From: Closterium sp. NIES-65
Taxonomy: Eukaryota; Streptophyta; Zygnematophyceae; Desmidiales; Closteriaceae
Direction: 5' to 3'
Assembly (NCBI GenBank): GCA_948144175.1
Contig: CANXME010000216.1
Location: forward strand, 51,001 to 115,000
Length of the DNA: 64,000 bases
Positions within the stretch are counted from its first letter, which is position 1. The number at the start of each line of letters is the position of its first letter. Below are positions 1 to 64,000 of the stretch, piece after piece. The position numbers and the translations under genes are program-made. Under the pieces are notes generated by a model that was not told where the DNA came from, searched no databases, and saw only the letters and a program-made list of their open reading frames with translations.

Positions 1-3000
1 GTGGACGTGGACGTGGACGTGGACGTAGACGTGGACGTGGACGTAGACATGGACGTGGACATGGATGTGGACGTGGACGTGGACGTGGACGTGGACGTAG
101 AAATGGACGTGGACGTACAAATGGACGTGCACGTGCACGTGGACCTGGACGTGCACGTGGACGTGGTTGTGGACGTGGACGTGGACGTGGACATGGACGT
201 GGACTTGGACGTGGACATGGACATGGACGTGGACGTGGACATGGACGTAGACGTGGACGTGGACGTGGACATAGACGTGGACGTGGACGTGGACGTGGAC
301 ATGGACGTGGACGTGGACGTGGACATGGACGTGAACATGGACGTGGACGTGGACATGGACGTGGACAAGGACATGGACGTGGACGTGGACATGGACGTGG
401 ACGTGGACATGGACGTGGACATGGACGTGGACATGGACGTGGACATGGACGTGGACGTGGACGTGGACGTAGACATGGACGTGGACGTGGACGTAGACGT
501 GGACGTAGAAATGGACGTGGACGTGGACGTGGACGTGGACGTGGACGTGGACATGGACGTGGACGTGGACGTGGACATGGACGTGGACGTGGACGTGGAC
601 GTGGACATGGACGTGGACATGGACGTGGACGTGGATTTGGACGTGGACGTGGACGTAGAAATGAACGTGGACGTGGACGTGGACGTGCACATGGAAATGG
701 ATGTAGACATGGACGTGGACGTGGACGTGAACGTGGACGTGGACGTGGACGTGGACATGGACGTGGACGTGGACATGAACGTGGACGTGGTCGTGGTCGT
801 GGACGTGGACGTGGACGTGGGCGTGGTCATGGACGTGGACGTGGACATGGACGTGGTCGTGGTCGTGGACATGGACGTGGACGTGGAGGACGTGGACGTG
901 GAGGACGTGGACGTGGACGTGGAGGACGTGGACGAGGACGTGGAGGACGTGGACGTGGACGTGGACGTGGACGTGGAAGTGGACGTGGAGGTGGACGTGG
1001 ACCTGGACGTGGACCTGGACGTGGACCTGGACGTGGACCTGGACGAGGACGTAGACATGGACGTGGACATGGACGTGGACGTGGACGTGGACATGGACGT
1101 GGACGTGGACGTGGACGTGCACATGGACATGGACGTGGACGTGGACATGGACATGGATGTGGACATGGACATGGACGTGGACGTAGACGTGGACGTGGAC
1201 GTGGACGTAGAATTGGACGTGGACGTGGACGTGGACGTGGACGTAGACGTGGACGTGGACGTAGACATGGACGTGGACATGGATGTGGACGTGGACGTGG
1301 ACGTGGACGTGGACGTGGACGTGGACGTAGAAATGGACGTGGACGTACAAATGGACGTGCACGTGCACGTGGACCTGGACGTGCACGTGGACGTGGTTGT
1401 GGACGTGGACGTGGACGTGAACGTGGTCGTGGTCGTGGACGTGGTCATGGTCTTGGACGTGGACGTGGACGTGGACGTGGTCATGGATGTGGACGTGGAC
1501 ATGGACGTGGTCGTGGTCGTGGACATGGACGTGGACGTGGTCGTGGACGTGGACGTGGACGACGTGGACGTGGAGGACGTGGACGAGGACGTGGAGGACG
1601 TGGACGAGGACATGGAGGACGTGGACGAGGACGTGGAGGACGTGGACGTGGACGTGGACGTGGTCGTGGACGTGGACGTGGACGTTGACGTGGACGTGGA
1701 CGTGGACGTGGACCTGGACGTGGACCTGGACGTGGACGTGGACGTGGAAGTGGACGTGGACGTGGACCTGGACGTGGACCTGGACGTGGACATGGACGAG
1801 GACATGGACGTGGACATGGACGTGGACGTGGACGTGGACGTGGACGTGGACGTAGACATGGACGTGGACGTGGACGTGGACGTACACATGGACATGGACG
1901 TGGACGTGGACGTGGACATGGACGTGGACATGGACATAGACGTGGACGTGGACGTGGACGTGGACGTAGAAATGGACGTGGACGTGGACGTGGACGTGGA
2001 CGTGGACATGGACGTGGACGTGGACGTGGACGTGGACGTGGACGTGGACGTCGAAGTGGACATGGACGTGGACCTGGACCTGGACGTGGACCTGGATGTA
2101 GACATGGACGTGGACGTGGACGTGGACGTGGACGTGGACATGGACGTGGACGTGGAAGTGGACGTGGACGTGGACGTAGAAATGGACGTGGACGTGGACG
2201 TGGAAGTGGACGTGGACGTGGACATAGAAATGGACGTGGACGTGGACGTGGACGTGGACGTGGACGTGGAAATGGACGTGGACGTGGACGTCGAAATGGA
2301 CGTGGACGTAGAAATGGACGTGGACGTCGACGTGGACATGGACGTGGACGTGGACATGGACATGGACGTGGACATGGACGTGGACGTGGACGTGGACATG
2401 GACGTGGACGTGGACGTGGACGTGGACGTAGACATGGACGTGGACGTGGACGTGGACGTGGACGTGGACATGGACGTGGACGTGGACGTGGACGTCGAAG
2501 TGGACGTGGACGTGGACCTGGACCTGGACGTGGACCTGGACGTAGACATGGACGTGGACGTGGACGTGGACGTGGACGTGGACATGGACGTGGACGTGGA
2601 AGTGGACGTGGACGTGGACGTAGAAATGGACGTGGACGTGGACGTGGACGTGGACGTAGACATGGACGTGGACGTGGAAGTGGACGTGGACGTGGACGTA
2701 GAAATGGACGTGGACGTGGACGTGGACGTGGACGTGGATGTGGACGTGGACGTGGACGTTGAAATGGACGTGGACGTGGAAATGGACGTGGACGTGGACG
2801 TGGACGTCGAAATGGACGTGGACGTGGACGTGGACGTGGACGTGGACGTGGACGTGGACGTAGAAATGGATGTGGACGTAGAAATGGACGTGGACAGAGA
2901 CGTGGAAGTGGACGTGGACGTGGACGTAGAAATGGACGTGGACGTGGACGTGGACGTGGACGTGGACGTGGAAATGGACGTGGACGTGGACGTGGACGTC

Positions 3001-5782
3001 GAAATGGACGTGGACGTGGACGTGGACGTGGACGTGGACGTGGACGTAGAACTGGACGTGGACGTAGAAATGGACGTGGACGTAGAAATGGACGTGGACG
3101 TGGACGTGGTTGTGGACGTGGACGTGGACGTGGAGGTGGAAGTGGACGTGGACGTGGACGTGGAAGTGGACGTGGACGTGGACGTGGAGGTAGACGTGGA
3201 CGTGGACGTGGAGGTGGACGTAAACATGGACGTGGACGTGGACGTGGACCTGGACGTGGACGTGGACGTGGACGTGGACGTCGAAATGGACGTGGACGTG
3301 GACGTGGACGTGGACGTGGACGTGGACGTGGACGTGGACATAGAAATGGACGTGGACGTGGACATGGACGTGGACGTGGACGTGGACATAAACATGGACG
3401 TGGACATGGACATGGACATGGACGTGGACGTGGACATGGACGTGGACGTGGACGTGGACGTAGAAATGGACGTGGACGTGGACGTGGACGTGGACGTGGA
3501 CGTGGACATGGACGTGGACGTGGACGTGGACGTGGACGTGGACGTCGAAGTGGACGTGGACGTGGACCTGGACCTGGACGTGGACCTGGACGTAGGCATG
3601 GACGTGGACGTGGACGTGGACGTGGACGTGGACGTGGACGTGGACGTGGACATGGACGTGGACGTGGAAGTGGACGTGGACGTGGACGTAGAAATGGACG
3701 TGGACGTGGACGTGGACGTGGACGTGGACGTGGAAGTGGACGTGGACGTGGACGTAGAAATGGACGTAGACGTGGACGTAGACGTGGACGTGGACGTGGA
3801 CGTGGACGTGGACGTGGAAATGGACGTGGACGTGGACGTGGACGTAGAAATGGACGTGGACGTGGACGTGGACGTGGACGTGGACGTGGACGTGGACGTC
3901 GAAGTGGACGTGGACGTGGACCTGGACCTGGACGTGGACCTGGACGTAGACATGGACGTGGACGTGGACGTGGACATGGACGTGGACGTGGACGTGGACA
4001 TGGACGTGGACGTGGACATGGACGTGGACGTAGAAATGGACGTGGACATGGACGTGGACGTGGACGTGGACATGGACCTGGACGTGGACGTGGACGTGGA
4101 CGTGGACGTCGAAATGGACGTGGACGTGGACGTGGACGTGGACGTGGACGTAGAAATGGACGTGGACGTGGACGTGGACATGGACGTGGACGTGGACGTG
4201 GACATGGACATGGACGTGGACATGGACATGGACGTGGACGTGGACGTGGACATGGACGTGGACGTGGACGTGGACGTGGACGTAGAAATGGACGTGGACG
4301 TGGACGTGGACGTGGACGTGGACATGGACGTGGACGTGGAAGTGGACGTGGACGTGGACATGGACGTGGACGTGGACGTGGACCTGGACGTGGACCTGGA
4401 CGTAGACATGGACATGGACGTGGACGCGGACGCGGACGTGGCCGCGGACGCGGACGTGGACGTGGACGCGGACGTGGACGCGGACGTGGACGCGGACGTG
4501 GACGCGGACGCGGACGTGGACGTGGACGCGGACGTGGACGTGGACGTGGACGGGGACGTGGACGGGGACGTGGACGTGGACGTGGACGTGGACGTGGACG
4601 TTGACGTGGACGTGGACGTGGACGTAGACGTGGACGTGGACGTGGACGTGGACGTGGAAATGGACGTGGACGTGGACGTGGAAATGGACGTGGACGTGGA
4701 CGTGGACGTGGACGTGGACGTGGACGTGGAGGTGGACGTGGACGTGGAGGTGGACGTGGACGGGGACGTGGAGGACGACGTGGACGTGGAGGACGTGGAC
4801 GTGGACGTGGACGTGGAGGACGTGGACGTGGACGTGGACGTGGACATGGACGTGGACGTGGACGTGGACGTGGACGTGGACGAGGACGAGGACGTGGACG
4901 TGGACGTGAACGTGGACGTGGACGTGGTCGTGAACGTGGACGTGGTCGTGGACGTGGTCGTGGACGTGGACGTGGACGTGGACCTGGACCTGGACGTTGA
5001 CGTGGACGAGGACGTGGACGTGGACGTGGAGGACATGGACGTGGACGTGGACGTGGACGTGGACGTAGAAGTGGACGTGGACGTGGACGTGGACGTGGAC
5101 GTGGACCTGGACGTGGACGTGGACGTGGACGTGGACGAGGACGAGGACGTGGACGTGGACGTGGACGTGGACGTGGACGTGGACGTGAACGTGGACGTGG
5201 ACGTGGTCGTGGACGTGGTCGTGGATGTGGACGTGGACGTGGACCTGGACCTGGACGTTGACGTGGACGAGGACGTGGACAAGGACGTGGAGGACATGGA
5301 CGTGGACGTGGACGTGGACGTGGACGTAGAAATGGACGTGGACGTGGACGTGGACGTGGACGTGGACCTGGACCTGGACCTGGACGTTGACGTGCACGTG
5401 GACGTGGACATGGACATGGACCTGGACGTGGACGTGCACGTGGAGGTGGACGTGGAGGTGGACGTGGACGTGGACCTGGACATGGACGTGCACGTGGAGG
5501 TGGACGTGGACGTGGACCTGGACATGGACCTGGACGTGGACGTGGAGGACATGGACGTGGACGTGGACGTGGACGTTGACGTGGACGTGGACGTGGACGT
5601 GGACGTGGACGTGGACCTGGACGTGGACGTGGACGTGGACGTGGACGTGGACGACGACGAGGACGTGGACGTGGACGTGGACGTGGACGTGGACGTGGAC
5701 ATGGACGTGGACGTGGAAGTGGACGTGGACGTGGACGTAGAAATGGACGTGGACGTGGACGTGGACGTGGACATGGACGTGG
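1..5782 (+). repeat. Hexamer satellite array A, (GTGGAC)n on the + strand
   Basis: The stretch is an essentially uninterrupted tandem array of GTGGAC, roughly 960 units by length, running off the left edge of the window. Common variant units are ATGGAC, GTAGAC, GTAGAA, GTGGAA, GTGGTC, GTGCAC and GACGAG-type units. Variants recur in blocks, which shows higher-order duplication. A composite with GTAGAA-ATGGAC, GTACAA and GTGCAC units at about 100-175 recurs at about 1327-1400. A composite starting GTCGAAGTGGAC followed by two CTGGAC units recurs near 2050, 2492, 3542 and 3897. A block with GTGAAC and GTGGTC units at about 4905-5000 recurs near 5185-5260. All frames are open because the unit has no stop codon in any frame, so the 1950-residue Val-Asp frame is not evidence of a gene. 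Confidence 0.97.
4424..4568 (+). repeat. Local cluster of GCGGAC and GGGGAC variant hexamers in array A
   Basis: Within array A this stretch alternates GTGGAC with many GCGGAC units (about a dozen), one GTGGCC unit and, at its right end, two GGGGAC units. These variants are almost absent elsewhere in the GTGGAC arrays of the window. They add a second CpG per unit. The clustering suggests local amplification of one mutated unit rather than scattered point mutation. Confidence 0.85.
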
Positions 5783-6420
5783 TCCAGGAGCTTGCCTGGT
5801 CCAGGAGCGTGCCTGGTCCAGGAGCGTGCCTGGTCCAGGTGCTTGCCTGGTCCACGAGCTAGCCTCGTCCTAGAGCTTGTCTGGTCCAGGAGCGTCCTTG
5901 GTCGAGGAGCTTGCCTGGTCCAGGAGCTTGCCTGGTCCAAGAGCTTGCCTTGTCCTGGAGCTTCACTGGTCCAAGACCTTGCCAGGTGCAAGAGCTTGTC
6001 AGGTCCAGGTGCATGCCGGGTCCACAAGCTTGCCTGGTCCAGGAGCTTGCCTCATCAAGGAGCTTGCCTTGTCCAGGAGCTGGCCTGGTCCTGGAGCGTG
6101 CCTGGTCTTGGAATGTGTCTTGTCTAGGAGCGTGCCTAGTCCATGAGCTTGCCTCGTCTAGGAGCGTGCCTGGTCAAGGAGCTTGCCTGGTCCAAGAGCT
6201 TGCCTGGTCCAAGAGCTTGCCTAGTCCACAAGCTTGCCTAGTCCAAGAGCTTGCCTCGTCAAGGAGCTTGCTTGGCCTCGTCTAGGAGCGTGCGTGGTCA
6301 TGGAATGTGTCTGGTCCAGGAGAGTGCCTAGTCCATAAGCTTGCCTCGTCTAGGAGCTTGCCTGGTCCAGGAGCTTGCCTGGTCCTGGAGCTTGCCTGAT
6401 CCTGGAGCTTGCCTGGTCCA
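5783..6420 (+). repeat. 17-bp minisatellite, block 1 (forward orientation)
   Basis: Tandem units of 17 bp with consensus CCAGGAGCTTGCCTGGT start directly at the end of hexamer array A. The join shares GTGGTCC, which is both a hexamer variant and the start of a 17-mer. Frequent variants are CCAAGAGCTTG, CTAGGAGCTTG, CCACGAGCTTG and CCAGGAGCGTG. Across the whole minisatellite region (5783-21335) there are about 915 units by length. Three units make 51 bp, which translates as an open 17-residue repeat in several frames. No gene is inferred. Confidence 0.96.
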
Positions 6421-8562
6421 TTGCAAGCTAACGGACCAAGAAAGCTCCAGGACAGGGCAGGCTCCTGGACCAGGCACGCTCCTGGAACAGGCAAGCTCCT
6501 GGACCAGGCAAAGCTCCTGGACCAGGCAAGCTCTTGGACCAGGCAAGCTCCTAGACTAAGCAAGCTCCTGGACCAGGCACGCTCCTGGACCCGGCAAGCT
6601 CCTAGACCGGGCAAGCTCTTGGACCAGGCAAGCTCCTGGTCCAGGCAAACTCGTGGACCAGGCACGCTCCTGGACCAGGCAAGATCTTGGACGAGGCAAG
6701 CTCCTGGACCAGGCAAGCTCCTAGACCAGGCAAGCTCATGGACCACGAACGCTCCTGGACCTGGCAAGCTCCTAGACCAGGCAAGATCTTGGACGAGGCA
6801 AGCTCCTGGACCAGGCAAGCTCCTGGATCAGGCAAGCTCCTCGACCAGGCACGCTCCTGGACCAGGCAAGCTCCTAGACCAGGCAAGGTCATGGACCAGG
6901 CAAGCTCCTAGACCAGGCAAGCTCGTGGACCAGCCATGCTCGTGGACCAGCCAAGCTCCTGGACAGGGCATGCTCCTAAACCACAAAAGCTCTTGGACCA
7001 GGCAAGCTCTTGGACCAGGCAAGCTCCTGGACCAGCCAAGCTCCCGGACCATGCAAGCTCGTGGACCAGGCACGGTCCTGGACCAGGCAAGATCCTAGAC
7101 CAGGCAAGCTCCTGGACCAGGCAAGCTCCTGGACCAGGCAAGCTCGTGGACCGGGCAAGCTCGTGGACCAGGCAAGCTCCTTGACCAGGCAAGCTCCTAG
7201 ACCAGGCACGCTCCTGGACCAGGCAAGCTCCTAGACCAGGCAAGCTCCTGGACCACGCAAGCTCTTAGACAAGGCACGCTCTTGGACCAGGCAAGCTCTT
7301 GGACCAGGTAGGCTTCATGACCGGGCAAGCTGCTGGACAAGGCAAGCTCCTGGACCAGGCAAGATCCTGGTCCAGCCAAGCTCATGGACCACGCAAGCTC
7401 CTGGACCAGGAACGCTCGTTGACCAGGCACGCTCTTGGACCAGACAAGCTCCTAGACCAGGCAAGGTCCTGGACCAGGCAAACTCCTGGACCAGGCAAGC
7501 TCATGGACCGGGCACGCTCCTGGACCAGGCAAGCTCCTGGACCAGGCAAGCTCCTAAACCACGCAAGCTCTTAGACCGGGCAGGCTCGTGGAACACGCAA
7601 GCTCGTGGACCAGGCAGGCTCTTGGACCAGGCAAGCTGCTAGACCAGGCAAGCTCCTTGACCAGGCAAGCTCGTGGACCAGGCAAGCTCTTGGACCAGGC
7701 AGGCTTCTGGACCAAGCAAGCTCCTGGACCACGCAAGCTCCTGGACCAGGCAAGCTCGTGGACCAGGCAGGCTCTTGGACCAGGCAAGATCCTGGACCAA
7801 GCAAGCTCCTGGACCAGGCACACTCGTGGACCAGGCACACTCCTGGACCAGGCAAGCTCTTGGACCAGGCACGCTCTTGGACCAGGCAAGCTCTTGGACC
7901 ACGCAAGCTCCTGGACCAGGCACGCTCGTGGACCAGGCACGCTCCTAGCCTAGGCACGCTCCTGGAACAGGCAACCTCATGGACCAAGCACGCTCCTTGA
8001 CCAGGCAAGCTCCTGGACGAGGCAAGCTCCTAGACCATGCAAGCTCTTGGACCAGGCACGCTCCTGGACCAGGCAAGCTCTTGGACCAGGCACGCTTCTG
8101 GACCAAGCAAGCTCCTGGACCAAGCAAGCTCCTGGACGACGCAAGCTCTTGGACCAGGCAGGCATCTAGACCAAGCAAGCTCCTGGACCTGGCAAGCTCC
8201 TGGACCACGCAAGCTTCTGGACAAGGCAAGCTCCCGGACCAGGCAATATCTTGGACCAGGCAAACTCCCAGTCCAAGGAAGCTCCTGGACCAAGCAAGCT
8301 CGTGGACCGGGCACGCTCCTGGACCAGGCAAGTTCCTAGACGAGGCAAGCTCCTGGACCAGGCAAGCTCCTGGACATTGCAAGCTCCTGGACTTGGCAAG
8401 CTCCTGTACCACGCACGCTCCTGGACCAGGCAAGCTCCTAGACTAGGCAAGCTCCTCGACCACGCAAGCTCTTGGACCAGACAAGCTCCTGGACCGCGCA
8501 AGCTCCTGGACCAGTCAAGCTAACGGACCATGAAAGCTCCTGGACAAGGCAAGCTCGTGGAG
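6421..8562 (-). repeat. 17-bp minisatellite, block 2 (reverse orientation)
   Basis: At 6421 the array flips to the reverse complement, GGCAAGCTCCTGGACCA. The flip is marked by the variant AAGCTAACGGACCA at about 6424. A second copy of that motif lies near the far boundary, at about 8518, about 45 bp before forward orientation resumes. This block matches the reverse block at 10374-12312 unit by unit, with shared unusual units such as GGTAGGCTTCATGACCGG and GGCAATATCTTGGACC. Confidence 0.93.
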
Positions 8563-10373
8563 GTTGGTCTAGGAGTTTGCCTGGTCCAGCAGCTTGCCTG
8601 GTCTAGGAGCTTGCCTGGTCTAGGAGCTTGCTTGGTCCAGGAGCGTGCTTGTTCCACGAGCGTGCCTGGTCCAGGAGCTTGCCTTGTCCAGGAGCTTTCT
8701 TGGTCCGTTAGCTTGCCTGGTCCAGGAGCTTGCCTGGTCTAGGAGCTTTCCTGGTCCAAGAGCTTGCCTGGTCCAAGAGCTTGCCTGGTCCAGCAGCTTG
8801 CCTGGTCCAGGAGCGTGCGTGATCCACGAGCTTGCCTGGTCCATGAGCTTGCCTGGTCCAGGAGCGTGCCTGGTCCAAGAGCTTGCCTGGTCCAGGAGCT
8901 TTCATGGTCCAAGAGCTTGCCTGGTCCAAGAGCTTGCTTGGTCCAGAAGCCTGCCTGGTCCAAGAGCTTGCCTGGTCCAGGAGCGTGTCTGGGTTAAGAG
9001 CTTGCCTGGTCCAGGAGCTTGCGTGGTCGAGGAGCTTGCCTGGTCCAGGAGCTTGCCTGGTCCAGGAGCTTGCCTTGTCCAAGAGCTTGTCTGGTCCAAG
9101 AGCTTGTGTGGTCTAGGAGCTTGCCTGGTCCAGGAGCTTGCCTAGTCTAGGAGCTTGCCTGGTCTAGGAGCTTGCCTAGTCCAAGAGCGTGCCTGGTCCG
9201 GAAGCTTGCCTGGTCCAGGAGCTTGCCTGGTCTAGGAGCTTGCATGGTCCAGGAGCTTGCCTGGTCCAGGAGCTTGCGTGGTCGAGGAGCTTGCCTGATC
9301 CAGGAGCTTGCCTGGTCCAGGAGCTTGCCTGGTCCAGGAGCTTGCCTTGTCAAGGATATTGCGTGGTCTAGGAGCTTGTCAAGTCCAAGAGCTTGCTTGG
9401 TCCAGAAGCTTGCCTGGTCCAGAAGATTGCCTGGTCCACGAGCTTGCGTGGTCAAGGAGCTTGCCTAGTCCACGAGATTGCCTGGTCTAGGAGCTTGCCT
9501 GGTCCACAAGCCTGCTTGGTCCAAGAGCTTGCCTGGTCCACGAGCGTGTACGGTCCAGGAGCGTGCCTGATCCAGGAGCTAGCCTGGTCCATGAGCTTGC
9601 CTGGTCCAAGAGCTTGCTTGGTCCAGAAGCCTGCCTGGTCCAAGAGCTTGCCTGGTCCAAGAGCGTGCCTGGTCCAAGAGCTTGCGTGGTCCAGGAGCTT
9701 GCGTGGTCAAGGAGCTTGCCTAGTCCAGGAGCTTGCCTGGTCTAGGACCCTGCCTGGTCCAAGAGCTTGCCTGGTCCAAGAACTTTCGTGGTCCAGGAGC
9801 TTGCCTGGTCCAGGACCTTGCCTGGTCTAGGAGCTTGCCTGGTCCAGGAGCTTGCCTAGTCCAGGAGCATGCCTCGTCCACGAGTTTGCCTGGTCCACAA
9901 GCTTGCCTGGTCTAGGAGCTTGCCTGGTCTAGGAGCTTGCATGGTCCAGGAGCGTGCCTGGTCCAGGAGCTTGCCTGGTCCAAGAGCTATCCTGGGCCAG
10001 GAGCTTGCCTTGTCTAGGAGCTTGCCTGGTCCAAGAGCTTGCCTGGTCCAAGAGCTTGCCTGGTCCAAGAGCTTGCCTTGTCCAAGAGCTTGCCTGGTCC
10101 AAGAGCTTGCCTGGTCCAAGAGCTTGCCTGGTCCAAGAGCTTGCCTGGTCCAAGAGCTTGCCTAGTCCACAAGCTTGCCTGGTCCAAGAGCTTGCCTCGT
10201 CAAGGAGCTTGCCTGGTTCAGGAGCTGGCCTCGTCTAGGAGCGTGCCTGGTCCTGGAATGTGTCTGGTCCAGGAGAGTGCCTAGTCCATAAGCTTGCCTT
10301 GTCTAGGAGCTTGCCTGGTCCAGGAGCTTGCCTGGTTCTAGAGCTTGCCTGATCCTGGAGCTTGCCTGGTCCA
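8563..10373 (+). repeat. 17-bp minisatellite, block 3 (forward orientation)
   Basis: Forward-orientation 17-mers lie between the two reverse blocks. The start carries GGTCTAGGAGTTTGCCTGG. The last ~130 bp (about 10240-10373) repeats the last ~130 bp of block 1 (about 6290-6420), including CTGGAATGTGTCTGG and the AGAGTGCCTAGTCCATAAGC unit. The flank was therefore duplicated together with the reverse block. Confidence 0.93.
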
Positions 10374-12312
10374 AGGCAAGCTAACGGACCAAGAAAGCTC
10401 CAGGACAGGGCAGGCTCATGGACCAGGCACGCTCCTGGTACAGGCAAGCTCCTGGACCAGGCAAAGCTCCTGGACCAGGCAAGCTCTTGGACCAGGCAAG
10501 CTCCTGGACTAGGCAAGCTCCTGGACCAGGCACGCTCCTGGACCCGGCAAGCTCCTAGACCGGGCAAGCTCTTGGACCAGGCAAGCTCCTGGACCAGGCA
10601 AGATCTTGGACGAGGCAAGCTCCTGGACCAGGCAAGCTCCTAGACCAGGCAAGCTCCTGGACCACGAACGCTCCTGGACATGGCAAGTTCCTAGACCAGG
10701 CAAGATCTTGGACGAGGCAAGCTCCTGGACCAGGCAAGCTCCTGGATCAGGCAAGCTCCTCGACCAGGCACGCTCCTGGACCAGGCAAGCTCCTAGACCA
10801 GGCAAGGTCCTAGACCAGGCAAGCTCCTAGACCAGGCAAGCTCGTGGACCAGCCATGCTCGTGGACCAGCCAAGCTCCTAGACAGGGCATGCTCCTAAAC
10901 CACGAAAGCTCTTGGACCAGGCAAGCTCTTGGACCAGGCAAGCTCCTGGACCAGCCAAGCTCCCGGACCATTCAAGCTCGTGGACCAGGCACGGTTCTGG
11001 ACCAGGCAAGACCCTAGACCAGGCAAGCTCCTGGACCAGGCAAGCTCGTGGACCGGGCAAGCTCGTGGACCAGGCAAGCTCCTTGACCAGGCAAGCTCCT
11101 AGACCAGGCACGCTCCTGGACCAGGCAAGCTCCTAGACCAGGCAAGCTCCTGGACCACGCAAGCTCTTGGACCAGGCACGCTCTTGGACCAGGCAAGCTC
11201 TTGGACCAGGTAGGCTTCATGACCGGGCAAGCTGTTGGACAAGGCAAGCTCCTGGACCAGGCAAGATCCTGGTCCAGCCAAGCTCATGGACCACGCAAGC
11301 TCCTGGACCAGGAACGCTTGTTGACCAGGCACGCTCTTGGACCAGGCTAGCTCCTAGACCAGGCAAGGTCCTGGACTAGGCAAACTCCTGGACCAGGCAA
11401 GCTCATGGACCGGGCACGCTCCTGGACCAGGCAAGCTCCTGGACCAGGCAAGCTCCTAAACCACGCAAGCTCTTAGACCGGGCAAGCTCGTGGAACACGC
11501 AAGCTCGTGGACCAGGCAGGCTCCTGGACCAGGCAAGCTCCTAAACCAGGCAAGCTCCTTGACCAGGCAAGCTCGTGGACCAGGCACGCTCTTGGACTAG
11601 GCAGGCTTCTGGACCAAGCAAGCTCCTGGACCACGCAAGCTCCTGGACCAGGCAAGCTCGTGGACCAGGCAGGCTCCTGGACCAGGCAAGCTCCTGGACC
11701 AAGCAAGCTCCTGGACCAGGCACACTCGTGGACCAGGCACACTCCTGGACCAGGCAAGCTCTTGGACCAGGCACGCTCTTGGACCAGGCAAGCTCTTGGA
11801 CCAGGCACGCTCCTGGACCAGGCAAGCTCTTGGACCAGGCACGCTTCTGGACCAAGCAAGCTCCTGGACCAGGCAAGCTCCTGGACGACGCAAGCTCTTG
11901 GACCAGGCAGGCATCTAGACCAAGCAAGCTCCCGGACCTGGCAAGCTTCTGGACCACGCAAGCTTCGAGACAAGGCAAGCTCCCGGACCAGGCAATATCT
12001 TGGACCAGGCAAATTCCCGGTCCAAGGAAGCTCCAGGACCAAGCAAGCTCGTGGACCGGGCACGCTCCTGAACCAGGCAAGTTCCTAGACGAGGCAAGCT
12101 CCTGGACCAGGCAAGCTCCTGGACCTTGCAAGCTCCTGGACTTGGCAAGCTCCTGTACCAGGCACGCTCCTGGACCAGGCAAGCTCCTAGACTAGGCAAG
12201 CTCCTCGACCACGCAAGCTCTTGGACCAGACAAGCTCCTGGACCGGGCAAGCTCCTGGACCAGTCAAGCTAACGGACCATGAAAGATCCTGGACAAGGCA
12301 AGCTCGTGGAGC
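10374..12312 (-). repeat. 17-bp minisatellite, block 4 (reverse; duplicate of block 2)
   Basis: This is the second reverse-oriented block, entered through AAGCTAACGGACCA at about 10378 and left shortly after another copy at about 12267. It aligns to block 2 in the same order of variant units. The offset is about 3.95 kb at the left end and 3.75 kb at the right end, so it carries roughly 200 bp of net deletion relative to block 2. The copies differ by scattered substitutions. Confidence 0.92.
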
Positions 12313-13981
12313 TTGGTCTAGTAGTTTGCCAGGTCCAGCAGCTTGCCTGGTCTAGGAGCTTGCCTGGTCTAGGAGCTTGCCTTGTCCAGGAGCGTTCCTA
12401 GTCCACGAGTTTGCCTGGTCCAGATCTTGCGTGGTCCAGGAGCTTGCTTGTTCCACGAGCGTGCCTGGTCCTGGAGCTTGCCTTGTCCAGGAGCTTTCTT
12501 GGTCCGGGAGCGTGCCTGGTCCAGGAGCTTGCCTGGTCTAGGAGCTTTCCTGGTCCAAGAGCTTGCCTGGTCCAAGAGCTTGCCTTGTCCAGGAGCTTGC
12601 CTGGTCCAGGAGCGTGCGTGATCCACGAGCTTGCCTTTTCCAAGAGCTTGCCTGGTCCGGGAGCGTGCCTGGTCCAAGAGCTTGCCTGGTCCAGGAGCTT
12701 TCATGGTCCAAGAGCTTGCCTTGTCCAAGAGCTTGCTTGGTCCAGAAGCCTGCCTGGTCCAAGAGCTTGCCTGGTCCAGGAGCGTGTCTGGGTTAAGAGC
12801 TTGCCTGGTCCAGGAGCTTGCGTGGTCGAGGAGCTTGCCTGGTCCAAGAGCTTGCCTGGTCCAGGAGCTTGCCTTGTCCAAGAGCTTGCCTGGTCCAAGA
12901 GCTTGCGTGGTCTAGGAGCTTGCCTGGTCCAGGAGCTTGCCTAGTCTAGGAGCTTGCCTGGTCTAGGAGCTTGCTTGGTCCAAGAGCGTGCCCGGTCCGG
13001 AAGCTTGCCTGGTCCAGGAGCTTGCCTGGTCTAGGAGCTTGCATGGTCCAGGAGCGTGCCTGGTCCAGGAGCTTGCCTGGTCCAGGAGCTATCCTGGTCC
13101 AGGAGCTTGCCTGGTCAAGGAGCTTGCCTGGTCCAGGAGCTTGCCTTCTGTTCCAAGAGCTTGCTTGGTCCAGAAGCCTGCTTGGTCCAAGAGCTTGCCT
13201 GGTACAGGAGTGTGCCTGGTCCAAGAGCTTGCGTGGTCCAGGAGCTTGCGTGGTCCAGGAGCTTGCTGGTCAAGGAGCTTGCCTGGTCCAGGAGCTTGCC
13301 TCGTCCAAGAGCTTGCCTGGTCCAGAAGCTTGCCTGGTCCAGGAGCTTGCCTAGTCCAGCAGCTTGCTTGGTCTAGGAGCTTGCCTTGTCTAGGAGCTTG
13401 CTTGGTCCAAGCGCGTTCCTGGTCCACGAGTTTGCCTGGTCTAGAAGCTTGCCTGGTCCAGGAGCTTGCCTGTTCCAAAAGCGTGCCTGGTCCAGGAGCT
13501 TGCCTTGTCCACGAGCTTTCATGGTCCATTAGCTTGCTTGGTCCAGGAGCTTGCCTGGTCCAAGAGCTTGCGTGGTCCAGGAGCTTGCGTGGTCCAGGAG
13601 CTTGCCTGGTCAAGGAGCTTGCCTGGTCCAGGAGCTTGCCTGGTCCAAGAGCTTGCCTGGTCTAGGAGCTTGCCTGGTCCAGGAGCTTGCCTAGTCCAGC
13701 AGCTTGCCTGGTCTAGGAGCTTGCCTGGTCTAGGAGCTTGCCTGGTCCAGGAGCGTTCCTGGTCCACGTGTTTGCGTGGTCCAAAAGCTTGCCTCGTCTA
13801 GGAGCGTTCTTGTGCCAAGAGCTTGCTTGGTCTAGAAGCCTGCCTGGTCCAAGAGCTTGCCTGGTCCAAGAGCTTGCGTGGTCCAGGAGCTTGCGTGGTC
13901 CAGGAGCTTGCCTGGTCAAGGAGCTTGCCTGGTCCAAGAGCTTGCCTGGTCTAGGAGCTTGCCTGGTCTAGGAGCTTGCCT

Positions 13982-14895
13982 GGTCTAACAGCTTGCCTGA
14001 ACCAGGAGCGTGCCTGGTCCAGGAGCTTGCCTGATCCAGGGCTTGCCTGGTCCAGGAGCTTGCCTGGTCTAGGATCTTGCCTGGTCCAGGAGCATGCCTG
14101 GTCCACGAGCTTGCCTGGTCCAAGAGCTTGCCTGGTCCAGGAGCTTGCCTGGTCCAGGTTCTTGCCTGGTCCAGGAGCTTGCCTGGTCCGGAAGCTTCCC
14201 TGGTCCAGGAGCTTGCCTGGTCTAGGAGCTTGCCTGGTCCACGAGCCTGCCTTGTCTTGGAGCTTGCCTGGTCCAGGAGCTTGCCAGGTCTAGGAGCGTG
14301 CTTGGTTCACAAGCTTGCCTGGTCAAGGAGCTTGCCAAAACTAGGAGCTTGCCTGGTCCAACAACTTGCCTGGTCCAAGTGCTTGCTTTGTCCAGGAGCG
14401 TGCCCGGTCCAAGAGCTTGCCTGGTCCAGGAGCTTGCCTGGTCCAGGAGCTTGCTTGGTCCAGGAGCGTGCCTGGTCCACAAGATTGCCCGGTCCAGGAG
14501 CTTGCGTGGTCCAGGAGCTTGCCTGGTCTAGGATCTTGCCTGGTCCAGGAGCTTGCCTGGTCCAGGAGCGTGCCTGGTCCACGTGTTTGCATGGTTCAGG
14601 AGCTTGCCTGGTCCACGAATTTGCCTGGTCCAAGAGCTTGCCTGGTCCAGGAGCTTGCCTGGTCTAGGAGCTTGCCTGGTCCAGGAGCTTGCCTGGTCGA
14701 GGAGCTTGCCTGGTCCACGAGTTTGCCTGGTCCAGGAGCTTGCTTGGTCCAGGAGCTTGCGTGGTCCAGGAGCTTGCGTGGTCTAGGAGCCTGCCTGGTC
14801 TAGGAGCTCGCCTGGTCTAACAGCTTGCCTCGTCCAAGAGCTTGCTTGGTCCAGGAGCGTGAATGGTCCAAGAGCTTGCCCGGTCAAGGAGCTTG
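13982..14895 (+). repeat. Higher-order duplication in the 17-mer block, copy 1
   Basis: This is the first member of a direct duplication about 2.48 kb apart. It begins with the rare units GGTCTAACAGC and CTGAACCAGG and includes a unit shortened to CTGATCCAGGGCTTGCC. The same irregular order is found at 16463-17325. The right part of the duplication is offset by about 2.43 kb, so a few units were lost from one copy. Confidence 0.85.
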
Positions 14896-16462
14896 CCTGG
14901 TCCAGGAGCTTGCCTAGTCCAGCAGCTTGCCTGGTCTAGGAGCTTGCCTTGTCTAGGAGCTTGCTTGGTCCAAGCGCGTTCCTGGTCCACGAGTTTGCCT
15001 GGTCCAGAAGCTTGCCTGGTCCAGGAGCTTGCCTGTTCCACGAGCGTGCCTGGTCCAGGAGCTTGCCTTGTCCACGAGCTTTCATGGTCCATTAGCTTGC
15101 CTGGTCCAGGAGCTTGCCTGGTCCAAGAGCTTGCGTGGTCGAGGAGCTTGCGTGGTCCAGGAGCTTGCCTGGTCAAGGAGCTTGCCTGGTCCAGGAGCTT
15201 GCCTGGTCCAAGAGCTTGCCTGGTCTAGGAGCTTGCCTGGTCCAGGAGCTTGCCTAGTCCAGTAGCTTGCCTGGTCTAGGAGCTTGCCTGGTCTAGGAGC
15301 TTGCCTGGTCCAGGAGCGTTCCTGGTCCACGTGTTTGCGTGGTCCAAAAGCTTGCCTCGTCCAGGAGCGTTCCTGTGCCAAGAGCTTGCTTGGTCTAGAA
15401 GCCTGCCTGGTCCAAGAGCTTGCCTGGTCCAAGAGCTTGCGTGGTCCAGGAGCTTGTGTGGTCCAGGAGCTTGCCTGGTCAAGGAGCTTGCTTGGTCTAG
15501 GAGCTTGCCTGGTCCAAGAGCTTGCCTGGTCCAGGAGCTTGCCTGGTCCAGGAGCTTGCCTGGTCGAGGAGCTTGCCTGGTCGCGGAGCTTGCTTGATCT
15601 AGGAGCTTTCCTAGTCTAGGAGCATTCCTGGTTCAAGAGCTCGCCTGGTCCAGGAGCTTGCCCGGTCCAGGAGCTTGCCTGGTCCAACAGCTTGCCTGGT
15701 CCACGAGCGTGACTGGTCCAAGAGCACGCTTGGGCCAGAAGCTTGCTTCCTTCAGGAGCTTGCCTGGTCCAGGAGCTTGCCATGTCCAAGAGCTTGCCTG
15801 GTCCAGGAGCATGCGTGGTCCAGGAGCTTGCCTGGTCTAGGAGGTTGCCTGGTCCAAGAGCTTGCCTGGTCTAGGAGCTTGCCTAGTCTAAGAGCTTGCC
15901 TGGTCTAGGAGCTTGCCTGGTCCAAGACCTTGCCTAGTCCAAGAGCTTGCCTGGTCGAAGAGCTTGCCTGGTCCAAGATCTTGCCTGGTCCAAGAGCTTG
16001 TCTGGTCCAGGAGCTTGCCTTGTCCACGAGCTTGCCTGGTCCAGGTGCTTGCCTGGTCTAGAACCTTGCCTGGTCTAGGAGCTTGTCTGGTTTAGGAGCT
16101 TACCTGGTCTAGGAACGTGCCTGGTCCAGGAGCGTGCTTGGTCTAGGAGCTTGCCTAGTCCACGAGCTTGCCTGGTCCAGGAGCTTGCGTGGTCTAGGAG
16201 CGTGCCAGGTCCATGAGCTTGCCTGGTCCAGGAGCTTGATTGGTCCAAGAGCTTGCCTGGTCCAGGAGCTTGCCTGGTCCACGAGCTTGCCTGGTCAAAG
16301 AGATTGCATGGTCCGGGAGCTTCCCTGGTCAAGGAGCTTGCCTGGTCCAGGAGCTTGCTTGGTCTAGGAGCTTGCGAGGTCCAGGAGCTTGCCTGGTCTA
16401 GGAGCTTGCCTGGTCTAGGAGCTTGCCTGGTCTAGGAGCTTGCCTGGTCTAGGAGCTTGCCT

Positions 16463-17325
16463 GGTCTAACAGCTTGCCTGAACCAGGAGCGTGCCTGGTC
16501 CAGGAGCTTGCCTGATCCAGGGCTTGCCTGGTCCAGGAGCTTGCCTGGTCTAGGATCTTGCCTGGTCCAGGAGCATGCCTGGTCCACGAGCTTGCCTGGT
16601 CCAAGAGCTTGCCTGGTCCAGGAGCTTGCCTGGTCCAGGATCTTGCCTGGTCCAGGAGCTTGCCTGGTCCGGGAGCTTCCCTGGTCCAGGAGCTTGCCTG
16701 GTCTAGGAGCTTGCCTGGTCCAGGAGCCTGCCTTGTCTTGGAGCTTGCCTGGTCCAGGAGCTTGCCAGGTCCAGGAGCGTGCTTGGTTCACAAGCTTGCC
16801 TGGTCAAGGAGCTTGCCAAAACTAGGAGCTTGCCTGGTCCAACAACTTGCCTGGTCCAAGTGCTTGCTTGGTCCAGGAGCGTGCCTGGTCCAAGAGCTTG
16901 CCTGGTCCAGGAGCTTGCCTGGTCCAGGAGCTTGCTTGGTCCAGGAGCGTGCCTGGTCCACAAGATTGCGCGGTCCAGGAGCTTGCGTGGTCCAGGAGCT
17001 TGCCTGGTCTAGGATCTTGCCTGGTCCAGGAGCTTGCCTGGTCCAGGAGCGTGCCTGGTCCACGTGTTTGCGTGGTTCAGGAGCTTGCCTGGTCCACGAA
17101 TTTGCCTGGTCCAAGAGCTTGCCTGGTCCAGGAGCTTGCCTGGTCTAGGAGCTTGCCTGGTCCAGGAGCTTGCCTGGTCCAGGAGCTTGCCTGGTCCACG
17201 AGTTTGCCTGGTCCAGGAGCTTGCTTGGTCCAGGAGCTTGCGTGGACTAACAGCTTGCCTCGTCCAAGAGCTTGCTTGGTCCAGGAGCGTGAATGGTCCA
17301 AGAGCTTGCCCGGTCAAGGAGCTTG
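16463..17325 (+). repeat. Higher-order duplication in the 17-mer block, copy 2
   Basis: This is the second member of the direct duplication. It shares the shortened unit near 16510 and the rare GCCAAAACTAGG unit near 16813 (14333 in copy 1). Substitutions between copies are scattered. Confidence 0.85.
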
Positions 17326-20300
17326 CCTGGTCCAGGAGCTTTCCTGGTCCAGGAGCTTGCCTGGTCCAGGAGCTTGCTTGGTCGAGAAGCCTGCCTGGTC
17401 CAAGAGCTTGCTTTCTGCAGGAGCGTGCCTGGTCCAAGAGCTTGCGTGGTCCAGGAGCTTGCCAGGTCCAAGAGCCTGCGTGGTCCAGGAGCTTGCCTGG
17501 TCAAGGAGCTTGCCTGGTCCGGAATCGTGCCTGGTCCACGAGGGTGCCTGGTCCAGGAGCTTGCCTGGTGCACGAGCCTGCCTGGTCCAGGAGCTTGCCT
17601 GGTCCTGGAGCTTGCCTGGTCCACGAGCTTGCCTGGTCCACGAGCTTGCCTGGTCCACGAGCTTGCCTGGTCCAGGAGCTTTCCCGGTCTAGGAGCTTGC
17701 CAGGTCCAGGAGCTTGCCTGGTCCAGGAGCTTGCCTGGTCCAGGAGGTTGCCTGGTCCAAGAGCGTGCGTGATCCACGAACTTGCCTGGTCCAGGAGTTT
17801 GCCTGGTCCAGGAGCTTGCCTAGTCCAGGTGCTTGTCTGGTCCACGAGCTTGCTTGGTGCACGAGTTTGCCTGGTCCAGGAGCTTGCCAGGTCCAGGAGC
17901 TTGCTTGGTCCAGTAGCTTGCCTAATCTAGGAGCTTGCCTGGTCCAGGAGCGTGCCTGGCGCACGAGCTTGCCTAGTACAGGAGCTTGCATGGTCCAGGA
18001 GCTTGCGTGGTCCAGGAGCGTGCCTTGTCCAAGAGCTTACCTAGTCCAGGAGCTTGCATGGTCCAGGAGCTTGCCTGGTTGACGAGTTTGCCTGGTCCAG
18101 GAGCTTGTCTGGTCCAGGAGCTTGCCTGGTCTAGGAGCTTGCCTGGTCCATGAGCGTGCCGGGTCCAGGAGCTTGCCTGGTCCAGGAGCTTGCCTGGTCC
18201 AGGAGCTTGCCTGGTCCAGGAGCGTGCCTGATCCACGAGCCTGCCTGGTCCAAGGGCTTGACTGGTCCAAGATCGTGCCTGGTCCACGAGCGTGCCTGGT
18301 CCAGCAGCTTGCCTTGTCCAGGATCTTGCCTGGTCTAGGAGCTTTCCTGGTCCAGGAGCTTGCTTGGTCCAGGAGCTTGCCTGGTCCAAGAGCTTGCCTG
18401 GTCCAAAAGCTTGCCTGGTCCATGAGCGTGCCTGGTCCAAGAGCTTGCCTGGTCCAGGAGCTTGCTTGGTCCAGAAGCCTGCCTGGTCCAAGTGCTTGCC
18501 TGGTCGAGGAGCGTGCCTGGTCCAAGAGCTTGCGTGGTCCAGGAGCTTGCCTGGTCCAGGAGCTTGCTTGGTCGAGAAGCATGATAGATCCAAGAGCTTG
18601 CCTGGTCCGGGTGCGTGCCTAGTCCAAGAGCTTCCGTGGTCCAGAAGCTTGCCTGGTCCAGGAGCTTGCTTAGTCCAGGAGCGTGCTTGGTCCACGAGCC
18701 TGCCTGGTCCATGAGCTTGCTAGGTCCAGGAGCTTGCCTGGTCCAGGAGCTTGCCTGGTCCACGAGCTTGCTTGGTCCACGAGCTTGCCTGGTCCAGGAG
18801 CTTGCCTGGTCTAGGAGCTTGCCTGGTCCACGAGCTTGCCTGGTCCAGGAGCTTGCGTGGTCCAGGAGGTTGCCTGGTCCAGGAGCGTGCCTGGTCCACG
18901 AGCTTGCCTGGTCCAAGAGCTTGCCTGCTCCAAGAGCTTGTATGGTCCAAGAGCTTGCCTGGTCCAAGGGCTTGCGTGGTCCACGAGCTTGCCTGGTCCA
19001 GGAGCTTGCCTACTCCAGGAGCGTGCCTGGTCCAGGAGCTTGCCTGGTCCACGACCTTGCCTGATCTAGGAGCTTGCCTGGTCCAGGAGCGTGCTTGGTC
19101 CAGGAGCTTGCGTGATCCAGGAGCTTGCTTCGTCCATGAGCTTGCCTTGTCCAGGATCTTGCTTGGTCCAGGAGCGTGCCTGGTCCACGAGTTTGCCTAG
19201 TCCAGGAGCCTGCCTCGTCCAGGAGCTTGCCTGGTCTAGGAGCTTGTGTGGTCCAGGAGCGTGAGTGGTCCACGAGCTTGCCTTGTCCAGGAGCTTGCCT
19301 GGTCTAGGAGCTTGCCTAGTCCAGGAGCGTGCCTGGTCCAGGAGTGTGCCTGGTCTAAGAGCTTGCGTGGTCCAGGAGCTTGTCTTTTCCAGGAGCTTGC
19401 CTTGTCGAGGAGCGTGCCTGGTCAAGGAGTGTGCCTGGTCCTGGAGCTTGCTTGGTCCAGAAGCCTGCCTGGTCTAAGAGCTTGCTTGGTCCAGGAGCGT
19501 GCCTAGTCCAAGAGCTTGCCTGGTCGAAGAGCGTGCCTGGTCGAGGAGCGTGCCTGGTCGAGGAGCTTGCCTGGTCCAGGAGCTTGCCTTGTCCAGGAGC
19601 TTGCCTGGACCAAGAGCTTGCCTAGTCCAGGAGCTTGCGTGGTCCAGGAGCTTGCCTGGTCCAGGAGCTTGCCTGGTCTACGAGCTTGCTGGTCCAGGAG
19701 CTTGCCTGGTCCAGGAGCTTGCTTGTTCCAGAAGCATTCCTCGGCCAAGAGCTTGCCTGGTCCAAGAGCATGCCTGGTCCAAGAGATTGCGTGGTCCAGT
19801 AGCTTGCCTTGTCCAGGAGCTTGCCTGGTCCACAAGCGTGCCTGGTCCAGGAGCTTGCTTGGTGCAGGAGCTTGCCTGATCCAGGAGCTTGCCTTGTCCA
19901 TGAGCGTGCTTGGTCCAGGAGTGTGCCTGGTCCAGGAGCTTCCTTGGTCCAGAAGCTTGCCAGGTCCAAGAGCTTGCGTGGTCCAGGAGCTTGCCTGGTC
20001 AAGGAGCTTGCCTGGTCCGGAATCGTGCTTGGTCCACGAGGGTGCCTAGTCCAAGAGCTTGCCTGGTCCACGAGCCTCCCTGGTCCAGGAGCTCCAGGAG
20101 CTTGCCTGGTCCACGAGCTTGCCTGGTCCACGAGCTTGCCTGGTCCACGAGCTTGCCTGGTCCAGGAGCTTGCTTGGTCCAGGAGCTTGCCTGGTCCAAG
20201 AGCTTGCCTGGTCCAAAAGCTTGCCTGGTCCAGGAGCGTGCCTGGTCCAGGAGCTTGCCCGGTCCAGGAGCTTGCTTGGTCCAGAAGCCTGCCTGGTCCA

Positions 20301-21335
20301 AGTGCTTGCCTGGTCGAGGAGCGTGCCTGGTCCAAGAGCTTGCGTGGTCTAGGAGCTTGCCTGGTCCTGGAGCTTGCTTGGTCGAGAAGCATGAAAGGTC
20401 CATGAGCTTGCGTGGTCCAGGAGCTTGCCTGGTCCAGGAGCGTGCCTGGTCTAGGAGCGTGCCTGGTCAAGGAGCGTTCCTGGTCTAGGAGCGTGCCTGG
20501 TCCAGGAGCGTGTCTGGTTTAAAAGCTTGCCTGGTCCAGGAGCTTGCCTGGTCCAGGAGCTTGCCTGGTCTAGGAGCGTGCCTGATCCACGAGCCTGCCT
20601 AGTCCAAGGGCTTGCCTGGTCCAAGATCGTGCCTGGTCCACGAGCGTGCCTGTTCCAGGAGCTTGCCTCGTCCAGGAGCTTGCCTGGTCTAGGAGCTTGC
20701 CTGGTCCAGGAGCTTGCTTGGTCCAGGAGCTTGCCTGGTCCAAGAGCTTGCCTGGTCCAAAAGCTAGCCTGGTCCAGGAGCGTGCCTGGTCCAGGAGCTT
20801 GCCTGGTCCAGGAGCTTGCTTGGTCCAGAAGCCTGCCTGGTCCAAGTGCTTGCCTGGTCGAGGAGCGTGCCTGGTCCAAGAGCTTGCGCGGTCCAGGAGC
20901 TTGCCTTGTCCAGGAGCTTTCTTGGTCGAGAAGCATGAAAGGTCCAAGAGCTTGCGTGGTCCAGGAGCTTGCCTGGTCCAGGAGCGTGCCTGGTCCAGGA
21001 GCGTGCCTGGTCCAGGAGCGTGCCTGGTCCAGGAGCGTGCCTGGTCCATGAGCTTGCCTGGTGTAACAGCTTGCCTGGTCCAGGAGCGTGCCTGGTCTAG
21101 GAGCTTGCCTGATCCAGGAGCTTGCCTGGTCCAGGAGCTTGCCTGGTCTAGGATCTTGCCTGGTCCAGGAGCATGCCTGGTCCACGAGCTTGCCTGGTCC
21201 AGGAGCTTGCCTGGTCCAGGAGCTTGCCTGGTCCTGGAGCGAGCCTGGTCCAGGAGCTTGCATGGTCCAGGAGCTTGCCTGGTCTAACAGCTTGCCTGGT
21301 CCAGGAGCGTGCCTGGTCCAGGAGCTTGCCTGGTC

Positions 21336-24300
21336 TATGTCCACGTCCATGTCCACGACCAGGTCCACGTCCACGACCATGTCCACGTCCACGTCCACGT
21401 CCACGTCCACGACCATGTCCACGTCCACGTCCATGTCCACGTCCACGTCCACGTCCACGTCCAAGTCCACGTCCACGTCCACGTCCACGTCCACGTCCAC
21501 GTCCAAGTCCACGTCCACGTCCACGTCCACGTCCACGTCCACGTCCACGTCCACGTCCACGACCATGTCCACGTCCACGACCACGTCCACGACCACGTCC
21601 AAGTCCACGTCCACGTCCACGACCACGTCCAAGTCCACGTCCACGTCCACGTCCACGTCCACGTCCACGTTCACGTCCACGTCCACGTCCACGTCCACGT
21701 TCACGTCCACGTCCACGTCCACGTCCATGTCCACGTCCACGTCCACGTCCATCTCCACGTCCACGTCCACGTCCACGTCCACGTCCACGTCCACGTCCAC
21801 GACCAGGTCCACGTCCACGTCCACGTCCACGTCCACGACCAGGTCCACGTCCACGTCCACGACCAGGTCCACGTCCACGTCCACGTCCAAGTCCACGTCC
21901 AAGTCCACGTCCATCTCCACGTCCAAGTCCTCCACGTCCACGTCCACGACCATGTCCACCTCCACGTCCACGTCCACGACCATGTCCACGTCCACGTCCA
22001 CGTCCACGTCCACGTTCACGACCAGGTCCACGTCCACGTCCATGTCCACGTCCACGTCCACGTCCACGTCCACGTCCATGTCCGCGTCCACGTCCACGTC
22101 CGCGTCCACGTCCGCGTCCATGTCCACGTCCACGTCCACGTCCACGACCAGGTCCACGTCCACGACCATGTCCACGTCCACGTCCACGTCCACGTCCACG
22201 ACCATGTCGACGTCCACGTCCACGTCCACGTCCACGTCCACGTCCATGACCATGTCCACGTCCACGTCCACGTCCACGTTCACGTCCACGACCACGACCA
22301 TGTCCACGTCCACGTCCACGTCCACGTCCACGTCCAAGTCCACGTCCACGTCCATGTCCACGTCCCCGTCCACGTCCACGTCCAAGTCCACGTCCACGTC
22401 CACGTCCACGTCCACGTCCACGACCATGTCCACGTCCACGACCACGTCCACGACCACGTCCAAGTCCACGTCCACGTCCACGACCACGTCCAAGTCCACG
22501 TCCACGTCCACGACCACGTCCACGTCCACGTCCACGTCCACGACCACGTCCACGTCCACGTCCACGTCCACGTCCACGTCCACGTCCACGTCCACGTCCA
22601 TCTCCACGTCCACGTCCACGTCCACGTCCACGTCCATCTCCACGTCCACGTCCACGTCCACGACCACGACCACGTCCACGTCCACGTCCATGTCCACGTC
22701 CACGTCCACGTCCACGTCCAGGACCACGTCCACGTCCACGTCCACGACCACGTCTATGTCCACGTCCACGTCCACCTCCACGTCCACGTCCACGTCCACG
22801 TCCATGTCCACGTCCACGTCCACGTCCACGACCACGTCCACGTCCACGTCCACGTCCACGTCCACGTCCATGTCCACGTCCATCTCCACGTCCACGTCCA
22901 CGTCCACGTCCACGTGTACGTCCACGTCCACGTCCACGTCCATGTCCACGTCCACGTCCACGTCCACGTCCACGTCCACGACCATGTCCACGTCCACGTC
23001 CACGACCACGTCCACGTCCACGTCCACGTCCATGTCCACGTCCACGTCCACGTCCACGTCCACGCGTCCACGTCCACGTCCACGTCCACGCGTCCACATC
23101 CACGTCCATGTCCACGTCCACGTCCATGTCCACGTCCACGTCCACGTCCACGTCCATGTCCATGTCCACGTCCTCCACGTCCACGTCCACGTCCACGTCC
23201 TCCACGTCCACGTCCACGTCCACGTCCAGGTCCACGTCCACGTCCACGTCCACGTCCACGTCCATGTCCACGTCCACGTCCACGTCCACGTCCACGTCCA
23301 CGTCCATGTCCACGTCCACGTCCACGTCCACGTCCACGTCCTCGACCACGTCCACGTCCACGTCCACGACCACGTCCACGTCCACGTCCACCTCCACGTC
23401 CACGTCCTCGTCCACGTCCACGTCCACGACCACGTCCACGTCCACGTCCACGTCCACAGCCACGACCACGTCCACGTTCACGTCCATGTCCACGTCCACG
23501 TCCACGTCCACGTCCAAGTCCACGTCCACGTCCACGTCCACGTCCACGTCCAGGTCCACGTGCACGTCCACGTCCACGTCTACGTCAACGTTTACGTCCA
23601 CGTCCATGTCCACGTCCATCTCCACGTCCACGTCCACGTCCACGTCCATGTCCACGTCCACGTCCACGTCCACGTTCACGTCCACGTGTACGTCCACGTC
23701 CACGTCCACGTCCACGTCCACGTCCACGTCTACGTCCACGTCCACGTCCACGTCCACGTCCACGTCCACGACCACGTCCACGTCCACGTCCACGTCCACC
23801 TCCACGACCACGTCCACGTCCACGTCCACGTCCACGTCTACGTCCACGTCCACGTCCAAGTCCACGTCCACGTCCACGTCCAAGTCCACGTCCACGTCCA
23901 CGTCCACGACCAGGTCCACGTCCACGTCCACGTCCACCTCCACGACCATGTCCACCTCCACGTCCACGTCCACGTCCACGTCCACGTCCACGTCCAAGTC
24001 CACGTCCACGTCCACGTCCACGTCCACGTCCATGTCCACGTCCACGTCCATGTCCACGTCCACGTCCATCTCCACGTCCACGTCCACGTCCACGTCCACG
24101 TCCACGTCCACGTCCAGGTCCACGTCCACGTCCACGTCCACGTCCACGTCCACGTGTACGTCCACGTCCACGTGTACGTCCACGTCCACGTCCACGTCCA
24201 TGTCCACGTCCACGTCCACGTCCACGTCCACGTTCACGTCCACGTCCACGACCATGTCCACGTCCACGTCCACGTCCACGACCACGACAACGTCCACGTC

Positions 24301-25185
24301 CACGTCCATGTCCGCGTCCACGTCCACGTCCACGTCCACGCGTCCACGTCCACGTCCATCTCCACGTCCGCGTCCACGTCCACGTCCACGTCCCTGTCCA
24401 CGTCCACGTCCTCCACGTCCACGTCCACGTCCACGTCCTCCACGTCCACGTCCACGTCCACGTCCACGTCTACGTCCACGTCCACCTCCACGTCCACGTC
24501 CACGTCCACGTCCATGTCCACGTCCACGTCCACGACCACGTCCACGTCCACGTCCACGTCCACGTCCATGTCCACGTCCATCTCCACGTCCACGTCCACG
24601 TCCACGTCCATGTCCACGTCCACGTCCACGTCCACGTCCACGTCCACGTCCATGTCCACGTCCACGTCCACGTCCACGTCCACGACCACGTCCACGTCCA
24701 CGTCCACGTCCACGACCACGACCACGTCCACGTCCATGTCCACGTCCACGTCCACGTCCACGTCCACGCGTCCACGTCCACGTCCATGTCCACGTCCACG
24801 TCCACGTCCACGTCCACGTCCATGTCCACGTCTACGTCCTCCACGTCCACGTCCACGTCCACGTCCTCCACGTCCACGTCCACAACCACGTCCATGTCCA
24901 CGTCCACGTCCACGTCCACGTCCACGTCCACGTCCACGTCCATGTCCACGTCCACGTCCACGTGTACGTCCACGTCCACGTCCACGTCCACGTGTACGTC
25001 CACGTCCACGTCCACGTCCACGTCCATGTCCACGTCCAGGTCCACGTCCACGTCCACGTCCACGTCCACGTCCATGTCCACGTCCACGTCCTCCACGTCC
25101 ACGTCCACGGCCACGTCCTCCACGTCCACGTCCACAACCACGTCCACGTCCACGTCCATGTCCACGTCCACGTCCACGTCCACGT
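21336..25185 (-). repeat. Hexamer satellite array B, (GTCCAC)n on the + strand
   Basis: The same hexamer as array A but in the opposite orientation, about 640 units by length. Common variants are GTCCAT, GACCAC, GACCAG, GTCCAA and GTTCAC. Phase-changing units GTCCTCCAC cluster near 23170-23210, 24410-24440, 24838-24870 and 25090-25120. CACGCGTCCACG junction units lie near 23065, 23088, 24338 and 24768. The array ends at the Copia insertion and continues beyond it as array C. Confidence 0.97.
25181..25185. repeat. Target-site duplication (CACGT), left copy
   Basis: The five bases CACGT directly precede the left LTR and directly follow the right LTR. They come from the CCACGT array. Five base pairs is the usual duplication length for Copia integrases. 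Confidence 0.85.
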
Positions 25186-25317
25186 TGTGGAAACAAAGAA
25201 CGAGAATGAAATGACTATGAACGAAGTGAGTACAAATAGGAAACCCTAATTGGGTTGTACCCCCTATGGGATACCCCACTATAGCCTACAGAAACAAGTA
25301 AGCTATAAGTTCTGACA
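25186..25317 (-). repeat. 3' LTR of the Copia element (132 bp)
   Basis: Identical by eye to 32436-32567. On the + strand it runs from TGTGGAAACAAAG to TTCTGACA, so TG...CA ends hold on both strands. The shared sequence extends two further bases (CA) at the right side, so the exact end is ambiguous by two bases. I chose the end that yields the perfect CACGT target duplication. The sense strand carries the TATA-like stretches CTTATAGC and CTATAG near its start, possible promoter elements, unproven. Confidence 0.93.
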
Positions 25318-25326
25318 CACCCCCAT
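25318..25326 (-). other. Candidate polypurine tract of the Copia element
   Basis: Directly inside the 3' LTR, the sense strand reads ATGGGGGTG and abuts the LTR start TGTCAG. A G-run at this place is where plus-strand DNA synthesis of LTR elements is primed. It is short and includes two T residues. A second G-rich stretch lies at 25335-25339 (CCCCC on the sense strand, so not a purine tract). Confidence 0.6.
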
Positions 25327-25515
25327 AGGCAAAGTGGGGGAGAACAAGGGGTCACAAGACCAGTCAAGCAAAGCAAAGCAAAGCTCAGGGTGGATCACAA
25401 AGTCACCACGCATTCCGAGCACAAGTTCAAAGGCCACAAGGCCAGTTCACATGCAAGATCATATATAGAGATATACAAAAAACAAGAGTATATATATGCG
25501 AAAGTACAAGCAAGG
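25327..25515 (-). other. 3' untranslated region of the Copia element
   Basis: The stretch between the Gag-Pol stop codon and the polypurine tract holds no gene. It contains a small run of about four AGCAA-type units at about 25363-25384 and an AT-rich segment with ATATAT runs at about 25459-25499, in contrast to the GC-rich coding region. Nothing else recognisable. Confidence 0.75.
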
Positions 25516-28500
25516 TCAAGAGGAGAGCAAGTGAGGCAAGACAGGCACAAGACCCAACTGCGTGCAGCAACGCTGATGATCACAAGGCGCAAGTGCCTTG
25601 GTGAAGACATCAGCAGTGTTGGCCTCAGAGGCCACGTACGCAAGTCGCAGCTGTCCACGCTGCTGTAGCTCACGAGCAAGAAAGTAACGAAGAGCAATGT
25701 GCTTCGTTCTGTGCTCCAGTCGCTGCTCTCGACACAAGGCCAGCATGGCCTTGTTGTCTACGTACAGGACTGGAGGAGAACGAGGCTGCTCTCCAAGGTC
25801 GGTCAGCAGGTAGGTGAGCCAGCGTAACTCCTGTGCAGCCATAGCCCCAGCGTAGATCTCAGCCTCACAACTGGAGCCGAGAACAGAAGACGAGCGGGTA
25901 GCCCGCCACGAGACAGAGCCGGAACCAAGGCTGAAGGTGTAACCCTGTGACGACCGCTGCGTAGCCTGGTCGTCAGCCCAAGAAGCGTCTGCGTGCCCAG
26001 TGAGGACCACTGGACTGCGCCCTCCAAGCACTAGCCCCATGCCCGACGTACTGCACAAGTAGCGCAACACCCTCTTCGCTGCAGCCATGTGCTCTGGTCG
26101 GTGTCTCCCAGGAGCAACATAGCGTGCGAGAATGCTAAGAGGGTATGCGAGGTCAGGTCGTGTGCAGGTCATCAGGTACATGAGGCAGCCAACAAGCTCT
26201 GCAAACGGGCCACTCGACTCTACGGACTCATCCGAAGGCAGAGCTGAGAGCGAGTGGCGAGTAGGCAGAGGAGTGGCCTGAGGCGAGGAGTACGTGAAGC
26301 CGAAGCGCTGAAGGACCTGCTGCACCATGTGTGACTGAGTCAGGGTAATGGTGCGGCGTGCTCTGTCCCGGGTGATCTGCAAGCCAAGGTAGCTGCGCAG
26401 TTCACCCAGGTCAGTGCACGTGTGTCTCTTCTGCAGCTCGGACTTCACGTAGGCGAGTCCAGCAGTGTCAGCTGTGGCAAAGACCAAGTCGTCGACGTAC
26501 ACGAGGATGTAGAACGGCGGCAGAGAGGTGTCGGTGCGCAGAAACAGCGACGGGTCGGCAGTGGAAGGAGCAAACCCAAGTGCCGCCAGCGTAGTCCTCA
26601 GTGTGTCGTGCCACTCACGTGGCGCCTGGCGGAGACCGTAGACTGGACGCCGGAGACTCCACTGGGTACCAGGAGGGAAAGACCCAGTGAAGCCAGGTGG
26701 GCGACGCAGCCAGATCTCCTCGTGCAGGCTGCCCTGCAAGAAAGCTGTGCTGAAGTCGAGAGAGTGCAGCTCGTAGTCACGGTGAGCAGCAACGTGTAGC
26801 AGAACCCGAAGAGTGGTCATCTTCGGGGTGGGGGAGAAGGTCTGAAAGTAGTCAACCCCCTGCCGCTGACTGAAGCCACGAGCCACGTAACGCGCCTTGA
26901 AGACAGGCGGAGAACCCGGCGGCCGCTTCACCCTGAAAATCCACATGCCACTGACGATGTTCGCCCCAGGAGGGGGAACAGCGTCAACGTAGGTGCCTGT
27001 GGACTTCCAGGAAGCCATCTCTGCATCCATAGCTGCCTGCCACTGAGAGGAGTAGGGACCCTCTATCGCCTCCGCGTAAGAGCGCGGAGTCGGGATGTCT
27101 GGTGCATCCGGGTCTCCCTCAGGGGCTAGCAGTACAGACGCGAGACGAGGTGAAGCGGCGGCCAGACACTGGAACTCCTCCTGCCTGTCCTCAAGGACGT
27201 CCGTGCCAAGGGCACACTCACCCCCGACGGACGGAGGACAGGCGGACTCAGACTCAGTGACAAGACGAGCAGCGTAGTCTAGACGACAGCGCGCAGCAAA
27301 GTCGACAAGCTCAGTGACAAGGGCAGACGCAGCAGACGACTCGAAGGAGGGGTCAGTGACAGCAGTAGCCAGGAGACGCGTGACAGTAGGACTGGCAGCA
27401 CGAAGGGCGTCCGACTCCGGGTCGGCAAGAGCAGGAAGAGAGGAAGCAGGAGGAGAAGGCAAAGGGGCACGCAGAGGAGCAGTGGACGGACGCAGGGACA
27501 TCCGGTGCGTGCCAGGGACAGGAGGAGGACGCTGACGCGACCCGCGACCACTAGCGCGCTCAGTACGAACAGGCGACACAGGACGAGACGCAGGCTCACG
27601 ACGCTCAGTAAGACCTCCAGTCGGACCAGCGTAGGGAGAAGGAGCAGGCAAAGGGGAGGCAGGCTGTAGCTGTGGCTGTGACCGGACAGGCTGCGGACCC
27701 TCTAAGGGAGGAGGAGGAGGTGTAAGACCAAGAACCTGCTGCAGGAGCGGAACGAAGTACGGTCGGGGCCGCGCGGCGACGCTAGAAACAGCAGGAACAG
27801 CACCAGCAGCCCCGGCAGGAGCACCCACTCCAGTAGCACCTCCAGCAGCACCACCAGAAGCTCCAGAACCTCCAGCCGCAGCACCAGGAGCACTGTCACT
27901 CGGGCCGCCAACGGCAGGCTCAGCACCAACACCCTCAGCAGGACCAGCTCCAGGAGAACTCTCAGACTCAGCAGCTCCAGCACCCACAGTACGAGCGCCG
28001 GCGGGGCGCGCAGCAGCAGTACCCTCTGCAGCCGAAGAACCACCAGCACCAGCAGCACGCCTCCAGCGCCCGGCAAACCACTCACGCAGCTCCTGTGGGG
28101 AGAGTGGCTCCCGGCGAGACGAAGCACCCCCAGGCACAGCACCTCCAGGCTCAGCACCCCTAGACACAGCACCCCCAGGCACGTCACCCCCAGGCTCAGC
28201 ACCCCCAGGCTCAGCAACCCCAGGCTCAGCACCCCCAGGCTCAGCACCCCCAGGCACAGCACCCCCAGACTCGGCACCTCCAGGCACAGCACCCCCAGGC
28301 TCAGCACCCCCAGGCTCAGCACCCCCAGACTCGGCACCTCCAGGCTCAGCACCCCCAGACTCCGCACCCCCAGGCTCAGCTCCCGCAGCAGCACCAGAGT
28401 CACCAGTGACCTCGACAGGCTCGACCGCGTCTACCTGGGACACACCTGAAGGGGCAGGACCCTGAGGGGGGAGGGGGACTACCGGGGGGGGACCTGGTAC

Positions 28501-31500
28501 CAAGAAGAGCGGGGGTGGGGGGAGGGACGGAGTGCGGTAGGGGAAGAGGCGGTAGTAGGGTACCGACTCGTCGAACGTGACGTCCTGGGAGGACAGAACA
28601 CGTCGAGAGGTGGGGTGGTAAAACTGCCACCCAGGGGCGTCGGGGGGGAACCCCAGGAAGACACAGGGAGAAGCACGAGGGGATAGCTTGTCCGCAGACA
28701 GGTCGCGAACAAACGCCCGAGATCCCCAGACCCGGAACGCCGACGCATCGCCAACCTTCCCCGTCCACAGCAGGGCTGGGGAGGTCTCCGGTCGAGAGAC
28801 CCTGGGGTGGAGGTTGATCTGGTGCGCAGCGTACCCGACCGCAAACGGCCACAGAAAATGGGGAGCAGCCGCATGCATCATGGACGTACGAGCGACGTCC
28901 ATGACCATGCCAATGCGGCGCTCAGCAATCCCATTCTGCTGCGGTGAGTCCGGAAGCGTGAAGGTCTGACGGATGCCTCGCGCACGACAGTAGGCACTCA
29001 GGAGGCCAGAGGAGAACTCTCCGCCTCTGTCCGAGTGCAGACGCAAAACAGGGAAGTCAGAGCCAAAGCTCCTCCGAAGCTGGAGACGAGCTGCGCGGAT
29101 CCAGTCGATCAACACCGCAGTGACCTCACCCTTGCTGCGCAAGGGGAAGACTGTGGTGTAACGCGAGTAGTCGTCAACCACCAGCAGGAAGTAGCGCTCC
29201 TGACCCTGTCCACGGACGCGGGCTGGGCCCCACACATCCATGTGAAGCGTCTGCAACGGGGCCTCTGTCGGAGGAAACTGGGAGGAGTGAGGGGCAGCAC
29301 GCTGGCGCCCCTCGACACAGGGGACACAGGTGGGGCCAGGGCCCGGAGGAAGGGGAGGGAGAGACCGGGGAAGACCAGACACAAGGACTCGCGAGGCCAT
29401 GCCTCTGAGCCGAAGCAGAGAGGGGTGGCCAAGGCGGTGGTGCCAGAGGAGGGTCTCGTGAGACAAACGACGGCACGAGCAGGGGGCAGACTCAGGACCA
29501 GACCTGGACGCTGCAGCAAACACCTGACCAGACGAAGTGACCCTACCAGACTCAGCACCTGGAGGAGAAGCAGTGGTCAGAGTGTACAGGCTCGACCCTG
29601 GCCGACGTGTAAACGTAGCCAGGTGGCGACCTGTATCCGCCTCCGTGCAGTGGGTCACCCGCTGACGAGCAGGGGTGAACTGGTGGACACCCGCATCCTG
29701 GAGGTCAGCACCACTCACCAAGTTCGTCGAGAACGAGGGGAGGTAGAGACCAGTCAGGGTGCCAGAGGGGGCCGCCGGACACGGGAGGACAGTGGAGAAG
29801 CGAGACAGGACAGGCCCCCCAGAGGGGTCAGCCAGGGACACCGCAACCGGCCGACTCAGCGGCGTGAGAGTGGTGCGGTCCCGAAAGAAGGAGCGAGACG
29901 CTCCAGAGTCAAGGGTGAAGGTGTGAGAGGCCGAAGCCGACACAGTACCTGAGAGGGCAGACTCACCAGCACCTGAGAGCACAGACGCACTGGCACCTAG
30001 AGCAGCAGCCTCACTAGTACCTGACGCGGCAGTACCAATGCCCGGGTCGGGCGGGAAACACCGGTAACAGTCATCCTCATCACTACCAATCGCAGCATAC
30101 ATAGCAGAGAGAATAGCATCAAAATCAAGATCATAAATAGCTACACCAGCCCTAGACAGCTCTCCCCAGCGGGGGATCTCAGCTGCCTCCGGAAACTGCT
30201 GACGCCAGGCGTCAGTCAGGCGGCCAAAGCAGCGGCGGGCAGTGTGGGCGCCTCCACACCTCTCCCCTGCACGGTCACCGGTGCGGAGAACGTAGGGGCA
30301 AGGACCAAGCGCACCACCACGCTGACGCTGCGAGTACCACTCACGGAGCTGCTGAGGGGCGGGGACGGTGCGAGAGCGCTGCTGCTGCTGTGGCTGCTGC
30401 TGCGGCTGCTGCTGCTGTTGCTGCTGGCGCTGACCACCCCCGGAGCTGCTCCGCTGGGACGAGCCACTCCGACCCCCGCCTCCACTGCCACCCCCGCCTC
30501 CACCGCCACCCCCGTCTCCACCTCCACCTCCCCCACCAGGACCGTCGCTCCCACCGCTCCCACCGCCTCCTCCGCTACCACCTCCGCCGCCACCTCCGCC
30601 TCCACCGCCGCCACCAGTACCTCCACTTCCGCCACCACCCCCACCGCCACCCCCACTCCCCCCGCCACCCCCACCGCCTCCTCCACCGCCCCCTCTAGCT
30701 CCACCCGCTCCCTTGCCCCCCTTGCCCTTGCCAGCGCGGCGTCTGCCGCTGGGGGCAGACGCCGCGCCGACCGACTCAAAACCAGTGAGGTCGGCCGCAG
30801 CGGCAGAGGCGACAGAGGGCAGCAGGGGGGAAGGACCACACCCCTCAAAGATAGGGGTGCGAGGGTCACCCCGAGAGGCCCCTACAGCGACAATACTCTT
30901 CTCAGCCGCTAGCAGGGACTCCTCAAGGAGGTCGACAGTGAGAGTGGTGGGACAGACAGAGAGAAACTGGTCCCTAACGACACGAAGGGACTCAGGGAGA
31001 CGGGTGACGAGAAAGTAGAGAGTGATGTACATGGGAGGAGGGTTCGCAGCGCGGAACTCAGCAGGAAGGGCAGCGCGGTAGCGGGTGTCACTAGCACGGA
31101 GGTGGGTAACGAGGTCAGCGACAGTGGGAAAGGAAGCGAGGTCAGGGAAGAGAAACGGTAGCATGAGGCGGCTAAGGGTAGCGGAGGAAGGGGAGGAGTA
31201 GCGTGCAACTACAGCGTCGTACAAGGCCTGAGCGGTCTTGCACTGACTAAAGTGGGCACGCTCAGAGGAAGGGAGGTGGCGACGCACAGCAAGACGTGCA
31301 GCAGCATCGCGGGTCGCCCACTTGGAGCGAACGGCAGAGTCAGCATCAGCAGGTGGGGCAGGGACAGCGCCAGAGACAAAGTCAAAGAGAGAGACCTCAT
31401 CTATCGCATCACACAGTAAGTACAGCTGCAGGTCTTCAATCCAGACGGCAAAGTCAATGGCCCTCCCCTCAGCGTCAAAGGTAAGAACATTGGGGGTGGC

Positions 31501-31503
31501 CAT
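25516..31503 (-). CDS. Copia Gag-Pol polyprotein (gag, protease, integrase, reverse transcriptase, RNase H)
   Basis: A single 1995-residue frame encoding the retrotransposon's particle protein and enzymes, expected to be cut by its own protease. The frame is open to a GTG seven codons upstream. I take the ATG at 31503 (MATPNVLTF) as the start. Gag occupies about residues 1-240, followed by a Gly-rich tract (about 263-354), a Gln run and an atypical zinc-binding motif C402-x13-C416-x3-H420-x4-C425 in place of the usual CCHC knuckle. The aspartic protease motif DSGA is at 532-535. The integrase has an HHCC zinc domain starting at H688 and catalytic D756, D825 and E861 (D35E spacing between the last two). 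A long low-complexity linker (about 955-1480) includes a GGAEP/GGAES array at about 1036-1124. RT starts about W1488, with YVDD at 1669-1672. RNase H has D1839, E1880 and D1916. No frameshift or stop was seen. Other frames here are shadows. Confidence 0.97.
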   Translation of the reverse strand: MATPNVLTFDAEGRAIDFAVWIEDLQLYLLCDAIDEVSLFDFVSGAVPAPPADADSAVRSKWATRDAAARLAVRRHLPSSERAHFSQCKTAQALYDAVVARYSSPSSATLSRLMLPFLFPDLASFPTVADLVTHLRASDTRYRAALPAEFRAANPPPMYITLYFLVTRLPESLRVVRDQFLSVCPTTLTVDLLEESLLAAEKSIVAVGASRGDPRTPIFEGCGPSPLLPSVASAAAADLTGFESVGAASAPSGRRRAGKGKGGKGAGGARGGGGGGGGGGGGSGGGGGGGGGSGGTGGGGGGGGGGGGGSGGGGGSGGSDGPGGGGGGGDGGGGGGGGGSGGGGRSGSSQRSSSGGGQRQQQQQQQPQQQPQQQQRSRTVPAPQQLREWYSQRQRGGALGPCPYVLRTGDRAGERCGGAHTARRCFGRLTDAWRQQFPEAAEIPRWGELSRAGVAIYDLDFDAILSAMYAAIGSDEDDCYRCFPPDPGIGTAASGTSEAAALGASASVLSGAGESALSGTVSASASHTFTLDSGASRSFFRDRTTLTPLSRPVAVSLADPSGGPVLSRFSTVLPCPAAPSGTLTGLYLPSFSTNLVSGADLQDAGVHQFTPARQRVTHCTEADTGRHLATFTRRPGSSLYTLTTASPPGAESGRVTSSGQVFAAASRSGPESAPCSCRRLSHETLLWHHRLGHPSLLRLRGMASRVLVSGLPRSLPPLPPGPGPTCVPCVEGRQRAAPHSSQFPPTEAPLQTLHMDVWGPARVRGQGQERYFLLVVDDYSRYTTVFPLRSKGEVTAVLIDWIRAARLQLRRSFGSDFPVLRLHSDRGGEFSSGLLSAYCRARGIRQTFTLPDSPQQNGIAERRIGMVMDVARTSMMHAAAPHFLWPFAVGYAAHQINLHPRVSRPETSPALLWTGKVGDASAFRVWGSRAFVRDLSADKLSPRASPCVFLGFPPDAPGWQFYHPTSRRVLSSQDVTFDESVPYYRLFPYRTPSLPPPPLFLVPGPPPVVPLPPQGPAPSGVSQVDAVEPVEVTGDSGAAAGAEPGGAESGGAEPGGAESGGAEPGGAEPGGAVPGGAESGGAVPGGAEPGGAEPGVAEPGGAEPGGDVPGGAVSRGAEPGGAVPGGASSRREPLSPQELREWFAGRWRRAAGAGGSSAAEGTAAARPAGARTVGAGAAESESSPGAGPAEGVGAEPAVGGPSDSAPGAAAGGSGASGGAAGGATGVGAPAGAAGAVPAVSSVAARPRPYFVPLLQQVLGLTPPPPPLEGPQPVRSQPQLQPASPLPAPSPYAGPTGGLTERREPASRPVSPVRTERASGRGSRQRPPPVPGTHRMSLRPSTAPLRAPLPSPPASSLPALADPESDALRAASPTVTRLLATAVTDPSFESSAASALVTELVDFAARCRLDYAARLVTESESACPPSVGGECALGTDVLEDRQEEFQCLAAASPRLASVLLAPEGDPDAPDIPTPRSYAEAIEGPYSSQWQAAMDAEMASWKSTGTYVDAVPPPGANIVSGMWIFRVKRPPGSPPVFKARYVARGFSQRQGVDYFQTFSPTPKMTTLRVLLHVAAHRDYELHSLDFSTAFLQGSLHEEIWLRRPPGFTGSFPPGTQWSLRRPVYGLRQAPREWHDTLRTTLAALGFAPSTADPSLFLRTDTSLPPFYILVYVDDLVFATADTAGLAYVKSELQKRHTCTDLGELRSYLGLQITRDRARRTITLTQSHMVQQVLQRFGFTYSSPQATPLPTRHSLSALPSDESVESSGPFAELVGCLMYLMTCTRPDLAYPLSILARYVAPGRHRPEHMAAAKRVLRYLCSTSGMGLVLGGRSPVVLTGHADASWADDQATQRSSQGYTFSLGSGSVSWRATRSSSVLGSSCEAEIYAGAMAAQELRWLTYLLTDLGEQPRSPPVLYVDNKAMLALCREQRLEHRTKHIALRYFLARELQQRGQLRLAYVASEANTADVFTKALAPCDHQRCCTQLGLVPVLPHLLSS
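28131..28395 (-). repeat. 15-bp coding repeat (GGAEP/GGAES/GGAVP) in the Gag-Pol linker
   Basis: About 17 tandem 15-bp units within the polyprotein encode five-residue repeats of the type GGAEP, GGAES, GGAVP and GVAEP. They sit between the integrase core and reverse transcriptase. The array length is a multiple of three, so copy-number change would keep the frame. This segment is expected to be a flexible, acidic, disordered spacer and likely varies in length between copies. Confidence 0.9.
30440..30715 (-). repeat. Glycine-rich low-complexity tract in gag
   Basis: A run of GGN codons encodes mostly glycine with scattered Ser, Arg, Thr and Asp at about residues 263-354. It lies between the gag helical region and the Gln-rich stretch that precedes the zinc-binding motif. 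On the + strand it appears as a CCNCCNCCN tract with long open frames, which are not genes. A Gly/Ser-rich linker in gag may take part in RNA binding or particle assembly; this is inference. Confidence 0.88.
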
Positions 31504-31565
31504 GACAGCAGCTGAAAATCTCACCGGGCTGGGAGAGGCGGGTAGGTCAGCAGCAGAGGAACAGC

Positions 31566-31850
31566 AGCACGGCTCCGCAGGCGGCTCGGGCGGCGCGGGC
31601 GGCTCGGCGGCGGCTCGGGCGGCGGCTCGGCGGCGGTTCGGCGGCGGCTCGGCGGCGGCTCGGCGGCGGCTCAGGCGGCGGCGGCTCGGCGGCGGCTCGG
31701 CTGCTGCTGGGCGGCGCGGGCGGCTCGGGCGTCACGGGCGGCTCGGCGGCGGCTCTGGCGGCTCGGCGGCGGCTCGGGCGGCGGCTCGGCGGCGGCTCGG
31801 CGACGGCTCGGCGGCGGCTCGGCGGCGGCTCAGGCGGCGGCGGCTGCTGC
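31566..31850 (-). repeat. GC-rich GGCGGCTCGG-type tract in the Copia leader
   Basis: A low-complexity stretch of GGCGGCTCGG and GCGGCGGCTCGG units (on +) just upstream of the Gag-Pol start in sense orientation. It is part of the untranslated leader. Open frames through it on both strands (Pro/Arg-rich or Gly/Arg-rich) reflect base composition. The sense-strand frame covering 31547-32347 opens with GTG, not ATG, and contains no methionine codon. Confidence 0.85.
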
Positions 31851-31861
31851 TGGGCGGATCG

Positions 31862-32320
31862 GCGGGGCCGCGTAGCAGAGTGGCGGCGGGGCCGCGACCG
31901 AAGAGAGCGGCGGGGCCGCGTAGCAGAGGGCGGCGGGGCCGCGTAGCAGAGGGCGGCGAGGCCGCGTAGCAGAGGGCGGCGGGGCCGCGATCGAAGGGCG
32001 GCGGGGCCGCGTAGCAGAGGGCGGCGGGGCCGCGTAGTAGAGGGCGGCGGGGCCGCGTGGCAAAGGGCGGCGGGGCCGCGATCGAAGGGCGGCGGGGCCG
32101 CGTAGCAGAGAGCGGCGGGGCCGCGTAGCAGAGGGCGGCGGGGCCGCGTAGCAGAGGGCGGCGGGGCCGCGAGGCAGAGGGCGGCGGGGCCGCGTAGCCG
32201 AGGGCTGCGGGGCCGCGATCGAAGGGCGGCGGCGGGGCCGCGTAGCAGAGGGCGGCGGGGCCGCGATCGAAGGGCGGCGGGGCCGCTAGGGAAGGGCGGC
32301 GGAGCCGCGAGGGGAAGGGC
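31862..32320 (-). repeat. 22-23-bp minisatellite in the Copia leader
   Basis: Roughly 18-20 tandem units of the form GGCGGGGCCGCGTAGCAGA plus GGGC (on +), with a variant in which GTAGCAGAG is replaced by GATCGAAG. The unit is 22-23 bp and very GC-rich. In sense orientation it lies in the 5' leader between the PBS and Gag-Pol, so the RNA leader would be highly structured. Function unknown. Confidence 0.9.
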
Positions 32321-32358
32321 GGCGCAACGGTCCGCTAGGGGCGACACGACGGGTCGCT

Positions 32359-32384
32359 AAAAAAAAAACGCGCCTCGGGGCGCG
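32359..32384 (-). other. GC hairpin followed by oligo-T in the Copia leader
   Basis: The + strand has A10 (32359-32368) next to CGCGCC-TCGG-GGCGCG (32369-32384), a perfect 6-bp stem with a 4-nt loop. On the sense strand the hairpin comes first and is followed by ten T residues, 33 nt after the PBS. Placement in the leader is where retroelement RNA packaging or dimerisation signals usually lie. The shape also resembles a terminator. Neither role is shown by sequence alone. Confidence 0.6.
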
Positions 32385-32417
32385 GTTCGGTGGGCCCTAG
32401 AAGCAGTCCCTAGGAGG

Positions 32418-32435
32418 GAACCTGCTCTGATTCCA
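32418..32435 (-). other. Primer-binding site (initiator-Met-tRNA type)
   Basis: Directly abutting the 5' LTR, the sense strand reads TGGAATCAGAGCAGGTTC. The usual plant Copia site complementary to the initiator Met tRNA 3' end is TGGTATCAGAGC. This one matches it except for A in place of T at position 4. This position primes minus-strand DNA synthesis. Confidence 0.85.
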
Positions 32436-32567
32436 TGTGGAAACAAAGAACGAGAATGAAATGACTATGAACGAAGTGAGTACAAATAGGAAACCCTAAT
32501 TGGGTTGTACCCCCTATGGGATACCCCACTATAGCCTACAGAAACAAGTAAGCTATAAGTTCTGACA
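32436..32567 (-). repeat. 5' LTR of the Copia element (132 bp)
   Basis: Identical by eye to 25186-25317. In sense orientation it starts TGTCAGAAC and ends TTTCCACA directly before the PBS. It should hold the promoter and RNA start of the element. A telo-box-like AAACCCTAA lies on the + strand in both LTRs (25241-25249 and 32491-32499). Confidence 0.93.
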
Positions 32568-32572
32568 CACGT
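32568..32572. repeat. Target-site duplication (CACGT), right copy
   Basis: CACGT follows the right LTR and matches the five bases before the left LTR. Immediately after it the array resumes as CCACGT, so deleting the element plus one TSD restores an unbroken hexamer phase. Confidence 0.85.
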
Positions 32573-32639
32573 CCACGTCCACGTCCACGTGTACGTCCAC
32601 GTGTACGTCCACGTCCACGTCCACGTCCACGTGTACGTC

Positions 32640-35600
32640 CACGTCCACCTCCACGTCCACGTCCACGTCCACGTCCACCTCCACGTCGACCTCCACGTCC
32701 ACGACCACGTCCACGTCCACGTCCACGTCCACGACCACGTCCACGTCCACGTCCACGTCCACGTCCACGTCCACCTCCACGTCCACGTCCACGTCCACGT
32801 CCACGTCCACGTCCATGTCCACGTCCACGTCCACGTCCACGACCACGTCCACGTCCACGTCCACGTCCACGTCCACGTCGACGTCCACGTCCACGTCCAC
32901 GTCCACGTCCACGACCATGTCCACGTCCACGTCCACGTCCACGTCCACGTGTCCACGTCCACGTCCACGTCCACGTCCACGTCCACATCCACGTCCACGT
33001 CCATGTCCACGTCCACGTCCACGTCCACGTCCAAGTCCATGTCCACGTCCACGTCCACGTCCAAGTCCACGTCCACGTCCACGTCCACGTCCACGTCCAC
33101 GTCCACGTCCAGGTCCACGTCCACGTCCACGTCCACGTCCACGTCCACGTCCACGTCCACGTCCACGTCCACGTCCACGTCCACGTCCACGACCACGTCC
33201 ACGTCCACGACCACGTCCACGTCCATGTCCACGTCCACGTCCACGTCCACGTCCACGTCCACGTCCACGTCCATGTCCACGTCCACGTCCACGTCCATGT
33301 CCACGTCCATGTCCACGTCCACGTCCATGTCCACGTCCTCCACGTCCAGGTCCACGTCCACGTCCTCGTCCACGTCCACGTCCTCGTCCACGTCCACGTC
33401 CACGTCCACGTCCTCCTCCACGTCCACGTCCATGTCCACGTCCACGTCCACGTGTACGTCCACGTCCACGTCCACGTCCACGTGTACGTCCACGTCCACG
33501 TCCACGTCCACGTCCACGTCCATGTCCACGTCCACGTCCACGTCCACGTCCAAGTCCACGTGTACGTCCACGACCACGTCCACGTCCAAGTCCACGACCA
33601 CGTCTATGTCCACGTCCACATCCACCTCCTCGTCCACGTCCACGTCCACGTCCACGTCCACGTCCACGACCACGTCCACGTTCACGTCCATGTCCACGTC
33701 CACGTCCACGTCCACGTCCACGTCCACGTCCACGACCACGTCCACGTCCACGTCCACGTCCACCTCCACGTCCACGTCCACGTCCACGTCCACGTCCACG
33801 TCCACGTCCACGTTCACGTCCACGTCCACGACCACGTCCACGTTCATGTCCACTCCACGTCCACGTCCACGTCCACGTCCACGTCCAAGTCCACGTCCAC
33901 GTCCACGTCCATGACCACGACCACGTCCACGTCCACGTCCAGGTCCACGTCCACGTCCACGTCCACGTCCACGTCCACGTCCACGACCACGTCTACGTCC
34001 ACCTCCACGTCCACCTCCACGTCCACCTCCACGTCCACGTCCACGTCCACGTCCACGTCCACGACCACGACCACGTCCACGTCCACGTCCACGTGTCCAC
34101 GTCCACGTCCACGTCCACGTCCACGTCCACGTCCATGTCCACGTCCACGTCCAAGTCCACGTCCACGTCCACGTCCACGTCCACGTCCACGTCCACGTCC
34201 ACGACCACGTCCACGTCCACGTCCACGTGTCCACGTCCACGTCCACGTCCACGTCCACGTCCACGTCCACGTCCATGTCCACGTCCACGTCCAAGTCCAC
34301 GTCCACGTCCACGTCCACGTCCAAGTCCACGTCCATGTCCACGACCACGACCACGTCCACGTCCACGACCACGTCCACGTCCACGTCCACGTCCATGTCC
34401 ACGTCCACGTCCACGTCCACGTCCATGTCCACGTCCACGTCCACGTCCACGTCCATGTCCACGTCCATGTCCACGTCCACGTCCATGTCCACGTCCTCCA
34501 CGTCCAGGTCCACGTCCACGTCCTCGTCCACGTCCACGTCCTCGTCCACGTCCACGTCCACGTCCACGTCCTCGTCCACGTCCACGTCCACGTCCACGTG
34601 TACGTCCACGTCCACGTCCACGTCCACGTGTACGTCCACGTCCACGTCCACGTCCACGTCCATGTCCACGTCCACGTCCACGTCCACGTCCAAGTCCACG
34701 TGTACGTCCACGACCACGTCCACGTCCAAGTCCACGACCACATCTATGTCCACGTCCACATCCACCTCCACGTCCACGTCCACGTCCACGTCCACGTCCA
34801 CGACCACGTCCACGTCCACGTCCACCTCCACGTCCACGTCCACGTCCACGTCCACGTCCACGTCCACGTTCATGTCCACTCCACGTCCACGTCCACGTCC
34901 ACGTCCAAGTCCACGTCCACGTCCACGTCCACGACCACGACCACGTCCACGTCCACGTCCAGGTCTACGTCCACGTCCACGTCCACGTCCACGTCCACGT
35001 CCACGACCACGTCTACGTCCACCTCCACGTCCACCTCCACGTCCACCTCCACGTCCACGTCCACGTCCACTTCCACGTCCACGTCCACGTCCACGACCAC
35101 GTCCACGTCCACGTCCACGTCCACGTCCACGTCCACGACCACGTCCACGACCACGTCCATGTTCACGTCCACGTCCACGTCCACGTCCACGTCCAAGTCC
35201 ACGTCCAAGTCCACGTCCACGTCCACGTCCACGTCCACGTCCACGTCCACGTCCACGTCCACGACCACGTCCACGTCCACGTCCACGTCCACGTCCACGT
35301 CCACGTCCACGTCCAGGTCCACGTCCAGGTCCACGTCCACGTCCACGTCCACGTCCACGTCCACGTCCACCTCCACACGTCCACGTCCACGTCCACGTCC
35401 ACGTCCACCTCCACGTCCACGTTCACGTCCACGTCAACGTCCACGTCCACGTCCACGTCCACGTCCACGTCCACGTCCACGACCATGTCCACGACCACGT
35501 CCACGTCCAAGTCCACGTCAACGTCCACGTCCACGTCCACGTCCACGACCATGTCCACGTCCACGACCACGTCCACGACCATGTCCAAGTCCACGTCCAA

Positions 35601-38130
35601 GTCCACGTCCACGTCCACGTCCACGTCCACGTCCACGTCCACGTCGACGTCCACGTCCACGTCCACGTCCACGTCCAGGTCCAGGTCCACGTCCACGTCC
35701 ACGTCCATGTCCACGTCCACGTCCACGTCCACGTCCACGTCCACGTCCACGTCCACGACCACGTCCACGTCCACGACCACGTCCACGACCATGTCCAAGT
35801 CCATGACCACATCCACGTCCACGTCCACGTCCACGTCCACGTCCACGTCCAAGTCGACGTCCACGTCTATGTCCATGTCCACGTCCACGTCCAGGTCCAT
35901 GTCCACGTCCACGTCCACGACCACGTCCATGTCCACGTCCACGTCCACGTCCACGTCCATGTCCACGTCCACGTCCACGTCCACGTCCACGTCCACGTTT
36001 ATGTCCAAGTCCACGTCCACCTCCACGTCCACGTCCACGTCCACGACCACGTCCACGTCCACGACCACGTCCACGACCATGTCCAAGTCCAAGTCCACGT
36101 CCACGTCCAAGTCCACGTCCACGTCCACGTCCACGTCCACGACCACGTCAACGTCCACGTCCACGTCCAATCCACGACCACGTCCACGTCCACGTCCACG
36201 TCCACGTCCAGGTCCACGTCCACGTTCACGTCCACGTCCACGTCCACGTCCACATCCAGGTCCACGTCCATGTCCACGTCCACGTCCAGGTCCACGTCCA
36301 TGTCCACGACCACGTCCACGTCCACGTCCACGTCCACGACCACGTCCACGTCCACGTCCAAGTCCACACGTCCACGTCCACGTCTACGTCCACGTCCACG
36401 TCCACGTCCACGTCCACGTCCATGTCCACGTCCACGTCCACGTCCATTTCTACGTCCACGTCCACGTCCACGTCCATGTCCACGTCCACGTCCACGTCCA
36501 CGTCCAAGTCCACACGTCCACGTCCACGTCCACGTCTACGTCCACGTCCACGTCCACGTCCACGTCCACGTCCACGTCCACGTCTATGTCCACGTCCACG
36601 TCCACGTCCACGTCCACGTCCATGTCCACGTCCACGTCCACGTCCACGTCCACGTCCATGTCCACGTCCACGTCCAGGTCCAGGTCCACGTCCACGTCCA
36701 CGTCCATTTCTACATCCACGTCTACGTCCACGTCCACGTCCACGTCCATGTCCACGTCCATGTCCACGTCCACGTCCACGTCCACGTCCACGTCCATGTC
36801 CATGTCCACGTCCACGTCCATGTCCACGTCCACGTCCACGTCCACGTCCACGTCCACGTCCATGTCCACGTCCATGTCCACGTCCACGTCCATGTCCACG
36901 TCCACGTCTACGTCCATGTCCATGTCCACGTCTACGTCCACGTCCATTTCTACGTCCACGTCCACGTCCATGTCCACGTCTACGTCCACGTCCACGTCCA
37001 CGTCTACGTCCACGTCCAGATCCACGTCCACGTCCATGTCCACGTCCACGTCCATGTCCACGTCCACGTCCACGTCTACGTCCACGTCCACGTCCACGTC
37101 CACGTCCACGTCCACGTCCACGTCCACGTCCATGTCCACGTCCACGTCCACGTCCACGTCCATGTCCACGTTCATGTCCACGTCCACGTCCACGTCCACG
37201 TCCACGTCCACGTCCACGTCCACGTCCATGTCCACGTCCACGTCCACGTCCACGTCCACGTCCTTGTCCACGTCCATGTCCACGTCCATGTCCACGTCCA
37301 CGTCCACGTCCACGTCGTCCATGTCCACGTCTACGTCCAAGTCCACGTCCACGTCCACGTCCAGGTCCACGTCCACGTCCACGTCCACGTCCACGTCCAC
37401 GACCACGTCCACGTCCACGTCCACGTCCACGTCCATGTCCACGTCCACGTCCACGTGTACGTCCACGTCCACGTCCACGTCCACGTGTACGTCCACGTCC
37501 ACGTCCACGTCCACGTCCACGTCCATGTCCACGTCCACGTCCACGTCCACGTCCAAGTCCACGTGTACGTCCACGACCACGTCCACGTCCAAGTCCACGA
37601 CCACGTCTATGTCCACGTCCACATCCACCTCCACGTCCACGTCCACGTCCACGTCCACGTCCACGTCCACGTCCACGACCACGTCCACGTTCACGTCCAT
37701 GTCCACGTCCACGTCCACGTCCACGTCCACGTCCACGTCCACGACCACGTCCACGTCCACGTCCACGTCCACCTCCACGTCCACGTCCACGTCCACGTCC
37801 ACGTCCACGTCCACGTACACGTCCACGTCCACGACCACGTCCACGTTCACGTCCACGTCCATGACCACGTCCACGTTCATGTCCACTCCACGTCCACGTC
37901 CACGTCCACGTCCACGTCCAAGTCCACGTCCACGTCCACGTCCACGACCACGTCCACGTCCACGTCCAGGTCCACGTCCACGTCCACGTCCACGTCCACG
38001 TCCACGTCCACGACCACGTCTACGTCCACCTCCACGTCCACCTCCACGTCCACCTCCACGTCCACGTCCACGTCCACGTCCACGTCCACGACCACGACCA
38101 CGTCCACGTCCACGTCCACGTCCACATGTC
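32640..38130 (-). repeat. Higher-order repeat copy 1 (about 5.49 kb) of array C
   Basis: Landmark variants at about 33850, 34877, 35373, 36168, 36364, 36512 and 37885 have counterparts 5.48-5.52 kb downstream. Boundaries are approximate. The left end lies just beyond the Copia insertion, where a CACCTCCACGTCGACC segment near 32676 matches one near 38170. Confidence 0.8.
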
Positions 38131-41100
38131 CACGTCCACGTCCACGTCCACGTCCACGTCCACGTCCACGTCCACGTCCACCTCCACGTCGACCTCCACG
38201 TCCACGACCACGTCCACGTCCACGTCCACGTCCACGTCCACGACCACGTCCACGTCCACGTCCACGTCCACGTCCACCTCCACGTCCACGTCCACGTCCA
38301 CGTCCACGTCCACGTCCATGTCCACGTCCACGTCCACGTCCACGACCACGTCCACGTCCACGTCCACGTCCACGTCCACGTCCACGTCCACGTCCACGTC
38401 CACGACCATGTCCACGTCCACGTCCACGTCCACGTCCACGTGTCCACGTCCACGTCCACGTCCACGTCCACGTCCACGTCCACATCCACGTCCACGTCCA
38501 TGTCCACGTCCACGTCCACGTCCACGTCCAAGTCCATGTCCACGTCCACGTCCACGTCCAAGTCCACGTCCACGTCCACGTCCACGTCCACGTCCACGTC
38601 CAGGTCCACGTCCACGTCCACGTCCACGTCCACGTCCACGTCCACGTCCACGTCCACGTCCACGTCCACGACCACGTCCACGTCCACGACCACGTCCACG
38701 TCCATGTCCACGTCCTCGTCCACGTCCACGTCCACGTCCACGTCCACGTCCACGTCCATGTCCACGTCCACGTCCACGTCCATGTCCACGTCCATGTCCA
38801 CGTCCACGTCCATGTCCACGTCCTCCACGTCCAGGTCCACGTCCACGTCCTCGTCCACGTCCACGTCCTCGTCCACGTCCACGTCCACGTCCACGTCCTC
38901 CTCCACGTCCACGTCCATGTCCACGTCCACGTCCACGTGTACGTCCACGTCCACGTCCACGTCCACGTGTACGTCCACGTCCACGTCCACGTCCACGTCC
39001 ACGTCCATGTCCACGTCCACGTCCACGTCCACGTCCAAGTCCACGTGTACGTCCACGACCACGTCCACGTCCAAGTCCACGACCACGTCTATGTCCACGT
39101 CCACATCCACCTCCTCGTCCACGTCCACGTCCACGTCCACGTCCACGTCCACGTCCACGACCACGTCCACGTTCACGTCCATGTCCACGTCCACGTCCAC
39201 GTCCACGTCCACGTCCACGACCACGTCCACGTCCACGTCCACGTCCACCTCCACGTCCACGTCCACGTCCACGTCCACGTCCACGTTCACGTCCACGTCC
39301 ACGTCCACGACCACGTCCACGTTCATGTCCACTCCACGTCCACGTCCACGTCCACGTCCACGTCCAAGTCCACGTCCACGTCCACGTCCACGACCACGAC
39401 CACGTCCACGTCCACGTCCAGGTCCACGTCCACGTCCACGTCCACGTCCACGTCCACGTCCACGACCACGTCTACGTCCACTCCACGTCCACCTCCACGT
39501 CCACCTCCACGTCCACGTCCACGTCCACGTCCACGTCCACGACCACGACCACGTCCACGTCCACGTCCATGTGTCCACGTCCACGTCCACGTCCACGTCC
39601 ACGTCCACGTCCATGTCCACGTCCACGTCCAAGTCCAAGTCCACGTCCACGTCCACGTCCACGTCCACGTCCACGTCCACGTCCACGTCCACGACCACGT
39701 CCACGTCCACGTCCACGTCCACGTGTCCACGTCCACGTCCACGTCCACGTCCACGTCCACGTCCATGTCCACGTCCACGTCCAAGTCCACGTCCACGTCC
39801 ACGTCCACGTCCAAGTCCACGTCCATGTCCACGACCACGACCACGTCCACGTCCACGACCACGTCCACGTCCACGTCCACGTCCATGTCCACGTCCACGT
39901 CCACGTCCACGTCCACGTCCATGTCCACGTCCACGTCCACGTCCACGTCCATGTCCACGTCCATGTCCACGTCCACGTCCATGTCCACGTCCTCCACGTC
40001 CAGGTCCACGTCCACGTCCTCGTCCACGTCCACGTCCTCGTCCACGTCCACGTCCACGTCCACGTCCTCCTCCACGTCCACGTCCATGTCCACGTCCACG
40101 TCCACGTGTACGTCCACGTCCACGTCCACGTCCACGTGTACGTCCACGTCCACGTCCACGTCCACGTCCATGTCCACGTCCACGTCCACGTCCACGTCCA
40201 AGTCCACGTGTACGTCCACGACCACGTCCACGTCCAAGTCCACGACCACATCTATGTCCACGTCCACATCCACCTCCACGTCCACGTCCACGTCCACGTC
40301 CACGTCCACGACCACGTCCACGTCCACGTCCACCTCCACGTCCACGTCCACGTCCACGTCCACGTCCACGTCCACGTCCACGTCCACGTTCATGTCCACT
40401 CCACGTCCACGTCCACGTCCACGTCCAAGTCCACGTCCACGTCCACGTCCACGACCACGACCACGTCCACGTCCACGTCCAGGTCTACGTCCACGTCCAC
40501 GTCCACGTCCACGTCCACGTCCACGTCCACGACCACGTCTACGTCCACCTCCACGTCCACCTCCACGTCCACCTCCACGTCCACGTCCACGTCCACTTCC
40601 ACGTCCACGTCCACGTCCACGACCACGTCCACGTCCACGTCCACGTCCACGTCCACGACCACGTCCACGACCACGTCCACGTCCACGTCCACGTCCACGT
40701 CCAAGTCCACGTCCAAGTCCACGTCCACGTCCACGTCCACGTCCACGTCCACGTCCACGTCCACGTCCACGACCACGTCCACGTCCACGTCCACGTCCAC
40801 GTCCACGTCCACGTCCAGGTCCACGTCCAGGTCCACGTCCACGTCCACGTCCACGTCCACGTCCACCTCCACACGTCCACGTCCACGTCCACGTCCACGT
40901 CCACCTCCACGTCCACGTTCACGTCCACGTCAACGTCCACGTCCACGTCCACGTCCACGTCCACGTCCACGACCATGTCCACGTCCACGTCCACGTCCAA
41001 GTCCACGTCAACGTCCACGTCCACGTCCACGTCCACGACCATGTCCACGTCCACGACCACGTCCACGACCATGTCCAAGTCCATGTCCAAGTCCACGTCC

Positions 41101-43600
41101 ACGTCCACGTCCACGTCCACGTCCACGTCCACGTCGACGTCCACGTCCACGTCCACGTCCACGTCCAGGTCCAGGTCCACGTCCACGTCCACGTCCATGT
41201 CCACGTCCACGTCCACGTCCACGTCCACGTCCACGTCCACGTCCACGACCACGTCCACGTCCACGACCACGTCCACGACCATGCCCAAGTCCATGACCAC
41301 ATCCACGTCCACGTCCACGTCCACGTCCACGTCCACGTCCAAGTCGACGTCCACGTCCATGTCCATGTCCACGTCCACGTCCAGGTCCATGTCCACGTCC
41401 ACGTCCACGACCACGTCCATGTCCACGTCCACGTCCACGTCCACGTCCATGTCCACGTCCACGTCCACGTCCACGTCCACGTCCACGTTTATGTCCAAGT
41501 CCACGTCCACCTCCACGTCCACGTCCACGTCCACGACCACGTCCACGTCCACGACCACGTCCACGACCATGTCCAAGTCCAAGTCCACGTCCACGTCCAA
41601 GTCCACGTCCACGTCCACGTCCACGTCCACGACCACGTCAACGTCCACGTCCACGTCCAATCCACGACCACGTCTACGTCCACGTCCACGTCCACGTCCA
41701 GGTCCACGTCCACGTTCACGTCCACGTCCACGTCCACGTCCACATCCAGGTCCACGTCCATGTCCACGTCCACGTCCAGGTCCACGTCCATGTCCACGAC
41801 CACGTCCACGTCCACGTCCACGACCACGTCCACGTCCACGTCCAAGTCCACACGTCCACGTCCACGTCTACGTCCACGTCCACGTCCACGTCCACGTCCA
41901 CGTCCATGTCCACGTCCACGTCCACGTCCATTTCTACGTCCACGTCCACGTCCACGTCCACGTCCATGTCCACGTCCACGTCCACGTCCACGTCCAAGTC
42001 CACACGTCCACGTCCACGTCCACGTCTACGTCCACGTCCACGTCCACGTCCACGTCCACGTCCACGTCCACGTCCACGTCTATGTCCACGTCCACGTCCA
42101 CGTCCACGTCCATGTCCACGTCCACGTCCACGTCCACGTCCACGTCCATGTCCACGTCCACGTCCAGGTCCAGGTCCACGTCCACGTCCACGTCCATTTC
42201 TACATCCACGTCTACGTCCACGTCCACGTCCACGTCCATGTCCACGTCCATGTCCACGTCCACGTCCACGTCCACGTCCACGTCCATGTCCATGTCCACG
42301 TCCACGTCCATGTCCACGTCCACGTCCACGTCCACGTCCACGTCCACGTCCATGTCCACGTCCATGTCCACGTCCACGTCCATGTCCACGTCCACGTCTA
42401 CGTCCATGTCCATGTCCACGTCTACGTCCACGTCCATTTCTACGTCCACGTCCACGTCCATGTCCACGTCTACGTCCACGTCCACGTCCACGTCTACGTC
42501 CACGTCCAGATCCACGTCCACGTCCATGTCCACGTCCACGTCCATGTCCACGTCCACGTCCACGTCTACGTCCACGTCCACGTCCACGTCCACGTCCACG
42601 TCCACGTCCACGTCCACGTCCATGTCCACGTCCACGTCCACGTCCACGTCCACGTCCATGTCCACGTTCATGTCCACGTCCACGTCCACGTCCACGTCCA
42701 CGTCCACGTCCACGTCTACGTCCACGTCCATGTCCACGTCCACGTCCACGTCCACGTCCACGTCCATGTCCACGTCCATGTCCACGTCCATGTCCACGTC
42801 CACGTCCACGTCCACGTCGTCCATGTCCACGTCTACGTCCAAGTCCACGTCCACGTCCACGTCCAGGTCCACGTCCACGTCCACGTCCACGTCCACGTCC
42901 ACGACCACGTCCACGTCCACGTCCACGTCCACGTCCATGTCCACGTCCACGTCCACGTGTACGTCCACGTCCACGTCCACGTCCACGTGTACATCCACGT
43001 CCACGTCCACGTCCACGTCCACGTCCATGTCCACGTCCACGTCCACGTCCACGTCCAAGTCCACGTGTACGTCCACGACCACGTCCACGTCCAAGTCCAC
43101 GACCACGTCTATGTCCACGTCCACATCCACCTCCACGTCCACGTCCACGTCCACGTCCACGTCCACGTCCACGACCACGTCCACGTTCACGTCCATGTCC
43201 ACGTCCACGTCCACGTCCACGTCCACGTCCACGTCGACGACCACGTCCACGTCCACGTCCACGTCCACCTCCACGTCCACGTCCACGTCCACGTCCACGT
43301 ACACGTCCACGTCCACGACCACGTCCACGTTCACGTCCACGTCCATGACCACGTCCACGTTCATGTCCACTCCACGTCCACGTCCACGTCCACGTCCACG
43401 TCCAAGTCCACGTCCACGTCCACGTCCACGACCACGACCACGTCCACGTCCAGGTCCACGTCCACGTCCACGTCCACGTCCACGTCCACGACCACGTCTA
43501 CGTCCACCTCCACGTCCACCTCCACGTCCACCTCCACGTCCACGTCCACGTCCACGTCCACGTCCACGACCACGACCACGTCCACGTCCACGTCCACGTC
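38131..43600 (-). repeat. Higher-order repeat copy 2 (about 5.49 kb) of array C
   Basis: Counterparts of the copy-1 landmarks lie at about 39330, 40397, 40871, 41658, 41850, 42000 and 43370, in the same order. It has small differences, such as an extra CCACTCCACG near 39480 and a 1-bp changed unit CCATGCCCAAG near 41280. A shorter third copy with about 4.0 kb spacing follows (landmarks 44394, 45830, 45980), and a partial copy appears at about 52.2-54.4 kb. Confidence 0.8.
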
Positions 43601-46600
43601 CACATGTCCACGTCCACGTCCACGTCCTTGTCCACGTCCACGTCCACGTCCACGTCCACGTCCACGTCCACGACCACGTCCACGTCCACGTCCACGTCCA
43701 CGTGTCCACGTCCACGTCCACGTCCACGTCCACGTCCACGTCCACGTCCATGTCCACGTCCACGTCCAAGTCCACGTCCACGTCCACGTCCACGTCCAAG
43801 TCCACGTCCATGTCCACGACCACGACCACGTCCACGTCCACGACCACGTCCACGTCCACGTCCACGTCCATGTCCACGTCCACGTCCACGTCCACGTCCA
43901 TGTCCACGTCCACGTCCACGTCCACGTCCACGTCCATGTCCACGTCCATGTCCACGTCCACGTCCATGTCCACGTCCTCCACGTCCAGGTCCACGTCCAC
44001 GTCCTCGTCCACGTCCACGTCCTCGTCCACGTCCACGTCCACGTCCACGTCCTCCTCCACGTCCACGTCCATGTCCACGTCCACGTCCACGTGTACGTCC
44101 ACGTCCACGTCCACGTCCACGTGTACGTCCACGTCCACGTCCACGTCCACGTCCACGTCCATGTCCACGTCCACGTCCACGTCCACGTCCAAGTCCACGT
44201 GTACGTCCACGACCACGTCCACGTCCAAGTCCACGACCACATCTATGTCCACGTCCACATCCACCTCCACGTCCACGTCCACGTCCACGTCCACGTCCAC
44301 GACCACGTCCACGTCCACGTCCACGTCCACCTCCACGTCCACGTCCACGTCCACGTCCACGTCCACGTCCACGTCCACGTCCACGTTCATGTCCACTCCA
44401 CGTCCACGTCCACGTCCACGTCCAAGTCCACGTCCACGTCCACGTCCACGACCACGACCACGTCCACGTCCACGTCCAGGTCTACGTCCACGTCCACGTC
44501 CACGTCCACGTCCACGTCCACGTCCACGACCACGTCTACGTCCACCTCCACGTCCACCTCCACGTCCACCTCCACGTCCACGTCCACGTCCACTTCCACG
44601 TCCACGTCCACGTCCACGACCACGTCCACGTCCACGTCCACGTCCACGTCCACGTCCACGACCACGTCCACGACCACGTCCATGTTCACGTCCACGTCCA
44701 CGTCCACGTCCACGTCCAAGTCCACGTCCAAGTCCACGTCCACGTCCACGTCCACGTCCACGTCCACGTCCACGACCACGTCCACGTCCACGTCCACGTC
44801 CACGTCCACGTCCACGTCCACGTCCAGGTCCACGTCCAGGTCCACGTCCACATCCACGTCCACGTCCACGTCCACGTCCACCTCCACACGTCCACGTCCA
44901 CGTCCACGTCCACGTCCACCTCCACGTCCACGTTCACGTCCACGTCAACGTCCACGTCCACGTCCACGTCCACGTCCACGTCCACGTCCACGACCATGTC
45001 CACGTCCACGTCCACGTCCAAGTCCACGTCAACGTCCACGTCCACGTCCACGTCCACGACCACGACCACGTCCACGACCATGTCCAAGTCCACGTCCAAG
45101 TCCACGTCCACGTCCACGTCCACGTCCACGTCCACGTCGACGTCCACGTCCACGTCCACGTCCACGTCCAGGTCCAGGTCCACGTCCACGTCCACGTCCA
45201 TGTCCACGTCCACGTCCACGTCCACGTCCACGTCCACGTCCACGACCACGTCCACGTCCACGACCACGTCCACGACCATGTCCAAGTCCATGACCACATC
45301 CACGTCCACGTCCACGTCCACGTCCACGTCCACGTCCAAGTCGACGTCCACGTCCATGTCCATGTCCACGTCCACGTCCAGGTCTATGTCCACGTCCACG
45401 TCCACGACCACGTCCACGTCCACGTCCACGTCCACGTCCACGTCCACGTCCATGTCCACGTCCACGTCCACGTCCACGTCCACGTCCACGTTTATGTCCA
45501 AGTCCACGTCCACCTCCACGTCCACGTCCACGTCCACGACCACGTCCACGTCCACGACCACGTCCACGACCATGTCCAAGTCCAAGTCCACGTCCACGTC
45601 CAAGTCCACGTCCACGTCCACGTCCACGTCCACGACCACGTCAACGACCACGTCCACGTCCACGTCCACGTCCACGTCCAGGTCCACGTCCACGTTCACG
45701 TCCACGTCCACGTCCACGTCCACATCCAGGTCCACGTCCATGTCCACGTCCACGTCCAGGTCCACGTCCATGTCCACGACCACGTCCACGTCCACGTCCA
45801 CGACCACGTCCACGTCCACGTCCAAGTCCACACGTCCACGTCCACGTCTACGTCCACGTCCACGTCCACGTCCACGTCCACGTCCATGTCCACGTCCACG
45901 TCCACGTCCATTTCTACGTCCACGTCCACGTCCACGTCCACGTCCATGTCCACGTCCACGTCCACGTCCACGTCCAAGTCCACACGTCCACGTCCACGTC
46001 CACGTCTACGTCCACGTCCACGTCCACGTCCACGTCCACGTCCACGTCCACGTCCACGTCTATGTCCACGTCCACGTCCACGTCCACGTCCACGTCCACG
46101 TCCATGTCCACGTCCACGTCCACGTCCACGTCCACGTCCACGTCCATGTCCACGTCCACGTCCAGGTCCAGGTCCACGTCCACGTCCACGTCCATTTCTA
46201 CATCCACGTCTACGTCCACGTCCACGTCCACGTCCATGTCCACGTCCATGTCCACGTCCACGTCCACGTCCACGTCCACGTCCATGTCCATGTCCACGTC
46301 CACGTCCATGTCCACGTCCACGTCCACGTCCACGTCCACGTCCATGTCCACGTCCATGTCCACGTCTACGTCCATGTCCACGTCCACGTCCATGTCCATG
46401 TCCACGTCTACGTCCACGTCCATTTCTACGTCCACGTCCACGTCCATGTCCACGTCTACGTCCACGTCCACGTCCACGTCTACGTCCACGTCCAGATCCA
46501 CGTCCACGTCCATGTCCACGTCCACGTCCATGTCCACGTCCACGTCCACGTCTACGTCCACGTCCACGTCCACGTCCACGTCCATGTCCACGTCCACGTC

Positions 46601-47050
46601 CACGTCCACGTCCACGTCCATGTCCACGTTCATGTCCACGTCCACGTCCACGTCCACGTCCACGTCCACGTCCACGTCCACGTCCATGTCCACGTCCACG
46701 TCCACGTCCACGTCCATGTCCACGTCCATGTCCACGTCCATGTCCACGTCCACGTCCACGTCCACGTCGTCCATGTCCACGTCCACGTCCACGTCCAAGT
46801 CCACGTCCACGTCCACGTCCACGTCCACGTCCACGTCCACGTCTACGTCCATGTCCACGTCCACGTCCACGTCCACGTCCACGTCCACGTCCACGTCCAT
46901 TTCTACGTCCACGTCCACGTCCACGTCCATGTCCACGTCCACGTCCACGTCCACGTCCACGTCCAAGTCCACACGTCCACGTCCACGTCCACGTCTACGT
47001 CCACGTCCACGTCCACGTCCACGTCCACGTCCACGTCGACGTCCACGTCC

Positions 47051-47072
47051 ACGTCGACGTCGACGTCGACGT
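47051..47072. repeat. 22-bp perfect palindrome, ACGT(CGACGT)3
   Basis: The variant hexamer GTCGAC is its own reverse complement. Three in a row give a perfect 22-bp palindrome inside array C. Its mirror partner in array D is 58696-58723. Confidence 0.9.
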
Positions 47073-50000
47073 CCACGTCCACGTCCACGTCCACGTCCAC
47101 GTCCACGTCTATGTCCACGTCCACGTCCACGTCCACGTCCATGTCCACGTCCACGTCCACGTCCATGCCACGTCCACGTCCATGTCCACGTCCACGTCCA
47201 GGTCCAGGTCCACGTCCACGTCCACGTCCATTTCTACGTCCACGTCTACGTCCACGTCCACGTCCACGTCCACGTCCATGTCCACGTCCATGTCCACGTC
47301 CACGTCCACGTCCATGTCCATGTCCACGTCCACGTCCATGTCCACGTCCACGTCCACGTCCACGTCCATGTCCACGTCCATGTCCACGTCCACGTCCATG
47401 TCCACGTCCACGTCTACGTCCATGTCCATGTCCACGTCTACGTCCACGTCCATTTCTACGTCCACGTCCACGTCCATGTCCACGTCTACGTCCACGTCCA
47501 CGTCCACGTCTACGTCCACGTCCACGTCCACGTCCACGTCCATGTCCACGTCCACGTCCATGTCCACGTCCACGTCCACGTCTACGTCCACGTCCACGTC
47601 CACGTCCACGTCCACGTCCACGTCCACGTCCATGTCCACGTTTATATCCACGTCCACGTCCACGTCCACGTCCACGTCCACGTCCAAGTCCACGTCCATG
47701 TCCACGTCTACGTCCATGTCCACGTCCACGTCCACGTCCACGTCCATGTCCACGTCCATGTCCACGTCTACGTCCACGTCCACGTCCACGTCCACGTCCA
47801 CGTCCATGTCCACGTTCATGTCCACGTCCACGTCCACGTCCACGTCCACGTCCAAGTCCACGTCCAAGTCCACGTCCATGTCCACGTCCACGTCCACGTC
47901 CACGTCCACGTCCACGTCCACGTCCATGTCCACGTCCATGTCCACGTCCATGTCCACGTCCACGTCCATGTCCACGTCCACGTCCACGTCCACGTCTACG
48001 TCCATGTCCATGTCCACGTCTACGTCCACGTCCATGTCCATGTCCACGTCTACGTCCACGTGCATTTCTACGTCCACGTCTACGTCCACGTCCACGTCCA
48101 CATCCATGTCCACGTCCCTGTCCACGTCCACGTCCACGTTCATGTCTACGTCCATGTCCAGGTCCACGTCTACGTCCATGTCCACGTCCACGTCCTCGTC
48201 CACGTCCACGTCCACGTCCACGTCCACGTCCATGTCCATGTCCACGTCCACGTCCACGTCCACGTCCACGTCCATGTCCATGTCCACGTCCACGTCCACG
48301 TCCATTTCTACGTCCACGTCCACGTCCATGTCCTCGTCCACGTCCACGTCCACGTCCACGTCCACGTCCACCTCCACGTCCATGTCCACGTCCACGTCCA
48401 CGTCCACGTCCACGTCCACGTCCACGTCCACGTCCATGTCCACGTCCTCCTCCACGTCCATGTCTACGTCCACGTCCACGTCCACGTCCACGTCCACGTC
48501 CACGTCCATGTCCACCTCCACGTCCACGTCCATGTCCACGTCCACGTCCACGTCCACGTCCACGTCCATGTCCACGTCCACGTCCACGTCCACGTCCTCG
48601 TCCACGTCCACGTCCATGTCCACGTCCACGTCCACGTCCACGTCCATGTACACGTCCACGTCCACGTCCATTTCTACGTCCACGTCCACGTCCACGTCCA
48701 CGTCCATGTCCACGTCCACGTCCACGTCCACGTCCACGTCCAAGTCCACGTCCATGTCCACGTCCATGTCCACGTCCACGTCCACGTCCACGTCCACGTC
48801 TACGTCCACGTCCATGTCCACGTCCACGTCTACGTCCACGTCCACGTCCACGTCTGCGTCCACGTCCATGTCCACGTCCACGTCCATGTCCACGTCTACG
48901 TCCATGTCCATGTCCACGTCCACGTCCACGTCCACGTCCACGTCCATGTCCATGTCCACGTCCATGTCCATGTCCACGTCCATGTCCACGTCCACGTCCA
49001 CGTCCACGTCCATGTCCACGTCCATGTCCACGTCCATGTCCACGTCCACGTCCATGTCCACGTCCACGTCCACGTCCATGTCCACGTCCACGTCCACGTC
49101 CACGTCCACGTCCACGTCCACGTCCACGTCCACGTCCTCGTCCACGTCCACGTCCATGTCCACGTCCACGTCCACGTCCACGTCCACGTCTATGTCCACG
49201 TCCACGTCTATGTCCATTTCTACGTCCACCTCCACGTCCACGTCCACGTCCACGTCCAAGTCCACGTCCATGTCCACGTCCATGTCTACGTCCACGTCCA
49301 CGTCCAGGTCCACGTCTACGACCACGTCCACGTCCACGTCCACGTCCATGTCCACGTCCACGTCCATGTCCACGTCCATGTCCATGTCCACGTCCATGTC
49401 CATGTCCACGTCCACGTCCACGTCCACGTCCACGTCCACGTCTACGTCCATGTCCATGTCCACGTCTACGTCCACGTCCATGTCCATGTCCACGTCTACG
49501 TCCACGTCCATTTCTACGTCCACGTCTACGTCCACGTCCACGTCCATGTCCACGTCCCTGTCCACGTCCACGTCCACGTTCACGTCTACGTCCATGTCCA
49601 GGTCCACGTCTACGTCCATGTCCACGTCCACGTCCACGTCCACGTCCACGTCCACGTCCATGTCCATGTCCACGTCCACGTCCACGTCCACGTCCATGTC
49701 CATGTCCACGTCCATTTCTACGTCCACGTCCATTTCTACGTCCACGTCCACATCCATGTCCTCGTCCACGTCCACGTCCACGTCCACGTCCACTTCCACG
49801 TCCACGTCCACGTCCACGTCCATGTCCACGTCCACGTCCACGTCCACGTCCACGTCCACGTCCATGTCCACGTCCAACGTCCATGTCCACGTCCACGTCC
49901 ACGTCCATGTCCACGTCCACGTCCACGTCCACGTCCACGTCCAAGTCCACGTCCATGTCCACGTCCACGTCCACGTCCACGTCCACGTCCACGTCCACGT

Positions 50001-50522
50001 CCACGTCCACGTCCACGTCCATGTCCACGTCCACGTCCACGTCCACGTCCACGTCCACGTCCAAGTCCATGAACACGTCCACGTCCACGTCCACGTCTAC
50101 GTCCACGTCCACGTCCACGTCCACGTCCACGTCCACGTCCACGTCGACGTCCACGTCCACGTCTACGTCCAAGTCCACACGTCCACGTCCACGTCCACGT
50201 CTACGTCCACGTCCACGTCCACGTCCACGTCCACGTCGACGTCGACGTCCACGTCCACGTCCACGTCCACGTCCACGTCTATGTCCACGTCCACGTCCAC
50301 GTCCACGTCCACGTCCACGTCCTCGTCCACGTCCACGTCCATGTCCACGTCCACGTCCACGTCCACGTCCACGTCCACGTCCATGTCCACGTCCACGTCT
50401 ATGTCCACGTCCACGTCCACGTCCACGTCCACGTCGACGTCCACGTCCACGTCCACGTCCACGTCCAAGTCCACACGTCCACGTCCACGTCCACGTCTAC
50501 GTCCACGTCCACGTCCACGTCC

Positions 50523-50568
50523 ACGTCGACGTCGACGTCGACGTCGAAGTCCACGTCGACGTCGACGT
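50523..50568. repeat. Paired GTCGAC palindromes (22 bp and 16 bp)
   Basis: ACGT(CGACGT)3 at 50523-50544 and ACGT(CGACGT)2 at 50553-50568 flank a short CGAAGTCC segment. They lie shortly after an AAGTCCACACGTCC landmark. The mirrored pair in array D is at 55222-55267. Confidence 0.9.
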
Positions 50569-51310
50569 CCACGTCCACGTCCACGTCCACGTCCATGTCC
50601 ATGTCTACGTCCACGTCCATGTCCACGTCCACGTCTACGTCCACGTCCACGTCCCTGTCCACGTCCACGTCCACGTCCACGTCCACGTCGACGTCCACGT
50701 CCACGTCCACGTCCACGTCCATATCCATGTCTACGTCCACGTCCATGTCCACGTCCACGTCTACGTCCACGTCCACGTCCCTGTCCACGTCCACGTCCAC
50801 GTCCATGTCCACGTCCACGTCCACGTCCACGTCCACGTCCACGTCCACGTCCATGTCCACGTCCACGTCCACGTCCACGTCCACGTCCACGTCCACGTCC
50901 ACGTCCACGTCCACGTCCATGTCCACGTCCACGTCCACGTCCACGTCCATGTCCACGTCCACGTCCACGTCCACGTCCACGTCCACGTCCATGTCCACGT
51001 CCATGTCCACGTCCACGTCCACGTCCACGTCCACGTCCATGTCCACGTCCAAGTCCACGTCCACGTTGACGTCCACGTCCACGTCCATGTCCACGTCCAC
51101 GTCCACGTCCACGTCCATGTCCACGTCCACGTCCACGTCCACGTCCACGTCCAAGTACACGTCCATGTCCACGTCCATGTCTACGTCCACGTCCACGTCC
51201 ACGTCTACGTCCACGTCCACGTCCACGTCCACGTCCACGTCCATGTCCACGTCCACGTCCACGTCCACGTCCACGTCCATGTCCACGTCCACGTCCACGT
51301 CCACGTCCAC

Positions 51311-54300
51311 GTCCACGTCCATGTCCACGTCCTCCTCCACGTCCATGTCCACGTCCACGTCCACGTCCACGTCCACGTCCACGTCCATGTCCACGTCCAC
51401 GTCCACGTCCACGTCCACGTCCACGTCCACGTCCACGTCCACGTCCACGTCCACGTCCATGTCCACGTCCTCCTCCACGTCCATGTCCACGTCCACGTCC
51501 ACGTCCACGTCCACGTCCACGTCCACGTCCATGTCCACGTCCACGTCCACGTCCACGTCCACGTCCATGTCCACGTCCACGTCCACGTCCACGTCCACGT
51601 CCTCGTCCACGTCCACGTCCATGTCCACGTCCACGTCCACGTCCACGTCCATGTCCACGTCCACGTCCACGTCCATTTCTACGTCCACGTCCACGTCCAC
51701 GTCCATGTCCACGTCCACGTCCACGTCCACGTCCATGTCCACGTCCACGTCCACGTCCACGTCCACGTCTACGTCCAAGTCCACACGTCCACGTCCACGT
51801 CCACGTCTACGTCCACGTCCACGTCCACGTCCACGTCCACGTCCACGTCGACGTCCACGTCCACGTCGACGTCGACGTCCACGTCCACGTCCACGTCCAC
51901 GTCCACGTCCACGTCTATGTCCACGTCCACGTCCACGTCCACGTCCACGTCCACGTCCACGTCTATGGCCACGTCCACGTCCACGTCCATGTCCACGTCC
52001 ACGTCCACGTCCATGTCCACGTCCATGTCCACGTCCATGTCCACGTCCACGTCCACGTCCACGTCCACGTCCATGTCCACGTCCACGTCCAGGTCCATTT
52101 CTATGTCTACGTCCACGTCCACGTCCATGTCCACGTCCACGTCCACGTCCACGTCCACGTCCACGTCCACGTCCACGTCCACGACCACGTCTACGTCCAC
52201 CTCCACGTCCACCTCCACGTCCACCTCCACGTCCACGTCCACGTCCACGTCCACGACCACGACCACGTCCACGTCCACGTCCACGTCCACGTGTCCACGT
52301 CCACGTCCACGTCCACGTCCACGTCCACGTCCATGTCCACGTCCACGTCCAAGTCCACGTCCACGTCCACGTCCACGTCCACGTCCACGTCCACGTCCAC
52401 GTCCACGTCCACGTCCACGTCCACGACCACGTCTACGTCCACCTCCACGTCCACCTCCACGTCCACCTCCACGTCCACGTCCACGTCCACGTCCACGTCC
52501 ACGACCACGACCACGTCCACGTCCACGTCCACGTCTACGTGTCCACGTCCACGTCCACGTCCACGTCCATGTCCACGTCCACGTCCACGTCCACGTCCAC
52601 GTCCATGTCCACGTCCACGTCCACGTCCACGTCCATGTCCACGTCCACGTCCACGTCCACGTCCATGTCCACGTCCACGTCCACGTCCACGTCCTCGTCC
52701 ACGTCCACGTCCTCGTCCACGTCCACGTCCACGTCCACGTCCTCCTCCACGTCCACGTCCATGTCCACGTCCACGTCCACGTGTACGTCCACGTCCACGT
52801 CCACGTCCACGTGTACGTCCACGTCCACGTCCACGTCCACGTCCACGTCCATGTCCACGTCCACGTCCACGTCCACGTCCAAGTCCACGTGTACGTCCAC
52901 GACCACGTCCACGTCCAAGTCCACGACCACATCTATGTCCACGTCCACATCCACCTCCACGTCCACGTCCACGTCCACGTCCACGTCCACGACCACGTCC
53001 ACGTTCACGTCCATGTCCACGTCCACGTCCACGTCCACGTCCACGACCACGTCCACGTCCACGTCCACGTCCACCTCCACGTCCACGTCCACGTCCACGT
53101 CCACGTCCACGTCCACGTCCACGTTCATGTCCACTCCACGTCCACGTCCACGTCCACGTCCAAGTCCACGTCCACGTCCACGTCCACGACCACGACCACG
53201 TCCACGTCGACGTCCAGGTCTACGTCCACGTCCACGTCCACGTCCACGTCCACGTCCACGACCACGTCTACGTCCACCTCCACGTCCACCTCCACGTCCA
53301 CCTCCACGTCCACGTCCACTTCCACGTCCACGTCCACGTCCACGACCACGTCCACGTCCACGTCCACGTCCACGTCCACGTCCACGTCCACGACCACGTC
53401 CACGACTACGTCCACGTTCACGTCCACGTCCACGTCCACGTCCACGTCCAAGTCCACGTCCAAGTCCACGTCCACGTCCACGTCCACGTCCACGTCCACG
53501 TCCACGTCCACGTCCACGACCACGTCCACGTCCACGTCCACGTCCACGTCCACGTCCACGTCCAGGTCCACGTCCAGGTCCACGTCCACGTCCACGTCCA
53601 CGTCCACGTCCACCTCCACACGTCCACGTCCACGTCCACGTCCACGTCCACGTCCACCTCCACGTCCACGTTCACGTCCACGTCAACGTCCACGTCCACG
53701 TCCACGTCCACGTCCACGTCCACGTCCACGTCCACGACCATGTCCACGTCCACGTCCACGTCCAAGTCCACGTCAACGTCCACGTCCACGTCCACGTCCA
53801 CGACCATGTCCACGTCCACGACCACGTCCACGACCATGTCCAAGTCCACGTCCAAGTCCACGTCCACGTCCACGTCCACGTCCACGTCCACGTCGACGTC
53901 CACGTCCACGTCCACGTCCACGTCCAGGTCCAGGTCCACGTCCACGTCCACGTCCATGTCCACGTCTACGTCCACGTCCACGTCCACGTCCACGTCCACA
54001 ACCACGTCCACGTCCACGACCACGTCCACGACCATGTCCAAGTCCATGACCACATCCACGTCCACGTCCACGTCCACGTCCACGTCCACGTCCAAGTCGA
54101 CGTCCACGTCCATGTCCATGTCCACGTCCACGTCCAGGTCCATGTCCACGTCCACGTCCACGACCACGTCCACGTCCACGTCCACGTCCACGTCCATGTC
54201 CACGTCCACGTCCACGTCCACGTCCACGTCCACGTTTATGTCCAAGTCCACGTCCACCTCCACGTCCACGTCCACGTCCACGACCACGTCCACGTCCACG

Positions 54301-54466
54301 ACCACGTCCACGACCATGTCCAAGTCCACGTCCACGTCCACGTCCAAGTCCACGTCCACGTCCACGTCCACGTCCACGACCACGTCAACGTCCACGTCCA
54401 CGTCCAATCCACGACCACGTCCACGTCCACGTCCACGTCCACGTCCAGGTCAACGTCCACGTTCAC
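51311..54466 (-). repeat. Spacer between the inverted-repeat arms
   Basis: About 3.1 kb of GTCCAC array separating the two arms. It is itself built from array C modules: an AAGTCCACACGTCC landmark near 51778, GACCACGTCTACGTCC modules near 52185 and 52430, CCACTCCACG near 53133 and CCAATCCACG near 54410. It therefore resembles a further partial higher-order copy of about 34-36 kb. Confidence 0.75.
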
Positions 54467-55221
54467 GGACGACGTCGACGTGGACGTGGACGTGGACATG
54501 GACGTGGACATGGACGTGGACATGGACGTGGACGTACACGTGGACGTGGACGTGGACATGGACGTGGACGTGGACGTGGACGTGGACGTAGACGTGGACG
54601 TGGACGTGGACGTAGACATGGACGTGGACATGGACGTGGACTTGGACGTGGACGTGGACGTGGACGTGGACGTGGACATGGACGTGGACGTGGACGTGGA
54701 CGTGGACATGGACGTGGACGTGGACGTCAACGTGGACGTGGACTTGGACGTGGACATGGACGTGGACGTGGACGTGGACGTGGACGTGGACGTGGACATG
54801 GACGTGGACATGGACGTGGACATGGACGTGGACGTGGACGTGGACGTGGACGTGGACATGGACGTGGACGTGGACGTGGACGTGGACATGGACGTGGACG
54901 TGGACGTGGACGTGGACGTGGACGTGGACGTGGACGTGGACATGGACGTGGACGTGGACGTGGACGTGGACGTGGACGTGGACATGGACGTGGACGTGGA
55001 CGTGGACAGGGACGTGGACGTGGACGTAGACGTGGACGTGGACATGGACGTGGACGTAGACATGGACATGGACGTGGACGTGGACGTGGACGTGGACGTC
55101 GACGTGGACGTGGACGTGGACGTGGACGTGGACAGGGACGTGGACGTGGACGTAGACGTGGACGTGGACATGGACGTGGACGTAGACATGGACATGGACG
55201 TGGACGTGGACGTGGACGTGG

Positions 55222-55267
55222 ACGTCGACGTCGACGTGGACTTCGACGTCGACGTCGACGTCGACGT
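55222..55267. repeat. Paired GTCGAC palindromes in array D (16 bp and 22 bp)
   Basis: ACGT(CGACGT)2 at 55222-55237 and ACGT(CGACGT)3 at 55246-55267, in the mirrored order of 50523-50568. The mirrored order independently supports the inverted duplication. Confidence 0.9.
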
Positions 55268-58200
55268 GGACGTGGACGTGGACGTGGACGTAGACGTGGA
55301 CGTGGACGTGGACGTGTGGACTTGGACGTGGACGTGGACGTGGACGTCGACGTGGACGTGGACGTGGACGTGGACGTGGACATAGACGTGGACGTGGACA
55401 TGGACGTGGACGTGGACGTGGACGTGGACGTGGACGTGGACATGGACGTGGACGTGGACGAGGACGTGGACGTGGACGTGGACGTGGACGTGGACATAGA
55501 CGTGGACGTGGACGTGGACGTGGACGTGGACGTGGACGTCGACGTGGACGTGGACGTGGACGTCGACGTGGACGTGGACGTGGACGTGGACGTGGACGTA
55601 GACGTGGACGTGGACGTGGACGTGTGGACTTGGACGTAGACGTGGACGTGGACGTGGACGTCGACGTGGACGTGGACGTGGACGTGGACGTGGACGTAGA
55701 CGTGGACGTGGACGTGGACGTGTGGACTTGGACGTGGACGTGGACGTGGACGTGGACGTGGACATGGACGTGGACGTGGACGTGGACGTGGACGTGGACG
55801 TGGACGTGGACGTGGACATGGACGTGGACTTGGACGTGGACGTGGACGTGGACGTGGACGTGGACATGGACGTGGACGTGGACGTGGACATGGACGTTGG
55901 ACGTGGACATGGACGTGGACGTGGACGTGGACGTGGACGTGGACATGGACGTGGACGTGGACGTGGACGTGGACGTGGACGTGGACGAGGACATGGATGT
56001 GGACGTGGACGTAGAAATGGACGTGGACGTAGAAATGGACGTGGACATGGACATGGACGTGGACGTGGACGTGGACGTGGACATGGACATGGACGTGGAC
56101 GTGGACGTGGACGTGGACGTGGACATGGACGTAGACGTGGACCTGGACATGGACGTAGACGTGAACGTGGACGTGGACGTGGACAGGGACGTGGACATGG
56201 ACGTGGACGTGGACGTAGACGTGGACGTAGAAATGGACGTGGACGTAGACGTGGACATGGACATGGACGTGGACGTAGACGTGGACATGGACATGGACGT
56301 AGACGTGGACGTGGACGTGGACGTGGACGTGGACATGGACGTGGACATGGACATGGACGTGGACGTGGACGTGGACGTGGACATGGACGTGGACGTGGAC
56401 GTGGACGTGGACGTGGACGTAGACGTGGACGTGGACGTGGACGTGGACGTAGACATGGACGTGGACATGGACGTGGACTTGGACGTGGACGTGGACGTGG
56501 ACGTGGAGGTGGACGTAGAAATGGACATAGACGTGGACGTGGACATAGACGTGGACGTGGACGTGGACGTGGACGTGGACATGGACGTGGACGTGGACGA
56601 GGACGTGGACGTGGACGTGGACGTGGACGTGGACGTGGACGTGGACGTGGACGTGGACGTGGACATGGACGTGGACGTGGACGTGGACATGGACGTGGAC
56701 GTGGACATGGACGTGGACATGGACGTGGACATGGACGTGGACGTGGACGTGGACGTGGACATGGACGTGGACATGGACATGGACGTGGACATGGACATGG
56801 ACGTGGACGTGGACGTGGACGTGGACGTGGACGTGGACATGGACGTAGACGTGGACATGGACGTGGACGTGGACATGGACGTGGACGCAGACGTGGACGT
56901 GGACGTGGACGTAGACGTGGACGTGGACATGGACGTAGACGTAGACGTGGACGTGGACGTGGACGTGGACGTGGACATGGACGTGGACATGGACGTGGAC
57001 TTGGACGTGGACGTGGACGTGGACGTGGACGTGGACATGGACGTGGACGTGGACGTGGACGTGGACGTAGAAATGGACGTGGACGTGGACGTGGACATGG
57101 ACGTGGACGTGGACGTGGACGTGGACATGGACGTGGACGTGGACGAGGACGTGGACGTGGACGTGGACGTGGACGTGGACATGGACGTGGACGTGGACGT
57201 GGACGTGGACATGGACGTGGCCGTGGACGTGGACATGGACGTGGACGTGGACGTGGACGTGGACGTGGACGTGGACGTGGACGTAGACATGGACGTGGAG
57301 GAGGACGTGGACATGGACGTGGACGTGGACGTGGACGTGGACGTGGACGTGGACGTGGACATGGACGTGGAGGTGGACGTGGACGTGGACGTGGACGTGG
57401 ACGTGGACGAGGACATGGACGTGGACGTGGACGTAGAAATGGACGTGGACGTGGACGTGGACATGGACATGGACGTGGACGTGGACGTGGACGTGGACAT
57501 GGACATGGACGTGGACGTGGACGTGGACGTGGACGTGGACGTGGACGAGGACGTGGACGTGGACATGGACGTAGACGTGGACCTGGACATGGACGTAGAC
57601 ATGAACGTGGACGTGGACGTGGACAGGGACGTGGACATGGACGTGGACGTGGACGTGGACGTAGACGTGGACGTAGAAATGCACGTGGACGTAGACGTGG
57701 ACATGGACATGGACGTGGACGTAGACGTGGACATGGACATGGACGTAGACGTGGACGTGGACGTGGACGTGGACATGGACGTGGACATGGACGTGGACAT
57801 GGACGTGGACGTGGACGTGGACGTGGACGTGGACGTGGACGTGGACGTGGACGTAGACGTGGACGTGGACGTGGACGTGGACGTGGACATGGACGTGGAC
57901 TTGGACGTGGACTTGGACGTGGACGTGGACGTGGACGTGGACATGAACGTGGACATGGACGTGGACGTGGACGTGGACGTGGACGTGGACGTGGACGTGG
58001 ACGTAGACGTAGACATGGACGTGGACATGGACGTGGACGTGGACGTGGACGTGGACATGGACGTAGACGTGGACATGGACGTGGACTTGGACGTGGACGT
58101 GGACGTGGACGTGGACGTGGACGTGGACGTGGACATGAACGTGGACATGGACGTGGACGTGGACGTGGACGTGGACGTGGACGTGGACGTGGACGTGGAC

Positions 58201-58695
58201 ATGGACGTGGACGTGGACATGGACGTGGACGTGGACGTGGACGTGGACGTAGACGTGGACGTGGACGTGGACGTAGACGTGGACATGGACGTGGACGTGG
58301 ACGTAGAAATGGACGTGGACGTAGACGTGGACATGGACATGGACGTAGACGTGGACGTGGACATGGACGTGGACGTGGACATGGACGTGGACATGGACGT
58401 GGACGTGGACGTGGACGTGGACGTGGACGTGGACATGGACGTGGACGTGGACATGGACATGGACGTGGACGTGGACGTGGACATGGACGTGGACATGGAC
58501 GTGGACGTGGACGTGGACGTGGACGTAGACGTGGACGTAGAAATGGACGTGGACGTGGACGTGGACCTGGACCTGGACGTGGACGTGGACATGGACGTGG
58601 ACGTGGCATGGACGTGGACGTGGACGTGGACATGGACGTGGACGTGGACGTGGACGTGGACATAGACGTGGACGTGGACGTGGACGTGGACGTGG

Positions 58696-58723
58696 ACGTC
58701 GACGTCGACGTCGACGTCGACGT
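58696..58723. repeat. 28-bp perfect palindrome, ACGT(CGACGT)4
   Basis: Four consecutive self-complementary GTCGAC units. The partner at 47051-47072 has three, so the arms differ here by one unit. Confidence 0.9.
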
Positions 58724-61700
58724 GGACGTGGACGTCGACGTGGACGTGGACGTGGACGTGGACGTGGACGTGGACGTGGACGTAGACGTGGACGTGGACG
58801 TGGACGTGTTGACTTGGACGTGGACGTGGACGTGGACGTGGACATGGACGTGGACGTGGACGTGGACGTAGAAATGGACGTGGACGTGGACGTGGACGTG
58901 GACGTGGACGTGGACATGGACGTAGACGTGGACGTGGACGTGGACGTGGACGTGGACGTGGACGTGGACGTGGACTTGGACGTGGACGTGGACGTGGACA
59001 TGGACGACGTGGACGTGGACGTGGACGTGGACATGGACGTGGACATGGACGTGGACATGGACGTGGACGTGGACGTGGACGTGGACATGGACGTGGACGT
59101 GGACGTGGACGTGGACGTGGACGTGGACGTGGACGTGGACGTGGACATGAACGTGGACATGGACGTGGACGTGGACGTGGACGTGGACGTGGACATGGAC
59201 GTGGACGTGGACGTGGACGTGGACGTGGACGTGGACGTAGACGTGGACGTGGACGTGGACATGGACGTGGACGTGGACATGGACGTGGACGTGGATCTGG
59301 ACGTGGACGTAGACGTGGACGTGGACGTGGACGTAGACGTGGACATGGACGTGGACGTGGACGTAGAAATGGACGTGGACGTAGACGTGGACATGGACAT
59401 GGACGTGGACGTGGACATGGACGTGGACGTGGACATGGACGTGGACATGGACGTGGACGTGGACGTGGACGTGGACGTGGACATGGACGTGGACGTGGAC
59501 ATGGAAATGGACGTGGACGTGGACGTGGACGTGGACGTGGACATGGACGTGGACATGGACGTGGACGTGGACGTGGACGTAGACGTGGATGTAGAAATGG
59601 ACGTGGACGTGGACGTGGACCTGGACCTGGACGTGGACGTGGACATGGACGTGGACGTGGACGTGGACGTGGACGTGGACGTGGACGTGGACGTGGACGT
59701 GGACGTGGACGTGGACGTGGACGTGGACATAGACGTGGACGTGGACGTGGACGTGGACGTGGACGTGGACGTGGACGTGGACGTGGACGTAGACGTGGAC
59801 GTGGACGTGGACGTGTGGACTTGGACGTGGACGTGGACGTGGACGTGGACATGGACGTGGACGTGGACGTAGAAATGGACGTGGACGTGGACGTGGACAT
59901 GGACGTGGACGTGGACGTGGACGTGGACGTGGACGTAGACGTGGACGTGGACGTGTGGACTTGGACGTGGACGTGGACGTGGTCGTGGACGTGGACGTGG
60001 ACGTGGACGTGGTCGTGGACATGGACGTGGACCTGGACGTGGACGTGGACATGGACGTGGACCTGGATGTGGACGTGGACGTGGACGTGGACGTGAACGT
60101 GGACGTGGACCTGGACGTGGACGTGGACGTGGACGTGGACGTGGTCGTGGATTGGACGTGGACGTGGACGTTGACGTGGTCGTGGACGTGGACGTGGACG
60201 TGGACGTGGACTTGGACGTGGACGTGGACTTGGACTTGGACATGGTCGTGGACGTGGTCGTGGACGTGGACGTGGTCGTGGACGTGGACGTGGACGTGGA
60301 GGTGGACGTGGACTTGGACATAAACGTGGACGTGGACGTGGACGTGGACGTGGACATGGACGTGGACGTGGACGTGGACGTGGACGTGGACGTGGACGTG
60401 GTCGTGGACGTGGACGTGGACATAGACCTGGACGTGGACGTGGACATGGACATGGACGTGGACGTCGACTTGGACGTGGACGTGGACGTGGACGTGGACG
60501 TGGACGTGGATGTGGTCATGGACTTGGACATGGTCGTGGACGTGGTCGTGGACGTGGACGTGGTCGTGGACGTGGACGTGGACGTGGACGTGGACGTGGA
60601 CATGGACGTGGACGTGGACGTGGACCTGGACCTGGACGTGGACGTGGACGTGGACGTGGACGTCGACGTGGACGTGGACGTGGACGTGGACGTGGACGTG
60701 GACTTGGACGTGGACTTGGACATGGTCGTGGACGTGGTCGTGGACGTGGACATGGTCGTGGACGTGGACGTGGACGTGGACGTTGACGTGGACTTGGACG
60801 TGGACGTGGACGTGGACATGGTCGTGGACGTGGACGTGGACGTGGACGTGGACGTGGACGTGGACGTTGACGTGGACGTGAACGTGGACGTGGAGGTGGA
60901 CGTGGACGTGGACGTGGACGTGGACGTGTGGAGGTGGACGTGGACGTGGACGTGGACGTGGACGTGGACCTGGACCTGGACGTGGACCTGGACGTGGACG
61001 TGGACGTGGACGTGGACGTGGACGTGGACGTGGACGTGGACGTGGTCGTGGACGTGGACGTGGACGTGGACGTGGACGTGGACGTGGACTTGGACGTGGA
61101 CTTGGACGTGGACGTGGACGTGGACGTGGACGTGAACATGGACGTGGTCATGGACGTGGTCGTGGACGTGGACGTGGACGTGGACGTGGACGTGGACGTG
61201 GTCGTGGACGTGGACGTGGACGTGGAAGTGGACGTGGACGTGGACGTGGAGGTGGACGTGGAGGTGGACGTGGAGGTGGACGTAGACGTGGTCGTGGACG
61301 TGGACGTGGACGTGAACGTGGACGTGGACGTAGACCTGGACGTGGACGTGGACGTGGTCGTGGTCGTGGACGTGGACGTGGACGTGGACTTGGACGTGGA
61401 CGTGGACGTGGACGTGGAGTGGACATGAACGTGGACGTGGACGTGGACGTGGACGTGGACGTGGACGTGGACGTGGAGGTGGACGTGGACGTGGACGTGG
61501 TCGTGGACGTGGACGTGGACGTGGACGTGGACGTGGAGGTGGATGTGGACGTGGACATAGATGTGGTCGTGGACTTGGACGTGGACGTGGTCGTGGACGT
61601 ACACGTGGACTTGGACGTGGACGTGGACGTGGACGTGGACATGGACGTGGACGTGGACGTGGACGTGGACGTACACGTGGACGTGGACGTGGACGTGGAC

Positions 61701-64000
61701 GTACACGTGGACGTGGACGTGGACATGGACGTGGACGTGGAGGAGGACGTGGACGTGGACGTGGACGTGGACGAGGACGTTGACGTGGACCTGGACGTGG
61801 AGGACGTGGACATGGACGTGGACGTGGACATGGACGTGGACATGGACGTGGACGTGGACGTGGACGTGGACGTGGACATGGACGTGGACGTGGACGTGGA
61901 CGTGGACATGGACGTGGACGTGGACGTGGACGTGGTCGTGGACGTGGACGTGGTCGTGGTCGTGGACATGGACGTGGACTTGGACGTGGACGTGGACGTG
62001 GACGTGGACTTGGACGTGGACGTGGACATGGACGTGGACGTGGACGTGGACGTGGACGTGGACGTGGACACGTGGACGTGGACGTGGACGTGGACGTGGT
62101 CGTGGACGTGGACGTGGAGGTGGACGTGGACGTGGACGTGGACGTGGACGTGGACATGTGGACGTGGACGTGGACGTGGACGTGGTCGTGGTCGTGGACG
62201 TGGACGTGGACGTGGACGTGGACGTGGAGGTGGACGTGGAGGTGGACGTGGAGGTGGACGTAGACGTGGTCGTGGACGTGGACGTGGACGTGGACGTGGA
62301 CGTGGACCTGGACGTGGACGTGGACGTGGTCGTGGACGTGGACGTGGACGTGGACTTGGACGTGGACGTGGACGTGGACGTGGACGTGGAGTGGACATGA
62401 ACGTGGACGTGGTCATGGACGTGGACGTGAACGTGGACGTGGTCGTGGACGTGGACGTGTACGTGGACGTGGACGTGGACGTGGACGTGGACGTGGACGT
62501 GGACGTGGACGTGGACGTGGACGTGGTCGTGGTCGTGGACGTGGACGTGGACGTGGACGTGGTCGTGGACGTGGACGTGGTCGTGGTCGTGGACGTGGAC
62601 GTGGACGTGGACGTGGACGTGGACGTGGACGTGGACGTGGAGGTGGATGTGGACGTGGACATAGACGTGGTCGTGGACTTGGACGTGGACGTGGTCGTGG
62701 ACGTACACGTGGACTTGGACGTGGACGTGGACGTGGACGTGGACATGGACGTGGACGTGGACGTGGACGTGGACGTACACGTGGACGTGGACGTGGACGT
62801 GGACGTACACGTAGACGTGGACGTGGACATGGACGTGGACGTGGACGTGGACGTGGACGTGGTCGTGGACGTGGACGTGGACGTGGACGTGGACGTGGAC
62901 CTGGACGTGGACGTGGACGTGGACTTGGACGTAGACGTGGACATGGACGACGTGGACGTGGACGTGGACGTGGACATGGACGTGGACATGGACGTGGACA
63001 TGGACTGGACGTGGACGTGGACGTGGACGTGGACATGGACGTGGACGTGGACGTGGACGTGGACGTGGACGTGGACGTGGACATGAACGTGGACATGGAC
63101 GTGGACGTGGACGTGGACGTGGACATGGACGTGGACGTGGACGTGGACGTGGACGTGGACGTGGACGTAGACGTGGACGTGGACGTGGACATGGACGTGG
63201 ACGTGGACATGGACGTGGACGTGGATCTGGACGTGGACGTAGACGTGGACGTGGACGTGGACGTAGACGTGGACATGGACGTGGACGTGGACGTAGAAAT
63301 GGACGTGGACGTAGACGTGGACATGGACATGGACGTAGACGTGGACGTGGACATGGACGTGGACGTGGACATGGACGTGGACATGGACGTGGACGTGGAC
63401 GTGGACGTGGACGTGGACGTGGACATGGACGTGGACGTGGACATGGACATGGACGTGGACGTGGACGTGGACGTGGACGTGGACATGGACGTGGACATGG
63501 ACGTGGACGTGGACGTGGACGTAGACATGGACGTGGACGTGGACGTGGACCTGGACCTGGACGTGGACGTGGACATGGACGTGGACGTGGACGTGGACGT
63601 GGACGTGGACATGGACGTGGACGTGGACGTGGACGTGGACGTGGACATAGACGTGGACGTGGACGTGGACGTGGACGTGGACGTGGACGTGGACGTAGAC
63701 GTGGACGTGGACGTGGACGTGTGGACTTGGACGTGGACGTGGACGTGGACGTGGACATGGACGTGGACGTGGACGTGGACGTAGAAATGGTCGTGAACGT
63801 GGACGTGGACGTGGACATGGACGTGGACGTGGACGTGGACGTGGACGTGGACGTAGACGTGGACGTGGACGTGTGGACTTGGACGTGGACGTGGACGTGG
63901 TCGTGGACGTGGACGTGGACGTGGACGTGGTCGTGGACATGGACGTGGACCTGGACGTGGACGTGGACATGGACGTGGACCTGGATGTGGACGTGGACGT

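Follow-up and report, generated by a model that had tools for sequence, protein, structure and literature searches.

Human satellite III forms (GAATG)n arrays at Yq11.1 and Yq12, and the Yq12 array goes by the name DYZ1. According to PMC2588610, GAATG arrays extend over ~100 kb, have higher-order repeats of 3,360, 3,600, and 5,630 bp, and include some inversions. The GTGGAC repeat described here resembles them in having a very short unit that has diverged between copies, kilobase-scale structure, and arrays tens of kilobases long, with inversions in some (PMC2588610). It differs in unit and organism, and the chromosomal location is known for the human arrays. The two also differ in regularity: a single 3.6-kb period runs across the whole sequenced Yq12 array, according to PMC2588610, whereas GTGGAC duplications reach only two to three copies per level. 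The initial annotation had regarded a 6-bp unit in long arrays with kilobase structure as unusual, a view that does not hold given the precedent of the human GAATG arrays as presented there. Other short-unit satellite DNAs (5 to 10 bp), as covered in PMC8122249, share unit length and tandem organization with GTGGAC. The telomere repeat TTTAGGG is likewise short and G-rich on one strand, but its unit is another one, and the hexamer arrays examined here are internal, variable, and present in both orientations.

The literature searched, whose scope mostly excluded subscription literature, had no match to any of six three-unit strings, which together represent half of the six rotations on each strand. 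Searches on satellites, centromeres, and tandem repeats in Closterium and Zygnematophyceae, at the level of titles and the beginnings of abstracts, returned no study of desmid satellites. The letters GTGGAC do occur in a paper on a Physcomitrella satellite with an unrelated 43-bp unit. In the main text of PMC10407611, on the Closterium peracerosum-strigosum-littorale complex, the word satellite appears twice, both times in the introduction. The earlier suggestion that the unit had no previous description thus survives in that no three-unit string was found in the searched literature, with the qualification that a paper writing (GTGGAC)n once could escape such a search; as far as the searches go, the GTGGAC satellite is undescribed. 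As to the host, a group I intron near the 3′ end of the 18S gene is typical of Zygnematophyceae; here the 18S gene has a ~540-bp insert near its 3′ end with a subthreshold group I match (23.4 bits against a threshold of 50; E = 0.0012).

Hexamer arrays in the window

The window analyzed is a 64,000-nucleotide stretch of Closterium sp. NIES-65, positions 51,001 to 115,000 of contig CANXME010000216.1 (C216); coordinates are those of the window unless preceded by "C216:". Genome-wide searches covered the 874,075,685-bp assembly, whose 2,400 contigs are labeled C5, C17, C46, and so on. Four GTGGAC/GTCCAC arrays of 3.8 to 21.9 kb, with 85 to 89% matching (TRF), account for 41,059 of the 64,000 bases. 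The leftmost, H+2 (1 to 5782, plus strand by TRF and the orientation map), is the right part of a ~8.5-kb plus-strand array that starts near C216:48,200, and the segment just left of the window (C216:50,001-51,000) is likewise plus-strand hexamer. Two minus-strand arrays follow, H-2a (21339 to 25185) and the longest, H-2b (32568 to 54467; 21.9 kb), and then the plus-strand array H+3 (54471 to 64000), which is cut by the contig end. The G-rich strand alternates along the window, as a GC skew of about +0.46 or -0.48 shows.

Identity at a lag of 6 bases was 0.855 to 0.889 in the arrays, whereas 20 base shuffles of each array gave no more than 0.331, and perfect units made up 66.7% of the 12,557 parsed on C216 (50,001-51,000 left out). 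The initial annotation's hexamer of 41 kb, in arrays of up to 22 kb, is accordingly confirmed, and so is its claim of ordered variant units in the four C216 arrays tested. Recurring 101-mers within an array occupied 41.4% of positions in H-2b and 10.5% in H+3, and 35.6% and 28.3% in the arrays H+1 and H-1 of the left part of C216 (the shorter H+2 and H-2a were left out), compared with at most 2.04% in controls (unit shuffle or first-order Markov redraw, 10 each). In these four arrays the order of variant units exceeds chance.

The GTGGAC repeat is a genuine simple-sequence satellite DNA of known kind: its unit lies within 5 to 10 bp and is arranged head to tail, arrays of many kilobases occur at many loci, and there is higher-order or domain structure with inversions, as in the GAATG arrays, without a regular period. 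A microsatellite, in the sense of a short array at single loci, is ruled out by the lengths of the window arrays. The remaining 51 kb of C216, to the left, consists of plus-strand hexamer, a 17-bp satellite, minus-strand hexamer, and plus-strand hexamer, and all of C216 is satellite except for one copia element.

Nested duplications and the 17-bp satellite

Plain BLAST of the hexamer against itself was uninformative, with many offsets at ~89%, and exact 61-mers of rare words were used instead. Chains of these 61-mers revealed a 5.5-kb tandem duplication on the minus strand, with copy 1 at 32650 to 38149, copy 2 at 38153 to 43627 (98.1% identity between the two on alignment), and a partial copy 3 at 43047 to 46783. 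They also revealed a 9.5-kb inverted duplication, whose left arm (41730 to 51237, minus) and right arm (54559 to 64000, plus, running to the contig end) are 97.5% identical and are separated by a spacer of 3.3 kb at about 51238 to 54558. The hexamer changes from minus to plus at 54468 to 54470 (TRF and genome-wide probe search), and a 26-base probe for this junction matched only once in the genome at up to two mismatches.

The largest level is a tandem duplication of ~40 kb, in which blocks in the left half of C216 are colinear with the window once shifted by about 40 kb. It takes in the 17-bp satellite TGGTCCAGGAGCTTGCC, which occupies 5780 to 21335 as three abutting TRF arrays with internal strand switches (15,541 bp in total) and represents the second copy. 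Four blocks of this satellite are 99.4 to 99.9% identical to C216:16,761-31,850 (aligned bases, with 17 to 102 gap columns counted apart), while two hexamer blocks have 98.1% and 97.8% identity over aligned bases, the latter between the right part of H-2a (22212 to 25185) and C216:31,922-34,839. Gap columns numbered 176 to 848 in the four hexamer comparisons (the two 40-kb blocks, the 5.5-kb pair, and the inverted pair). Within this duplication, then, divergence seems to be quicker in the hexamer than in the 17-bp satellite, a difference that is inflated by ambiguous gap placement, which raises mismatch counts within the hexamer. In a BLAST self-comparison limited to 4,000 pieces, just two that were 700 bases or longer had at least 93% identity: a 10.3-kb block of the 40-kb offset, at 94.7% when gaps are counted, and the inverted pair, at 95.0%.

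A regular higher-order repeat was rejected, as lag spectra and 61-mer chains indicated only two to three copies per level. The multikilobase higher-order structure reported in the initial annotation is therefore real in being duplication at the kilobase scale, supported by 61-mer chains and alignments, but consists of nested low-copy duplications and inversions rather than a regular array; it is nested segmental duplication, with 5.5-kb tandem, 9.5-kb inverted, and ~40-kb tandem components.

The junction between the 17-bp satellite and the hexamer near 21,336 is rare, with four matches genome-wide. The idea that the 17-bp satellite gave rise to the hexamer was considered and dropped: GGTCCA-like junction words are common to both, and by a rough reckoning about one 5-of-6 match is expected by chance.

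A copia element within the hexamer

A complete Ty1/copia retrotransposon lies on the minus strand inside the hexamer at 25186 to 32567, as identified by its long terminal repeats (LTRs) and domain profiles. The two LTRs of 132 bp (25186 to 25317 and 32436 to 32567) are identical and enclose a single open frame of 2,071 codons (25516 to 31731), in which RVT_2, rve, gag_pre-integrs, and SH3_retrovirus were above the cut-off and a gag match was below it. CACGT is present on both sides of the element and is likely to be a 5-bp target duplication, although a 6-bp array gives such a match about one time in six by phase alone. TRF found small GC-rich repeats inside the element, and an Rfam search of the region gave no match at the gathering threshold. 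Joining the flanks gave a sequence whose best site, with 95.4% identity over 324 bases, falls in the first 40-kb copy and keeps colinearity with the duplicated block; runner-up sites in other hexamer had 92.8 to 93.2%. The first 40-kb copy appears from this comparison to be without the element, and because the joined flanks best match that copy and are colinear with it, insertion of the element probably postdates the 40-kb duplication.

Genome-wide abundance and a dispersed composite

Exact hexamer 24-mers numbered 153,702 genome-wide (101,027 and 52,675 by strand), of which C216 contributed 705 and 1,368; the reversed control gave 31 (13 and 18). Perfect 78-mers were very frequent and strand biased (29,352 versus 2,044). 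We estimate the genome-wide amount of hexamer at roughly 1 to 5 Mb, with a floor of 0.92 Mb (153,702 × 6). The upper figure of ~5 Mb, scaled from the 1,265 24-mers in the 41 kb of the window, is too high, because long perfect arrays exist elsewhere.

The 100 24-mer matches listed all fell on C5, where the hexamer lies inside a 184/371-bp satellite and beside a 31-bp satellite, with mirrored junctions. A probe for the junction between the 184-bp satellite and the hexamer had 104 matches genome-wide at up to one mismatch (reversed control, 0). The 100 of these that were listed fell on 50 contigs, 33 of which had two or more. Neighboring junctions on the same contig, among the same 100, were oriented +- in 28 pairs, -- in 16, ++ in 5, and -+ in only 1, a -+ count so low that 20,000 randomizations of strand never reproduced it. 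The loci on C5, C46, and C55 share a strand-switch breakpoint positioned 94 to 118 bp from where one junction probe begins. At up to one mismatch this breakpoint had 33 matches on 33 contigs (reversed control, 0), and 31 of the 33 were about 96 to 208 bp from the start of a same-strand junction probe among the junctions listed; those of C2398 and C2294 had no such junction among the matches listed.

A longer junction probe separated 83 matches on 48 contigs into 32 short-arm and 51 long-arm junctions. There were 17 contigs that combined a single short-arm junction with one or more long-arm junctions, and in all 17 the long-arm junctions, without exception, had the opposite strand and lay to the side of the hexamer; a further 30 contigs had one junction type only, and C2089 had two short-arm junctions. 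Distances from a short-arm junction to the nearest listed long-arm junction were 1.1 to 21 kb in 25 arrays, values that are upper bounds (C2125 may span two arrays). The layout of the composite is thus 184-bp satellite, a hexamer arm of ~0.1 to 0.2 kb, a strand switch, a long hexamer arm, and inverted 184-bp satellite. The simplest reading of these shared sequences is that the composite apparently had a single origin and was then dispersed. An exact-word search of all 115,000 bases of C216 found neither the composite breakpoint nor the 184-bp satellite junction. Since C216 lacks the composite and has a unique switch of its own, the window arrays have a partly separate history; and because that switch differs from the composite's, strand switches also arise anew.

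Origin, location, and alternative explanations

Our favored explanation, which we consider highly probable, is that the satellite spread by slippage at the scale of the unit and by segmental duplication at larger scales, and is probably noncoding, with a dispersed composite elsewhere that is apparently of single origin. Slippage would spread the 6-bp unit, and segmental duplication would produce the ~5.5-kb tandem copies and the ~40-kb tandem copies that take in the 17-bp satellite. Inverted copies of fold-back type would flip the strand. Unequal exchange and fold-back or template-switch repair may be the mutational steps, ectopic spread may have carried the repeat between heterochromatic blocks, and no function would be required.

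A coding role of the arrays, present or past, for a dipeptide-repeat protein is scarcely credible. The GTGGAC unit has no stop in any frame, C-rich-strand open frames reach 6,167 codons, and a few G-rich-strand frames are stop poor (2 stops in 5,500 codons in one frame of H+1 and 0 in 1,900 in one of H+2). The C-rich-strand frames, however, are nearly stop free because of the unit itself, Ser-Thr, Pro-Arg, and His-Val types follow one another in one frame after indels, and most G-rich-strand frames have many stops (51, 28, and 98 per 7,283 codons in the frames of the longest array). An origin of the arrays or their flips in the assembler or in fold-back reads is very improbable, even though C216 has exactly 115,000 bases, ends inside an array, and carries a switch at 54,468 that is unique in the assembly. 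Four of the 27 contigs whose size was seen are multiples of 2,500 in length, so the C216 end is probably artificial, and misjoins can occur when long reads from such arrays are assembled. Yet the hexamer unit is present on many contigs, the 40-kb copies show 0.1 to 0.6% difference across aligned bases in their 17-bp part, with the copia element in just one of the two, and the inverted arms differ by 2.5% around a 3.3-kb spacer, unlike the palindromes expected of missed adapters.

Slippage and duplication are compatible with a subtelomeric location, in which the hexamer would lie in repeat-rich zones near telomeres and spread by exchange between ends; we treat this as a tentative possibility. 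C131 (135,491 bases) carries hexamer at 11.5 to 17.2 kb and tracts of TTTAGGG, the telomere repeat of this genome, that begin at 130.4 kb and reach 135.06 kb or beyond; at the start of C17 the 31-bp satellite adjoins ~60 bases of telomeric repeat; and on C5 the 31-bp satellite abuts the 184-bp satellite that flanks the hexamer. C131 is, however, the only contig with hexamer and a terminal telomere array among the matches listed (100 of 156 telomere tracts), which is too few to place the satellite. The hexamer was ruled out as a telomere repeat, since the repeat near the end of C131 is TTTAGGG and no examined hexamer array lies beyond a telomere array. A centromeric role, in which arrays at the flip of the flanking satellite would mark kinetochore sites, about one per chromosome, is decidedly unlikely. 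Nothing in this fragmented assembly assigned the hexamer to a centromere or knob, the satellite classes with which the initial annotation had compared it. Each of 33 contigs has the common breakpoint a single time, and the listed junctions nearly always face each other, as with one inverted center per satellite domain. Against this, desmids are described as holocentric in PMC3897674, the distances between short-arm and long-arm junctions vary as widely as noted above, C2089 has two short-arm junctions, and C216 has several strand switches but no such center. Moreover, most hexamer contigs of seen size are 100 to 420 kb (two exceed 1.4 Mb), so that a single occurrence on each contig need not imply the same for each chromosome. 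It is likewise doubtful that the hexamer and its inverted 184-bp flanks constitute a dispersed single-origin palindromic element, present about once per chromosome or arm, with a structural role in the kinetochore, pairing, or end organization; if they did, such an element would belong to an alga with relatives that are regarded as holocentric.

A single contig holds nested duplications, both tandem and inverted, on scales of 6 bp, 5.5 kb, 9.5 kb, and 40 kb, and the dispersed composite with its one common breakpoint would serve as a countable marker of satellite spread between chromosomes. The composite may also be a probe for centromere-like or subtelomeric domains in a desmid. The GTGGAC repeat adds a satellite for which the searches found no description, probably in a lineage close to land plants, and the dispersed inverted composite deserves a chromosome-scale look.

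The GTGGAC hexamer units of contig C216 carried strand-biased variants at the CpG of the unit. Counted on the G-rich (GTGGAC) strand over the arrays at window 1-5782, 21339-25185, and 32568-64000 and the rest of C216, G-to-A changes affected 14.6% of 12,557 units, versus 1.2% for C-to-T changes on the same strand. Symmetric deamination would not produce such an imbalance, but it might arise if founder variants had spread or if one strand were more exposed than the other. Genome-wide, perfect 13-unit hexamer words (78-mers) numbered 29,352 on one strand versus 2,044 on the other, and these sequence counts point to long, homogeneous hexamer arrays elsewhere in the genome, on contigs other than those examined.

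The 17-bp satellite (window 5780-21335), represented by 1,387 exact 51-mers genome-wide, contained four internal strand switches, which fell at matching places in both tandem copies of the ~40-kb duplication when compared at 200-base bin resolution. Exact multiples of 2,500 occurred among the sizes of 4 of the 27 contigs for which size was seen (C216, 115,000; C64, 142,500; C1941, 347,500; C106, 5,085,000). This suggests that a binned scaffolding step made the cuts at these contigs, including the right end of C216 (window 64000).

Two distinct satellites, one of 18 bp (GCATGCTTGTGTCCGGAC) and one of 31 bp, adjoined telomere repeats (locus L030 on C131; L015 and L049 on C17). Short TTTAGGG tracts occurred in other settings: by eye, copia-like sequence enclosed those at L016 (C29), L032 (C55), and L034 (C106), and the tract at L035 (C117) lay immediately upstream of a tRNA-Lys gene. 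These four contigs look as if breaks had been healed by telomere repeats.
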